From contig CAMZNS010000021.1 in NCBI GenBank assembly GCA_947313855.1, forward strand, positions 1 through 53,293: 53,293 nt of DNA, written 5' to 3'. The position numbers and the translations under genes were made by a program. This stretch comes from an uncultured Deferribacteraceae bacterium (GTDB lineage: Bacteria; Chrysiogenota; Deferribacteres; CAMZNJ01). Positions 1 to 53,293 of the stretch are shown piece after piece. Within the stretch, counting starts at the first letter, position 1; each line of letters opens with the position of its first letter. Below the pieces are notes generated by a model. It was not told the DNA's origin. It worked only from the letters and a program-made list of their open reading frames with translations, and ran no database searches.

Positions 1-525
1 ACCTGCTGGTACAACTTTCGCTGTAGTAGTAAAGAATACTGTTTTATTCTCGCCTACAGTTTTGGAAACTTCAACGTTGAATGTTTTGCCTTCAACGTCT
101 GCAACAGTTGTGCCTTCTTTTGCTGGGAAGCTGAATTTCAACATACCACCGGAGTAGCTAGCTGCCAAAACGTCGCTTGCTGTTGTTGCTGCACCTAGAG
201 TAACAAGAACATCAACTGCACCGTCGTTGTTGCCTGGCTCAAGGGACATAACAACTGCTGTATCACTTGCTCCGCCTGCAATGTAAGTGTCGTCGTCTGC
301 AGCCTCTGTTGCGCTCTTCACAAGACCTTTAACAGCAATCTCGCTGTACACAGCTGATGTTGTCTCTGTAGCAGCAGTCTTTATGAAGCTTGTGCTCAAG
401 CTTGCACCTGTAACAGCCACCTTCTCTTCGTCTCCACCGTTGTCAGAACCACAGGCAACTAGTGCCAATGATAGTACTGCGAATGTTAGGCCAAGGCCCA
501 AGCGTCTAAACATAGTTTTGCTCAT
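1..525 (-). CDS. Predicted secreted lipoprotein, 3' end cut by window edge
   Basis: The frame is open from the ATG at 525 to the window edge, giving 175 residues without a stop. A strong Shine-Dalgarno sequence (TAGGAGGA) lies just upstream. The N-terminus has two Arg, a hydrophobic stretch and the lipobox LALVAC, with the lipidated Cys at residue 25, followed by an acidic Gly/Asp linker (GSDNGGDEE). The rest is rich in Thr, Ala, Ser and Val and looks like a secreted beta-rich domain. I do not recognise the family. A sigma70-like promoter sits about 175 bases upstream. Role unknown; the export signal is clear, and the missing C-terminus prevents more. Confidence 0.8.
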   Translation of the reverse strand, partial: MSKTMFRRLGLGLTFAVLSLALVACGSDNGGDEEKVAVTGASLSTSFIKTAATETTSAVYSEIAVKGLVKSATEAADDDTYIAGGASDTAVVMSLEPGNNDGAVDVLVTLGAATTASDVLAASYSGGMLKFSFPAKEGTTVADVEGKTFNVEVSKTVGENKTVFFTTTAKVVPAG

Positions 526-701
526 ATGCAAATCCTCCTAAATAAAATAGTGTATACTTCTTTTTCGTCTCGTCCTTCTCTTCTCTCTTCTTTCTTTAAA
601 TATTATCGTACCGTACTCGCCCGACCTGCAAACTTATGCTTCTAAGCCAAAAAGACCGCCTAGCCGTTTTCGAACCACACAAGATACGTGATAACAAACC
701 C

Positions 702-729
702 ATTATACACCATCTTTCACGCAATGCAA
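702..729 (-). promoter_or_regulatory. Sigma70-type promoter of the truncated lipoprotein gene
   Basis: On the minus strand a TTGCAT -35 element (724-729) and a perfect TATAAT -10 (702-707) are separated by 16 bases and followed by GGG. Transcription would start near 695, leaving a 5' leader of about 170 bases before the lipoprotein start. The stretch from 730 to 946 shows no convincing gene. Confidence 0.6.
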
Positions 730-946
730 TACTTTATTTTAAGAAAAATTACCTTTCTAATTAAAAATACACCCTAACAAACAGTAACAACATGCGTCGC
801 AACGTAACAAATGAAAGATAGGGGGCATATGAGGCATACAAAAAAAATAGGCAAACCACCGAAAATAAAAATTGCAAAGCAAAGGACAACAAAATCGACC
901 CCAACAAAGCAAACTGCTAATCAAGACAAACAACAAGTAAATAAAA

Positions 947-1033
947 CGGAGGAGGAGGGATTTGAACCCCCGAACGGTTGCCCGTTAACGGTTTTCGAGA
1001 CCGTCCCCTTCAGCCTGACTCGGGCACTCCTCC
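947..1033 (-). tRNA. tRNA-Ser (anticodon CGA)
   Basis: A type II tRNA with a long variable arm folds on the minus strand. The acceptor stem GGAGGAG pairs with CTCCTCC, followed by a G discriminator base. The anticodon stem ACGGT/ACCGT closes the loop CTCGAAA, giving anticodon CGA for UCG codons. The variable arm is extended, as in serine tRNAs, and the T loop is TTCAAAT. No CCA is encoded; the 3' end runs into GTTTT, so CCA must be added after transcription. It lies downstream of yebC, beyond that gene's terminator. Confidence 0.93.
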
Positions 1034-1073
1034 AAAAAAACACACCCGTGAACACGATTGCACACCGATGTAC

Positions 1074-1116
1074 AAAAATGCTGCTGATCCTAGTATTACT
1101 AATATGACCAGCAGCA
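1074..1116 (-). terminator. Rho-independent terminator after yebC
   Basis: On the minus strand an 11-bp stem (TGCTGCTGGTC against GATCAGCAGCA, one G-U pair) with a 16-base loop is followed by TTTTT. It sits between the yebC stop (1172) and the tRNA-Ser gene and should end yebC transcription. Confidence 0.75.
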
Positions 1117-1171
1117 CACACAATTGTAACACAAACGAACACAACTTTGCAACATAATTTGCAAATTTACT

Positions 1172-1885
1172 CTACGCCATATTCGTATAAACATCCTGAA
1201 CGTCGTCGAGATCCTCCAATATGTCAACGATGGCGTTAACCGTACCAGCCTCCTTAGCATCAACGTCAACGGTGTTCTTAGCCTTCATCGTCACCTCAGC
1301 ATTCAATATCGGATAGCTACGCTGAACAAATACATCTCGCAACAACTCAAATGCTTCCGGCTCGCAAACAACCTCGTAATTGTCGTCGTGGGTAATAATG
1401 TCCTCCGCACCACTCTCCAACGCAACCTCCATAAGCTCCTCCTCGGAAACAGTGTTGTCGATGTTCAATACACCCTTACGCTCAAACATCCACGCAACAG
1501 AACCCGACTCAGCCAAATTACCTCCACGCTTCGTAAACGTGTGGCGAACGTCGGAAACTGTGCGATTCTTGTTGTCCGTCAATGTGTAGACCAAAACAGC
1601 CACGCCAGCAACAGCGTAACCCTCATAAACTATCGCCTCATAAGAATCGTCTGCACTAGAACCCAAGCCACGCTTAATCGCACGATCAATGTTGACGTTC
1701 GGCAAGTTCACTGCCTTAGCCTTCTCCAATGCCGTACGCAACTTAGCATTCATCTCAGGATCGCCACCACCCTCCTTCGCCGCAACAGTTATCTCGCGCG
1801 CCACCTTAGTGAAAATCTTGCCACGCTTGGAATCCTGTGCCGCCTTGCGATGCTTTATATTTGCCCACTTACTATGTCCTGCCAT
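1172..1885 (-). CDS. yebC: YebC/PmpR-family protein
   Basis: This 237-residue protein is a full-length YebC/PmpR (TACO1) family member, long annotated as a transcriptional regulator and more recently linked to translation of proline-rich stretches. The start MAGHSKWANIKHRK is the family signature, so I chose the ATG at 1885, preceded by GGGAG, over an in-frame TTG twelve bases upstream. Other family features are the A-rich RTALEKAKAVNLPN helix and the acidic C-terminus with DILEDLDDVQDVYTN. It is cytoplasmic and monocistronic, ending at a strong terminator. Its codons end mostly in G or T, opposite to thrS elsewhere in this window. Confidence 0.95.
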   Translation of the reverse strand: MAGHSKWANIKHRKAAQDSKRGKIFTKVAREITVAAKEGGGDPEMNAKLRTALEKAKAVNLPNVNIDRAIKRGLGSSADDSYEAIVYEGYAVAGVAVLVYTLTDNKNRTVSDVRHTFTKRGGNLAESGSVAWMFERKGVLNIDNTVSEEELMEVALESGAEDIITHDDNYEVVCEPEAFELLRDVFVQRSYPILNAEVTMKAKNTVDVDAKEAGTVNAIVDILEDLDDVQDVYTNMA

Positions 1886-1955
1886 AAAATCTCCCAAACT
1901 TATCCTTTATTTTATCGTACTAAAAACTATACTAATAACTAAACACAACACTAAA

Positions 1956-2594
1956 CTAAGAATCAACCGAAACAGACGACTCGCCCAATGCAGTGTGACC
2001 ACCACGTACAACACCGCCTACCGGAACCAATACACGTACGCCCGACGGAAGATAGATGTCAACTCGAGACGCAAACATTATCACACCGAATACCTCGCCC
2101 GACAACGCTTGAGATGATGGAACCAAATTGCAAACACAACGACGACCCAAAACTCCAGCTATCTGACGCAAATAAATGCTGCCAAGACCTGTACGCAAAT
2201 GTATCAAATTCTGCTCGTTCACAAGATGAGCATCATCATCAGTCGTACGCAAAAACTTGCCCGGAACATGAACAACACTAGCAACCTCACCATCGTAAGG
2301 AACACGATTAACATGACAATCCAAAACACCAATAACGATGCTCACACGTGTGAAAACCTCCCCGTGCAACTCCTCCTCAATTATAGACAAAATACGACCA
2401 TCTGCCGGAGACAACACGGTGCGATCATTAACAACAGACGGCACGCGGGACGGACTGCGAAAATAAAATAACAAAAACAAAAATAACACAAACAAAACGA
2501 AAACTATTAACGACGTTGGCAAAATCAACAACAACAACATCACCAACAACAATACAAACAAATAAGGGATACCCTCCTTTACCATGAAAAACAT
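1956..2594 (-). CDS. psd: Phosphatidylserine decarboxylase proenzyme, short (PSD-A) type
   Basis: Makes phosphatidylethanolamine from phosphatidylserine at the inner membrane; the family self-cleaves to form a pyruvoyl cofactor. From the ATG at 2594 (preceded by GTGGAGGG) the protein has 212 residues, typical of the short form. Residues 10-45 form a membrane anchor, then come FRSPSR, SPADGRI, the CHVNRVPYDG motif (family H-x-N-R-x-P) and, near the end, FASRVDIYLP. The cleavage site is normally Gly-Ser (FGSR); here it reads Ala175-Ser176. An in-frame extension upstream to 2699 lacks family similarity. The usual partner pssA is not adjacent. Whether processing works at Ala-Ser is unknown. Confidence 0.88.
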   Translation of the reverse strand: MFFMVKEGIPYLFVLLLVMLLLLILPTSLIVFVLFVLFLFLLFYFRSPSRVPSVVNDRTVLSPADGRILSIIEEELHGEVFTRVSIVIGVLDCHVNRVPYDGEVASVVHVPGKFLRTTDDDAHLVNEQNLIHLRTGLGSIYLRQIAGVLGRRCVCNLVPSSQALSGEVFGVIMFASRVDIYLPSGVRVLVPVGGVVRGGHTALGESSVSVDS

Positions 2595-2785
2595 AAACAA
2601 ACCCTCCACAAAAAAATAAACGCGAAACGCGAACAAACAATATCCCCACAAGTATACAAGGTTTCTAATACCAAAATCAACCAAAATAAACACAAACACA
2701 ACAACAACTAAATATGAACTTTACAACCAAACTAAACAACTAAACACTGGCAACAATTACGCCAACAACAAAAATAACAAAAATG

Positions 2786-2816
2786 TTGGACACAAAATCG
2801 CAAAACATGCTAAACT
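2786..2816 (+). promoter_or_regulatory. Possible promoter of the chitinase lipoprotein gene
   Basis: TTGGAC (2786-2791) and an extended -10 TGC-TAAACT (2811-2816) are 19 bases apart, about 90 bases before the start at 2902. The spacing is longer than ideal, so this is tentative. The rest of the 2595-2901 gap is A/C-rich and shows no gene. Confidence 0.35.
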
Positions 2817-2901
2817 AATACAAGGGAAACCCTAAAACGCATGTCAAAATTATTGTAATTATTCCAATTAGTACAGCAAAGAACACAAAGGAGGAACAAA
2901 C

Positions 2902-5900
2902 ATGGGAACATACCAAAACTCAAGTACCCTATGGGCAAAACTACTACAACGAATAACCCGAACACACACCCTAATGCTACTACCAATAGTAGCTCTCGCA
3001 CTCGCACTCGCCGGATGCGGCGGAGGTGATATCGGAGGCGGTGGAACTCCAGCTGACGGAGACGGAACCGCGGCCCAAGTACTCGAACTAAGACCTTCAC
3101 AAGAAGACATGGGCGTGCTCACTCTCAACACAGTCAACGAAGTACCACTCTACACCACCGGCGGACAAGCACCTTTCGTCTTCCTCGCTGTCAATAACCC
3201 GTACCAAGGGAAAATCGACATAAACATGAAACGTGGAACAAACATACTCACACTACAAACATACGAGGAATCTCAGTACGAGGAAACCGACTTCGCAAGA
3301 GAATACACACTACCCGTTCTCGTACAAGACTCCACAGGAACATTTGTCACCATCGAAGTAAAAGCACGACTCGCATCGTCAGCTAGCACCGGTGGATGTA
3401 CAAACATTGTCCCCGAAGTAACAATACCAGCCACACCAACCATATCCGATGACGGTATCCTAAACCTCACCTGGGAAGCGAAAGGGGTGAAAGGTGTCGG
3501 CTGTGACCTCACTGACGCAACATGGTCGTACACAACAAACAACACCGGATACGTTCTCACCGGACTTGCCTCAGGTGGACCACGAGAAGACGGCACCGGT
3601 AAGCAAATCGACCCCAACGACAGCAAAATCAACAAAGGAACCCTCACCACAGCTGGACAAACATACAAATCATACACAAAAATACCCATTCGCAGAGGGC
3701 TCACAAAAATATACATCACCCTCACACCTAAAGCTAATACTGGTGCTGAACCTGTTAAGATCAACAGCAGAGAGGTATTCGTAAACTACAACCCATCTGG
3801 TGGCGATGACGGTGGCAGTGGTGGCGATAGTGGCGAAGTTGCATACAAACTTCGTGGCGGTACAATCAACGCAGGAACACTCTCCAAAGGGGAAGACATC
3901 CTCGTCGACCTCAACCCCATAGGTGGCAAACTACCCTACACATTCCAAAACAGCATCTCCACAAACATACTCTACGGAAATCAGCTGAAAATTGTTGCCG
4001 TGGGCACATCAAAAGATGTTAGGGAGTACACCGACGCGGTTAAGGTAACTGATGCCAATGGCGACGTTGTATTCATCAACGTCAAATATGTGGAAGACAA
4101 CCAACCACCATTCATTGCCGACACAGGTGCATGCGAAAACCTTGCACCAACACTCACACAGTGGATGCTCAACCAAGTAGATAAAGATGGCAAAGTTACA
4201 CTTGAATGGAACTCCTACTACGTGAAGTTTTGCGACCTCACAAAGGGAAGTTGGACATACACTATTGAAAATGCAAACTACCCTGGTGGCAAAAAAACCT
4301 TCTCTTCCGATGCACCCATCACCACTCCAGGATCTAGCGATGTGGGCGTTCCATACAAAGGCTCTGCTGTCATAACACTACCAACCGGAAACTCAAAATT
4401 ATACGTAACAGTTATCCCCAAAGATGCCACAAATGGTGTTCGATCCGATACATTCTCACTTGTGTTCGGTAAAGCAGACGACCTTTTCACAGAGGTAGAC
4501 GCTAAGTCCGAAGTGTGGCGTGCCGACCCTGACAGCTCCTCATGGCCTGCTGGTGCACTGTCCAACCCTCAGTTCGACCCTGGTAGCGTGTCGGATAACT
4601 TCAAGAAACACATTACCAAAGCACAGTTTGAAACCATGTTCCCACGCCGTTGGGGCTCAGACAAATGGGATGCCCTAAACACTGGTGCTGTACCCCATCA
4701 GGCAGACGAGCCAGACTTCTTCTCCTACGACAACTTCGTCAAAGCTCTGGACGACATGGCACGTCTCAAACTAGTTGTTCGCCGTCGCGAAGGCACTAAC
4801 CTGCAAGAGGTTATTCGCCTAGACAAAGCTTCTGGCAAACAGATGACTGTTAAGATTGATGGCGACTTCTACGCTTCATGGAACAGCAATAAGAAGATTA
4901 TCTCCGAATACGTCGACTTCGGTGCATTTGCCAACGAAGGTACCGACGACCAACAGCGTCGTGAAATAGCTGCATTCTTTGCCAACATCGGTCACGAAAC
5001 CACTGGTGGCGGTGGCGGTTGGAATGCTCAAGATGGCTCCCATACTTGGGCGTTGTTCTTCCGTGAAGAGGTTTCATGGGCGTTCTGGAAACCTGGCGAT
5101 CCTGTTGGTTACGTGCAAGAGGCACACCCCGACTACCCTGGCACACCCGGACAATCCTACCACGGTCGTGGCCCTATTCAGCTTAGCTGGAACTACAACT
5201 ACGGCTACATGAGTGCCCTTGTTTACGGAAACATTAGCACCCTCTTGGATGATCCCGGTAAAATTACGCGTAACGGAACCCTAGCGTTCGATACCGGTAT
5301 CTGGTTCTGGATGACCCCACAAGCACCCAAACCATCTGCCCACAGCATCATTGCAGGCACATGGGATTACAAAACTGAACCTGTAGCAACATCGAACAAC
5401 ATTTTGGACGGCTTCGGTGCCACTGTCAACGTTATTAACGGCGGTCTTGAAGCAGGACCACACTACGCTCGCGAAATCAAGATTAACAACGGTGTGCTCA
5501 TCGATGGCAAAAGCGGTCAAACCCTTACAGCCTTCTACCTCGCGAAACTAGACTCCAACGGTATCGAGGATAGGAGCAGTAGTCAAAGTGTTGCAGTCAA
5601 CCTTGGGCTGGACTCCATCAAGCAGATAAAGGTACTGAGCGACAAGCTTCAGCTTACCGTTGTGGATAATGGTGTAACCAGTATCGTTACTGTTTCCGCA
5701 GCAGGAGACTACAAGCTTTCTGGTGGCGGGCTCAAGGGTGGCGGCTACATCCTTAAGTTTAGGATAAAACCTGGTATCAATGTGGAGGTTAGCGACTACA
5801 CCGACATTACGTTTGATGGCTCATTGAGCGAGCTGAAGGCGTTGAGTAATGCTCAGCTTGGCACTTCGAATAAGTTTAGTGAGTTTGTGAAGTTGTATCC

Positions 5901-6045
5901 AACAGGAACGCATTACATTGTTGTTGAGGACTACCGTGTCCATGACCGCATCAACTTCTACGACTACTTCGTACGCACCCTAACAGGTAACGGCAATCTT
6001 CTTGGACACCAGATTGGTGCTAAGAACCAGAAGTCGTTCTTCTAG
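2902..6045 (+). CDS. Modular lipoprotein with C-terminal GH19 chitinase domain
   Basis: A 1047-residue surface or periplasmic protein likely to hydrolyse chitin or a related beta-1,4-linked amino sugar. AAAGGAGG precedes the ATG. A signal peptide ends in the lipobox LALAGC (Cys39), then a Gly linker. Residues about 60-295 and 315-525 are two copies of the same pair of beta-rich modules (cadherin-like, then Ig-like with two Cys), joined by a Gly/Asp/Ser linker near 297-313. The GH19 domain occupies roughly 640-870: GHETTGG (likely catalytic acid Glu699), YHGRGPIQLSWNYNYG (753-768), WFWMTPQ and VINGGLEAG (844-852). A further 180 residues follow. GH19 domains also occur in lysozyme-like proteins, so peptidoglycan is an alternative substrate. 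Codon endings change from A/C to G/T along the gene. Confidence 0.88.
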   Translation: MGTYQNSSTLWAKLLQRITRTHTLMLLPIVALALALAGCGGGDIGGGGTPADGDGTAAQVLELRPSQEDMGVLTLNTVNEVPLYTTGGQAPFVFLAVNNPYQGKIDINMKRGTNILTLQTYEESQYEETDFAREYTLPVLVQDSTGTFVTIEVKARLASSASTGGCTNIVPEVTIPATPTISDDGILNLTWEAKGVKGVGCDLTDATWSYTTNNTGYVLTGLASGGPREDGTGKQIDPNDSKINKGTLTTAGQTYKSYTKIPIRRGLTKIYITLTPKANTGAEPVKINSREVFVNYNPSGGDDGGSGGDSGEVAYKLRGGTINAGTLSKGEDILVDLNPIGGKLPYTFQNSISTNILYGNQLKIVAVGTSKDVREYTDAVKVTDANGDVVFINVKYVEDNQPPFIADTGACENLAPTLTQWMLNQVDKDGKVTLEWNSYYVKFCDLTKGSWTYTIENANYPGGKKTFSSDAPITTPGSSDVGVPYKGSAVITLPTGNSKLYVTVIPKDATNGVRSDTFSLVFGKADDLFTEVDAKSEVWRADPDSSSWPAGALSNPQFDPGSVSDNFKKHITKAQFETMFPRRWGSDKWDALNTGAVPHQADEPDFFSYDNFVKALDDMARLKLVVRRREGTNLQEVIRLDKASGKQMTVKIDGDFYASWNSNKKIISEYVDFGAFANEGTDDQQRREIAAFFANIGHETTGGGGGWNAQDGSHTWALFFREEVSWAFWKPGDPVGYVQEAHPDYPGTPGQSYHGRGPIQLSWNYNYGYMSALVYGNISTLLDDPGKITRNGTLAFDTGIWFWMTPQAPKPSAHSIIAGTWDYKTEPVATSNNILDGFGATVNVINGGLEAGPHYAREIKINNGVLIDGKSGQTLTAFYLAKLDSNGIEDRSSSQSVAVNLGLDSIKQIKVLSDKLQLTVVDNGVTSIVTVSAAGDYKLSGGGLKGGGYILKFRIKPGINVEVSDYTDITFDGSLSELKALSNAQLGTSNKFSEFVKLYPTGTHYIVVEDYRVHDRINFYDYFVRTLTGNGNLLGHQIGAKNQKSFF

Positions 6046-6096
6046 GGTTGCTGTGCACTTGATGCACTCGTAGATGATGGACTGTACGATATTAAT

Positions 6097-6134
6097 GGGC
6101 AGCATTGGCGTAATTGCTAGTGTTGCCCTTTTTT
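6097..6134 (+). terminator. Rho-independent terminator after the chitinase gene
   Basis: GGGCAGCA (6097-6104) pairs with TGTTGCCC (6121-6128), with one G-U pair and a 16-base loop, followed by six T. It lies 52 bases after the stop codon. Confidence 0.75.
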
Positions 6135-6177
6135 GTTGTCTTTTTTGCTGCAGTGGTGTGTTACGTGGTGGGGTTGG

Positions 6178-6240
6178 TGGTTCGTGATGGTGGTGCGTGA
6201 TGGTGGTGCGTGATGGCTGTGCGTGATGGTGGTTCGTGAG
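6178..6240 (+). repeat. 13-bp tandem repeat, about 4-5 copies
   Basis: The unit is close to TGGTGCGTGATGG, with single-base variants. It lies between the terminator of the chitinase gene and the promoter of the glycerophosphodiesterase gene, outside any credible reading frame. Confidence 0.8.
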
Positions 6241-6260
6241 ACTGTCTCATGAAATAAATA

Positions 6261-6289
6261 TTGACTTATCACATTAAATATTATCTAAT
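6261..6289 (+). promoter_or_regulatory. Sigma70-type promoter of the ugpQ-MFS pair
   Basis: TTGACT (6261-6266), a 17-base spacer and TCTAAT (6284-6289) form a near-consensus promoter. The start codon follows at 6354, leaving a leader of about 58 bases. Confidence 0.65.
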
Positions 6290-6353
6290 CAGCTGCGACC
6301 TATTCCGCATAATATCGTTATTTTTTAGCACAAATACTCTCCAGGGGGACACT

Positions 6354-7106
6354 ATGAAAACCTTATTTGCCCACCGAGGCGTATCCGCCCTTGCTCCCGA
6401 AAATACACTTTCCGCCATCAAACTCTGCCACACCCATGGCATTAAATGGTTTGAGTTCGATGTTGCTGTACTCAAAGATGGTACACTCATCTCCCATCAC
6501 GACGACACACTCGATCGATGCACCGATACTTCAGGGGCCTTGTCGCACACAACTTACAGCCAGCTCAGCAAGGTGGATGCTGGTGCATGGTTTGGCGACA
6601 GTTTTGTTGGCGAGAGGATCCCCACCCTCCTCGAAGTTATCCACTGCATGAACGATCTCAAACTCAACGCCAATATCGAGATTAAAGCGGGGATTCTGAG
6701 TGAGACAGAAAGTGAAGCATTCTTGGCGAGCATCACGGAGCAAATAAAGGGTATCGAACCCACTATTGCGGTTATTGTTTCGTCATTTAATCACATCCTT
6801 CTTAAGCGATTCAAAGAGCTGAACCCCCACATTCCTGTTGGCTGCCTTTTTACTAAGGAGAACCTTTGGGAGGATTGGAAATCTATTGTTCAATGGTGCA
6901 AAGCTGACTACATTCATCCGGAAAGTAGCGGTCTCACCAAATCGATGGTTCAAGACTTTCTCGCCACTGGTCTAAAGGTCAATGTTTGGACGGTGAACAC
7001 CCTCGACCGTGCTAATGAACTGTTCAACTGGGGTGTCAACGGCGTTTTCACGGATATCCCCCACCTTTTCCCTTCAGCATACAAGTCCACAACAAATCGT
7101 TACTAG
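6354..7106 (+). CDS. ugpQ: Cytoplasmic glycerophosphodiester phosphodiesterase
   Basis: Hydrolyses glycerophosphodiesters (phospholipid deacylation products) to glycerol-3-phosphate and an alcohol. The 250-residue protein has no signal peptide, as expected for the UgpQ-like cytoplasmic class. Motifs are HRG (7-9), APENT (14-18), EFD (34-36) and the HHDDTLDR stretch with the second catalytic His at 48/49; the C-terminus has VNVWTVN and GVNGVFTDIP. The start at 6354 follows CCAGGGGG and removes a 31-residue extension that overlaps the promoter. It is followed after 27 bases by an MFS transporter that may supply its substrate. Confidence 0.9.
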   Translation: MKTLFAHRGVSALAPENTLSAIKLCHTHGIKWFEFDVAVLKDGTLISHHDDTLDRCTDTSGALSHTTYSQLSKVDAGAWFGDSFVGERIPTLLEVIHCMNDLKLNANIEIKAGILSETESEAFLASITEQIKGIEPTIAVIVSSFNHILLKRFKELNPHIPVGCLFTKENLWEDWKSIVQWCKADYIHPESSGLTKSMVQDFLATGLKVNVWTVNTLDRANELFNWGVNGVFTDIPHLFPSAYKSTTNRY

Positions 7107-7133
7107 TCTATCGTATAATTTAAGGAGGTTTTT

Positions 7134-8393
7134 ATGGTTATTTTTTCTAAAATCGGATTCAACAGCAATCGTCAGCTTCTTAGCTTTGTTGCTGTTGTTA
7201 TGTCGGGTCAGATTATTTATTCTTCGTTCGAAGCATTCAAAGGCACTTACTACAACTTAATACTGGATGTTTTCAATATTTCTAATACTCAGCTGGGAGT
7301 TTTATTTTCGCTCCTTGGGATGGCAATGTTTTTCTACATCCCTGCTGGGTGGGTAAACAACCGCTTCTCGGTACGTGATATTCTCTTTTGGGGACTATGC
7401 TTCCGCTTCGTCACCATGATGACCGTGTTGCTCATTACCCCAACATTTACCGTGCTTGCAGTTGCCGCATTCCTGTGGGGAATACTTGACGCCATCTTCT
7501 GGCCAGCTGTGGTCAACGGTGCTGCATTAACCTCTGGCGAAAAAAATAAGGGTATGGCAATGGGTCTTCTTGAATCCTTGCGACGCCTCACAGAGGTAGG
7601 CATGAACCTGCTCATCGCCCTTGTTCTTGTTGCCCTCGGTGCAACAGTATTCATCTTCAAGGGTGCAATGATTAGCTACACCTTGGCTATTCTGCCAATG
7701 ATGTTTTTTGTATGGAAGTATGCTCCCAACAACACTGTTACATTTGAGAAGGGTGCAAAGAAAAACGTTGTTGCGTTTAAGAACCTACTCTTTGTACTAG
7801 TTATGCCCCGTGTATGGCTTGCAGGGGTAGTCGCCCTTACGACCTACTGGTGCTACATTCTGCTAATATACACAGTGCCCTACATGCAGGCTGTTTTCGG
7901 TCTTACCACTGCACAGGCAGCCATCTTTGGCATAATCAATACCGGCTTGATGGGTGTGTTTGCTGGAGTTATTTCAGGAGCCCTTGCGGACTTCGTGTTT
8001 AAGTCTGCGTCCCGCATGATGGCCATTGCTCTTACTAGTTCGTTTATTGCCATACTTATCGTACTATTGCTCCCCAGCATCCAGAGTATGATTTACATCA
8101 ATATCGCCCTTTTGGCCGTATTTTCGTTCTCCATATTTCTGTCTAGGGGGGTGCTACTTGCCCCCATTGCTGAAGCGGGTATCCCTAGAAACTGTAGCGG
8201 TTCGGCAATGAGTGTTGGTTCGTTCCTTGCGTACGCCCCTATTTTTTGGGCATATGCCCTCAACGGCTGGTTCATCGATTCCTACGATGCTGTTGCTGCT
8301 TATGAGAAGATATTTTTCATAGGTGTGGTGGTTTCGTTGTTTGGTGCCATTTGTGCTTGGATACTAACGTTTATGCGGAAGAGAGTTGCCTAG
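7134..8393 (+). CDS. MFS transporter, 12 membrane segments
   Basis: A 419-residue major facilitator superfamily permease preceded by AAGGAGG. The two six-helix halves are separated by a basic loop near residues 200-215 (VTFEKGAKKN). The FYIPAGWVNNRFSVRD stretch between helices 2 and 3 matches the conserved MFS loop (G-x-x-x-D-R-x-x-x-R), here degenerate. Its place directly behind a glycerophosphodiesterase suggests import of a glycerophosphodiester, glycerol-3-phosphate or sugar phosphate, as in GlpT/UhpT relatives, but no substrate-specific motif is visible. It converges on gltX and shares a hairpin terminator with it. Confidence 0.85.
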   Translation: MVIFSKIGFNSNRQLLSFVAVVMSGQIIYSSFEAFKGTYYNLILDVFNISNTQLGVLFSLLGMAMFFYIPAGWVNNRFSVRDILFWGLCFRFVTMMTVLLITPTFTVLAVAAFLWGILDAIFWPAVVNGAALTSGEKNKGMAMGLLESLRRLTEVGMNLLIALVLVALGATVFIFKGAMISYTLAILPMMFFVWKYAPNNTVTFEKGAKKNVVAFKNLLFVLVMPRVWLAGVVALTTYWCYILLIYTVPYMQAVFGLTTAQAAIFGIINTGLMGVFAGVISGALADFVFKSASRMMAIALTSSFIAILIVLLLPSIQSMIYINIALLAVFSFSIFLSRGVLLAPIAEAGIPRNCSGSAMSVGSFLAYAPIFWAYALNGWFIDSYDAVAAYEKIFFIGVVVSLFGAICAWILTFMRKRVA

Positions 8394-8404
8394 GTGATTG
8401 TGCT

Positions 8405-8467
8405 GTAGGCGGGGGTGTCACTGTGCGTGTTGCCCCCGATACGCACAGCACACCAACACCCCGCTAC
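8405..8467. terminator. Nested hairpin between convergent MFS and gltX genes
   Basis: An inner perfect 8-bp stem CTGTGCGT (8421-8428)/ACGCACAG (8441-8448) is enclosed by an outer stem of about 12 bp (8405-8418 with 8456-8467, C bulges). It fills the gap between two convergent stop codons and could stop transcription both ways. There is no T-run, so termination strength is uncertain. Confidence 0.55.
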
Positions 8468-8470
8468 GCA

Positions 8471-9991
8471 CTACAGGCGGTTTGCGATGGTGTACCTGAG
8501 TCGATCAATCATCGAACCAACACTCAACAACGACACAAGTTCCGCCATGTCTGGTCCCTTGTGTTCCCCTGATATCCCCACGCGAATGGTCATGAACAAC
8601 GCCTTCCCCTTAGCACCACTACTCTTCTGCACAATCTTGGTCAGCCCTTTGTAGGTTTGTGCATCTATGTAGGTGTCACTGTCAGGGTTTCCGTCTGCGT
8701 TGTTCTCGTTTGACACCCTTTTCAGCTCACCCAAAAACCCTTCGAGTACGTCTTTAGATGTTGGTAGTTCGAGTATCTCTTTGGCTTCAGTCGATAGTTC
8801 TGCGTTGATGCCTTTCGTTAGCCCCGGCATGGTGAAGAATGGTTGCAGGTATTGTCCTACGTCCATGAGTGTTTCCAGGTTGTCCCTCACCGTGAGGAGT
8901 ATTTTTGTGAATCGTTCTTCGTCTGCAATATCTTTTTCGGAGATATGTCCGTTGGCGAATAGTTCGGATGCCCTTACGAAGTCTAGTGTTCGTTTGTAGT
9001 ATTCGTTCGGCTCCATTTGTCTGATGTAGTTGCCGTTCATCCATTTGAGTTTTTCCACGTCGAAAACGGCTGCACTTTTGGATACCGATTCCAGTTTGAA
9101 TTCTTGTATGAGTTCGTCCATGGTGAAGAATTCCCTTTCGGTTTTTGGCGACCAGCTGAGTAGTGCCAGGTAGTTGATGAGAGCTTCTTGCAGGAACCCT
9201 TTTTCTTTAAAGTTGGCGACAGTTGTGTCTCCGTGTCGTTTTGAGAGTTTCGCCTGATCTTTTCCGAGTATCATGGGTATGTGTGCAAATTTTGGTAGTG
9301 GGAACCCTAGTGCTTCGTAGACAAGAACCTGTTTCGGTGTGTTTGAGATGTGATCGTCACCCCGTATAACGTGTGTTATCTCCATTAGGTGGTCGTCCAT
9401 TGCGACAACGTAGTTGTAGACGGGCATTCCGTCGGGTCGAACGATTATGAAGTCTCGGAAGCTGTCTGTTTCAAACTGTATGTCTCCTCGGATGATATCG
9501 TGAACAACAACGTGTTCTTGTGTTGTTCTGAGTCTTACTGCATATGATTCGCCCTGCTCGATACGTTTGGCGACGGTGTCTGCGTCTAGGTTGGCACAAG
9601 CTCTATCGTATCGGTATGGTTGATTGTTGCTTCTTTTTTGTTCCCGTTGTTCTTGTATGTGTTCTGCCGAGCAGAAGCATGGGTATGCCTTGTTGTTGTT
9701 GAGCAACAGTTGCGTATATTTGTTGTAGAGTCCGAGTCGTTCGGTTTGTCTGTATGGTCCGAAGTTACCGCCTTGGAGCGGTCCTTCGTCGCTGTCCATT
9801 TTCATCCATTGGAAGTCCTGTAGCATGGATGTTTCCGATTCACGTGACGATCTTGCTTCGTCGGTATCTTCCATTCGGATAATAAATGTGCCCTGATTTT
9901 GCCTTGCGAATAGGTAGTTAAAGAGTGCCGTCCTTGCGTTTCCAACATGTAGTGATCCTGTTGGTGATGGTGCTATTCTCACACGAACCAT
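8471..9991 (-). CDS. gltX: Glutamyl-tRNA synthetase
   Basis: A class I aminoacyl-tRNA synthetase charging tRNA-Glu (and possibly tRNA-Gln, since no amidotransferase or GlnRS is visible here). The 506-residue protein carries the HIGH-type motif PSPTGSLHVGN at its N-terminus, the second signature KLSKRHG at 248-254, and a C-terminal anticodon-binding helical domain. FCSAEHIQEQREQKRSNNQPYRYD corresponds to the region that binds zinc in some homologues, but only one Cys pair element remains. I chose the ATG at 9991 (GAGAGGAA upstream) because MVRVRIAPSPTG is the normal N-terminus. Monocistronic. Confidence 0.96.
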   Translation of the reverse strand: MVRVRIAPSPTGSLHVGNARTALFNYLFARQNQGTFIIRMEDTDEARSSRESETSMLQDFQWMKMDSDEGPLQGGNFGPYRQTERLGLYNKYTQLLLNNNKAYPCFCSAEHIQEQREQKRSNNQPYRYDRACANLDADTVAKRIEQGESYAVRLRTTQEHVVVHDIIRGDIQFETDSFRDFIIVRPDGMPVYNYVVAMDDHLMEITHVIRGDDHISNTPKQVLVYEALGFPLPKFAHIPMILGKDQAKLSKRHGDTTVANFKEKGFLQEALINYLALLSWSPKTEREFFTMDELIQEFKLESVSKSAAVFDVEKLKWMNGNYIRQMEPNEYYKRTLDFVRASELFANGHISEKDIADEERFTKILLTVRDNLETLMDVGQYLQPFFTMPGLTKGINAELSTEAKEILELPTSKDVLEGFLGELKRVSNENNADGNPDSDTYIDAQTYKGLTKIVQKSSGAKGKALFMTIRVGISGEHKGPDMAELVSLLSVGSMIDRLRYTIANRL

Positions 9992-10201
9992 TGTGAATTC
10001 CTCTCTTGGTTGCTCCACTGAGCGGTATTAATATTTACTTATGTAGTTGATAAGATTAATTGAATTATTGTAATAAATAGTTATCATAGATATTGTATCA
10101 CAGAAATGGGTAAATATAAAGTTGTGCCTTGCAAATCGGTTGAAACTGTGCAAGAATTGTTTAGGCTCAGAGCAATGCAGGTGCCACAGCTCCCTTCTTC
10201 T

Positions 10202-10240
10202 GGGGGTTCGTGTACCATCTAGGGGTTCGTGCACCATCGT
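10202..10240 (+). repeat. 20-bp direct repeat, two copies
   Basis: GGGGTTCGTGTACCATC is followed directly by GGGGTTCGTGCACCATC. The copies cover the possible GTG start of the next gene, which complicates the start choice. The rest of 9992-10258 is A/T-rich without a gene. Confidence 0.6.
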
Positions 10241-10258
10241 CGCTTAATTGGATATCAT

Positions 10259-11902
10259 ATGCTAGGCTCTATTTTCGACTACCTTGTGACTCTACTCAGC
10301 CAAGACAATACGGCTACCCTGTTTGTTATTATTGGTGTTGGCTACTTTATTGGTAAGATAAAGATATTCGGAATCAAGCTGAATATTGCTGGCGTTATTG
10401 TTGTCGGAGCTTTTTTGGGATTTATTTCTGGTGGCTACATCTCCCTGTCCCCCGACCTTGCTCAAATGGGTATTCTTCTTTCCATGTACATGCTTGGTAT
10501 TCAGGTTGGTCCAGTGTTTTTCAGTTCCCTTACGTCTCGCTCGGGGAGCATGACCGGTGCCATTATGCTCACGTACATCATTAGCGTTGCGTTTGTTTTG
10601 ATTATCCTCTACATACCGGGCATAACGTCTCATGATATGCTTGGTTTTTATTCTGGCATGTACCAAAGCACGGTCTCGTTTGCGAACTCCCTAGACCTCT
10701 TCTTCAAGTTTGATTACCCCACTGAGCGACTTGTGTCCTCTTTTTCCATCGCCTACATTGTGTCCATTATTGTGTCTTTCATCTATGTTCAACGCTTGGT
10801 CAACAGCAAGCAGCACCTTTTCATGGGTGAGGAGAAGTACCTTGAGAGCATCTCTGTTAGCTCTAGCACTGTTGTTACGAAGTTTATCCGCTTGCATAAC
10901 TCGTATATTTTGGAGCAATCCATGGACGCCCAAGCGATTATGAACCGTACAGGTATAATTATTTCGTCGTTTGAGCGTGATGGTGAGGTTAGCGAGGTTG
11001 AGCCTCATACTATTTTCAAGATCGACGATACCCTTATGGTTATTGGTTCCCCTGATAGGGTCGAGGTTTTCGCCACATTTTCGGGTGAGATACTCAAAGT
11101 ACGCCATGGTCAGCGTAGCAAGCATTTGCAATACGGTTTGTATTTTGTATCTAATAAGGATGCGATCGGTCGTCCCATCTACACTTACCAGCTTAAGACT
11201 AAGTATAACTGTTCTATTCTGAGTATTCGTCGTGGTGACATTGAGTTTGTGCCCACGGAGAATACTGTTTTGGAGCTTGGGGACCGCGTGAACACTGTGT
11301 ACCACTACACCTACACCACTGATGTTGGCGAGTTTTTTGGTGATTCCATCGAGGATCTTTCCGAGGGTGATCTGTCGTCCATCACCTTGGGCATTCTGAT
11401 CGGGATTGCTGTTGGTGTTATCCCTGTTGTTATCCCTGGTTCGCAAACCATCGCCATCGGTCAGTCCCTTGGTGTTCTGTTTTTGGGTTTAATTTTGGGT
11501 AAAATCGGCAAAACTGGACCCATTACATGGACCGTTCCTGCTCCTATTAGTATTTCCTTGCGTCAGTTCGGTATTATCATATTTCTCGCCGTTTCGAGCC
11601 TCAACGCTGGTGCAGGCTTGGTGGACATCAACATCGGCACAGCACTTCTCCTTGTGGTGATATCCACCATCAGTATTTTGTCGTTTTTCAAGGTTATGAC
11701 CATCATCTATCGCCGTATCTACAAGTTTACGTACCTACAGATAATCGGTTTACTAGCTGGCATCCTCGGTCAGCCACAGTTGATTAAGATGAATGCTGAT
11801 TTCCGTTCACAGTACCCAGCGATAACCTACGCCCGCATGTTGCCCATCTTTACCATGGCAAAAATCCTGACGATCCAGGTATTCTTTTTCACTATGCTGT
11901 AG
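10259..11902 (+). CDS. AspT/YidE-type transporter with two TrkA-C (RCK_C) domains
   Basis: A polytopic inner-membrane protein of the aspartate:alanine exchanger (AAE) superfamily. It has about five helices at the N-terminus, a central cytoplasmic region of about 200 residues with two RCK_C-type domains (for example TIFKIDDTLMVIGSPDRVEVF and VPTENTVLELGDRVNTV), then another five or six helices. This order is typical of AspT and E. coli YidE/YbjL. Substrate unknown; dicarboxylate or amino-acid exchange would fit the fermentative setting. The ATG at 10259 (GGA six bases upstream) is preferred; a GTG at 10229 with AGGGG upstream would add 10 residues. Confidence 0.85.
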   Translation: MLGSIFDYLVTLLSQDNTATLFVIIGVGYFIGKIKIFGIKLNIAGVIVVGAFLGFISGGYISLSPDLAQMGILLSMYMLGIQVGPVFFSSLTSRSGSMTGAIMLTYIISVAFVLIILYIPGITSHDMLGFYSGMYQSTVSFANSLDLFFKFDYPTERLVSSFSIAYIVSIIVSFIYVQRLVNSKQHLFMGEEKYLESISVSSSTVVTKFIRLHNSYILEQSMDAQAIMNRTGIIISSFERDGEVSEVEPHTIFKIDDTLMVIGSPDRVEVFATFSGEILKVRHGQRSKHLQYGLYFVSNKDAIGRPIYTYQLKTKYNCSILSIRRGDIEFVPTENTVLELGDRVNTVYHYTYTTDVGEFFGDSIEDLSEGDLSSITLGILIGIAVGVIPVVIPGSQTIAIGQSLGVLFLGLILGKIGKTGPITWTVPAPISISLRQFGIIIFLAVSSLNAGAGLVDINIGTALLLVVISTISILSFFKVMTIIYRRIYKFTYLQIIGLLAGILGQPQLIKMNADFRSQYPAITYARMLPIFTMAKILTIQVFFFTML

Positions 11903-11948
11903 GTTTGTGTTGGTAGCGTGGGACGAACTCTGACGCGGTGGAAACGCT

Positions 11949-12047
11949 GTACGCAGGTCAACGCCGTACGCAGGTCAACGCTGTACGCAGGTCAACGCTG
12001 TACGCAGGTCAACGCTGTACGCAGGTCAACGCCGTACGCAGGTCAAC
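11949..12047 (+). repeat. 17-bp tandem repeat, about 6 copies
   Basis: The unit is GTACGCAGGTCAACGCT with a C/T variant at the last base. It starts about 45 bases after the transporter stop codon, and 17 is not a multiple of three. The array leads into a larger minisatellite. Confidence 0.92.
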
Positions 12048-12079
12048 AAACAACATAACAATAACAGTTAAACAAAACA

Positions 12080-12495
12080 GGAAGACGCCCACAGACGCCT
12101 AACACGGGCACAACTAAGTGGAAGAAGAGATCTGCCACAGACGCCGAACACGGACACAGCAAAGTGGAAGAAGGGACGCGCACAGAGGCCTAACACGGAC
12201 ACAACTAAGAGGAAGAAGAGACGCGCCACAGACGCCTAACACGGACACAGCTAAGTGGAACAAGAGCCGCCCACAGACGCCCAACACAGCCACAGCCAAG
12301 CGGAAACACACCCGCCCCCCAACAAGGAACCCACAAAGACGACAAACGCACGCCCACAGACGCCAAACCCAGAACCAACAAACAGGACAAAGAGACGCCC
12401 ACAGACGCCTAACACGGACACAGCTAAGTGGAAAAAGAGACGCCCACAGACGCCTAACACGGACACAACTAAGTGGAAAAAGAGACGCCCCCGTA
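12080..12495 (+). repeat. 45/46-bp minisatellite, about 9 degenerate copies
   Basis: Each unit carries the cores CACAGACGCCTAACACGG and CTAAGTGGAA, with substitutions and small indels; units near 12310-12400 are most diverged and the last two are nearly identical. Open frames on both strands are by-products of the A/C-rich sequence: they lack a ribosome-binding site, and units of 45 and 46 bp shift the frame. Confidence 0.9.
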
Positions 12496-12511
12496 TAGAA
12501 AATACAGGAGC

Positions 12512-12532
12512 AAAAAGAAGGGGCTAACCCCT
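12512..12532 (-). terminator. Terminator overlapping the PEGA-like lipoprotein stop codon
   Basis: On the minus strand AGGGG-TTAG-CCCCT is followed by TCTTTTTG. The stem begins inside the stop codon of the lipoprotein gene ending at 12531. The stem is short (5 bp) but G/C-rich. Confidence 0.5.
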
Positions 12533-12899
12533 AAGAACAACGGGGGGTAACGGTATAGACACTCTGCTGGAAGCTATACCAAGAACCCGTAACGCCATCA
12601 ACAATAAACCCCGGCCAGAAGAAGAGATTCAAAATTGTCACAGGGGAGATATCCTTCGAAAAAGCAGCAGTTATATCCTTGCAACCCTGCTTCTCACCTC
12701 TAGCAACATAGTTCCTATTCTTCTGCAAAATCACAGTAACATGATCATCACCAACATACTGCTCATTCACATAAATCTCAGTATTCTCCTCTCTAGAAAC
12801 AATCTGAACCGTCTGCGTCGAACCTGTGAGTAGTGTCGCACAGCTGGTTAATACTGTGGACATCACAACCAATATCAAAATACTTACTACTTTTGTCAT
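12531..12899 (-). CDS. Small lipoprotein with PEGA-like domain
   Basis: A 122-residue protein with a signal peptide and lipobox VLTSCA, followed by LLTGSTQTVQIVS and EIYVNEQYVGDDHVTVIL, which match the beta-strand pattern of PEGA-type surface-layer domains. A hydrophobic LNLFFWPGFIVDGVTGS segment near the C-terminus is typical of related small bacterial lipoproteins ending in a 'D-x-x-(T/S)G' stretch. The function is unknown; envelope anchoring is likely. Start at 12899 with GAGAGGTG upstream; a longer frame to 12953 has no ribosome-binding site. Confidence 0.8.
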   Translation of the reverse strand: MTKVVSILILVVMSTVLTSCATLLTGSTQTVQIVSREENTEIYVNEQYVGDDHVTVILQKNRNYVARGEKQGCKDITAAFSKDISPVTILNLFFWPGFIVDGVTGSWYSFQQSVYTVTPRCS

Positions 12900-12988
12900 T
12901 TCTAAAACACCTCTCAATAAAACTATACTCTTCGTTCCATTGCATAAAGACAATAACCTGGGCTAACACACATTCTTTGCAAACAACG

Positions 12989-13029
12989 AAAAAAGGGTTT
13001 TGCAATTATTATTGATTGCAAAACCCTTT
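12989..13029 (-). terminator. Strong rho-independent terminator after the outer-membrane protein gene
   Basis: A perfect 15-bp stem (12992-13006 with 13015-13029) and an 8-base loop are followed, on the minus strand, by a run of six T including the stem's last bases. It ends transcription from the porin-like gene whose stop is at 13099. Confidence 0.85.
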
Positions 13030-13043
13030 AGCTAAAAGCCACT

Positions 13044-13085
13044 AGGCTCAGGAACCGTCAGGCTCAGGAACCGTCAGGCTCGAGA
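13044..13085 (+). repeat. 16-bp tandem repeat, 2.5 copies
   Basis: The unit AGGCTCAGGAACCGTC occurs twice and is followed by a partial third copy, between the porin-like stop codon and its terminator. Confidence 0.75.
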
Positions 13086-13098
13086 AAACTAGGTAACT

Positions 13099-14067
13099 CT
13101 AGAATGTACCTTTAGCACCAAGCTCTACATAAAGCTCAGGACCAAATAGCTCGCTGTAGCCTGTAATCTTACTTTGAGGGATACCAACGCCAAGACCGCT
13201 ATAAACAGATACTGATTCCATTACCTTGTATTCGCCGCGTCCAAAAATGTTGATTAGTGAATCTTCAGCATGCTCAACAGATGGGTCAACTGTTTCTGTA
13301 TCTGCTTTAGCAATGATTACATTCTCAGCAGCCGCATTAGGATCTTGCATGAAAAGTAGTCCAGCTTTGAGATCCATCACATCAGTAGTGTAGCCACCGT
13401 ATCCACCAAGAACCATGTTGTAGTTGGTTTCATCAACAAGCATCAAGCCATACGCTCCGTACCTAGCTGGGGAAAGTGTGTAGTCATCTTTGGAGTCAGC
13501 TGGGTTTTTTGCATCTGGGGATATGTCTTCCACAGAGTAGAAGTCAGCAATAGCAGCAACCATAACGTTTTCATTTACATTGTATGATCCGTAGTTCATC
13601 AATGCCCAAGCACTTCTTTGAGCTTGTTTGGTGTTACCACGAGTAATAGCGAAGTTGTCAGTGTAGTCGCCACCTTTGTAGACAGGGTTGGTTTGCAATG
13701 TCATCATGTCGTTAGAGAATTTAATATCTAGTCCAACCTGATAGGATGTTGCAGATGTGGAGCAGTCATCGCTTAGGTCTGTGTTACCTGTAACACCTTT
13801 ATCAGCGTCATACTTAAGACCTTCAGTAGCAGCACAGTTGCCGAATCCCCAAAGACCGTATTTACTGCTAAACATATCAACAGATGCCGATGGTGTTACA
13901 ACAAGAGTATCTGTTGCGTCGTATGCTAGGTTGCCAGCAAGAGATATCTTGTTGTTACCGGTAACACGTCCGTCGCCCATTAGGTATTTAACTTTTGCAT
14001 CATAACTTGATGCAAATGCCGATGTAGCTACCACAGTAGCCAGTGCTAGTAGAGTAATTTTCTTCAT
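13099..14067 (-). CDS. Predicted outer-membrane beta-barrel protein (porin-like)
   Basis: A 322-residue exported protein. The start at 14067 has an excellent AGGAGG site; MKKITLLALATVVATSAFA is a classic Sec signal peptide cleaved before SSYDAKV. The mature part alternates polar and hydrophobic residues in short strands (SLAGNLAYDATDTLVVTPSA and similar), and the chain ends in LYVELGAKGTF, with the terminal Phe used by the BAM machinery. One Cys pair lies in the region FGNCAATEGLKYD...SDDCS. The exact family is not recognised. It is monocistronic with its own promoter and terminator, as expected for an abundant outer-membrane protein. Confidence 0.8.
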   Translation of the reverse strand: MKKITLLALATVVATSAFASSYDAKVKYLMGDGRVTGNNKISLAGNLAYDATDTLVVTPSASVDMFSSKYGLWGFGNCAATEGLKYDADKGVTGNTDLSDDCSTSATSYQVGLDIKFSNDMMTLQTNPVYKGGDYTDNFAITRGNTKQAQRSAWALMNYGSYNVNENVMVAAIADFYSVEDISPDAKNPADSKDDYTLSPARYGAYGLMLVDETNYNMVLGGYGGYTTDVMDLKAGLLFMQDPNAAAENVIIAKADTETVDPSVEHAEDSLINIFGRGEYKVMESVSVYSGLGVGIPQSKITGYSELFGPELYVELGAKGTF

Positions 14068-14157
14068 AAGAATCCTCCTATTAATACGTATAGAATATTT
14101 GTTATTTTCAAGTGTGTAGATCAACATCACGGCTATGTTTTCCGCTAAAGTAAACCT

Positions 14158-14186
14158 AGTGTATAAAATATAAACACATGAGTAAA
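14158..14186 (-). promoter_or_regulatory. Possible promoter of the porin-like gene
   Basis: On the minus strand TTTACT (14181-14186), a 17-base spacer and TACACT (14158-14163) lie about 90 bases upstream of the start codon. The rest of the 14187-14621 gap is A/T-rich with a short C-rich stretch of degenerate CCCCTGTCG copies near 14510-14560; no gene seen. Confidence 0.42.
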
Positions 14187-14621
14187 GCTCTAAAACCCTG
14201 CAACTACAGCGTTTGTGCAGTTATGGAGAAACCAATTTGCAACTCAAAATCTATATCTAATTACAACCTTAACACAAAGAAAAATCATATGCAACACATT
14301 TTTGAAAAAATTATTCAATAAATATAAAGGGTGACTCTGTAAGTCAAGATTAAACGGGGCTTCAGGCATTTAAACCAACAGTCACAGGCGTATAAAAATA
14401 AAAGCATTGTTCTAAAATCTACTACCAAATTACGCTACTTAACTTAAAGTAAATGATATATTTCATAACATAACTTAGCGTTAGGGCATACTAGCACCAC
14501 GCTCAAAGGTAGCCCCCGCACCGCTTTCACCCCTGTCGTACCCCTGTCGCACCACTGTACCCGTCGTTTGCACTATTACTTTACATAACTACTTATGCAA
14601 CTATTTGTACTACTTTAATGC

Positions 14622-14650
14622 TTGACAGTGTTGATCATACATATTAACAT
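14622..14650 (+). promoter_or_regulatory. Consensus sigma70 promoter of the crr-nagE operon
   Basis: A perfect TTGACA (14622-14627), a 17-base spacer and TAACAT (14645-14650). Transcription would start near 14657, giving a leader of about 100 bases before crr. Confidence 0.7.
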
Positions 14651-14758
14651 GTAAAAGAGTCGTATGCATTGCCTGTGTATTCTATCGCTGCAGTCTCGTG
14701 GCACTATCGTCGCACTGGCAATAGCTAATCTTAATTTCACTTTGCGAGGTACCCAAGT

Positions 14759-15229
14759 ATGAAGTCTTTCTTCAAAAAAAAACCACTAGTCATTTACTCC
14801 CCCATGGACGGCGAAGTTGTCCCACTAACACAGGTTCCCGACGATGTATTCGCCTCTGGGGCAATGGGTGACGGCGTTGCAATCAACCCCACTGGTGACA
14901 CTGTTTACGCTATTGCTGATGCCCAAGCAGACATATTCAGAACGCTACATGCCACCGGTTTTACGTTCGACAATGGTCTTGAGATGATCGTGCATTTTGG
15001 CGTCGACACCGTCGCTCTCAACGGCGAGCATTTCACCAAAATGTCGGATGGTGGTAAGGTGACTGTTGGCGACCCCCTTGTTGGTTTTGATCTCGAGGCG
15101 ATTCGCAGCAAAGTTCCGTCAGTACTGACTCCTGTCGTAATTACCGACATGGATGTTATTAAAGAGTTTAAGGTTGTTGCTGAGGGCACGGTTAAGGCTG
15201 GCGACCCGCTCCTTGAAGTATACCTCTAG
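14759..15229 (+). CDS. crr: PTS glucose-family EIIA component
   Basis: A soluble phosphocarrier that takes phosphate from HPr and passes it to an EIIB domain. The 156-residue protein matches EIIA-Glc: IYSPMDGEVVPLTQVPD at the N-terminus, His64 in the RTLHATGF stretch, and the phosphorylated His79 in VHFGVDTVALNG. The C-terminus has KAGDPLLEVYL. GCGAGG lies upstream of the ATG. It heads a two-gene operon with a NagE-like permease. It may also serve in catabolite regulation as in enterics, but this is not visible here. Confidence 0.95.
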   Translation: MKSFFKKKPLVIYSPMDGEVVPLTQVPDDVFASGAMGDGVAINPTGDTVYAIADAQADIFRTLHATGFTFDNGLEMIVHFGVDTVALNGEHFTKMSDGGKVTVGDPLVGFDLEAIRSKVPSVLTPVVITDMDVIKEFKVVAEGTVKAGDPLLEVYL

Positions 15230-15306
15230 ACGCACTCCTCCACCCTGCTAGCTATTTTTAGTTATTGAGTACTTTCATACATATTTAATATTAGGAGGAC
15301 TTGACT

Positions 15307-16713
15307 ATGAACGTTTTTGACAAAATCCAGCATTTCGGACGCTCGGTAATGCTTGCCATTGCAGTATTGCCCGTGGCTGGTATCCTTATCGGTATTGGTG
15401 GACATCCGTCCATTGATATCCCGATCATGTTTGTTGCTGGTAATGCCATTTTTGCCAACCTTCCCCTTATCTTCGCCATAGCAGTTGCTGTTGGTCTTTC
15501 CCACAACAACGATGGTGCCGCAGCACTTTCAGCTGCCATCGGTTACTTTATTATTACCAACGTAACCACCACTATGGACAGCACCATCAACATGGGTGTT
15601 CTTTCGGGAATTATTAGTGGTATCCTTGCTGCTTACCTTTACAACCGTTACCACACTATTCAGTTGCCCGAATTTTTGGCATTTTTTGCTGGTCGTCGCT
15701 TCATTCCGATTATTACTGGTCTTTCGGCGTTCATTCTTGGGCTAGCTTTCGGTATAATCTGGCCACCTATTCAGGCGGGGATAGATAGTCTTGGTGTAGC
15801 CATGGGTGATGCTGGTGCATTTGGTGCTGCCGCTTACGGTTTTTTGAACAGGCTTCTTATTCCAACAGGTCTGCATCACGTTTTGAATACCTACATTTGG
15901 TTCAACCTTGGTGACTTCACAAATGCTGCTGGCGAGCTTATTCGTGGCGATTTGAGTCGTTTCTACGCTGGCGATCCCACTGGTGGTATCTACACTGCTG
16001 GTTACTTCCCTATTATGATGGGCGGTATGGTTGGAGCTTGTGGTGCCATGATTGTTACCGCTAAGACTGCTCGACGCAAGTTTGCAGTTGGTGTGCTCAT
16101 CTCTGCGGCTCTCACCTCTTTTGTAACAGGTGTTACAGAGCCAGTTGAGTTTGCCTTCCTATTTGTTGCACCTCTTCTGTTCCTTGTTCACGCACTTCTC
16201 ACAGCTGTGTCCATGTTTATTTCCTACTCCCTAGATATCCACCTTGCGTTTGCGTTCTCAGCAGGTCTTATCGACTTTGTGTTGTCCTACTCACGCGGTC
16301 AAAATGCTGGTTATTTGCTTGTGTTGATACCACTGTTTGCAGTAATCTACTTCTTCGTGTTCCTGTTTGTGATCAAGCTATTTGACCTCAAAACACCGGG
16401 ACGTGAAACTGACGAACAGATTGCTGAAATGGAGGGGGTTAATTCTGTGTCCGTGTCTAGCGGTTCGGGCTCTGAGTTAGCTATGTCGTACGCTGCTGCA
16501 CTTGGCGGCATGGACAATGTTCTCACCATCAACAACTGCATTACTCGCTTGCGTCTAACGGTATCCGATCAGGACAGCATCGATGCCAACGCTCTGAAAG
16601 CACTTGGTGCGAAGGGGGTTGTTCGTAGTGGCGGTAACTCTGTTCAGGTTATTGTTGGAACGAAGGTTGAGGCAATTGCGAGGGAACTCACTGACCTCAA
16701 AAACAAGTCCTAA
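15307..16713 (+). CDS. nagE: PTS EIICB permease, N-acetylglucosamine-type
   Basis: An inner-membrane sugar channel (EIIC, residues about 1-370) fused to a cytoplasmic EIIB domain (about 395-468). AGGAGG lies eight bases before the ATG at 15307; an in-frame TTG six bases earlier is too close to the site. EIIC carries the GVTEPVEF motif (family GITEPxEF) and NRLLIPTGLHHVLNT, which resembles NagE more than PtsG. EIIB has the phospho-Cys411 in NNCITRLRLTV. There is no fused EIIA; crr supplies it. Specificity for GlcNAc rather than glucose is inferred from the EIIC motifs. A strong terminator follows. Confidence 0.9.
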   Translation: MNVFDKIQHFGRSVMLAIAVLPVAGILIGIGGHPSIDIPIMFVAGNAIFANLPLIFAIAVAVGLSHNNDGAAALSAAIGYFIITNVTTTMDSTINMGVLSGIISGILAAYLYNRYHTIQLPEFLAFFAGRRFIPIITGLSAFILGLAFGIIWPPIQAGIDSLGVAMGDAGAFGAAAYGFLNRLLIPTGLHHVLNTYIWFNLGDFTNAAGELIRGDLSRFYAGDPTGGIYTAGYFPIMMGGMVGACGAMIVTAKTARRKFAVGVLISAALTSFVTGVTEPVEFAFLFVAPLLFLVHALLTAVSMFISYSLDIHLAFAFSAGLIDFVLSYSRGQNAGYLLVLIPLFAVIYFFVFLFVIKLFDLKTPGRETDEQIAEMEGVNSVSVSSGSGSELAMSYAAALGGMDNVLTINNCITRLRLTVSDQDSIDANALKALGAKGVVRSGGNSVQVIVGTKVEAIARELTDLKNKS

Positions 16714-16769
16714 CAACGGCACATACGACTTATTCAGATAGATCTGGGGGCGACGAGAGCTCCTGCGTA

Positions 16770-16801
16770 AAAGGCCTCGCCACATGTTGGCGGGGCTTTT
16801 T
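16770..16801 (+). terminator. Rho-independent terminator after nagE
   Basis: GCCTCGCC pairs with GGCGGGGC (one T-G pair, 7-base loop), flanked by AAAA on the left and TTTTT on the right. It lies 60 bases past the nagE stop. Confidence 0.85.
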
Positions 16802-17089
16802 GCGTGTGCGGACGTTGGGACGTGTGCGGATGTTGGAACGTGTGCGGATGTGCGGACGTGTGTGGATGTTGGGACGTGTGCGGGCGTTGGAACGTGTTCG
16901 GGCGTTGGAACGTGTGCGGATGTGCGGACGTGTGCGGATGTTGGAACGTGTGCGGACGTTGGGGCGTGTGCGGGCGTTGGGGCGTGTGCGGGCGTTGGGG
17001 CGTGTTCGGGCGTTGGGGCGTGTGCGGGCGTTGGGGCGTGTTCGGGCGTTGGAACGTGTGCGGGCGTTGGAACGTGTGCGGACGCAGAA
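16802..17089 (+). repeat. 18-bp tandem repeat, about 16 copies
   Basis: The unit is GTGTGCGGGCGTTGGAAC with frequent changes (GGAC/GGGC, GGATGTGCGGAC). The array begins immediately after the nagE terminator. Because 18 is divisible by three it leaves all six frames open, producing repetitive open frames on both strands that have no ribosome-binding sites. Confidence 0.92.
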
Positions 17090-17163
17090 AAGGCGATGGC
17101 ATGCGTATCCCGCACAACCATCGCCCAATCCATGAGCCTATCGGTCTAGCTAGCTAACTAACA

Positions 17164-17200
17164 AAGCCGAAAACTACGATTTAACTTTGTCGAAAATAGC
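17164..17200 (-). pseudogene. Duplicated remnant of the rplT 3' end
   Basis: About 37 bases match the 3' end of rplT (17244-17282) with only a few differences and would encode AIFDKVKS-stop against AICDKVKS-stop of rplT. It lies 45 bases beyond the rplT stop, on the same strand. It has no start of its own and is best read as a partial duplication or recombination scar. Confidence 0.6.
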
Positions 17201-17255
17201 TTCCGAACCGTATTAGACTGAAGCAACTCAAGCCCCCAACCCAAGAAGTCGAAAA

Positions 17256-17603
17256 CTACGACTTAACTTTGTCGCAAATAGCAGTAAAATGCTCCGGATG
17301 GTGAATAGCCATTTCTGAAAGCACTTTCCTGTTCAATGTGATCTGGTTTTTGTGCAATGCACCAATAAGGGTACTGTAATTTGTGCCGTTAAGCTTTGCC
17401 GCCGCACCAATACGAACAGTCCACAATGAGCGGAAATCCCTTTTACGAACCTTCCTACCCTTGTAAGACTGATTCAATGCGTATTCAACACGCTCGCGAC
17501 TCTTTTTGTAGACGTTATTGGAAACAGACTGATAACCCTTCGAACGAGCTAACCATTTGTTCCTTCTTCTGCGGGTTTTAAAACCACCCTTTACTCTAGG
17601 CAT
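17256..17603 (-). CDS. rplT: Ribosomal protein bL20
   Basis: A 115-residue large-subunit protein needed early in 50S assembly. Full length: MPRVKGGFKTRRRRNKWLARSKGY at the basic N-terminus, then RDFRSLWTVRIGAAAK and the C-terminal globular part. AGAGGTG precedes the ATG. It is last in the thrS-infC-rpmI-rplT cluster, but the gap from rpmI is about 290 bases, much longer than usual, and contains repeats and a strong hairpin. L20 commonly represses its own operon; no operator could be identified by eye. Confidence 0.97.
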   Translation of the reverse strand: MPRVKGGFKTRRRRNKWLARSKGYQSVSNNVYKKSRERVEYALNQSYKGRKVRKRDFRSLWTVRIGAAAKLNGTNYSTLIGALHKNQITLNRKVLSEMAIHHPEHFTAICDKVKS

Positions 17604-17712
17604 AATACACCTCTATTTTGGTTATGTTATTTTTTTTCAGTACAATCAGAGCTACGCCACAGCATCCATATTCGGTGTGAGTATGATTACGATTACGAAC
17701 ACGATTATGTCC

Positions 17713-17770
17713 ACAACTTCGCTGCATCACAACAACTTCGCTGCATCCAACAACTTCGCTGCATCACAAC
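17713..17770 (+). repeat. 16-18-bp tandem repeat, 3 copies, inside the rpmI-rplT gap
   Basis: CAACTTCGCTGCATC occurs three times, separated by short AC-rich spacers, directly upstream of the rplT leader. Confidence 0.75.
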
Positions 17771-17814
17771 CTTGCTACGTCTGGACACCCCGACAAGATT
17801 TGTCAAAATTTAAG

Positions 17815-17865
17815 ACACCCCCCCCTCCATGGTTCATAATTTAATATAACCATGGGGGGGGGTGT
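17815..17865 (-). terminator. Strong hairpin between rpmI and rplT (terminator or attenuator)
   Basis: Arms at 17815-17834 and 17848-17865 pair through ACACCCCCCC/GGGGGGGTGT and CCATGGTT/AACCATGG, with a 13-base A/T loop. On the minus strand the right flank is T-rich (TCTTAAATTTTG) but not a true T-run. It may partly uncouple rplT from the upstream genes. Confidence 0.6.
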
Positions 17866-17893
17866 TATCGTTATCCCTTCTACGCAAGTGTTT

Positions 17894-18094
17894 TTATGCG
17901 TAAGGTATCAAATCGCTTTTGATATTGCCTGCATGGGATGGACTCAGCACACTACTGCCTTCCATTGCACGCTTACGTTTCTTCCCTTTGTGCTCTAGTA
18001 GGTGGCGTTTTCCCGCCTTTCTGTAGAGCACTTTGCCGCCACCGGTAACCTTAAAGCGATCACGTGCAGCCTTGTTTGTTTTCATCTTAGCCAT
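17894..18094 (-). CDS. rpmI: Ribosomal protein bL35
   Basis: A 66-residue basic large-subunit protein: MAKMKTNKAARDRFKVTGGGK at the N-terminus, then RHLLEHKGKKRKR, both family hallmarks. TTGGAG precedes the ATG. It lies 76 bases downstream of infC in the usual order. Confidence 0.97.
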   Translation of the reverse strand: MAKMKTNKAARDRFKVTGGGKVLYRKAGKRHLLEHKGKKRKRAMEGSSVLSPSHAGNIKSDLIPYA

Positions 18095-18170
18095 TGTAGT
18101 AACTCCAAGCGATTTACATTCAGTAGGGTATTATACGTTAAGGCACCGATAATGTAAAGCATTAATTTGT

Positions 18171-18665
18171 TTAGTTCGGTGAAATAATAATTATTTGTTG
18201 TCGTCCCATGCGTTCGGGTGCTTTTTCGGATGTGCCAAGATCGGCTACGTCCTCTTGTACACGGGCAAGTAGCTCCAAACCTTTTTTTTGGAAGGCGATT
18301 TCGCGACCACGATACATGATTACGATTTTGACTTTGTCTTTTTCGCCGAGGAACTGTCGTATTTTTTTTAGTTTTACCTGGTAATCGTTTGAGTCGATAT
18401 TGATGCGAAACTTGATCTCTTTGGTTTCGACAATGCTGGCACGGTGTCGTCGTTGTGCTTCTTTGTCTTTTTTCGATTTCTCGAATTTGTATTTCCCGTA
18501 GTCCATTATTCGGCATACGGGTGGTTTCGCACTGGCACTCATCTCCACTAGATCCAACCCTTTTTCCACTGCCATGGCAAGGGCTTCTCGCGTGTTGATA
18601 ACGCCGTACTGAGTTCCGTCATCCAGCACTAGTCTAATTTCTGGATGTGTGATACGTTCATTCAT
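18171..18665 (-). CDS. infC: Translation initiation factor IF-3
   Basis: Binds the 30S subunit and checks start-codon and initiator-tRNA pairing. The 164-residue protein has the N-domain (VINTREALAMAVEKGLDLVEMSASAKPPVCRIMDYGKY region, with the conserved PPVCRIMDYGK), a basic linker helix and the C-domain. The start is a normal ATG with GGGAG upstream, unlike the rare AUU start used for autoregulation in E. coli. It follows thrS by 54 bases. Confidence 0.97.
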   Translation of the reverse strand: MNERITHPEIRLVLDDGTQYGVINTREALAMAVEKGLDLVEMSASAKPPVCRIMDYGKYKFEKSKKDKEAQRRHRASIVETKEIKFRINIDSNDYQVKLKKIRQFLGEKDKVKIVIMYRGREIAFQKKGLELLARVQEDVADLGTSEKAPERMGRQQIIIISPN

Positions 18666-18719
18666 TTTGACTTGCTCCCTTCGTTTGTAGGGAGTGCGTT
18701 GATAGTTGCGTCTTATGAT

Positions 18720-20639
18720 CTACCTCCAAAGTTCCGATGTTTTGTTATCGGACAGATCTGTGATTTTGTCTATGTATTCTTCCAGGTTTGTGTTTATGTT
18801 TGTGCCGTCTCTTAGTCTTAGGGCGAGTGTGTTGTTGTCGAGTTCGTCGTTGCCTACAACAATCATGTGTGGTACGCGTCGCATTTGTGCGGCACGGATT
18901 TTGTAGCCTATTTTTTCGTTACGGGTATCGGATTCGACACGTATCCCTTCAGCGAGTAGTTTGGCGGTTATGTTTTCCGCGTATTTTTCTGAGGCGTCGG
19001 TAATGTTCATGACAACGGCCTGTATTGGTGCGAGCCATAGTGGGAATCTGCCTGCGTAGTGTTCGATGAGTACGCCCATGAAGCGTTCGAGGGAGCCGAA
19101 TATTGCTCTGTGTATCATGATGGGCATTTTTGCGTTGCCATCTTGGTCGATAAATTTCAGGTCGAACCGTTCGGGTAGGTTGAAGTCGATTTGCACTGTT
19201 CCCACCTGCCAGGTACGGTTGAGGGAGTCTTTGATGTGCACTTCGATTTTGGGGCCGTAGAAAGCTCCTTCCCCTTCGAGTATGTCGTAAGGTAGTCCTA
19301 GTGAGTCGCACCCTTTGCCTAGTTCGTCTATTGCCCAGTTCCAGTCTTCATCTTTGCCCATGGCTTTCGCTGGTTTGGTGGCGATTTTTATTGTGTATTC
19401 GAAGCCGAATACGCCCATTTGGTATTGTATTGCTTCGAGTATGGCAACAACTTCGTTGTGTAGTTGTGTTGGTGTGCAGAATATGTGTGCGTCGTCTTGC
19501 GTGAAGCCTCGTACGCGTAGTAGTCCGTGTAGGGCACCGCTACGTTCGTGTCTGTGTACTGTTCCGAATTCGGAGTATCGTATTGGTAGTTCTCGATAGC
19601 TTCTCAGTTCGGCGGCGTATATTTTCACATGTCCGACACAGTTCATGGGTTTGATGCCGAATTCTGCACCTTCGATTTCGGTGAAGTACATGTTTTCGCG
19701 ATAGTTGTCGTAGTGTCCTGAGACCTTCCATACGTCTTGTTTCATGAGGATGGGTCCGCGTACAGGCAGGTATGAGCGTTGTAGAGCGTCTTTGCGTGAG
19801 AATTCTTCTAGAGCGTGTAGCATGCGTGCACCGTTGGGCAGGTAGATTGGTAGTCCTGCACCGATGTCTTCGTCGAACATGAATAGTCCTAGGTCTTTGT
19901 TTAGGACACGGTGATCGCGTCGTTTTGCTTCTTCGAGGAAGTTGAGGTGGTCGTTGAGTTCGTCTTTGGTGAAGAATGCTGTGCCGTAAATTCGTTGTAG
20001 CATTTCGTTATTTTCGTCGCCACGCCAGTATGCCCCTGCGACTGAGAGTAGTTTGAAGTGTTGTACTTTGGCAGTTGATGGTAGGTGAACGCCGCGGCAT
20101 AGGTCTTCGAATTCCCCTTGTGTGTAGATGGTGACGGTGTCTTCGCCTAGGGATTCGATTATTTCGACTTTGTATGGTTCATTCATCTCTGAGAATTTTG
20201 TTATTGCTTGTTCGGCGGTTAGTGAGTGGTGTTTGATGGTGAGGTTTTGTGCGATGATTTTTTTCATCTCTTTTTCTATTGTTTTGAGGTTATTTTCGTT
20301 GAAGGGTGTGTGGTAGTGGAAGTCGTAGTAGAATCCGCCTTCGATTACGGGTCCGATGGTTACTTTTGCACCGTTGAAGAGTCGTTGTACGGCTTGAGCC
20401 ATGATGTGTGCTGTGGTGTGTCGTAGAACTTCCAACCCTTTCGCGTCCCCTTTGCTGATTATTTCCACGATGTCGCCGTCATTGAGTTTGTGGCTCATAT
20501 CTTTATTTTGTCCATCGATGATTGCGAAGAGTGCGTCTTTTGCCTGACGTTTGTCCGCCATGGTGAGTGCGTCTGCGATGGTTATTTCCCCCTCAGCAGA
20601 GTCAATGTTTACGGGCTTCCCACCTAGTACAACTTCCAT
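18720..20639 (-). CDS. thrS: Threonyl-tRNA synthetase
   Basis: A class II synthetase of 639 residues in the full TGS / editing / catalytic / anticodon-binding order. The editing domain has HTTAH (His74, His78) and the later Cys181/His185 pair in EDLCRGVHLPS. The catalytic core has motif 2 (FGTVHRHERSGALHG) and zinc ligands Cys334 (MNCVGH), His385 (DDAHIF) and His510 (IMIHRAIFGS), matching E. coli numbering closely. I chose the ATG at 20639 with AGAGG upstream over an in-frame TTG. First gene of the thrS-infC-rpmI-rplT cluster. Its codons end mainly in A or C, opposite to yebC. Confidence 0.97.
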   Translation of the reverse strand: MEVVLGGKPVNIDSAEGEITIADALTMADKRQAKDALFAIIDGQNKDMSHKLNDGDIVEIISKGDAKGLEVLRHTTAHIMAQAVQRLFNGAKVTIGPVIEGGFYYDFHYHTPFNENNLKTIEKEMKKIIAQNLTIKHHSLTAEQAITKFSEMNEPYKVEIIESLGEDTVTIYTQGEFEDLCRGVHLPSTAKVQHFKLLSVAGAYWRGDENNEMLQRIYGTAFFTKDELNDHLNFLEEAKRRDHRVLNKDLGLFMFDEDIGAGLPIYLPNGARMLHALEEFSRKDALQRSYLPVRGPILMKQDVWKVSGHYDNYRENMYFTEIEGAEFGIKPMNCVGHVKIYAAELRSYRELPIRYSEFGTVHRHERSGALHGLLRVRGFTQDDAHIFCTPTQLHNEVVAILEAIQYQMGVFGFEYTIKIATKPAKAMGKDEDWNWAIDELGKGCDSLGLPYDILEGEGAFYGPKIEVHIKDSLNRTWQVGTVQIDFNLPERFDLKFIDQDGNAKMPIMIHRAIFGSLERFMGVLIEHYAGRFPLWLAPIQAVVMNITDASEKYAENITAKLLAEGIRVESDTRNEKIGYKIRAAQMRRVPHMIVVGNDELDNNTLALRLRDGTNINTNLEEYIDKITDLSDNKTSELWR

Positions 20640-20797
20640 ATGTCGACCTCTCAAAATAAAGCTTCACTCCATCAGTGTAGCAACAATATAATTTTTTTTC
20701 AATACCTTAAAAGAATTGTTACGCCCCAACAGGCATTTTTTTAACGTTAAGTATGTTCGTCGCGAGTCGGTACGTTGTGCCGTGCTTTAGTCTGTTG

Positions 20798-21676
20798 CTA
20801 GCTCCTTTTGTAGAGCTGTATGGTTAGGACTCCTGCAAGCATAAGTATGGCACCAACAATGAGGTTGAGCCCTGATGGTTCCGCAAAAATAATTATCCCT
20901 AAAACCATGGCTGTCGGTGCCTCCACACTGAGGATAATGGCGGCGTGGTGGGGCGTTACAAAGCGTTGGGCTAAAACTTGCAACGTGTAGGCAAGCATCA
21001 CAACAATAAACGCACTGTACACGGCCATCTTGAACCCTAAGGGGGTGTAACCCAGCGTGCCGCCGGTCATGATGAGCTCTAAACCTAAGGACAAAACGCC
21101 AGCAACAAACGCCTGTATCAGGGAAACTAGTACGGGGGAGGACTTAACACTAGCAAAGCTCATCAAAAATATGTGGATTGCCCAGAAGAAGCTGCCGCCG
21201 AAAACTATTCCGTCGCCGTAATTGATTGCGATACTGATGCCGAATCCTATGCTTAATATGTACAGCCCGATTAATGCGAGGATAGCACCTACCCAGTCGT
21301 AAAATTCGGGACGATACCCCCACAGCATGCTGAAGAATGGTACAAGAACAACGGCAAATGCCGAGATGAACCCTGCGTTGCCCGTTGTGGTGTGGAACAG
21401 ACCTGCCTGTTGCAACCATGACGCCACAAACAGCACAACGCCAAGGGGTACACCGTAATAAATGGACAGCTTTATTTGCCCCGGTTTTGGGCGGAAGAAA
21501 TACAGTACGGGCAGTATCATAATCGACCCAAGAAGGAACCTAGTGCCGTTGTAAAGCAGTGCTGTGGAGTCGTAGGTTGCGTATTTTTGCAACACAAATC
21601 CGAATCCCCAAAGTAGTGCTGATGTAAGAAGCATCAGTTCGAAAACGCTGAAAGACAATACCCTGTAACGCTGCAT
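20798..21676 (-). CDS. EamA-family (DMT superfamily) transporter
   Basis: A 292-residue inner-membrane protein with about ten hydrophobic helices in two EamA halves, each with the usual Gly/Ala-rich pattern (first half ALLWGFGFVLQKYA, second half LSVEAPTAMVLGIIIF). The DMT superfamily exports or imports amino acids and other metabolites; no substrate can be named. It lies 70 bases downstream of murB on the same strand. The ribosome-binding site is weak (CAGG). Confidence 0.85.
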   Translation of the reverse strand: MQRYRVLSFSVFELMLLTSALLWGFGFVLQKYATYDSTALLYNGTRFLLGSIMILPVLYFFRPKPGQIKLSIYYGVPLGVVLFVASWLQQAGLFHTTTGNAGFISAFAVVLVPFFSMLWGYRPEFYDWVGAILALIGLYILSIGFGISIAINYGDGIVFGGSFFWAIHIFLMSFASVKSSPVLVSLIQAFVAGVLSLGLELIMTGGTLGYTPLGFKMAVYSAFIVVMLAYTLQVLAQRFVTPHHAAIILSVEAPTAMVLGIIIFAEPSGLNLIVGAILMLAGVLTIQLYKRS

Positions 21677-21746
21677 AAATAAACCTGCCCCCTTCTACAG
21701 AAAAATAACCATAGGTTAACAGCGTATTATATATAGTCAGCATTAC

Positions 21747-22649
21747 TTAGTCAAACCCTATTAATTGCACCTCTGGTTCGAGCATCACCCCCGACATTTC
21801 AAACACCGTACGCTGTACGTGATTTATAACGTTGTGGATATCTGTTGCGGAAGCGTTCCCTGTGTTTAGTATGAAGTTGGCATGTTTGGTGGAGACTTGA
21901 GCTCCGTTTATTTCAAACCCTTTGAGTTCTGCGTCTGAGATTAGTTTCCCCGCATAGTTCCCTTCTGGTCGTTTGAATACTGAGCCGCAAGAGGGGTATT
22001 TTAGTGGTTGTTTTGCGTCCCTCTGGCTGAGTATCTCCTTACGTTGGTTTTGCAAGCGTTGTGCTACAAGCCCTCCCATGTCGCTGGGCTCGTTGAATTT
22101 GAACCATACCCCTAGTAGTATTATGTTGTTGCCGAATTCTGATGAGCGATACCCGAACGTATTTTCGTCCACCTCCATGACGCCAGATTTACGCAGTTCG
22201 ATGTCCATGACCCTTACGGCGATGGTTGTGTCTTTCATCTCTGAGCCGAATGCACCTGCGTTCATTTTTGCGGCACCGCCAACACCGCCCGGTATGCCAC
22301 TCATGGTGCATAGTTGTGAGTAGCCGAAGAACACGCTTTGCCCCACAACAGTGTCGAGCAATACCCCTGCACCTGCGTACATCGTTGATTTTTTGTGGTT
22401 GTGTTGGATAGTGGGCTCGTACCCCCGCATGCATATGACAAATATGTTGTGGTGTCCATCGGCGAACAGGGTATTGCTCCCATGACCGATGACTACGAGG
22501 GGGATGCCGATTTTCGACCACACATCTAGGACGTCCAGTAGCTCTTTTTCAGTTGTTGGGAACGCCACGTAGGCAGCTGTCCCCCCCGCACGGTAGAATA
22601 CAAGGTCGGACAGTGGGTAGTTGATGGCAAATAATAATGATGGTTCCAT
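21747..22649 (-). CDS. murB: UDP-N-acetylenolpyruvoylglucosamine reductase
   Basis: FAD enzyme making UDP-MurNAc, the second committed step of peptidoglycan synthesis. 300 residues: FAD-binding VIGHGSNTLF (53-62) and SGIPGGVGGAAKMNAGAFG (117-135), YRSS (167-170), the catalytic Ser223 in SCGSVFKRP and Glu293 in EPEVQLIG. Its layout and length suit a type II enzyme. Cytoplasmic. The ribosome-binding site is weak; mur genes that often surround murB are absent, so it stands apart from a division cluster. Confidence 0.95.
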   Translation of the reverse strand: MEPSLLFAINYPLSDLVFYRAGGTAAYVAFPTTEKELLDVLDVWSKIGIPLVVIGHGSNTLFADGHHNIFVICMRGYEPTIQHNHKKSTMYAGAGVLLDTVVGQSVFFGYSQLCTMSGIPGGVGGAAKMNAGAFGSEMKDTTIAVRVMDIELRKSGVMEVDENTFGYRSSEFGNNIILLGVWFKFNEPSDMGGLVAQRLQNQRKEILSQRDAKQPLKYPSCGSVFKRPEGNYAGKLISDAELKGFEINGAQVSTKHANFILNTGNASATDIHNVINHVQRTVFEMSGVMLEPEVQLIGFD

Positions 22650-22797
22650 TTTAGTTCCATTTCTAATAATTATAGTTATAGTTATTTCAAGCTGTATTAA
22701 GCTGAGTAGCCTACAGGCACAACTCTGTGCAACTCAACATGATAGCACAACCTGAGAGTTTTTTCAAGCAGTATTAAACCTAAAACAGGGCGTAAAC

Positions 22798-23436
22798 CTA
22801 ATCTTTACTGGGCAAAGTGGGTGTACGGAACATGTCGCTCAAGTTGATGTTGAAGAAGTATGTGCCAAGTCGAAGAATAACAATGAAGGCTATGACGAAC
22901 AGTTGCAGTGCTGTGATGGCAATGCCGTGGGCGTCAAGGGTGATGAGACCAACGTAGTACATGCTACCGCCAAGGAGGGCTGCAGACGCATAAACCTCTT
23001 TACGCAAAACAAATGGTGTATCGCCAGCCAAAACATCGCGAATCATCCCGCCACCTGTGGCCGTAATCACACCCATGAGGATGCATGTGTACCAGTTCAT
23101 ACCCATGTCAAACCCTTTCTGCGTACCGATTACAACGAAAACACCTAACCCGAGGGCATCGAAAATTACAACATATTTGTAAATGTGATCCATGAACCTG
23201 TAGAGGGCGTAACAAAAGATAATGGCCCCAATGATAATGTAGAGGTAGTTCACATCTTGGAAAAATGCGGGGGGGGTTGATCCCAAGATAACGTCCCGTG
23301 TTACCCCGCCACCGATGGCAACAGCGGCTGCTAAGGTGAAGGCACCATAGAGGTCGAACTTTTTGTAAAAGGCGAGCACAACGCCACTAATGGCGAACGC
23401 AAACACTCCGATGTAGTCCAAAATTAAAAGTAGCAT
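22798..23436 (-). CDS. TRIC-family (UPF0126) cation channel
   Basis: A 212-residue membrane protein with two repeats of three helices, each with the family motif: AIGGGVTRDVILG and ATGGGMIRDVLAG. Prokaryotic TRIC proteins form trimeric K+-permeable channels; some YadS/YicG homologues are linked to glycine uptake. GGGGGTC precedes the ATG. The gap from lolD is filled almost exactly by a heptamer repeat array. Confidence 0.92.
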   Translation of the reverse strand: MLLLILDYIGVFAFAISGVVLAFYKKFDLYGAFTLAAAVAIGGGVTRDVILGSTPPAFFQDVNYLYIIIGAIIFCYALYRFMDHIYKYVVIFDALGLGVFVVIGTQKGFDMGMNWYTCILMGVITATGGGMIRDVLAGDTPFVLRKEVYASAALLGGSMYYVGLITLDAHGIAITALQLFVIAFIVILRLGTYFFNINLSDMFRTPTLPSKD

Positions 23437-23456
23437 GTTGACCCCCTACTATCGTT

Positions 23457-23703
23457 GCTCCGTGCTCCGTGCTCCGTGATCCGTGATCCGTGATCCGTGA
23501 TCCGTGATCCGTGATCCGTGATCCGTGATCCGTGATCCGTGATCCGTGATCCGTGCTCCGTGATCCGTGATCCGTGATCCGTGATCCGTGATCCGTGATC
23601 CGTGATCCGTGATCCGTGCTCCGTGCTCCGTGATCCGTGATCCGTGATCCGTGATCCGTGCTCCGTGCTCCGTGATCCGTGATCCGTGATCCGTGATCCG
23701 TGA
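23457..23703 (+). repeat. 7-bp tandem repeat GATCCGT/GCTCCGT, about 35 copies
   Basis: An uninterrupted array of GATCCGT units, with GCTCCGT at a few places, spans the whole gap between the lolD stop (23713) and the TRIC start (23436). Most units contain GATC, giving a dense cluster of potential Dam methylation sites. The unit is not a multiple of three. Confidence 0.96.
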
Positions 23704-23712
23704 GACGCTACC

Positions 23713-24492
23713 CTAGTCGGTGAGCAGCTGTGCCTGCCTTGAGTGTAGCGTCTCAACTCGCGAACACTGTTTCGCAACACTATCGCTATGCGTCACAACA
23801 ACAATGGTAACACCTTGCCTATTGAGGTTGTGGAATATATTCATGATCATTTCAGAGTTCTCGTTGTCTAAGTTCCCCGTTGGTTCGTCGGCAAGTAGAA
23901 CCGATGGGTTGTTTGCAATGGCTCTTGCAATGGCAACTCGTTGTTGTTCCCCCCCTGAGAGTTCCAGTGGGTAGTGTTCTTCCCGATTGGCAAGCCCCAT
24001 GGTTGCTAGCAGGTTGTACGCCATGTTTTTCGCGTCGTCATGCTCTTTGCCCTGTATCATCATGGGCATCATTACGTTTTCGCTAGCGGAGAGTTCGTTT
24101 AGCAGGAAGTGCGATTGGAATACGAACCCCACCTCTTTGCTCCTCATGTATGCCAGTTCTTGTTTGCTGAGGGTACTTAGTTCACGTCCTTTGTATGTTA
24201 TGGTTCCTGCTGTGGGGCTTTCGAGTGATCCCAGCATGTGCATGAGGGTGGATTTCCCTGCCCCCGACGCTCCGACTATTGCGATCATTTCGCCCTGTTG
24301 AATCTCCATGTTGTAGTTGTCGAAAACCACAACTTCGCCGGTACGATTATGGTGGTATGTTTTGACAATTCTGTGAGCTTGTAGGATTGCACCTTTGGTG
24401 TTGTTATTGTCAAACGATTTAAACGATTCAAACGGTGATGTGTGTTGTTTTGTGTATTTTTTGTTACCGAAAAGGTTGAGTTTATGAATCAT
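23713..24492 (-). CDS. lolD: Lipoprotein-releasing ABC transporter ATPase
   Basis: ATPase of the LolCDE-type complex that lifts lipoproteins from the inner membrane. 259 residues with Walker [10 protein letters not shown] (74-82), the LolD/MacB-type segment [20 protein letters not shown], the signature [15 protein letters not shown] (178-192) and Walker [13 protein letters not shown]. About 35 N-terminal residues are extra compared with E. coli LolD. The start overlaps the end of the permease gene by 11 bases, indicating translational coupling. The window's four lipoproteins are natural clients. Confidence 0.93.
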
Positions 24493-25831
24493 CGCGAATA
24501 CCCTCCAGAGGCTCCATCTTGCTTGCGTGTTTCGAGGGGAAGTAGGCAGCCAACAGGGTGATGATTAGGGAGCTGATGGATACGATTACAAACGCACTTG
24601 GTATAATCTGAATGGGGATGGTGTCCACGTTGTAGACCGATTCGGAGAGTTCGATGATTTTGTATTTGCCTAGGATGTAGGACAATACTAGTGCGATAAT
24701 GTTCCCTAGGATAGTGCCGGTCAGCCCTAGGAAGAATCCGAGTCGTAGGAAGATATTTGTGATGCTTCTGTCGGTGGCACCCATGGATTTCATAATACCT
24801 ATGTCCCGTTTTTTGTCGCGAGTGGTTACAGCCACAACACTAGCAATATTAAACGACGACACAACAATAATAATGATTAGGATGAGGAACATGGCGGCTT
24901 CTTCAAGTTTTAGTGCTGCGAATAGTGAGCTATTAAGGCTTAGCCAGTCTTTTGCTGAAAATATGATGCCTAGTTTGTCGTTAATTGCGTCAGCCGTTTG
25001 AGCAGCGTGTTTGAAGCTGTCTGTTTTGACAGAGAACCCTGATATTTGGTCGTTAAACCCGTAAAAGTGTTGTGCTGAGTTTAGTGACATGTAGAGTAGT
25101 GCCGCATCGTATTCGTAGACCCCTGAGCTGAATATTGCCACAACAACAAACTTTTGCACCTTGGGCACAAATCCAAACGGTGTGGATGCACCGTTGGGTG
25201 ATAGTAGTTCGATGACGTCGCCGATACCTAGTCCGAGGTTTGTTGCAGCCACAGATCCTATTGCGATTGTGGGCAGGCTGAGTAGGCTTATGGGTTTGCT
25301 TGCGGGTAGACCGTCAGCGTTGGCGTTGTTGGTAAGCGTTGTGTCGCCCCCTCCTAGTGTGGCATTTTTGCCGACAAAGCCGTCGATAACTATTTTTGCT
25401 TTATCGTAGTTGTCGATGGCGAGGAAGTCGCCCAGTATGATGCTGTCCCCCACATTGCTAACCATCACCTCCTCTTCGGCGATGACCGCCCGTACGGATA
25501 TCCCTTGGAAGAGGTTGCCGTACTGCACAAGTGATTGGCTCATGATGAATGGTGAAACCGCCTTGACGCCATCCACAGCCTCAATATCCCCCTGTACGTA
25601 GTACCAGTCGGGTATGAGAGTCATGGACGCTTTGTTTACGATGATATGTGAGTTTGCACCGACGATTTTGTCACGCAGTATATTTGAGAATCCCGACATG
25701 ACATTAATGGTCATGATGAGTGTTGCGACTCCGAGCATGATTCCGATGATGGACGTCAGTGAGATGAACGATACTAGGGCTGAATGCCTATTTTTGCGGT
25801 ATTTTCGTGATATAAATTTCTCAAATTTCAA
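24482..25831 (-). CDS. lolC: Lipoprotein-releasing transporter permease (LolC/LolE family)
   Basis: A 449-residue FtsX-fold permease: one helix near 20-45 (SIIGIMLGVATLIMTINVMSGF), a large periplasmic domain, then three C-terminal helices. The conserved KRDIGIMKSMGA lies between domain and helices, where it contacts the ATPase. The likely start is the TTG at 25831, with GGAGTG eight bases upstream and the normal family beginning MKFEKFISRKY; the frame is open 27 bases further up. Only one permease is present, so the complex may be a homodimer (LolF-like) unless a second gene lies elsewhere. Confidence 0.92.
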   Translation of the reverse strand: MKFEKFISRKYRKNRHSALVSFISLTSIIGIMLGVATLIMTINVMSGFSNILRDKIVGANSHIIVNKASMTLIPDWYYVQGDIEAVDGVKAVSPFIMSQSLVQYGNLFQGISVRAVIAEEEVMVSNVGDSIILGDFLAIDNYDKAKIVIDGFVGKNATLGGGDTTLTNNANADGLPASKPISLLSLPTIAIGSVAATNLGLGIGDVIELLSPNGASTPFGFVPKVQKFVVVAIFSSGVYEYDAALLYMSLNSAQHFYGFNDQISGFSVKTDSFKHAAQTADAINDKLGIIFSAKDWLSLNSSLFAALKLEEAAMFLILIIIIVVSSFNIASVVAVTTRDKKRDIGIMKSMGATDRSITNIFLRLGFFLGLTGTILGNIIALVLSYILGKYKIIELSESVYNVDTIPIQIIPSAFVIVSISSLIITLLAAYFPSKHASKMEPLEGIRDDS

Positions 25832-25956
25832 GGTAAAACACTCCAGCGTACAAAGCAATGTCCAATCATACTACAATCGCCACGCTTTTGTAAACCACTT
25901 TTGCAAGGCACTTTTTTACCGAATGGGGAGTTTGTGTTAGATAAAAAACAATATAC

Positions 25957-25985
25957 TTGCCTTATTCTTATCGGTAGTGTAAACT
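25957..25985 (+). promoter_or_regulatory. Possible promoter of mdh
   Basis: TTGCCT (25957-25962), a 17-base spacer and TAAACT (25980-25985), 150 bases before mdh. Nearer the gene, 26060-26106 holds a TTGACA and three copies of TTGCACAA but no good -10 at the right distance. No gene is seen in 25832-26134. Confidence 0.4.
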
Positions 25986-26134
25986 CAGTAAATAATTATA
26001 AAACAGTTTCCGATTTGCGTTAAATTACATTAAGTTACGCGAAGCTACATTAAAATACGTTGACAGCTTGCACAATTCATACAGCTTGCACAACTTGCAC
26101 AATATAAAAGATAAACACTAACGGAGGTTTTCAT

Positions 26135-27115
26135 ATGTCAAGCATACCAAGAACGAAAATAGCACTCATCGGTGCAGGGCAGATCGGTGGCGTACTGGCT
26201 CAGCTCATATCGGAGCGAGGTCTGGGCGACGTGGTTCTAGTTGACATCATGGGAGACGTTGCCCGTGGCAAGGCTCTGGATATCGCCGAAGGGGCACTCG
26301 TAACCCGATCCACAATCAACATTGAGGGCACCGAAGACTACTCCCGTATTCAAGGGGCACACATCGTTATCGTTACCGCAGGACTCCCACGCAAACCGGG
26401 GATGAGTCGCGATGACCTCATCGGCGTTAACGCCAAAATCATTGTGTCTGCAGGCACAAACATCAAGAAATACGCACCTGATGCTGTTGTCATCGTGGTC
26501 TCCAACCCCATGGACACCATGACCACACTCATGCAACACGTTACACAATTCCCCAAACATCGTGTTGTCGGTCAGGGGGGGGTACTGGATTCGTCGCGAT
26601 TTGCCACATTCCTATCGTGGGAACTAGGCGTTGCCGTGGAGGATATCCATTCCATGGTCTTTGGCGGACACGGCGACACCATGGTGCCACTAGTAGACTA
26701 CGCAACGGTGCAAGGGGTGCCTGCCATGGTTCTGCTCACCCAAAAATACAATGGGGACAAATCCAAAGCACAGGAAGTTATGGACGCCATTGTCAAACGT
26801 ACGGCGGGTGCTGGTGGCGAGGTTGTTGGGTTGCTCAAAACAGGCTCAGCATTCTACTCCCCCGCTGTGTCCGCGTTGACCATGGCTGAGAGCATTCTTC
26901 GCGATCAAAAACGTGTTCTGCCATGCTGTGTCATGTGTGAAACAGAGTACAACGCTGGCGGTCATTACACCGGTGTAGTAGCGGTGTTGGGTCATGGTGG
27001 TGTTGAGTCCATTCTGGAAATACCCCTCTCCAAAAAGGAGTCGGAGCTACTCAAAGTATCCATTGATGCATGCAAGGATAATATTCAGGCGTTGAAAACC
27101 CTAGGCTTCATGTAA
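26135..27115 (+). CDS. mdh: Malate dehydrogenase, LDH-like type
   Basis: NAD-dependent interconversion of malate and oxaloacetate in the TCA cycle or fermentative reductive branch. 326 residues with the Rossmann motif [11 protein letters not shown], the active-site loop [12 protein letters not shown] (Arg86 and Arg92; Arg rather than Gln marks malate over lactate), VSNPMD with Asn124, LDSSR (Asp152, Arg155) and the catalytic His179 in [17 protein letters not shown] precedes the ATG. It stands alone, facing the protease gene, with a repeat array between the stop codons. Confidence 0.95.
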
Positions 27116-27206
27116 GCGTGTTGCTTTTCAGTGTTGCTTTTCAGTGTTGCCACGAATGGGGAATGGCACAGGTGCAGGCACGAGGGCACGGAATTGCGTC
27201 CGTAGC

Positions 27207-27334
27207 CCCGTCGTGCGTCGTGCGTCGTGAGCCGTGCTTGCGTCGTGAGTCGTGAGCGTGCTTGCGTCGTGAGTCGTGAGCCGTGCTTGCGTCGTGAGCC
27301 GTGAGCGTGCTTGAGTCGTGAGCGTGCTTGCGTC
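27207..27334 (+). repeat. Composite repeat of CGTCGTGAG and CGTGCTTG words
   Basis: Words CGTCGTGAG(T/C)CGTGAG and CGTGCTTG alternate in an irregular tandem array between the convergent mdh and protease genes. A separate pair of TTGCTTTTCAGTG copies lies just before it at 27120-27147. Confidence 0.8.
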
Positions 27335-27344
27335 CGCGATTACC

Positions 27345-30278
27345 CTACTTCGAATACCAGTTACGCACAGCCGAACCATCACATGGCGACAGGGTATCGA
27401 TGTATGGTGCACGACCATGGTTGAAAGAGTTTGTCGATTGGAAATACGTTATGCCGTTGCAGCCGACAACGTCCTTCTTGAGGGCGAACACATTGTAGTG
27501 CATGATAGAAGATACGTCGTAGTTGGGTGAGCCCACTGTTCGCTGAATATCGTTGTACGTAAATAGGGGTGTCTGTGTTTGCACACCCCCGACAATGCGT
27601 ACTTTAATTTCGGCACCACCTGCAAAGTTGTAGAGCGGTATTTCGCCATAGTTTGTGGTATCCGCGGCATCTTGGGGTGATACGACGATGTAGTCATCCC
27701 TGTCGTAGCGTTGGTGTTCGTGCCATGCTCCCAGCACGTGTCCAAGTTCGTGGAGAGCCGTCGCATTTACAACCGAGTCGGGGTATGTTCCACGGTAGTT
27801 TGCCACTGTGTTTTTCGAGTCTAGTGTAAGGGTGTTTATGTGGTTTTGGTTGGTTCCTGTGCCGATGTTTGCAAGTCCGAAACCGCCAGCATTCCCTGTT
27901 CTGTAGTCCACCACAAAGCCACCAGCCAGAGGGTTTGCCACGTTGGTTACGTTGACAAATTGTACATTGCCACCTGTGGCTGTTGTCCATTCGTTCATTG
28001 CTTTTATCAGTGCTGTTTTATGCTCGGGGATAATACTGCTGTCCCATCGATAGCGTACGATACCGTCTTTCCATAGGTTTGTGCGTTTTTTGTCGTAAAA
28101 TACCTTTGAGGTAATCAGACCATCGGCGTAAATTGCGTTCCCCGTAGTTGTAAACACCACGCCGTTCTCTTTGGCAACAGTTTTCATCTCCCTAAATATT
28201 TTTGCAAGATCGGCGTTACGATCTTCAGCGATAATTAGTCTGAGTTTGATTGTGTTTTCGATACTGCCGTCGTTGTTTATAAGGATATCTTTGTCCAGGG
28301 TAATGCGTTCCCCCGTGAGTGCAATACCTGCAACACTTCGTAGATCGTCGTCGCTAGGTCTGAGGTTATCCCTTAGGTTGTCGTATTTTAGCTGGAGTGC
28401 ATTCATTTCGTTGGTGTAGAACAGTGTAACCGTATTGCCGTTGTCGTCGGTTCCCTCTCTGCTTAGCGACTGTGTTTGTCCTGCGAGTCTGTCAGTAATA
28501 ACGTTGTTGATGGTTGGTCGTTGGCTTGTGCGAGCGAAGTAGTCTGCAAGATATCCGTCCGATGTTAGTGAGTCGGTGGCGTAGGACTGTATAATTGCTA
28601 GTGTTTCGTTGATTTCGTTGGCATCTAGTGTTAATTCCTGTCTGTATACCTTTGCCACGTCGGTTGTGAGCACCGCCATGCCGCCACCATCGCCACCATC
28701 GCCACCATCGCCACCAGTAACATACCAGCTGTAAACGGCGGATCCGTCGCATGGTGATAGTGTACTGATGTAGGGTGATCGACCTTTGTTTGGAGAGTTT
28801 ACCGACTTGAGGTATGTTACACCGTTGCATCCGACAACGTCTCGTTTGAGGAGGAATCCGTTGTAGTGCATGATTGAGGATATGTCGTAGTTTGGCGATC
28901 CTATGGTATTTTTGCCATTGTCGGGCGTGAACAGTATTGTGCCAAGGTGTACGCCACGAACAACACGATCTTTCCTCTCAGCCCCCATTGCGTAGTTGTA
29001 GTATGGTACTCTCCCGTAGTTTGTGGTGTCGGCTCTGTTGTCGTCGGAGACGATAATGTATTTGTCTCTGTCGTATCTCTGATGTTCGTGCCAAGCACCA
29101 ATTACATGTCCTATTTCGTGTAATGCTGTTGCTTCTACAACAGAGTCGGCGTATTTCCCTTTGTAATTTTCCCTTGTGTTTCGGTAATCGAGCACTAGTT
29201 CTGTTGGTTTTGTTAGGTCGTTGTATGTGCCGATAATTGCCCATCCGAAGCCGTTCGCTTCGCCGGTTTTGTAGTCCACCACAGCCCCACCTGCGAATGG
29301 GTTTGTCTGATTAGTTACGTCTAGAAATTGAATACTGTTTGATCCGACCCCCGCTTCCCATTCGTTCATTGCTTTGATTAGAGCTGCTTTGTGTTCGGGT
29401 ATGATGCTGTCGTCCCAGCGGTAGCGTATGATTCCGTTTTTCCATAGGTTTGTTCGTCTTTTGGAGTAGAATGCTTTTGCAACTTGGTACCCTTCTTCTG
29501 AGGCATCGTTGTTGTTGAGGAGTGTGTCGCCGTGATCGTGGTCGTTGTAGTGGTTGTATGCTGTTCCAAGTTGAACACCCCTGTTTTCGGCAACAGTTTT
29601 TAGTTCTTGGAATATTTCGGTGATATTTTCGTTACGACTTTCTGCGATAATGAGTAGTAGGTTGATTGTGTTTTCGATGTCGCCGTCGTTTTTGATGAGA
29701 ATGTCTCTGTCGAAGACTATGTTGTCGCCGTTCACGCTAATTTCTGGCACATTTTTGAGTTCGTCGATTGTGGGTCGTAATGCCTTAGCGTGTCCGTTGT
29801 ATTTTTCTGTTAGCGTGCGTATTTCGTCTCTGTACGAGAGTGTTACGGTGTTGCCTTCGTCGTCGGTAGACTCTCTGTTTAGGTTAGCGGCATTGCTTCC
29901 GAGTCGATCGCCGATAATGTCGCCAATACTTGGTATTCTTCCACCCCTTCGATTTGTGAAGTCAGCAATGTATTCTTCGGTGGAGAGCCTATCGGTGGCA
30001 TATTCTTGGATAATTTCCAGTGTTGAGTTGAGTTCATTTGCGTCCAAGTTGAGAGCTATGGCATAGGTTTCTGCCACGTTGCTTTCTAGTATTTCCGGTA
30101 CGGTTGTGCTTCCGTTGCCGTCATCGGCGACGTAGAAGACTGGTTTGTCGTCGAGTGAGTTTCTGGAGCCATCTGTTGTTAATCCGCACCCAGCAAGAGT
30201 CACCGCAATGAGTATTAGCGAGGTTACCCCCACGTACATCTTTATAGCCCGTCTTTTGGTAGTAAAGTATGACGACAT
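27345..30278 (-). CDS. Lipoprotein with two tandem astacin-like (M12A) metalloprotease domains
   Basis: A 977-residue envelope protein that should cleave proteins with a zinc active site. AAGGAGAG lies before the ATG at 30278; the lipobox is VTLAGC. The chain is an internal duplication: each half has an alpha-helical region of about 200 residues (DANELNSTLEIIQEYATD and DANEINETLAIIQSYATD) followed by a protease domain. The first has HEIGHVIGAWHEHQRYDRD starting at His387 and the Met-turn SIMHYNGF; the second HELGHVLGAWHEHQRYDRD starting at His843 and SIMHYNVF. Both therefore keep the three zinc His, catalytic Glu and Met-turn. The halves are joined by a GGDGGDGGDGGG linker encoded by a 9-bp repeat. 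The helical regions may act as propeptides. Confidence 0.9.
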   Translation of the reverse strand: MSSYFTTKRRAIKMYVGVTSLILIAVTLAGCGLTTDGSRNSLDDKPVFYVADDGNGSTTVPEILESNVAETYAIALNLDANELNSTLEIIQEYATDRLSTEEYIADFTNRRGGRIPSIGDIIGDRLGSNAANLNRESTDDEGNTVTLSYRDEIRTLTEKYNGHAKALRPTIDELKNVPEISVNGDNIVFDRDILIKNDGDIENTINLLLIIAESRNENITEIFQELKTVAENRGVQLGTAYNHYNDHDHGDTLLNNNDASEEGYQVAKAFYSKRRTNLWKNGIIRYRWDDSIIPEHKAALIKAMNEWEAGVGSNSIQFLDVTNQTNPFAGGAVVDYKTGEANGFGWAIIGTYNDLTKPTELVLDYRNTRENYKGKYADSVVEATALHEIGHVIGAWHEHQRYDRDKYIIVSDDNRADTTNYGRVPYYNYAMGAERKDRVVRGVHLGTILFTPDNGKNTIGSPNYDISSIMHYNGFLLKRDVVGCNGVTYLKSVNSPNKGRSPYISTLSPCDGSAVYSWYVTGGDGGDGGDGGGMAVLTTDVAKVYRQELTLDANEINETLAIIQSYATDSLTSDGYLADYFARTSQRPTINNVITDRLAGQTQSLSREGTDDNGNTVTLFYTNEMNALQLKYDNLRDNLRPSDDDLRSVAGIALTGERITLDKDILINNDGSIENTIKLRLIIAEDRNADLAKIFREMKTVAKENGVVFTTTGNAIYADGLITSKVFYDKKRTNLWKDGIVRYRWDSSIIPEHKTALIKAMNEWTTATGGNVQFVNVTNVANPLAGGFVVDYRTGNAGGFGLANIGTGTNQNHINTLTLDSKNTVANYRGTYPDSVVNATALHELGHVLGAWHEHQRYDRDDYIVVSPQDAADTTNYGEIPLYNFAGGAEIKVRIVGGVQTQTPLFTYNDIQRTVGSPNYDVSSIMHYNVFALKKDVVGCNGITYFQSTNSFNHGRAPYIDTLSPCDGSAVRNWYSK
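28679..28715 (+). repeat. 9-bp tandem repeat coding the protease Gly/Asp linker
   Basis: CCACCATCG is repeated about four times in frame within the protease gene and encodes the Gly-Gly-Asp linker between its two halves. Confidence 0.8.
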
Positions 30279-30313
30279 AAGCACTCTCCTTAAAGCCCCT
30301 AGAGCATTGCTTT

Positions 30314-30342
30314 ATTATACTATTTTAACCCCTTTAGAGCAA
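30314..30342 (-). promoter_or_regulatory. Promoter of the double-protease gene
   Basis: On the minus strand TTGCTC (30337-30342), a 17-base spacer and a perfect TATAAT (30314-30319), about 30 bases before the expected transcript start of the lipoprotein gene at 30278. Confidence 0.55.
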
Positions 30343-30459
30343 AGAAAAATTAGTCCGCTTGTATTTTGTGTCTTTTGTTGTTAGAATGGTAATCAGGTGC
30401 AAGAAAAATAATACACGTAATCTACGACTCCGCTAATTACGTTTAGGTTCTATTTTATT

Positions 30460-31125
30460 ATGATACGCTTTCAAGATGTCTCCCTGTCTTTTATAAAAGG
30501 GGAAAACATTCTAACAGACATTACGTTTCAAGCACAACGTGGCTCGTTTACGTATATTTCTGGTCGATCTGGTGCGGGCAAAACCACACTTTTACGCCTG
30601 ATTTATGCCGACCTCAAGCCTAGTGGTGGTATTGTTAATATTGCTGGCAACGACATCACAGGGATGTCTCCACGTCTTGTTCCGTTTCTTCGTCGCCAAA
30701 TCGGTATCGTGTTCCAAGACTTCAAGCTTATTGAAGATAGCACTGTTTACGAGAATGTCAAGCTACCATTAGACATATTCCGCCTCTCACGCCCCGTCAT
30801 GGACGAAAAAATAGACGCCCTCCTCCATCGCCTTGGCATCATCAATATTAAGTTTGCCACTGTTCGCACCCTGTCTGGTGGGGAGAAACAACGGGTTGCC
30901 ATCGCTCGAGCCCTCATTAACGAGCCGTTCATTATCATTGCAGATGAACCCACCGGCAACGTTGACGTGGAGAACGCTTACGCCATCACCGAACTTTTAC
31001 ACAATGTGGCGAAAAACGGCACCACCGTTCTCATGGCAACACACGACCTGCTCTTGAAAAAAATGTTCCCCGCACGCGAAATCTCCCTCGATCGGGGCAA
31101 ACTAGTTTTGGATACAAAAATATGA
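30460..31125 (+). CDS. ftsE: Cell-division ABC ATPase FtsE
   Basis: ATPase of the FtsEX complex that controls septal cell-wall hydrolysis. 221 residues: Walker [10 protein letters not shown] (35-43), [18 protein letters not shown] at the Q-loop, signature [15 protein letters not shown] (138-152), Walker [13 protein letters not shown] and a switch His in MATHD. Its stop overlaps the ftsX start in ATGA. The upstream ribosome-binding site is weak (TAGG). First gene of a long plus-strand envelope cluster. Confidence 0.95.
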
Positions 31126-32003
31126 CAAAGCTACTGCTACCACTGCAAAAAGGACTCAAAGTATTTTTCGGCAACCCCATGCTCACATTCTTCTCCATCA
31201 CCGTCTTAACGTCGGTCATACTCGTGTCGCAAATCTTCCTTGTCCTTGGCTTCAGCATCAACAACTACTTCCAAGGGCTAACCCTCATCTCGGAAGTTCG
31301 CCTGTACCTAGACGACATCTCCGAAGACAAAGCACAATCCCTGGGCAACAAAATCCTCGAAAACCCCAACGTAACCCATGTTCGCTACCTCAGCAAAGAC
31401 CAAGTTTACCGTGCCTCAGTGTCTCTCAGCGGCGATGGCGTCTCCGACAAAGATGCCGCACAATACTTCCCCGCCATGCTACTCATCGGCACACAGGTCA
31501 GCAATGGCGACACCTCTACTTTAGAGAGCATCATGGCAGAGTACTCCCAATCCAACGGCGTCATTTACGCCAGCTACGGCAAAGAGATTGTTTCAAAACT
31601 CAAAATACTCTACTACTACATCTCTGCAGGTGTACTCCTCCTCGGTGCCCTACTATTCCTCGTCCTCACCTTCATCACCTACGTTGTCATCAAGCTCACC
31701 CTCTACCGCTTAGCCAAGGAGATAGAAGTTTACAGCATCATCGGTGCTACCCCCCTCTTCATTAGCGTCGCCTACATCATGGATGTTATCATCAAACTTG
31801 TGGTATCATTCGTTGCCGCCTACCTAATCCTGCTCACCCTGGCGTACTACACCCTCGCCGTACTACTCAACGTCGACTTCGCCTCCTACTTGGTCTACCC
31901 CCCCATGTCCTACTTCCTCTACCTTTTCATTGCCGTACTACTATCGGGGATACTATCATCTTATGCTGGCGTGCGTAGCTTCATACGCTCCACACAGTCG
32001 TAA
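31122..32003 (+). CDS. ftsX: Cell-division protein FtsX
   Basis: Inner-membrane partner of FtsE that transmits ATPase movement to the periplasmic activator. 293 residues with a helix near 20-45, a periplasmic domain (about 50-160: RLYLDDISEDKAQSL, VRYLSKDQVYRAS), and three C-terminal helices with the loop LYRLAKEIEVYSIIGAT, the conserved FtsX contact with the ATPase. Start overlaps ftsE by four bases; envC follows after 14 bases. Confidence 0.94.
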   Translation: MTKLLLPLQKGLKVFFGNPMLTFFSITVLTSVILVSQIFLVLGFSINNYFQGLTLISEVRLYLDDISEDKAQSLGNKILENPNVTHVRYLSKDQVYRASVSLSGDGVSDKDAAQYFPAMLLIGTQVSNGDTSTLESIMAEYSQSNGVIYASYGKEIVSKLKILYYYISAGVLLLGALLFLVLTFITYVVIKLTLYRLAKEIEVYSIIGATPLFISVAYIMDVIIKLVVSFVAAYLILLTLAYYTLAVLLNVDFASYLVYPPMSYFLYLFIAVLLSGILSSYAGVRSFIRSTQS

Positions 32004-32017
32004 GAGGGGGCGATAGC

Positions 32018-33241
32018 ATGGACACAACAAACCGATACCCAAAACTAACACAACGCTTGGCAACAACACTACTCGCCATGGCAATACTCACCACCTTCAC
32101 AGCAGCACCCCTACCACTAATCACAACCGCCCACGGTGCCATTAGCGATCCCAACAGCAACGCCTCCATCCGTAGTCTCAAAAACCTTGAAAAACAGATA
32201 GCCGAAGAACAGAAAGAACTACAACGACTCGCTAGCAAAAAAACATCCACAGCCAAACAGGTCGCCGCACTGGAAAGCCGTGAACGCAACCTCAAAACAC
32301 TCCTTCGCAACGTCAACAACGACATCAACTGGCTCAACCACCTCATCAACAAAAGCAACAAAAACCTCCAACAACTCGACGACGAACTCTCCCAAGCAAA
32401 ACAAGACCTACTCTTCGCCAACGCTGTACTCGTTGAAACTGTGATAAAATCACACGAATCACCAATATTCCTTGGCGACGCCATCGATAGCTACCTCATG
32501 AGCTCCGAAACCAAAGCCATTGTCGCAAACAACATCGATGCCAAAATCTCAATCATCAACGACAAACAAAACAAGGTCAAACAGGTCTTGGCAGAGAACG
32601 ACAAACGCGTCGCTAGCATCAAACAGAAAAAATCCCGCTACCAGAAAATTACCAAAGATATTGCCGCCTCACAACAGGAGTACTCCAAACAGATATCACT
32701 GCTGTCCAAAGATGAACAAAGCAAAAAAGAGTACATCAACCAACTCAAACAAAGCCAAGAAATACTACTCGAAACCATTCGACAAGGCACCAACAAGGAA
32801 CTCATAACCAAATACGCCAACCCCTTCGCCGAACTACCCGACTCCAACTTCATCGCAAACAAAGGTCGCTACCCCAAGCCTGTCAGTGGCAGTATCACCG
32901 AAGCCTTTGGCGAACGATACATCAAACAACTCAAAACAAGTATCAAAAATAATGGCATAAAAATCGGCGTTACCAAAGATAGCAACGTCATTGTTATCGC
33001 TCGGGGGATAGTGGTTTACACCGACTATGTTCGCGGTATGGGTAACGTTGTCATTGTCCAACACTCCCAAAACTACTACACCGTTTACGCACATCTAGAC
33101 AGGATTACAGTTGAAGCGGGAGATATCCTTGAAAAGAGTTCTGTTTTAGGGTATATTTTTGGTAGCGGTGACTCCACGTTTCTACATTTTGAGTTACGAC
33201 GCGGACAACGAGCACTCAACCCTGTTGGCTGGATAAAATAA
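32018..33241 (+). CDS. envC: EnvC-like murein hydrolase activator
   Basis: Periplasmic activator of septal amidases, driven by FtsEX. The 407-residue protein has a signal peptide (cleavage near TTAHGA), long coiled coils (residues about 45-145 and 165-250, rich in Lys, Gln, Asn and Glu) and a C-terminal LytM/M23 domain from about 290. In this domain the first zinc motif is lost (NNGIKIG instead of H-x-x-x-D) while VYAHLD and LHFELR remain, so it is degenerate as in EnvC and probably has no hydrolase activity. The adjacency to ftsEX supports the assignment. The target amidase is not in the window. Confidence 0.92.
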   Translation: MDTTNRYPKLTQRLATTLLAMAILTTFTAAPLPLITTAHGAISDPNSNASIRSLKNLEKQIAEEQKELQRLASKKTSTAKQVAALESRERNLKTLLRNVNNDINWLNHLINKSNKNLQQLDDELSQAKQDLLFANAVLVETVIKSHESPIFLGDAIDSYLMSSETKAIVANNIDAKISIINDKQNKVKQVLAENDKRVASIKQKKSRYQKITKDIAASQQEYSKQISLLSKDEQSKKEYINQLKQSQEILLETIRQGTNKELITKYANPFAELPDSNFIANKGRYPKPVSGSITEAFGERYIKQLKTSIKNNGIKIGVTKDSNVIVIARGIVVYTDYVRGMGNVVIVQHSQNYYTVYAHLDRITVEAGDILEKSSVLGYIFGSGDSTFLHFELRRGQRALNPVGWIK

Positions 33242-33350
33242 CTTTTACGCCATTATTTTTCAAAACAGGTTGCACACCGTCATGTTTTAGTATAAATATG
33301 TTTCATACAACAGCGAAGCACTTCACAAACGAACAACCCTAGGGGGATTC

Positions 33351-34646
33351 ATGGTCAAGCGATTATTTCTATTCTCAATAAGTTTATTATTCATTGCACT
33401 TAGCATCGTTGCAATTCAAAGCCAAGTATCATTCGCCAAAGATACCGGCAGCAAAAACACTAACGACAACTTCGAATATATTGAGGAGTTTTCCAACGTC
33501 ATTAGCTTGCTCGAGGCGTACTACGTCGACAATGTTAGCGAGTCCACCCTGCTCCAAGGTGCCATCAACGGGCTGTTCCTCTCCCTAGATCCCCACTCAG
33601 GCTACATGAACGCATCCTCCTACAAGGAATTCAAAGACGCTAGCACCGGTCGCTATTTCGGTGTTGGTCTTGTTATTTCTCGAGGCGAATCGTCCATCGT
33701 TGTTGTCTCCCCCATCAAAGGCTCCCCAGCGTTTAAAGCCGGACTCAAGGCTGGCGACATCATCATCAAAATCGACAACACCCTCACAAGTGGCGTTACA
33801 ACAACTGAAGCAGCCAAAATGATACGTGGACCTATCAAAACTAAAGTACGACTCACTGTTGTCCGCGACGGGGAGAAGGAACCATTAGTGTTTACCCTTG
33901 TCCGCGACGAAATTGTTCAAGAGATTGTTGAGAGCCAAAAATATGGCAAAAATGTGGGGTACATCTCACTGTCAACGTTTAACGATCAGCAAGCATACGA
34001 AAAACTTGCCAAAGAGTTTGCACGTATGGATAAAAGTGGCGTTGATGGCTTCATCCTAGATCTACGCGGTAACGGTGGCGGATTCCTCGACGAAGCCATC
34101 AAAATCTCTAGCATCTTTCTACCCGCAAACAACCTTGTCGTCTACACCGAAGGGCGTAACGGACAACGATCAAACTACACAACTCGCAGGGTCAACTACT
34201 CCACACAAAAACCGACCGTTGTCCTTGTGGACGAAGGGAGTGCTAGTGCTAGCGAAATTGTTGCAGGGGCACTGCAAGATCACAACCGTGCGTTGATTGT
34301 CGGGGGGGTAACTTTCGGCAAGGCAAGTGTGCAGACCCTGTTCCCACTAGACACAGGCTCCGCCGTACGACTCACCATCGCTCGATACTACACACCCGCT
34401 GGCAGATCCATCCAAGGCGTGGGTATCGCACCCGATGTGCCTGTTGCCAAAGGCACAATTCAGTACGAAAAACCTGCGTTCATCCTCCGCGAGTCCGACC
34501 TATCCAACACACTGGACTCCAATAGCACTGCTCTCGACTCCGACACAATCACTGACGCAAAAGTTGACTCCGACCTGCAACTCGAAACAGCCATCAACAT
34601 ACTCAAAGGGATGATTATCTCCGAACAACGGATGGCAAACAGGTAG
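33351..34646 (+). CDS. ctpA: Carboxyl-terminal processing protease (S41)
   Basis: Periplasmic serine protease with PDZ domain, acting on C-termini of envelope proteins and, in several bacteria, on murein hydrolases. 431 residues: signal anchor 4-25, a PDZ domain about 100-180 (GRYFGVGLVIS, AFKAGLKAGDIIIKID), then the S41 core with LDLRGNGGG, the nucleophile Ser299 in GSASASE and Lys324 in TFGKASVQ, the usual 25-residue spacing. AGGGGG precedes the ATG. In many Proteobacteria the order envC-ctpA-yibQ is conserved, as here. Confidence 0.95.
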   Translation: MVKRLFLFSISLLFIALSIVAIQSQVSFAKDTGSKNTNDNFEYIEEFSNVISLLEAYYVDNVSESTLLQGAINGLFLSLDPHSGYMNASSYKEFKDASTGRYFGVGLVISRGESSIVVVSPIKGSPAFKAGLKAGDIIIKIDNTLTSGVTTTEAAKMIRGPIKTKVRLTVVRDGEKEPLVFTLVRDEIVQEIVESQKYGKNVGYISLSTFNDQQAYEKLAKEFARMDKSGVDGFILDLRGNGGGFLDEAIKISSIFLPANNLVVYTEGRNGQRSNYTTRRVNYSTQKPTVVLVDEGSASASEIVAGALQDHNRALIVGGVTFGKASVQTLFPLDTGSAVRLTIARYYTPAGRSIQGVGIAPDVPVAKGTIQYEKPAFILRESDLSNTLDSNSTALDSDTITDAKVDSDLQLETAINILKGMIISEQRMANR

Positions 34647-34672
34647 CAACAGCACAGGGCACACAGGACACA

Positions 34673-34702
34673 CAGGGCACCCCTAGTACTAAATGTGCCC
34701 TG
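34673..34702 (+). other. Hairpin in the ctpA-yibQ gap
   Basis: CAGGGCAC (34673-34680) and GTGCCCTG (34695-34702) form a perfect 8-bp stem with a 14-base loop. Preceding CACAGG-type words form a short degenerate repeat. There is no T-run, so this may be an mRNA-processing or attenuation site. Confidence 0.45.
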
Positions 34703-34739
34703 CCACCCTGTCGACGAATATTAGATTGAGGTACTGGTT

Positions 34740-36242
34740 ATGCGTAGGAACAAAAACAAGAACACAACCGAAAGCAACAGCACCACTCCTGACCCCTCGG
34801 CGAACCTACTCAACGACGACGACAGCAGTCGCAATACCTCAGCACACTCCAACAGTAACGTTGTGCGTAAACAATCGCAATCGCAAACCTTAACTCGCAT
34901 TGTCTACGCCACACTCTTCGCCCTATCCATCGTCGTCATCGTCCTCCTGTACCTACAGTACACAACCTCCAAGGAGCTCACCTCACTGTCGCAAAACAGT
35001 AGCCTCATCTCGCAAGTACAACTCCTCGACTCACCACCCATTACCTCCAACATTATCTTTCAGGCGGTCAAAGGGGTGCTCATGGATCTCGGTGGCAACA
35101 ACAACGATATCGTTATCTCCAAGCTAGATGCCAGCCAAGCACCACCCGTTGTCTGGGTCGATATCACCCTCCGTGGAGGGAACACCAACGGCGACACAGA
35201 GGAGGAGGAACTCCGCCATACATTCGTCACCAACCTCGAAACACTCCTACTCCCCACAGGTGTTACCATCGACGACAAAGGGTTCCAGATCGACGTTCGT
35301 GGTCCTGAGTACACCATCATCCTGTTGCTCAAAAACAACATGGGTGGAGCTGTGCCCCATGACAACACAGGGGATATTGGCGAATACAGCAACATCACCG
35401 ACGATATCTTCACCGACACCACAAACACAAACACTACCTCCAATATCATGGCGAACGAAGAACTCAGCAATGCCTACCAAGAGTTTACGCAATCCCTTAT
35501 GCCAGCTACCCCTGCAGACAAATCCCTCATATTTGTTATCGACGACTGTGGCTACAGCGACAACCTTACCACCCGCGTCACCAACATCAACCGCAACCTT
35601 ACCGTCGCTGTTATCCCTTTTCTGCGTCATAGTGCTTCCTCTGCCGAGATTGCACGTAACAACGGTAACCCTGTCTTCCTACACCTGCCCATGGAACCAT
35701 ACCATGACGCACCCATCATGAACGACCTCCAAAACAGGCTTCTGGTCAACATGACAGCAGACAACTGGACACACCTTGCAACCATCTCTGCAGAAAATAT
35801 CGGTCGTATCGATGGCTTCAACAACCACGAAGGGTCATATTTCACCGAAGGGTCAGATCGTATGAGCACCGTTTTGCAAGCAATGGCACCCTTTACCAAC
35901 CTGTTTCTGGATTCACGTACATCATCCAAGTCTGTTGGTTACAGCACCTGCAAGGGTATCGACGGCTACAATTGTGCGTCAAACAACTGGTACTTGGACA
36001 ACAACAACGACTACGCCTACATCTTTAACCAAACCTTAGGGCTCACCAAGTCCAAGCGTAAGGATACCGTGGTTATAGCCCATTGTCGCCCCAAAACCGT
36101 GGATGCCCTCGAGCTTGCCATCCCCCTCCTTGTGGCGAATGGTTACACTATGGCAACGGTTCCACTTGTGTCGAAGCCTGCAACTACGCTCCCTAGCGGT
36201 GACGAGAACAGCAACGAGAACAGCAACGAGAACAGCAACTAG
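34740..36242 (+). CDS. yibQ: Divergent polysaccharide deacetylase (YibQ/DUF610 family)
   Basis: A 500-residue protein with a cytoplasmic Asn/Ser/Thr-rich N-terminus, one helix near 55-75 (VYATLFALSIVVIVLLYLQY) and a periplasmic domain from about 260. That domain has the family motifs VIDDCG (Asp268, Asp269), HLPMEP, FNNHEGS, FLDSRTS and a late VVIAHCRP. Most members keep only part of the NodB metal site, so activity is uncertain; the link to envC and ctpA suggests cell-wall work. The C-terminus NENSNENSNENSN is encoded by a 12-bp repeat. GAGGT precedes the ATG. Confidence 0.88.
   Translation: MRRNKNKNTTESNSTTPDPSANLLNDDDSSRNTSAHSNSNVVRKQSQSQTLTRIVYATLFALSIVVIVLLYLQYTTSKELTSLSQNSSLISQVQLLDSPPITSNIIFQAVKGVLMDLGGNNNDIVISKLDASQAPPVVWVDITLRGGNTNGDTEEEELRHTFVTNLETLLLPTGVTIDDKGFQIDVRGPEYTIILLLKNNMGGAVPHDNTGDIGEYSNITDDIFTDTTNTNTTSNIMANEELSNAYQEFTQSLMPATPADKSLIFVIDDCGYSDNLTTRVTNINRNLTVAVIPFLRHSASSAEIARNNGNPVFLHLPMEPYHDAPIMNDLQNRLLVNMTADNWTHLATISAENIGRIDGFNNHEGSYFTEGSDRMSTVLQAMAPFTNLFLDSRTSSKSVGYSTCKGIDGYNCASNNWYLDNNNDYAYIFNQTLGLTKSKRKDTVVIAHCRPKTVDALELAIPLLVANGYTMATVPLVSKPATTLPSGDENSNENSNENSN
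36204..36239 (+). repeat. 12-bp tandem repeat at the yibQ 3' end, 3 copies
   Basis: GAGAACAGCAAC occurs three times in frame and runs into the stop codon, forming the (NENS)n tail. It lies 14 bases before the tsaD start. Confidence 0.88.
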
Positions 36243-36255
36243 GACGGATATATTT

Positions 36256-37347
36256 GTGTCGACAAAACAGTACTACTTAGGGATAGAAACATCTTGCGAT
36301 GATACCGCTTTTGCCCTCTACCGCAGCCATGGTGGTGCGGGCAGTGCGGGCAACACGGACAACACGGGCAACACGGGCAACACGGGCAACATCGTTGCCT
36401 CAGGCGTCATCTCACAAGACGAAATACACTCCCAATACGGCGGTGTTGTCCCTGAAATCGCCTCCCGCAACCATATTTTAAAGCTCCAATCCCTCTTCGC
36501 ACGCACCATGGCTGAAGCAGGTATTACTCCTAGTCAGATCGATGCTGTTGGTGTTACCAATGGTCCCGGACTTGTTGGCTCTATTTTTGTGGGGTTGAGC
36601 TACGCGAAAGGTCTGAGCTACGCCCTCAACATCCCCCTCTACCCCATCAACCACATTTTAGCCCACGCCATGGTTACCATGCTCGATAACCCTTCATTGC
36701 GTTTACCTTTTTTGTCTTTGGTCATATCTGGTGGTCACACCCACATTTTTTATATTTCTGAGTCGTACGAAATGCACCTAATTAGTCGCACAATCGATGA
36801 TGCCCTTGGTGAGGCGTTCGACAAGGTTGCCAAAGGTATGGGTGGTCCCTACCCCGGTGGTCCTTATCTGGAGAGCCTTGCCAACACCATCAGCAGTACG
36901 CCATTAAAGTTTACCCCTCCCATGCGTGGCAATAAAGATTTTTCGTTTAGCGGTTTGAAGACGGCGTCCCTTCTTGCTTACCAAAAAAACGAACACTCCT
37001 TCAGCAACATCGATGCCCACGTTGCTTTGGCGTTTCACCAATGTGCTGTTGCGTCTCTCACAGAGAAGGTTACCCACGGCGTTAATCTTGCTCGAGCAAC
37101 TTATGGTCATGTTTCTAGCATGGTTGTGTCTGGAGGAGTTGCTTGCAACGGTCGCATTATCCAAGCCTTGACAGCTCACAGCAAGCCTCTTGGTCTCGAT
37201 GTATTCTTCCCGTCACCCTACCACTCCACCGACAACGGCGACATGATCGCTTACACAACCTACCTAATGGATACTTCAAAGAGTGTTGCCCCTTTAATGG
37301 GTGGCGACGCCATGGAGCTCAATGCCTACTCTAGCCTCCCGTCGTAG
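36256..37347 (+). CDS. tsaD: tRNA N6-threonylcarbamoyladenosine synthase subunit TsaD
   Basis: Transfers the threonylcarbamoyl group to A37 of ANN-decoding tRNAs, with TsaB and TsaE. From the GTG at 36256 (AGGACGG upstream) the protein has 363 residues; the frame continues upstream through the yibQ repeat but the normal N-terminus YYLGIETSCDDTA begins here. Metal ligands His133 and His137 (INHILAH) and the late Asp in HSTDNGDM are present, as are NGPGLVGS, SGGHTHI and SGGVACN. Residues about 32-45 (GNTDNTGNTGNTGN) are an insertion coded by a 9-bp tandem repeat in a loop between the first strands. Confidence 0.95.
   Translation: MSTKQYYLGIETSCDDTAFALYRSHGGAGSAGNTDNTGNTGNTGNIVASGVISQDEIHSQYGGVVPEIASRNHILKLQSLFARTMAEAGITPSQIDAVGVTNGPGLVGSIFVGLSYAKGLSYALNIPLYPINHILAHAMVTMLDNPSLRLPFLSLVISGGHTHIFYISESYEMHLISRTIDDALGEAFDKVAKGMGGPYPGGPYLESLANTISSTPLKFTPPMRGNKDFSFSGLKTASLLAYQKNEHSFSNIDAHVALAFHQCAVASLTEKVTHGVNLARATYGHVSSMVVSGGVACNGRIIQALTAHSKPLGLDVFFPSPYHSTDNGDMIAYTTYLMDTSKSVAPLMGGDAMELNAYSSLPS
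36348..36390 (+). repeat. 9-bp in-frame tandem repeat inside tsaD
   Basis: GGCAACACG is repeated about 4.5 times (one unit has GAC) and adds Gly-Asn-Thr triplets to a loop of TsaD near the N-terminus. Confidence 0.9.
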
Positions 37348-37365
37348 CACAAAAACAAAACAAGT

Positions 37366-38601
37366 ATGGATAAGATATATAAAATGAATAACGAACACTC
37401 GACCACAAACTCAGCCACAAACTCAGCCACAAACTCAGCCACAAACTCAGCCACAAACTCAGCCACAAACTCAGCCACAAACTCAGCCACAAACTCAGCC
37501 ACAAACTCAGCCACAAACTCAGCCACAAACCCAAACTACTTCCACAACCTACTACAAGACGACGACCTTGTTGCCGCCCCCTTAGCTGGCGTCACCAACC
37601 GTGCTTTCCGAAACATTATTCGCAACTACCACTCAGGACTAATGTTCACCGAGATGATATCCGTTGAGGGTCTTGTTCGCCAAATACAAAAAACCCTCCA
37701 CTACCTCTCCATCGACGCAAGTGAAGGGGATGTCCATGTTCAACTATTTGGCATGAATCCCGAAAGTTTTTCTGGTGCCGTACAGGTGTGCGAGGATGGC
37801 ACCGAGGGGGAACATATCAAAGGGTACAACGTAAACATGGGGTGTCCAGCGAAAAAGGTTTACAAAAAAGGTGGCGGGGCAGGACTTCTGCGTGACACGA
37901 ACACCGTTGCGAAAATCTGTCAACACATGCGAAAATCCACCACCAAACCCATATCCATCAAAATACGACTAGGATGGGACAACAACAACATGGTGTATCG
38001 TGAAATACTGAATATCGCCGAAAACGAAGGGGTGGACGCTCTCATCATTCATGCACGAACTCGCAAGCAGATGTTCGCAGGCGTACCGATATACAGTGCG
38101 TTGGAGGAGCTTGCCCAAAATGCCAAAAACGTCGCTCTCATCGGTAACGGTAACGCCTTTGATCGTGAAAGCTACCTCCAAATTAAAAACACGGGGATGC
38201 ACGGCGTAATGCTAGGACGTGGGATGATGAAAAAGCCGTGGATATTTCAGGCCATCAAGGAGGACAAAAACCCCGACACATACCTGTCGCCCAAAGAGAT
38301 ATATAACCTACTGATGTCACTAGCACAACACGAAACCGAACTCGCAACACGCAGAAACGATCCACATGGTTACAATCTCGCTCTCATCAAGAAATACGCC
38401 GTGTGGTTTAGCAAGGGGCTAGCCAACTCAGCAGAGTTTCGTGGGCAGGTGTATGCAAAAATGTCGCCTGTGGACAAGGCACTTGCAGCACGAGCAGGCA
38501 CAACAACACAGTCGTATCATGGTTCACCACAGTATGAGCAGGAGAAGGAGCAGTTTTGGCGTACCATGGACTACTACTTCAACGCCAACCAGTCACCGTA
38601 G
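37366..38601 (+). CDS. dus: tRNA-dihydrouridine synthase with repeat-coded N-terminal tail
   Basis: FMN enzyme reducing uridines in the tRNA D arm. The 411-residue protein has a catalytic TIM barrel starting near residue 62: AAPLAGVTNRAFR, NMGCPAKKVYKKGGGAGLL with catalytic Cys160, SIKIRLGWD, IIHARTRKQMFAG, LIGNGNAFDRE and GVMLGRGMMKKPWIF. Before it stands a tail of about 60 residues dominated by (TNSA)n, encoded by a 12-bp repeat; ordinary Dus proteins begin only a few residues before the barrel. The start at 37366 has a weak ribosome-binding site; an ATG at 37384 is possible, but both leave the tail translated. A start between the repeats and the barrel was not found. Confidence 0.92.
   Translation: MDKIYKMNNEHSTTNSATNSATNSATNSATNSATNSATNSATNSATNSATNSATNPNYFHNLLQDDDLVAAPLAGVTNRAFRNIIRNYHSGLMFTEMISVEGLVRQIQKTLHYLSIDASEGDVHVQLFGMNPESFSGAVQVCEDGTEGEHIKGYNVNMGCPAKKVYKKGGGAGLLRDTNTVAKICQHMRKSTTKPISIKIRLGWDNNNMVYREILNIAENEGVDALIIHARTRKQMFAGVPIYSALEELAQNAKNVALIGNGNAFDRESYLQIKNTGMHGVMLGRGMMKKPWIFQAIKEDKNPDTYLSPKEIYNLLMSLAQHETELATRRNDPHGYNLALIKKYAVWFSKGLANSAEFRGQVYAKMSPVDKALAARAGTTTQSYHGSPQYEQEKEQFWRTMDYYFNANQSP
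37405..37530 (+). repeat. 12-bp in-frame tandem repeat in dus, about 10.5 copies
   Basis: ACAAACTCAGCC is repeated with almost no variation, encoding Thr-Asn-Ser-Ala units. The opposite strand gives an artefactual Leu-Ser-Leu-Trp frame. Confidence 0.95.
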
Positions 38602-38610
38602 CAACGTAGT

Positions 38611-38684
38611 ACGCCTGCACCGCACCAGCACCGCCTGCACCGCCTGCACCGCACCAGCACTGCCTGCACCGCAACAGCACCGTG
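38611..38684 (+). repeat. CGCCTGCAC / CGCACCAGCAC repeat between dus and arcC
   Basis: Words CGCCTGCAC and CGCACCAGCAC alternate about four times in the gap between the convergent dus and carbamate-kinase stop codons. Confidence 0.8.
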
Positions 38685-38697
38685 CCCCCGTGGCACC

Positions 38698-39672
38698 CTA
38701 GCTCACAATGTGCGTACCCGTCTCACCCCTCAACGCTTCGTTGACCTTGCTTAGGGAGGTGATTAGTGCCTTGCGACCCTTTTTCGACCGCACAAATGCG
38801 GAACATGCTTCCACTTTTGGCAACATGGATCCTTTGGCGAAGTGTCCCTGAGCAGTGTACTCATCGACCTCCTGCAAGGTCAGGGTATTGAGCCATTTTT
38901 GGTTCTCCTTGCCGAAGTTGAGTGCCACTTTTTCCACCTCAGTAAGTATAACCAGTGTGTGTGCGTCTATATTTTCCGCCAATTTTGCCGACGCAAAATC
39001 TTTATCGATAACAGCTTCCACACCGTCGAGGGTGGTCCCCTTTTTTATCACAGGCACACCGCCCCCTCCAACGGCAATAACGGTTATGTTTTCGTTGAGC
39101 AATGCTTTGATCGTGGCAAGCTCAACAATCTCCAGCGGCTTGGGGGATGCGATGACTCTGCGGAACCCGCGACCGCTATCCTCCTTCATAACGTACCCTT
39201 TGCTCCTTTCCAACGCTTCCGCTTCAGACTTTGTGTAAAAAGGACCGATAGGTTTGGTGGGGTTGTTGAATGCCTCATCATGGGGACTCACCACCACCTG
39301 CGTAACCAATGAGCTTACCCCAGACGACACTATGCCACGATTGTTTAGCTCCCCTTTGAGTGCTTGTTGAATATGGTAACCGAGCATACCTTGGCTCATG
39401 GCTCCACATACATCGAAAGGCATGGGTGGCGTAATCTCTTTGGCGGCCTCATTCTGCAACCCGATACGACCCACCTGAGGACCATTGCCATGGGTAAGAA
39501 CAACCTTCATCCCCACCGAAATCAGTTCGGCAATATGCGTCATGGATGCTTCGATAACTTTCTTCTGATTGTCAGCAGTGGGCGAGTCGCTGTTTTCCAA
39601 TGCGTTACCCCCTAGGGCAACCACCACTATCTGTTCAGTGCTACCCTTATTCGACTGTTTTTCCACCTTCAT
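38698..39672 (-). CDS. arcC: Carbamate kinase
   Basis: Last step of the arginine deiminase pathway: carbamoyl phosphate plus ADP gives ATP, CO2 and ammonia. 324 residues with VVALGGNAL at the N-terminus, THGNGPQVGRI, QGMLGYHIQQAL, VVSPHDEAF, IAVGGGGVPV, DKDFASAKLAENI and the C-terminal GSMLPKVEACSAFV, all family signatures. AGGGAG lies nine bases before the ATG. Last gene of the arcA-arcB-arcD-like-arcC operon; a repeat array separates it from the transporter. Confidence 0.95.
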   Translation of the reverse strand: MKVEKQSNKGSTEQIVVVALGGNALENSDSPTADNQKKVIEASMTHIAELISVGMKVVLTHGNGPQVGRIGLQNEAAKEITPPMPFDVCGAMSQGMLGYHIQQALKGELNNRGIVSSGVSSLVTQVVVSPHDEAFNNPTKPIGPFYTKSEAEALERSKGYVMKEDSGRGFRRVIASPKPLEIVELATIKALLNENITVIAVGGGGVPVIKKGTTLDGVEAVIDKDFASAKLAENIDAHTLVILTEVEKVALNFGKENQKWLNTLTLQEVDEYTAQGHFAKGSMLPKVEACSAFVRSKKGRKALITSLSKVNEALRGETGTHIVS

Positions 39673-39704
39673 AATTAAATCTCCCTAAAAGGCGAGGGGG
39701 GGGC

Positions 39705-39764
39705 GAACTCCCAAGAGTGCCCGAGAATACCCGAGAACTCCCGAGAGTGCCCGAGAATGCCCGT
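39705..39764 (+). repeat. 10-bp tandem repeat between the arc transporter and arcC
   Basis: CCGAGAACTC-type decamers (variants CCGAGAGTGC, CCGAGAATAC) occur about six times just upstream of arcC. Confidence 0.82.
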
Positions 39765-39806
39765 GGGCTTAAACCACCATCAAACCCCCTCGCAAACAAC
39801 TATTAC

Positions 39807-41186
39807 CTACAGAGCAAACATCACCACAACAAGAGCTATGGTAATGTTTATCAATACCAGTGGGTAAATAAATCGCACCCAGTTTATCCAGCTAACCCGA
39901 GCCATGGCAAGGGCAGCAATGAGCACACCACTTGTTGGCGTAATCAGGTTGACCGCACCGGATGCCGATTGGTAAACTGTCACAATAAGTGATCTTGGTA
40001 CGTCGAATAGATCCCCCAACGGTGCCATGATGGTCATTGTGAGAGCAGCGTGCCCAGATGACGACGGCACCAAGAAGGCAATACCCAGCTGAACCGCCTG
40101 ATTTAGCACGATGAACGCATATGTGGACAACCCCGACAAGAACTCCGCCGTACCGTTTAGGATGGTGTCCATAATAACACCATCTTGGGCGATCAAAACA
40201 ATACCCCTAGCCAAACCGATAACAAGGGCTGCCGAAAGTAGATCTTGTGCACCTGTGATAAATGCATTCCAGAAAACTTCGTCCTTCATGCGACTAACAA
40301 TCCCACTCAACATGGCAACAACCAAGAAAAGCATGGTTATCTCCTGCATCCACCAACCCAAAACAATAATGCTGTAGATCATGAAACCGATCATGGACGC
40401 AAACATTAGTAGTATTATTTTGTGGGATGCCAAAAACTCACCCTGCGACGACTCAGATTCGTCATCTTGCTGATTCAAGAAGTGCTCCCGATGCTCCTCC
40501 AAGGAGTCGGCAACAATGGACTTACTCGGATCTTTCTTGACCTTCGCCGCGTAACGCATAACATAGAGTATGGACACGGTTGTTACTAGCACGTAGATAA
40601 CAAGACGATGATTCAATCCGTCGGCTAGATCTACACCCGCAATGGCAGAGGCGATACCCGTGGCAAATGGGTTGACCGTTGAGCCCAACACCCCTGCACC
40701 AGCTCCGATGAAAATCACCGACACACCAACAATAGCATCGTATCGCAAGGCTATCATGAGGGGGATCATCATCAAGTAAAACGGTAGCGTCTCTTCGTAC
40801 ATCCCCGTCGTTGTGCCCCCGATGGAGAACAGTACCATCAGGATGGGGATTACGAGTTTGTCGCTTTTCCCCAACCTGCGAATAGCCTGACGCAAACCGC
40901 TGTCGATGGCACCTGTTTTCAGAATAACACCGTAAGCTCCCCCAACAATCAGCACAAACGCGATTATTTCAGCTGAATCGATGATACCTTTGGCAAAAGC
41001 GGTAAAAACACTCATGAAGCCTTGCGGGTTGGAGTCAACAATGTGGTAGGATCCGGGGATAACTAGCTCACGCCCTACCCCTTCGTCGAAAGCGGTATCG
41101 AACTGTCCAGCAGGCAGCACCCAGGTTAGCACTGCAAAGATAACAATTAGTCCAAAAATGATAGAAAATGTATGTGGTACTCTCAT
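39807..41186 (-). CDS. YfcC-family transporter, probable arginine/ornithine exchanger
   Basis: A 459-residue inner-membrane protein with about 12 helices. The VPHTFSIIFGLIVIFAVLTWVLPAGQF start, GGTTTGMYEETLPFY, GAGAGVLGSTVNPFATGIASA and the second-half LVPSSSGHAALTMTIMAPLGDL are typical of the YfcC/DcuC-like family. It sits inside a complete arginine deiminase operon in the place usually taken by ArcD, which supports arginine-ornithine exchange, but it is not the APC-type ArcD, so the substrate is inferred from context. AAGGAGAG precedes the ATG. Confidence 0.88.
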   Translation of the reverse strand: MRVPHTFSIIFGLIVIFAVLTWVLPAGQFDTAFDEGVGRELVIPGSYHIVDSNPQGFMSVFTAFAKGIIDSAEIIAFVLIVGGAYGVILKTGAIDSGLRQAIRRLGKSDKLVIPILMVLFSIGGTTTGMYEETLPFYLMMIPLMIALRYDAIVGVSVIFIGAGAGVLGSTVNPFATGIASAIAGVDLADGLNHRLVIYVLVTTVSILYVMRYAAKVKKDPSKSIVADSLEEHREHFLNQQDDESESSQGEFLASHKIILLMFASMIGFMIYSIIVLGWWMQEITMLFLVVAMLSGIVSRMKDEVFWNAFITGAQDLLSAALVIGLARGIVLIAQDGVIMDTILNGTAEFLSGLSTYAFIVLNQAVQLGIAFLVPSSSGHAALTMTIMAPLGDLFDVPRSLIVTVYQSASGAVNLITPTSGVLIAALAMARVSWINWVRFIYPLVLINITIALVVVMFAL

Positions 41187-41220
41187 TAGTCTCTCCTTAT
41201 GGTATTCGTCTTGTTTCGGA

Positions 41221-41300
41221 TGTGTTTAGTTGTGTTTAGTTGTGTTTAGTTGTGTTTAGTTGTGTTTAGTTGTGTTTAGTTGTGTTTAGTTGTGTTTAGT
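41221..41300 (+). repeat. 10-bp tandem repeat TGTGTTTAGT, 8 copies
   Basis: Eight identical decamers, then a partial ninth, begin within ten bases of the arcB stop codon and extend to about 35 bases before the transporter start. They fill most of that intergenic gap. Confidence 0.95.
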
Positions 41301-41308
41301 TGTGTTTA

Positions 41309-42295
41309 TCAGTGTCCCAGAGTTGCAACCATTACAGCTTTGATGGTGTGGAGTCTGTTTTCCGATTCGTCAAAGACAACCGATTGTGCACTTTCAAACA
41401 CTTCGTCGGTGACCTCTAGTCCATTGAGTCCGTATTTTTCGAACACCTCTTGCCCGATGACGGTTTTTGTATCGTGGAATGCTGGCAAGCAGTGCAGGAA
41501 TATTGCGTCTTTGTTTGCTTTTGCCATGAGTTTGGCATTAACTTGGTAAGGTTTGAGTAGTTCTATCCTTTCGTCCCAGTTGTCTTCGCCCATGGAGACC
41601 CAAACGTCGGTGTACACAGCGTCAGCACCTTTTACGCCTTCGTCAATGTTGTCTGTGATGGTTATTTTTGCTCCAGATTTTTCGGCAATTTTGCGTGCTT
41701 CTGCGACCAATTTTTCGTCAGGGAATAGTGATTTCGGTGCACAGATGCGGAAATCCATCCCCATGATTGCTGCCCCTTCGAGTAGTGAGTTCGCCATGTT
41801 GTTGCGTCCGTCGCCGCAGTAGACAAGTGTTACGTCTTCAAGTTTCCCTTTGTGTTCCTCTAGTGTCATGAAGTCTGCCAATATTTGTGTTGGGTGAGCT
41901 TCATCTGTGAGTCCGTTGTACACTGGCACGCCGGAGTATTTTGCGAGATCCTCCACAGCTTCTTGGGAGAACCCACGGAATTCGATGGCATGGTACATCC
42001 GTCCTAAAACCCTTGCGGTATCGGCAACAGATTCTTTTTTGCCAAGTTGCGAGCCTGATGGTCCTAGGTATGTTACGTGTGCACCCTGATCGAATGCTGC
42101 CACTTCGAAAGCACAACGTGTTCGTGTGGAGTCTTTTTCAAAGATGAGGGCAATATTTTTCTTTGAGAGTAGTGGTGCCTCTGTGCCGTTGTATTTTGCT
42201 TGTTTAAGGGAGTGCGATAGGTCGAGCAAAAATCGGAGTTCCTTTTTGGAAAAGTCCAATAACCGTATAAAACTTCTATTTCTCAAGTTGTACAT
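41309..42295 (-). CDS. arcB: Ornithine carbamoyltransferase, catabolic by context
   Basis: Converts citrulline and phosphate to ornithine and carbamoyl phosphate. 328 residues with the carbamoyl-phosphate site STRTR (56-60), HPTQILAD, the SMG-type ornithine loop (VWVSMGED) and HCLPAFHD. Sequence alone does not separate catabolic from anabolic enzymes; the operon with arcA and arcC does. AAAGGAG precedes the ATG at 42295; arcA ends 41 bases upstream. Confidence 0.95.
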
Positions 42296-42336
42296 CTGCT
42301 AACTCCTTTCTAGTGTTGAATTTACGTTTGTCAGGT

Positions 42337-43566
42337 TTATATGTCTTCGCGAATAAGGGGCATGGACATGCACCTTGGGCCACCGCGACCACGGGAAAGC
42401 TCGCTGGAAGCAACCACGTGGATTTTAATGCCCGCCTCTTCAAGGAGCCTGTTGGTAATAACATTTCTGTCGTAAACAACTACCTCACCGGGGGCTATTG
42501 CTAGAGTGTTGGTGGCGTCGTTCCACTGTTCGCGAGCGGAGTAGATGGGGTGCCCACCAGCACACCTTATGAGATTGACACTACCACCGACACACTCCTC
42601 CAATACACGCTGAAGAGTCTGCACTTCCTCCGTCACCTTTACACCGTAGTCCGAATGATTATCTTTGACCATCTTGTAAATATTAAGCGGTGCCTCAATC
42701 TCTGAATGTATGGTAAATGTGGCATGATCGATATGTGTGAAAACCGTGTCAAGGTGCATGAAAGCCCTTGTGGACGGAATCCTAAGGGCATAAATTGTCT
42801 CAATCTTGTTGTCGCCACTAAAAATATTCCTCGCCAAAATATCCAGGGAAGAAGCATCTGTACGCTCCGATATCCCTATGATAAGGGTTGTTGCATTCAA
42901 AACAAGGATGTCGCCACCCTCTAAGCAAGCATCCGAATCTCGCTCAAACCACCGCGGAACATTACTGCCACCGTATGTCGGGTGATGGGTGAACACATAC
43001 TCGGAAAATAGAGTCTCACGACGACGAGTCTCGTTACGCATACTATGCAACGACACACCATTGCCGATGGAAGCGAATGGATCACGCTGGAACAACAGGT
43101 TGGGCAAAGGATCGCACAAAAACGGGTAGTGATCCTCAGCTATCGATGAGAGCGAAACACCCTTATGACCCTTGAGATCGCTCTTCAATACACCAGCAAT
43201 CATGTAGTTTACCATCGACAAAGGGGACAAACTCAAAAGCAAATCAATAAGAGCATCTGTTTTATGGGGAGAAATTACACCAGCCTCACGAAGAAACTGA
43301 CGAACAAACTGCTCCCGAATACTATCCGAAACGAGGGACTCTGTAACAAGATCCTCGAAGTAAACAACGCCAACACCAGAATCACGCAGAACCTGTGCAA
43401 AAGCATCGTGCTCTTTTTGTGCAACATCCAAAAAAGGTGTGTCGTCAAACAACAATCGATCAAGCAGATCGGGCGTCAAGTTGTTTAGCTCGTTACCAGG
43501 GCGGTGCAACAGTACCTTCTTTAGCTTACCTATCTCAGAAAAAACATGAATGGGATGATGAAACAT
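42337..43566 (-). CDS. arcA: Arginine deiminase
   Basis: Hydrolyses arginine to citrulline and ammonia, the first step of the pathway. 409 residues: IHVFSEIGKLKKVLLHRPGNELNNL region at the N-terminus, PNLLFQRDPFASIG, EGGDILVL, the His pair in FMHLDTVFTHID, and the nucleophile Cys399 in RGGPRCMSMP. Two ATGs follow AAGGAGG; the second (43566) has a normal five-base spacing. First gene of the operon. Its promoter region contains a repeat array carrying -35 and -10 elements and a pair of 28-bp direct repeats. Codons are mostly G/T-ending. Confidence 0.96.
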   Translation of the reverse strand: MFHHPIHVFSEIGKLKKVLLHRPGNELNNLTPDLLDRLLFDDTPFLDVAQKEHDAFAQVLRDSGVGVVYFEDLVTESLVSDSIREQFVRQFLREAGVISPHKTDALIDLLLSLSPLSMVNYMIAGVLKSDLKGHKGVSLSSIAEDHYPFLCDPLPNLLFQRDPFASIGNGVSLHSMRNETRRRETLFSEYVFTHHPTYGGSNVPRWFERDSDACLEGGDILVLNATTLIIGISERTDASSLDILARNIFSGDNKIETIYALRIPSTRAFMHLDTVFTHIDHATFTIHSEIEAPLNIYKMVKDNHSDYGVKVTEEVQTLQRVLEECVGGSVNLIRCAGGHPIYSAREQWNDATNTLAIAPGEVVVYDRNVITNRLLEEAGIKIHVVASSELSRGRGGPRCMSMPLIREDI

Positions 43567-43588
43567 CATAACCTCCTTAAACCAAATA

Positions 43589-43630
43589 ATACGTCAATAT
43601 AATAAGTCAATATAATACGTCAATATTATG
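43589..43630 (-). repeat. 14-bp tandem repeat in the arcA promoter, 3 copies
   Basis: On the minus strand the unit is TATTGAC(G/T)TATTA. It repeats three times just upstream of the arcA ribosome-binding site, and each copy brings a TTGAC and a TATTA word. Confidence 0.8.
43596..43623 (-). promoter_or_regulatory. Promoter of the arginine deiminase operon
   Basis: TTGACG (43618-43623), a 16-base spacer and TATATT (43596-43601) are formed by neighbouring copies of the 14-bp repeat. The next repeat copy supplies a second, overlapping TTGACT-TATTAT combination. Confidence 0.55.
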
Positions 43631-43635
43631 TTAAG

Positions 43636-43734
43636 TATTACCCTTATTGGCTATTCATGAAACACCTGAGGCACAAGTCACGCACGGCACTTAACAGAGC
43701 TTCATTTATTACCCTTATTGGCTATTCATGAAAC
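43636..43734 (-). promoter_or_regulatory. Pair of identical 28-bp direct repeats upstream of arcA
   Basis: The 28 bases at 43636-43663 recur exactly at 43707-43734, spaced 43 bases apart. The core reads CCCTTATTGGCTATTCATGA. Lying directly upstream of the arcA -35, they may be binding sites for an arginine or oxygen regulator; no known operator was matched. They could also be a leftover of a local duplication. Confidence 0.5.
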
Positions 43735-43742
43735 AAAAACAC

Positions 43743-44594
43743 CTAAGCGGTAACAATCCTACCTGAAATACGATGCAGTGCTAGGGGCACCAACAACACA
43801 ACCATAACCAACAAATATACCACATGTAGCATAATCCCTAGGTCGCCAACACTCAGTAAACGTGCCGCCTCAACACCATGGTACAACGGAGTAAGGCAAA
43901 CAAAGAAAGATAGTACACCAGGTAAGTTTTCAATGGGGTAAAATACCCCCGAAAACATGAACAACGGCATAATAAAGAAGGTGGAGTAAATGCCGTAGTG
44001 ATCCATGGCACGAATAAACGAAGTTGCTATAATCCCAAAAGCGGAATAAATTAGACCCACCAAAAAACCAACCAAAACTGCAACAATAATATATGGCGAG
44101 TGGAACAAACCCATCAAAGCAAGGGGTAGCATGACAATGGTCATATTAAGGATAGCCTTCGTGCCTGCCCAAGCCATTTCACCAATAATAATAGAACGAA
44201 CATTCATCGGGGTTGCTAAAATCGCCTCATAAGTGCGTTGGTAGTGTATTTTAGTGTAGATGGCAAACGATGTTTCGTATGTTGCTGCCCACATGGCCGT
44301 GGTAATGAGTATGCCAGGGGCAATAAACTCGATATACGTCAAACCATTGATTTTGCCCACGTAGGTACTAATCCCCAAACCGATGGCAAATAGGTAGAGA
44401 AGAGGCTCGAAAAATCGTATCACCAATCCAACTTTGTATGTTTTGCGAAAAACAGTAAGCTGACGCATCCAGAGAAGTCTCGAGTCGTACAGGTCTTTCC
44501 AGATGGAGTTGCCACCACAGAGGTCTGCAGTGCGAATTTTACCATCAATACTACCTGCATCGCGATTCTTTTTATATGTGCGTAGTGAGATCAT
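43743..44594 (-). CDS. ABC-2 type transporter permease (NodJ-like)
   Basis: A 283-residue permease with six helices after an amphipathic N-terminus (LTVFRKTYKVGLVIRFFEPLLYLFAIGLGISTYV region). YIEFIAPGILITTAMW and the SGVFYPIENLP loop before the last helices are typical of ABC-2 exporters of the NodJ/DrrB type. The ATPase gene ends four bases upstream and GAGGAG precedes this ATG, so the two form one unit. The substrate (polysaccharide, lipid or drug) is unknown. Confidence 0.9.
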   Translation of the reverse strand: MISLRTYKKNRDAGSIDGKIRTADLCGGNSIWKDLYDSRLLWMRQLTVFRKTYKVGLVIRFFEPLLYLFAIGLGISTYVGKINGLTYIEFIAPGILITTAMWAATYETSFAIYTKIHYQRTYEAILATPMNVRSIIIGEMAWAGTKAILNMTIVMLPLALMGLFHSPYIIVAVLVGFLVGLIYSAFGIIATSFIRAMDHYGIYSTFFIMPLFMFSGVFYPIENLPGVLSFFVCLTPLYHGVEAARLLSVGDLGIMLHVVYLLVMVVLLVPLALHRISGRIVTA

Positions 44595-44598
44595 ACAT

Positions 44599-45333
44599 CT
44601 ACTCCTCGAGGGAACTACCCATGGTTTTTAGGTAAACATCTTCTAGATCGGTGGCATTATTCGCCGCCAAGTGACCTTCTGGGGTGTCAAGAGCAACTAT
44701 CTTGCCCGCATCAACAAAGGCGATACGATGGCAAAGCTCCTCCGCCTCTTTCATGTAGTGTGTGGTGAGGATAACGGTGCGCCCTTTCGCATTGAGGTCG
44801 CGAATAATACTCCATACAACCTGACGACTATGGGGATCAAGCCCCGCACTAGGTTCGTCTAGGATGAGTATTTTGGGGTCATTAATGATGGAGCGTGCGA
44901 GAACAACACGACGTTGCTGTCCACCCGATATTTGTGTTACGCGTGCGTTACGTTTGTGCTCTAGACCGACAAGTGTAAGGAGTTCATCGATACGTTCTAA
45001 ACGCTTCTTACGAGGAATGTTAAAGTAGTTGGCATACAGGTAGAGGTTTTCGAAAACCGTTAGGTCTGGATCGAGGTTATTGTCCTGTGGCATGATGCCG
45101 AGACAGCGTTTGATGGTGCTTGCTTTCCTGTTTGGGTTAAGACCTAGTACGGTCAAGTCCCCACTTGTTGCGGGGAAGTAGCAGGATATCATTTTGATGA
45201 GGGTGGACTTGCCGGCACCGTTTGGTCCTAGGAAGCCGTATATTTCACCTTTTTTTATATCGAAGCTGATTCCGCGAATAGCTTCGGTGCCACTGGAGTA
45301 GCGTTTGTTTAGGTTTTTTGCTGAGACGACCAT
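44599..45333 (-). CDS. ABC-2 type transporter ATPase (NodI/CcmA-like)
   Basis: A 244-residue ATPase with Walker A GPNGAGKST, the Q-loop region LGIMPQDNNLDPDLTVFENL, signature ISGGQQRRVVLARS, Walker B ILILDEPSAGLDP and switch TTHYMKEAEELC. It drives the NodJ-like permease directly downstream. GGAGTG lies ten bases before the ATG. Confidence 0.93.
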   Translation of the reverse strand: MVVSAKNLNKRYSSGTEAIRGISFDIKKGEIYGFLGPNGAGKSTLIKMISCYFPATSGDLTVLGLNPNRKASTIKRCLGIMPQDNNLDPDLTVFENLYLYANYFNIPRKKRLERIDELLTLVGLEHKRNARVTQISGGQQRRVVLARSIINDPKILILDEPSAGLDPHSRQVVWSIIRDLNAKGRTVILTTHYMKEAEELCHRIAFVDAGKIVALDTPEGHLAANNATDLEDVYLKTMGSSLEE

Positions 45334-45450
45334 ATTTTGTGCACTCCGTCAACGGCTCTTTAATGCTGTGTGATTAATGAGCCATGGGTGATGGTTTCTA
45401 TTTTAATCATTTGCATGTGTTGGTTTGTGGTTCGTTAGTTCAAAGCATAC

Positions 45451-45903
45451 TTAGTCGGATGAAACGTCGTGCTTGATGGTCATTACGGGGCACGGTGCTT
45501 CACGGATTACTCGTTCGGCGGTGGATCCTAGTACCATGTGTTCGATACCGGATCGCCCGTGCGTGCCCATGATAATTAGGTCAGCACCCATGGTTTCTGC
45601 CTCTTCGTAAATGGCCTTGTGCACATTCCCCTCAATAACCTTCGATTCGAAGGGGACTCCTTGGAAATCAAATCGACCCACAAAACTTTCCATATGCACC
45701 TTTGCTTCAGCAACAATATCTATAATAATGTTAGGGAGATTGATTGTGCTGGAGTAAAACGAGGAGACGTAGAGATCGGTGGAGACGATATGCACAAGAG
45801 ACAATGTTGAGTTGTTGCTCTTGGCAAAACTAATGGCAACTTTCAGTAGGTTGTCGGAATGGTCAGAGAAGTCCACAGGTAGTAGTACTTTTTCAAACTT
45901 CAT
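45451..45903 (-). CDS. Universal stress protein (UspA family)
   Basis: A 150-residue single Usp domain: KVLLPVDFSDHSDNLLKVA at the N-terminus and the ATP-binding signature GTHGRSGIEHMVLGSTAERV near the end (G-x2-G-x9-G-S/T), so it is of the ATP-binding class. Members act in stress survival and energy-starved states. AGAGGTG precedes the ATG. It is upstream of the ABC exporter on the same strand with a 117-base gap; co-transcription is uncertain. Confidence 0.93.
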   Translation of the reverse strand: MKFEKVLLPVDFSDHSDNLLKVAISFAKSNNSTLSLVHIVSTDLYVSSFYSSTINLPNIIIDIVAEAKVHMESFVGRFDFQGVPFESKVIEGNVHKAIYEEAETMGADLIIMGTHGRSGIEHMVLGSTAERVIREAPCPVMTIKHDVSSD

Positions 45904-45961
45904 AAAACACCTCTAATTTAGCAGAGAACAGTTTAGTGACTAATAATCTAGAAGCAAACAG

Positions 45962-46074
45962 GACACACGTGGCGGGCTCTCGCACAACAGACACACGTGG
46001 CGGGCTCTCGCACAACAGACACACGTGGCGGGCTCTCGCACAACAGGACACACGTGGCGGGCTCTCGCACAACA
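45962..46074 (+). repeat. 28-bp tandem repeat, 4 copies
   Basis: Four nearly identical units with the core CGTGGCGGGCTCTCGCACAA lie head to tail in the gap between nhaB and uspA. There are no spacers, so it is not a CRISPR. Confidence 0.93.
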
Positions 46075-46151
46075 GACATCCAAGTAACTAATGTAGCGTA
46101 GCACACTTAATATAAAATATCAATAAAAATTTAACCTGCTCTAATTTAGTG

Positions 46152-46178
46152 GGGCGGAGGGCACAAAACCCTCCACCC
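46152..46178 (-). terminator. Hairpin after nhaB
   Basis: A 10-bp stem GGGTGGAGGG/CCCTCCGCCC (one T-G pair, 7-base loop) lies just past the nhaB stop on the minus strand. No T-run follows, so it may need Rho or serve only to protect the RNA. Confidence 0.5.
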
Positions 46179-46194
46179 AAACGTCCAGTCCTTA

Positions 46195-47826
46195 CTAGTA
46201 GAAGTAAACTGTTGCGCAGTAACCCATAATACTTATTACCACGAAATACGGGAACGCAAGCTTCATCATCTGGAAGTACGAAAGCCTTATCAACGGTGCC
46301 AACGCGGATGTTAGCAGGAACAGAAAGGCGGCTTGACCGTTGGGTGTTGCAACAGACGGAATGTTTGTTCCCATGTTGATGGCAACGGCGATGTGCTCCA
46401 ACTGCTTCCTGTCAACAAGACCAGCGTTAAACGCATCCAGAGCTTGTGTAATGTAGATTGTTGCCACAAACACGTTGTCCGAAATGATCGACAGCAAGCC
46501 GTTGAAGATAAAGAACGACGATACCTGTGCTCGACCATCCAAGGCGAAGACGTAATCCATGATGGGGAGGAATAGACCTTGGGAGTTGATTATCGACACG
46601 ATAATGAAAAACACTACAAGGAGTGCTGTAAAGGGTAGTGCCTCCTGAAACGATTTCCCGATTTGGTGTTCGTCGATCACACCGTTGAAGGTTGTGAGGA
46701 GAATAATAATCGCCAAACCGATAATACCAACCTGAGCAACATGGAGGGCAAGACCAAGAATAAGCAAGATACCAACAACAAGCATGACAACCAACTTACC
46801 TTTATCAGATAGGGTTCGCTTGGCGTCGTTCTCTTTGGCACTTTCAGCAAGGATGCGATGAACGTTGTCAGGAAGATCAGCACCGTAGCCGAACAGGTTA
46901 AATTTCTCAACAAGAACCGTTACAGTGATACCGGATATAAATACGGGCAACGCAACAATATCCATGTGGTAGATGTACTCCATGAAGGACCAACCCATCT
47001 TGTCTGCAATAATAATATTCTGAGGCTCGCCAACAAGGGTCAGAGCACCACCCAACGCAGTACCAACAGCACCATGCATCAGAAGGTTGCGAAGGAAAGC
47101 ACGAAACTCTTCCAACTCCTCTCTGGCATGTTCGTGGACGTCATCGTCGCTGTTGACGCTATATTTCGAGTGAATGGATGATGAGTATTTGTGGTAAACA
47201 GAGTAGAAACCAACACCGACGGAGATAATAACAGCTGTAACAGTTAGAGCATCGAGAAATGCTGACAAAAATGCTGCAACTGAAAGGAATATTAGGCTGA
47301 GAAGTATTTTCGAGCGAACCTTGACAAGAAGGAACGAAAATACGTAGAGCAACCCGTCTTTCATGAAGTAGATACCGGCAACCATAAACATGAGTAGCAG
47401 AATAACTGGTATGTTTTCCAATACTTCATGGTAAACAACTTCGGTGCCTATTTCGAGTAGTTCCAAGGGGTTAGTGGCACTGCTAAGGTGAAACATTTCG
47501 GCGAATGCGGCGTTACCGTAAGGGATGGTCAACCCGAGGGCGATACCTTGTAGGGCGAGTATCCCTGAGGGTCCGAGTGGGTAGGCTTTGAGTGCCATTG
47601 CCAAGGTGAAGATAAACTGCAGTAGTATTATCCAGCCGAGTACAAAGCGATTAAAGTTGTCTAGTCCCATCCCTTTCTCGGGCAGAATAAAGAGCAGTAG
47701 AATATTTGCGAGCAGAAACGATGCCATCGTTATTTTGTACCATCTTGGGGCGTTCCCGAGGAAGTTCCCCCACAGGGCATTCAAAAACGACCCTTCATTT
47801 GTGATATTAACATCTTTAGTGGACAT
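46195..47826 (-). CDS. nhaB: Na+/H+ antiporter NhaB
   Basis: A 543-residue inner-membrane antiporter. It matches the NhaB family along its length: ALWGNFLGNAPRWYK at the N-terminus, FIFTLAMALKAYPLGPSG, LLLMFMVAGIYFMKD, AAFLSAFLDALTVTAV, GTALGGALTLVGEPQNIIIA, DEHQIGKSFQEALPFTALL, NGLLSIISDNVFVATIYI and SVATPNGQAAFLFLLTSALAPL. NhaB is best known from Gammaproteobacteria, so its presence is a phylogenetic hint or a sign of transfer. The start MSTKDVNITNEG at 47826 is a few residues longer than E. coli NhaB. Confidence 0.95.
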   Translation of the reverse strand: MSTKDVNITNEGSFLNALWGNFLGNAPRWYKITMASFLLANILLLFILPEKGMGLDNFNRFVLGWIILLQFIFTLAMALKAYPLGPSGILALQGIALGLTIPYGNAAFAEMFHLSSATNPLELLEIGTEVVYHEVLENIPVILLLMFMVAGIYFMKDGLLYVFSFLLVKVRSKILLSLIFLSVAAFLSAFLDALTVTAVIISVGVGFYSVYHKYSSSIHSKYSVNSDDDVHEHAREELEEFRAFLRNLLMHGAVGTALGGALTLVGEPQNIIIADKMGWSFMEYIYHMDIVALPVFISGITVTVLVEKFNLFGYGADLPDNVHRILAESAKENDAKRTLSDKGKLVVMLVVGILLILGLALHVAQVGIIGLAIIILLTTFNGVIDEHQIGKSFQEALPFTALLVVFFIIVSIINSQGLFLPIMDYVFALDGRAQVSSFFIFNGLLSIISDNVFVATIYITQALDAFNAGLVDRKQLEHIAVAINMGTNIPSVATPNGQAAFLFLLTSALAPLIRLSYFQMMKLAFPYFVVISIMGYCATVYFY

Positions 47827-47848
47827 TTATCGACCTCCGAACTATCTT

Positions 47849-48781
47849 TTACCTAATAAGTATCTTTCTAAAACTTTTTTGCTTCAGGACTACTGTTTTT
47901 ATATTGTATGTTGATTGATAGAAGTCTGAGTACGACTCAAGGCGGGTGTAGCTGTTTGCGTTTTCGCTAACATGGGCTAGCAGAAGAATCCTCACACGAC
48001 CGCTAACGGAAAGTTTCTCTATAAACTGTAACCCTTGTGCGTTTGATAAGTGTCCCGTTGATGATGCTATCCTCTGTTTAATCGTTTGCGGGTAGGAAGA
48101 TTTTTCCAGTAGCGAGTCGTCGTAGTTCGCTTCTAAAAATAGTATACGACACCGACCATAACTGTCAAGCATTTCCGGTGTGACATCCCCCGTATCGGTC
48201 AAAAAACCAACAGATACAATATTCTCATTATCCGAATATATTTCATCTTTGTCAAAAATATCCACATCCGTAGTATTCGAAGCGAGCTGGTTGTCCGAAC
48301 CAACAAGAACAGGCTCAGACACAAGAATATCAAACCGATACGACAATCCAAGGGGGGAATTGTGGAGGGTTCTGTGGGTGCGAACATTGATGCGGGGAAC
48401 ACTACCACTGAACGCAGTATCGCCATCAACCAACATACTCACGCTGTAAAGCCTATCCGGCTGCATCTCATGGGGGGTCACAAACTCCGACAACCAAAAC
48501 TTCTGAAAACTCGCCATATCGTGCAAAAGGCTCAGCACCGGCGGCGAGGCGTACACAAATATGGGCACGGTGGGGAACATGCGTTGCAACGACCGAAGAC
48601 CACTAACATGATCATTGTGCTCATGGGTAATAAATATATTAATATGACGAGGACGCTTCTCAGACAAAAGAGGAAGCAACAAACTGCGTGACACACCAAT
48701 GTCCACAAAATTATAAATGTCGCCGAAAGGGAAATAATAGCTATTGCCCGAACTACCACTACCCAAAACAACTATCTCCAC
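47849..48781 (-). CDS. Metallo-beta-lactamase fold hydrolase (YycJ/WalJ-like)
   Basis: A 310-residue cytoplasmic hydrolase. LGSGSSGNSYYF at the N-terminus and THEHNDHVSG with the zinc motif H-x-H-x-D-H (His53, His55, Asp57, His58) place it near YycJ/WalJ, which has been linked to cell-wall control and DNA repair. Further metal ligands are likely in FLTDTGD, FLEANYDD and STGHLSN. The GTG at 48781, five bases after GGAGG, gives the usual start. Biochemical role unclear. nhaB begins 22 bases after its stop. Confidence 0.88.
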   Translation of the reverse strand: MEIVVLGSGSSGNSYYFPFGDIYNFVDIGVSRSLLLPLLSEKRPRHINIFITHEHNDHVSGLRSLQRMFPTVPIFVYASPPVLSLLHDMASFQKFWLSEFVTPHEMQPDRLYSVSMLVDGDTAFSGSVPRINVRTHRTLHNSPLGLSYRFDILVSEPVLVGSDNQLASNTTDVDIFDKDEIYSDNENIVSVGFLTDTGDVTPEMLDSYGRCRILFLEANYDDSLLEKSSYPQTIKQRIASSTGHLSNAQGLQFIEKLSVSGRVRILLLAHVSENANSYTRLESYSDFYQSTYNIKTVVLKQKSFRKILIR

Positions 48782-48826
48782 AAACACCTCCAAAATAAAT
48801 CACGGGCTCCAAACACTCTCGCAACC

Positions 48827-50002
48827 CTAGTACATTATCATGGCGTCGCCATAGCTGTAAAATTTGTACTGCTCCCTAATCGCCTCCCCATACGCCTCCA
48901 AAAGCTGTTCCCTGCCGTAGAAAGCACTCATCATCACAAGGAGAGTTGTTCGTGGCATGTGGAAGTTGGTTATGATGGCATCCGCAACGCGAAATCGGAA
49001 CCCAGGAGTAATGTAAAGGGACGTTTCACCAGCGTAGGGGGTAAGGAGGGGGCTGCTAGTGCTAGTGTGGGGGCTGCTAGTGCTAGTGTGGGGGCTGCTA
49101 ATGCTAGTGTGGGGGCTGCTAGTGCTAGTGTGGGGGCTGCTAGTGCTAGTGTGGGGGCTGCTAATGCTAGTGTGGGGGCTAGTGCTAGTGTGGGGGTTAG
49201 TGCCCCCCAGTAACGCATTGCTCTCCAGTGCACGCACACTAGTGCTACCCACGCAAACAACCTTACGCCCCTCAGCCTTATCCATATTAATAGCATGGGC
49301 AGTTTCAGGCGTAATTTCGTAGTATTCGCTGTGAATGCTGTAGTCGTCGATGGCGTCTGTGTTAATGGGTTTGAACGTCCCCAACCCTATGTGCAGTGTT
49401 ATCTCATGGACACGTATCCCCCGTTGCTCCAGCTCCGCCAAAACATGTTGGCTAAAGTGTATGCTCGCCGTGGAGCTTGCCACCGATCCTAGGTGGTTGG
49501 CGAAGATGGTTTGGTAGGCATGGGTGTCTTCGGGAGTATCGTCGCGATCGATGTATGGGGGCAAGGGAGTGTGCCCTTCGGCGATCATAACCGCAAACGG
49601 ATCGGACGAGAACTCTAGGAGCACAGTGCCATCCTCGAACCTTTCAAGCAGTTGCACAGTGGCTGTTTCCAGGGTGAGTGTTGTTCCCAGAGGTACCCGT
49701 CCCCTTATCATGGAGGTAAATTTGTTCCCTCCAGCATGTTTTAGTAGTAGTAGTTCTATCCGTTTGCCGGAGGATTTATTGGCGTAGAGGCGTGCCTTCA
49801 TAACCTTGGTGTTGTTGACCACTAGGGAGCATTTTTCGGGGAAGATTTTGGTTAGTATTTCGGGTAGATTTTGGAAGTAATCGTGTGAGATGGCATCAAC
49901 CTTGCGTTCGATACACATGAGGCGTGATGTTGCTCTGTCTGTCTTGCCATATTTGGCTATTAGGTGGTTTGGTAGGTGGTATTCAAAATTAGAAGTCAGC
50001 AT
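48827..50002 (-). CDS. queA: S-adenosylmethionine:tRNA ribosyltransferase-isomerase QueA, with repeat insertion
   Basis: Adds the epoxycyclopentanediol ring in queuosine synthesis for GUN-anticodon tRNAs. 391 residues against the usual 340-350. MLTSNFEYHLPNHLIAKYGK is the normal N-terminus; VVNNTKVMKARL, HFSQHVLAELEQRGI, HIGLGTFKPI, GSTSVRALES and ITNFHMPRTTLLVMMSAF are conserved. The excess is a stretch of about 50 residues (270-318) of TSTSSPH-type repeats between SVRALES and GETSLYITPGF, encoded by a 21-bp tandem repeat. No ribosome-binding site precedes the ATG, but a near-perfect promoter places the transcript start at or next to it, so the mRNA is probably leaderless. Confidence 0.94.
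   Translation of the reverse strand: MLTSNFEYHLPNHLIAKYGKTDRATSRLMCIERKVDAISHDYFQNLPEILTKIFPEKCSLVVNNTKVMKARLYANKSSGKRIELLLLKHAGGNKFTSMIRGRVPLGTTLTLETATVQLLERFEDGTVLLEFSSDPFAVMIAEGHTPLPPYIDRDDTPEDTHAYQTIFANHLGSVASSTASIHFSQHVLAELEQRGIRVHEITLHIGLGTFKPINTDAIDDYSIHSEYYEITPETAHAINMDKAEGRKVVCVGSTSVRALESNALLGGTNPHTSTSPHTSISSPHTSTSSPHTSTSSPHTSISSPHTSTSSPHTSTSSPLLTPYAGETSLYITPGFRFRVADAIITNFHMPRTTLLVMMSAFYGREQLLEAYGEAIREQYKFYSYGDAMIMY
49049..49195 (-). repeat. 21-bp in-frame tandem repeat in queA, about 7 copies
   Basis: The plus-strand unit is built from GGGGGCTGCTAGTGCTAGTGT (one copy has lost the GCT-type word and T/A variants change Thr to Ile). It encodes Ser-Pro-His-Thr-Ser-(Thr/Ile)-Ser units. 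Confidence 0.93.
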
Positions 50003-50009
50003 GTGGGCT

Positions 50010-50038
50010 ATTATAAAAAAATATAAATAATATTTCAA
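50010..50038 (-). promoter_or_regulatory. Promoter for leaderless queA mRNA
   Basis: TTGAAA (50033-50038), a 17-base spacer and perfect TATAAT (50010-50015) are followed after seven bases by the queA ATG. Transcription would begin at or beside the start codon. Confidence 0.65.
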
Positions 50039-50273
50039 GTTGACTTTATATGTTTTTTATGGGCACTCGTCGTGGTGTTTATATTTTTATTTTTGCTATT
50101 AAAATTAGCTTTAGTAATGGAAATCTATGCCGAACTACAAATAGACAAGTAGTGTACACTCGCCCTGTTTTTGCATACGCAAGCATCCACTATAAATATT
50201 TTTCTTGATTTTATAGCTTGTAATATGTAATACTTTAGATTGACGATGCTTATTTACTATTTTTTATTTTTTA

Positions 50274-50303
50274 TTGACCTTTTACAAACTGTAAGGTTAT
50301 AAC
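50274..50303 (+). promoter_or_regulatory. Promoter of the small outer-membrane protein gene
   Basis: TTGACC (50274-50279), an 18-base spacer and TATAAC (50298-50303), about 55 bases before the start at 50365. The remaining gap from 50039 to 50273 is A/T-rich with no gene. Confidence 0.55.
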
Positions 50304-50364
50304 AAAAGTGGTAGAGGCTCTTGCACAACAACACTACATGAAATACTCTCGGAGGGGTATAAGT

Positions 50365-51030
50365 ATGAAAAAATACTCACTAATTATTTTGATGGTCGGA
50401 GTACTCATCTCTAGCATCGCCATGGCAAGCACAGCTAACGCAAATAAAGTTATTCGTAGCACAACTTTTGGTGGCGTCTTTATTCCCCATACCAAAATTG
50501 CAAACGTAACTCTAGGACTCGGCTTAGCTGGGGGTACCGGAATGATTATCGCCCTTGACGATACATTCAGACTCTCACTGGACTTCACATACGCAACAGT
50601 AGCAGCAACAGTAGCAGGCGATCTCGATCCCGAGACAGGTAAACTGATCTCCAATGACGGTTCCTACCAAACAATCAACGTAGAAGCATCCATGCTCGCT
50701 GTTAAAGATATGGGGAACTTCCAACCCTACATCGGTATCGGACTTGTGATACCAGCCACATCCCTAACATACAAAAACGCCGACGGCGACACGCTTAAGT
50801 ACTCCTTTGCAGCAACAACACCTTTTGTTACACGCTTCGGTTACGATATCAGCTTCACTCGCAGAACAACCATCGGCATCTTTGCTCGCCTCTACGCTGC
50901 ACCAGCAGCAACACAGCTTATTGATGCTAGTGGCAACAAGCTTGTTCCGTCCTCAGGGTTACTCGGCGATCCGGAAGTTATCGACTGGGGTGGCACCACT
51001 GCAGGACTAACGTTTAACTTCAGGTTCTAA
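50365..51030 (+). CDS. Small outer-membrane beta-barrel protein (OmpW-like fold)
   Basis: A 221-residue exported protein with CGGAGGGG upstream of the ATG at 50365 and a signal peptide cleaved after ASTANA. Amphipathic strands (TFRLSLDFTYATVAATV, FQPYIGIGLVIPATSL, TTIGIFARLY) and the C-terminus TAGLTFNFRF ending in Phe indicate an eight-stranded barrel of the OmpW/opacity type. Family assignment is by pattern only. It is monocistronic between its own promoter and terminator. Confidence 0.78.
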   Translation: MKKYSLIILMVGVLISSIAMASTANANKVIRSTTFGGVFIPHTKIANVTLGLGLAGGTGMIIALDDTFRLSLDFTYATVAATVAGDLDPETGKLISNDGSYQTINVEASMLAVKDMGNFQPYIGIGLVIPATSLTYKNADGDTLKYSFAATTPFVTRFGYDISFTRRTTIGIFARLYAAPAATQLIDASGNKLVPSSGLLGDPEVIDWGGTTAGLTFNFRF

Positions 51031-51100
51031 TCCCCCTCCCCTCTTAAGAGCTTGAGCATCTCTTTTTGGCGGTCATGTAGAATACTAATAAATAACAACT

Positions 51101-51165
51101 CCCGCCATTGTGCACCATGGGAGCAGTACCATCTGCTTTATTGTGTACAATAGTGGGGGTTTTTT
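51101..51165 (+). terminator. Rho-independent terminator after the small barrel protein
   Basis: CCCGCCATTGTGCAC (51101-51115) pairs with GTGTACAATAGTGGG (51143-51157), with one mismatch and G-U pairs; the loop can form an inner GCAG/CTGC stem. Six T follow. A weaker AAGAG/CTCTT hairpin lies just upstream near 51046-51066. Confidence 0.7.
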
Positions 51166-51176
51166 CGTTATACGTC

Positions 51177-51494
51177 CGATGTTGGCGTTGATGTTGGCGT
51201 TGGCGTTGGCGTTGGCGTTGGCGTTGGCGTTGGCGTTGGTGTTGGCGTTGATGTTGGCGTTGGCGTTGGCGTTGATGTTGGCGTTGATGTTGGCGTTGAT
51301 GTTGATGTTGGCGTTGGCGTTGGCGTTGGCGTTGGCGTTGGCGTTGGCGTTGATGTTGGCGTTGGCGTTGATGTTGGCGTTGATGTTGGCGTTGATGTTG
51401 GCGTTGATGTTGGCGTTGGCGTTGGCGTTGATGTTGGCGTTGCGTTGGCGTTGGCGTTGATGTTGGTGTTGGTGTTGGCGTTGGCGTTGATTGA
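51177..51494 (+). repeat. 6-bp tandem repeat GTTGGC/GTTGAT, about 53 copies
   Basis: About 318 bases of GTTGGC with interspersed GTTGAT and GTTGGT units, between the terminator of the barrel gene and the bioA stop codon. The opposite strand gives an artefactual Thr-Pro/Thr-Ser frame. The same hexamer recurs at the bioA 5' end. Confidence 0.96.
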
Positions 51495-51525
51495 GTTGGC
51501 TACGTTGGTTGCCGCCAACTACCCC

Positions 51526-52959
51526 CTAGCTATTCCCAAACCTTTCAATAGCCTCAATACCTTTATTCAGTGCGTGTCGAATAAGGTCGAACTCCCTCGA
51601 TCCGATGGTCAATGGTGCCCAAAGATACACCACGTCCCCCAAAGGTCGTACAAACACACCAGCCTCAACCATGGCATTTGTAAACACCTTGGCAAGCTCT
51701 GACGCACACTCTGACGCACACTCTGACGCACACTCTGACGCAAGCTCCCCACGTCGAACAGCATTTGCAACACAACCACCCTCTTCAGCAATACTCAGCT
51801 TCATCATCCCCACCATGCCTATTGCTTCATGGGCGACTCCCAACCTCTGTGCACAGTTGGCAATAACTTCCCGTAGCACTTCCCCATTTTTTTTCACCGT
51901 GCTGAAAATATCATCTTTTTTGTAGATATCGAGAACAGCCAATGCAGCTTCACACGCTGCAGGGTATCCGCCAAACGTATGTGAGTGCCAAAAGATTTTA
52001 TTTTCGAACGAGTTGTATATCCGTTCGTTTGCGATGGCGACGCTCATGGGTGCATGTCCTGCTGTTAGCGCCTTACCTAGCACAAGGATATCTGGTACAA
52101 CGTTACTGTGATTGCATGCGAATAGTTCCCCTGTTCTGTAGAACCCCACGGCGATTTCGTCTGCAATGAGGAGTATGTTGTATTCGTCGCACACTTTTCG
52201 CAATTTGGTCATGTATTTGGGTGGGGATATTTTCACCCCTCCAGCCCCCTGCACCATTGGTTCGACGATAATTGCTGCCACTTCGTTGTGGTATTTTGTT
52301 ACAATTTGTTTGATGCTGTCAAAGCATTCCACGTTGCATGTTTTCGGTTGTTGTTTGTGTGGGCACAGCAGGCAGTTGGGTGCTTCGCCAACATGGGCAC
52401 GATTTACGACATCTTCGAGTGGTGCGTGGAACGATTCGAGGAATCCGACACCAATGGCACCCATGGTGTCACCGTGGTATGCGTCTTGCAACGCTATGAA
52501 CCTATTTTTTCCTTGTACGCCAATATTTACCCAATACTGAATAGCCATACGTAATGCAGCTTCCACAGCACTAGCACCATCGCTGGCGTAGAATGAGTGG
52601 TTGAGATCTCCCGGTGTGATGGTGGCAAGTTCCCTTGAGAGGTTGATTACGCTAGTGTGTGCCATCCCACCTAGTATTACGTGTTGTTTGGTTTGTAGTG
52701 AGTTTATCATCCGTTCCACAATTTCACTACGCGAATGTCCGAGTGAGACGCACCACCATGATGATATTCCATCGAGTAGTTTTCGTCCGTCGGTGGTGTG
52801 CATGTAGAAGCCTTGTGCACGTTCGATAATGGGGTAGTTTGTTTGTTTAAACTCGGTCATGTTGGTGTCGGGGTGCCAAGTGAGGTTGTTTGCGTGCGTT
52901 GGCGTTGGCGTTGGTGTTGGCGTTGGTGTTGGCGTTGGTGTTGGCGTTGTGTTGTTCAT
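51526..52959 (-). CDS. bioA: Adenosylmethionine-8-amino-7-oxononanoate aminotransferase with repeat insertions
   Basis: PLP enzyme of biotin synthesis that forms 7,8-diaminopelargonate using SAM. 477 residues against about 430-450: DGISSWWCVSLGH, YASDGASAVEAALRMA, ALQDAYHGDTMGAIGV, EPMVQGAGGVKISP, DEIAVGFYRTG (Asp267) and PLP-Lys296 in LGKALTAGHAP. CLLCP and CNVEC form the four-Cys patch seen in many BioA. Two insertions come from tandem repeats: an N-terminal (PT)8-9 tract and an ASEC tract near 403-419. CGGAG lies eight bases before the ATG at 52959, so the Pro-Thr tract is translated. The upstream gene, probably bioD, ends 13 bases before. Confidence 0.94.
   Translation of the reverse strand: MNNTTPTPTPTPTPTPTPTPTHANNLTWHPDTNMTEFKQTNYPIIERAQGFYMHTTDGRKLLDGISSWWCVSLGHSRSEIVERMINSLQTKQHVILGGMAHTSVINLSRELATITPGDLNHSFYASDGASAVEAALRMAIQYWVNIGVQGKNRFIALQDAYHGDTMGAIGVGFLESFHAPLEDVVNRAHVGEAPNCLLCPHKQQPKTCNVECFDSIKQIVTKYHNEVAAIIVEPMVQGAGGVKISPPKYMTKLRKVCDEYNILLIADEIAVGFYRTGELFACNHSNVVPDILVLGKALTAGHAPMSVAIANERIYNSFENKIFWHSHTFGGYPAACEAALAVLDIYKKDDIFSTVKKNGEVLREVIANCAQRLGVAHEAIGMVGMMKLSIAEEGGCVANAVRRGELASECASECASECASELAKVFTNAMVEAGVFVRPLGDVVYLWAPLTIGSREFDLIRHALNKGIEAIERFGNS
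51696..51744 (-). repeat. 12-bp in-frame tandem repeat in bioA, 4 copies
   Basis: The plus-strand unit ACTCTGACGCAC encodes Ala-Ser-Glu-Cys, repeated in the small C-terminal domain of BioA and adding three Cys. Confidence 0.9.
52897..52949 (-). repeat. 6-bp in-frame tandem repeat at the bioA 5' end
   Basis: GTTGGC/GTTGGT hexamers on the plus strand encode the Pro-Thr tract of BioA just after the start codon. The unit and orientation equal those of the large array beyond the bioA stop. Confidence 0.9.
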
Positions 52960-52972
52960 CGCGAGACTCCGC

Positions 52973-53293
52973 TCATGTGTATTTTGTTGTTACCCTAGTG
53001 ATGGCTGTGAATAGCTTGTCGCCATGGGTTATCACTGCTGTATCGCCGTGCATGTTGGTGCCGTGCATCTTGGTGCCGTGCATCTGTGCAATGCATGGTA
53101 TTGCCGAGAAGTTTTCGATGGTTTGGATATTGTCTTGGTGCTGTGCATCTTGGTGCTGTGCATCTTGGTGCTGTGCATCTTGGTGCTGTGCATCTTGGTG
53201 CTGTGCATCTTGGTGCTGTGCATCTTGGTGCTGTGCATCTTGGTGCTGTGCATCTTGGTGCTGTGCATCTTGGTGCTGTGCGTCTCGGTCGTG
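52973..53293 (-). CDS. 3' part of a repeat-rich gene, probably bioD, cut by window edge
   Basis: A frame open from the window edge to a TGA at 52973-52975 ends 13 bases before bioA, as expected in an operon. The last 60 residues read like a folded protein: DNIQTIENFSAIPCIAQ, then an MHGTKMHGTNMHG mini-repeat and DTAVITHGDKLFTAIT. Upstream, a 15-bp array encodes Gln-His-Gln-Asp-Ala units in this frame. The position before bioA and the ENF-x-x-IP pattern suggest dethiobiotin synthetase, whose C-terminus often has such a strand, but the conserved N-terminal ATP motif is outside the window. Other frames here are simple repeats with early stops. Confidence 0.55.
   Translation of the reverse strand, partial: HDRDAQHQDAQHQDAQHQDAQHQDAQHQDAQHQDAQHQDAQHQDAQHQDAQHQDNIQTIENFSAIPCIAQMHGTKMHGTNMHGDTAVITHGDKLFTAITRVTTKYT
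53129..53284 (-). repeat. 15-bp tandem repeat, about 10 copies, at the right edge
   Basis: The plus-strand unit CATCTTGGTGCTGTG repeats almost perfectly up to the window edge; a diverged pair lies at 53050-53085. It is in frame with the probable bioD. Confidence 0.95.

Follow-up and report, generated by a model that had tools for sequence, protein, structure and literature searches.

The high density of tandem repeats in the window, the 53,293-nt stretch of DNA analysed here, is shared by the genome as a whole and by its sister species. The window is contig 21 of the 1.34-Mb, 49-contig draft genome of Candidatus Rimicarispirillum atlantis, a symbiont of the deep-sea vent shrimp gut with a reduced genome. 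TRF returned 77 rows across the window at a score of at least 30, and 30 non-overlapping arrays at a score of at least 50, with unit lengths of 6, 7, 9, 10, 12, 13, 15, 16, 17, 18, 20/29, 21, 28 and 45 bp. This agrees with an earlier sequence-only reading, which had counted at least twenty arrays, nearly each with its own unit. That reading had described a regional feature; the density is real in the window, but extends well beyond it. Most probably the arrays reflect a genome-wide minisatellite regime, in which slippage would give birth to arrays, units would turn over at lasting sites, MutS/MutL would correct small loops and selection would filter the products.

Across the whole genome, TRF identified about 770 arrays at a score of at least 50 (5.9 per 10 kb) and 426 at a score of at least 80. 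A genome-sized order-3 Markov sequence yielded four and none, respectively, which excludes chance. Density did not fall to normal levels elsewhere in the genome: contigs longer than 20 kb carried 3.8 to 8.8 arrays per 10 kb, and the window (5.6) is typical of them. The sister species carried 5.4 arrays per 10 kb, compared to 0.6 in other Deferribacteres (approximately tenfold below Ca. R. atlantis) and ~0.9 in a wider bacterial sample, bearing out the suggestion that such density is unusual. The drafts of Ca. R. atlantis and the sister species are 90.7% and 86% complete, and comparisons with the latter covered 530 kb of its draft genome. A word search of the main texts of published work on the lineage found no mention of such arrays.

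The coding fraction of the Ca. R. atlantis genome was 0.858 (own gene calls), and nearly half of all arrays were intragenic, affecting 238 genes, essential ones included. Among 771 arrays, 742 units were distinct, in line with the earlier observation that the arrays share no sequence; a dispersed repeat family (MITE, REP, CRISPR) or shared mobile unit was therefore rejected. Partners at 85% identity or more were found for 13 of the 339 units of at least 10 bp, and some of the partnered units resemble a single array divided between two contigs.

Site persistence and unit turnover

The window arrays lying between genes (TRF; no strand assigned), with the state of the site in the sister species where compared, included:

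6175..6239, spacer, 13-bp unit x5
11943..12047, convergent spacer, 17-bp unit x6.2
12083..12490, convergent spacer, 45-bp unit x9 (91-bp higher-order unit)
13044..13081, spacer, 16-bp unit x2.4
16803..17084, convergent spacer between a PTS IIBC gene and rplT, 18-bp unit x15.7
17713..17770, spacer adjoining rplT, 19-bp unit x3.1
23459..23703, co-directional spacer by a LolD-like ABC gene, 7-bp unit TCCGTGA x35; no array in sister
27118..27326, convergent spacer between mdh and an astacin-type protease gene, 13-bp unit x2.5 and 24/25-bp unit x4.6; another 25-bp unit in sister
38612..38672, convergent dusB/arcC spacer, 29-bp unit x2.1; 15-bp unit x17 in sister
39705..39763, spacer between arcC and a YfcC-type antiporter gene, 10/30-bp array; no array in sister
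41221..41308, spacer within the arginine deiminase gene cluster, 10-bp unit x8.8, 100% pure; one unit copy (90%) in sister
43586..43626, spacer upstream of arcA, 13-bp unit x3.2
45957..46078, spacer, 28-bp unit x4.3; no array in sister
51181..51489, convergent spacer, 6-bp unit x52; 24-bp unit x2.2 in sister

Those with an assigned strand, inside a gene where one is named (TRF), included:

28682..28716, minus strand, double-astacin protease gene, 9-bp unit x3.9, in frame; 21-bp unit in sister
36202..36239, plus strand, C-terminus of a polysaccharide-deacetylase-family gene, 12-bp unit x3.2 (NENS); one near-copy of the unit in sister
36347..36391, plus strand, tsaD, 9-bp unit x5 (GNT), in frame; related yet different 9-bp unit in sister
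37403..37530, plus strand, dusB N-terminal extension, 12-bp unit x10.7, 100% pure (NSAT), in frame; array absent in sister
49048..49196, minus strand, queA, 21-bp unit x7.2 (SSPHTST), in frame; short STSPDASTSN stretch in sister, no insert in class relatives
51697..51742, minus strand, bioA, 12-bp unit x3.8, in frame; array absent in sister
52896..52954, minus strand, bioA N-terminus, 6/12-bp array (TPTPTP), in frame
53133..53289, minus strand, 15-bp unit x10.5, reaching the contig end, where the assembly breaks inside the array

Sites persist whilst their units are replaced. For 85 of 134 arrays within genes of the sister (63%), an array lay at the same place in Ca. R. atlantis, compared to 42 of 1101 control sites, and the period was the same in 10 of 67 strong array pairs. 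Units and copy numbers differed widely in this comparison, which is one of species rather than strains; together with the pure arrays, these differences suggest that the arrays are presently active. Where the array was missing in the sister, 42% of sites held one unit copy at 80% or above (7% with shuffled units), which suggests that arrays arise through duplication of local sequence. The earlier proposal of separate births by slippage or unequal exchange, filtered by reading frame, fits all the data, except that the sites are not random and recur between species. In the regime we favour, the nascent strand would, presumably at replication, slip backwards across a short unique sequence, mostly of 5-20 nt, and duplicate it. 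The unit could then expand, contract and degenerate, and a new unit may nucleate in the same low-complexity tract, such that the site would outlive its unit.

Selection on frame, position and composition

Genome-wide, periods were divisible by three in 331 of 355 in-gene arrays and 118 of 363 intergenic arrays (Fisher p 3e-70), the latter being flat across classes modulo three (118/121/124). The claim that many intergenic units are not multiples of three was thus upheld, whilst its counterpart, that all in-gene units are, held for every strong array in the window but not for two weak ones, each of about two degenerate copies (31835-31866, period 16; 49839-49891, period 23), nor for the genome as a whole. 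Relative to spacers, 47% of in-frame and 1.6% of out-of-frame arrays survived in genes. Arrays made up 42% of base pairs in convergent spacers, 17% in co-directional and 6.5% in divergent spacers, and were depleted immediately before the starts of downstream genes. Reading frame and promoters are plainly under strong purifying selection. Residues encoded by in-gene arrays were H, A, T, D, P, G, N and S, with F, I, L, Y and W avoided, and the queA insert was predicted to be disordered (pLDDT ~30). The coding strand of in-gene arrays was A/C-rich, a richness missing from co-directional spacers; strand bias was rejected and the pattern read as amino-acid selection. Hairpin-driven units were likewise rejected, as array sequences folded no better than arrays of shuffled units. 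Selection would therefore appear to remove arrays that break the frame of a gene or lie in a promoter region, whilst those in frame may persist as low-complexity linkers and those located behind genes would be nearly free.

An ordinary birth rate, with arrays persisting through weak selection in a host-restricted symbiont of small population size, would suit a gut symbiont with a reduced 1.34-Mb genome (PMC12887300, PMC9636832) and its gene losses, among them the Y-family polymerases. We consider this unlikely, given the selection on frame and promoters described above, the class relatives, in whose spacers arrays should also be nearly neutral but which hold about tenfold fewer overall, and the very few repeats described in long-standing endosymbionts (PMC7821994). 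Pure multi-copy arrays, probably variable, might also be expected of adaptive contingency loci for phase or antigenic variation. That in-gene periods keep frame, that promoter regions are avoided and that arrays sit in housekeeping enzymes (tsaD, dusB, queA, bioA and polA among them) makes this function highly improbable. The draft was built from Illumina reads (PMC9636832) and contig ends fell within arrays in 13 of 86 cases, where 5.6 were expected, indicating that some copy numbers are wrong. Even so, there is next to no likelihood that the arrays themselves are artefacts of short-read metagenomic assembly, in which arrays tend to collapse rather than form, and from which frame preservation, protein-compatible composition and sites common to two separate genomes cannot arise.

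Unit-length spectrum and repair genes

Units of 1-4 bp were essentially absent and those of 5-20 bp dominated. Under one rule for all periods (perfect runs of at least 24 bp), runs per Mb numbered at most 0.8 for periods 2-4, 5.3 for period 5, 41 for 6, 88 for 9 and 110 for 12; period-1 rows equalled in number the six N runs. Units of 3 bp were absent although they would preserve reading frame, and two- to four-copy arrays were abundant. A lack of 1-4-bp units is expected if slippage makes arrays and working MutS/MutL erases short loops. Both mutS and mutL are open and full length, which excludes a mismatch-repair-deficient mutator, and gene presence together with the unit-length spectrum suggests that loops of up to 4 nt are corrected. 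Such correction would account for accumulation being confined to units of about 5 bp and longer.

As an alternative to replication slippage, arrays might grow chiefly through RecA-dependent unequal exchange or gene conversion among their copies, but this is distinctly unlikely. RecA and RuvB/RadA-like proteins are present, and copy-to-copy exchange would fit both the higher-order 45/91-bp array and units of 25 bp and above. When a unique sequence of 5-20 nt is first duplicated, however, there is no long homology to rest on, and the sharp 5-bp lower edge and many two- to four-copy arrays fit small slipped loops.

The sequence-only reading had suggested a loss of mutS, mutL, recJ or sbcCD. A search that covered MutS, MutL, RecJ, ExoVII (XseA), SbcD, PolA and RecA found them all (RecA was identified by profile search, and absences from motif search alone were discarded), which, for the genes covered, rules out the suspected losses as the cause. 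PF00929, the DnaQ-type exonuclease profile, had no match in either draft; 22 of 24 relatives carry it. DnaE retains an intact PHP exonuclease motif (HHDHEHCDH), and replicative proofreading is thus probably kept. Tandem repeats of E. coli are reportedly stabilised by the single-strand exonucleases ExoI, ExoX and RecJ (PMC3942315, PMC3753628). Loss of all DnaQ-type 3'-5' exonucleases, which might leave slipped 3' ends untrimmed, is a weakly supported candidate for what drives births so high. It is not sufficient by itself, since two relatives lacking PF00929 (G023 and G024) were only modestly raised (0.8 per 10 kb against ~0.2, at a score of at least 80) and their arrays were of another type, with long AT-rich units. 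The fuller reading, that with this loss and mismatch repair kept, slips of 5-20 nt go uncorrected and shorter ones are erased, is possible rather than probable. If true, the genome would record both the MutS loop-size limit and how well a proteome, site by site, tolerates in-frame insertions.

The genome serves as a natural record of DNA-copying slips and of what selection lets survive. It makes testable what limits minisatellite birth in bacteria, how large a loop natural mismatch repair can deal with and where in a protein new disordered insertions are tolerated.

Comparison with known repeat-rich genomes

Bacterial VNTR or MLVA minisatellites are head-to-tail elements of about 6-100 bp; the arrays described here are the same kind of element, but far denser than in the wider bacterial sample (~0.9 per 10 kb). 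Ehrlichia ruminantium shares a reduced genome of ~1.3 Mb with many tandem repeats; its own reportedly expand and contract, but they are described as non-coding and its coding ratio is ~64% (PMC10710844), whereas Ca. R. atlantis is ~86% coding, with nearly half of its arrays in genes and mostly 5-20-bp units. Portiera of Bemisia tabaci is likewise a reduced symbiont genome without DnaQ, with more abundant repeats than its relatives, but these are especially microsatellites (111 tandem repeats listed), and the genome has large spacers, rearrangements and a strongly reduced set of replication and repair genes (PMC7821994). Ca. R. atlantis retains intact mismatch repair, lacks 1-4-bp units and has moderate spacers. 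The tolA repeats of Blochmannia also lie within a gene and differ in unit and length between sister species, but involve a single gene (PMC4389277) rather than 238. Overall, these known repeat-rich bacterial genomes carry mainly non-coding or microsatellite repeats, or have a broadly reduced repair set; Ca. R. atlantis shows intact mismatch repair with a hard 5-bp edge, flat intergenic and in-frame genic spectra, and sites that outlive their units.

Array density across the lineage

Tandem Repeats Finder (TRF, score >=50) detected 30 non-overlapping arrays within the window, contig 21 of the source genome, which itself ends inside an array, and 770 arrays over 1.312 Mb of that genome (5.87 per 10 kb, 4.8% of bases), a draft of 1,343,155 bases in 49 contigs that is 90.7% complete. 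The sequence-only reading had described array-rich DNA, and this was borne out well past the window, since density was uniform along the contigs rather than dropping to normal elsewhere. The sister species, the sole further genome of the genus compared, carried 5.37 arrays per 10 kb in the 530 kb examined (~40% coverage). Thinly sampled class and phylum relatives had 0.60 (20 stretches, 400 kb in total), diverse bacteria 0.93 (79 thrS loci), and an order-3 Markov simulation of source-genome size yielded 4 arrays altogether. Therefore, arrays characterise the whole lineage rather than the window alone. Four MAGs of this lineage, all Illumina/Megahit assemblies, share 87.0-97.6% ANI with one another (PMC9636832), and the threonyl-tRNA synthetase of the source genome is 94% identical to its counterpart in M_SnakePit_MAG_00002. 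Contig ends fell inside arrays in 13 of 86 cases in the source genome, versus 5.6 expected (p 0.004), which argues that short reads break there and that the true array amount is probably underestimated.

Genes in the window encode the following:
2902-6045: 1047-aa protein of this shrimp-gut symbiont, with a GH19 (class I chitinase) domain
27348-30239: protein whose two halves are both of the astacin protease type, an apparent internal duplication
38698-43569: arginine deiminase cluster of arcC, an antiporter gene, arcB and arcA; its spacers contain arrays

Placement, origin and turnover of arrays

In the source genome, 331 of 355 in-gene arrays had periods divisible by three, in line with the earlier claim, made for the window, that units within genes are all multiples of three; intergenic periods were flat across the three classes (118/121/124), with 118 of 363 divisible by three. 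With spacers as a neutral yardstick, in-gene density was 47% for in-frame and 1.6% for out-of-frame arrays. Arrays occupied 42% of the spacer between convergent genes, 17% between co-directional genes and 6.5% between divergent ones; they were rare in the last fifth ahead of a downstream start. Those within genes (238 genes) were distributed over the full protein length and encoded small and polar residues, avoiding F, I, L, Y and W. The queA insert comprises seven SSPHTST units; class relatives lack it, and the sister species has just a short STSPDASTSN segment in its place. It is predicted to be disordered and to lie between a helix and a strand.

Units were distinct in 742 of 771 cases, in agreement with the earlier remark that they share no sequence. 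Array G+C was 59% against 47% for the genome, with an A/C skew on one strand and a purine skew below random. The sister species was compared at 249 collinear sites (median flank identity 88%): 85 of 134 of its in-gene arrays had an array at the same place in the source genome, versus 42 of 1101 control sites. Among 67 strong array pairs, 10 had a common period and approximately half were recognisably similar. Judging from this same-place recurrence with mostly different periods, array sites endure whilst their units are replaced. Where one species had no array, it retained a unit copy (>=80% identity) at 42% of 64 and 33% of 55 sites, above the 7% and 4% of shuffled-unit controls; on this sequence comparison, arrays appear to arise through duplication of resident sequence.

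Unit lengths and candidate causes

Counting perfect runs >=24 bp for every period, 2-, 3- and 4-bp units each occurred at <=0.8 per Mb, compared to 5, 41, 88 and 110 per Mb for 5-, 6-, 9- and 12-bp units, with counts declining above 20 bp. As 3-bp units would preserve the reading frame, their scarcity is not due to frame. Bacterial MutS processes loops of up to ~3-4 nt, and the lower edge at 5 bp is consistent with intact mismatch repair; the genes for MutS (917 aa), MutS2 (849 aa) and MutL (653 aa) each have an open reading frame of full length. The sharp fall above 20 bp suggests an upper limit of slip distance. Period-1 rows (4.6 and 11.3 per Mb) match in number the 6 N runs per genome. Intergenic arrays of both genomes numbered 17 at period 20 bp versus 4 at 21 bp.

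Loss of mutS/mutL, recJ or sbcCD, suggested earlier, is contradicted for mutS, mutL, recJ and sbcD: besides MutS and MutL, the genome encodes RecJ and SbcD, together with ExoVII, PolA and RecA. The sbcD match is interrupted in both species alike, and arrays lie within repair genes themselves:
Contig C39, 13378-13437: polA array of five 12-bp units, located between the exonuclease part and the polymerase part
Contig C10, 44100-44137 and 45294-45321, and contig C35, 17590-17618: mutS2 and mutL arrays

Neither PF00929 (DnaQ-type exonucleases) nor PF00817 (Y-family polymerases) was detected in the source or sister genome, both absences resting on drafts; 22 of 24 relatives encode PF00929, mostly in several copies. 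In E. coli, ExoI, ExoX and RecJ reportedly keep tandem repeats stable (PMC3942315, PMC3753628), and dnaQ loss accompanies repeats and instability in Portiera (PMC7821994). Loss of DnaQ-type exonucleases is nevertheless a doubtful candidate for the main cause. All nine motif residues of the DnaE PHP site are kept, making proofreading by DnaE likely, and the two class relatives without PF00929 (G023, G024) showed only a modest rise, with arrays of another kind; both count against a simple DnaQ-loss account. These two genomes are AT-rich, and their arrays are long-unit, few-copy and AT-rich.

Relation to known repeat-rich genomes

Reduced, repeat-rich genomes are already known from Ehrlichia ruminantium (PMC10710844) and Portiera of Bemisia (PMC7821994), and the source genome is likewise reduced in size and repeat-dense. 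However, E. ruminantium has a low coding ratio, whereas the gene calls generated here (1,086 genes) leave the source genome 86% coding, and Portiera combines microsatellites with a strongly reduced repair set, neither of which the source genome has. Lacking these other defining features, it belongs to neither type.
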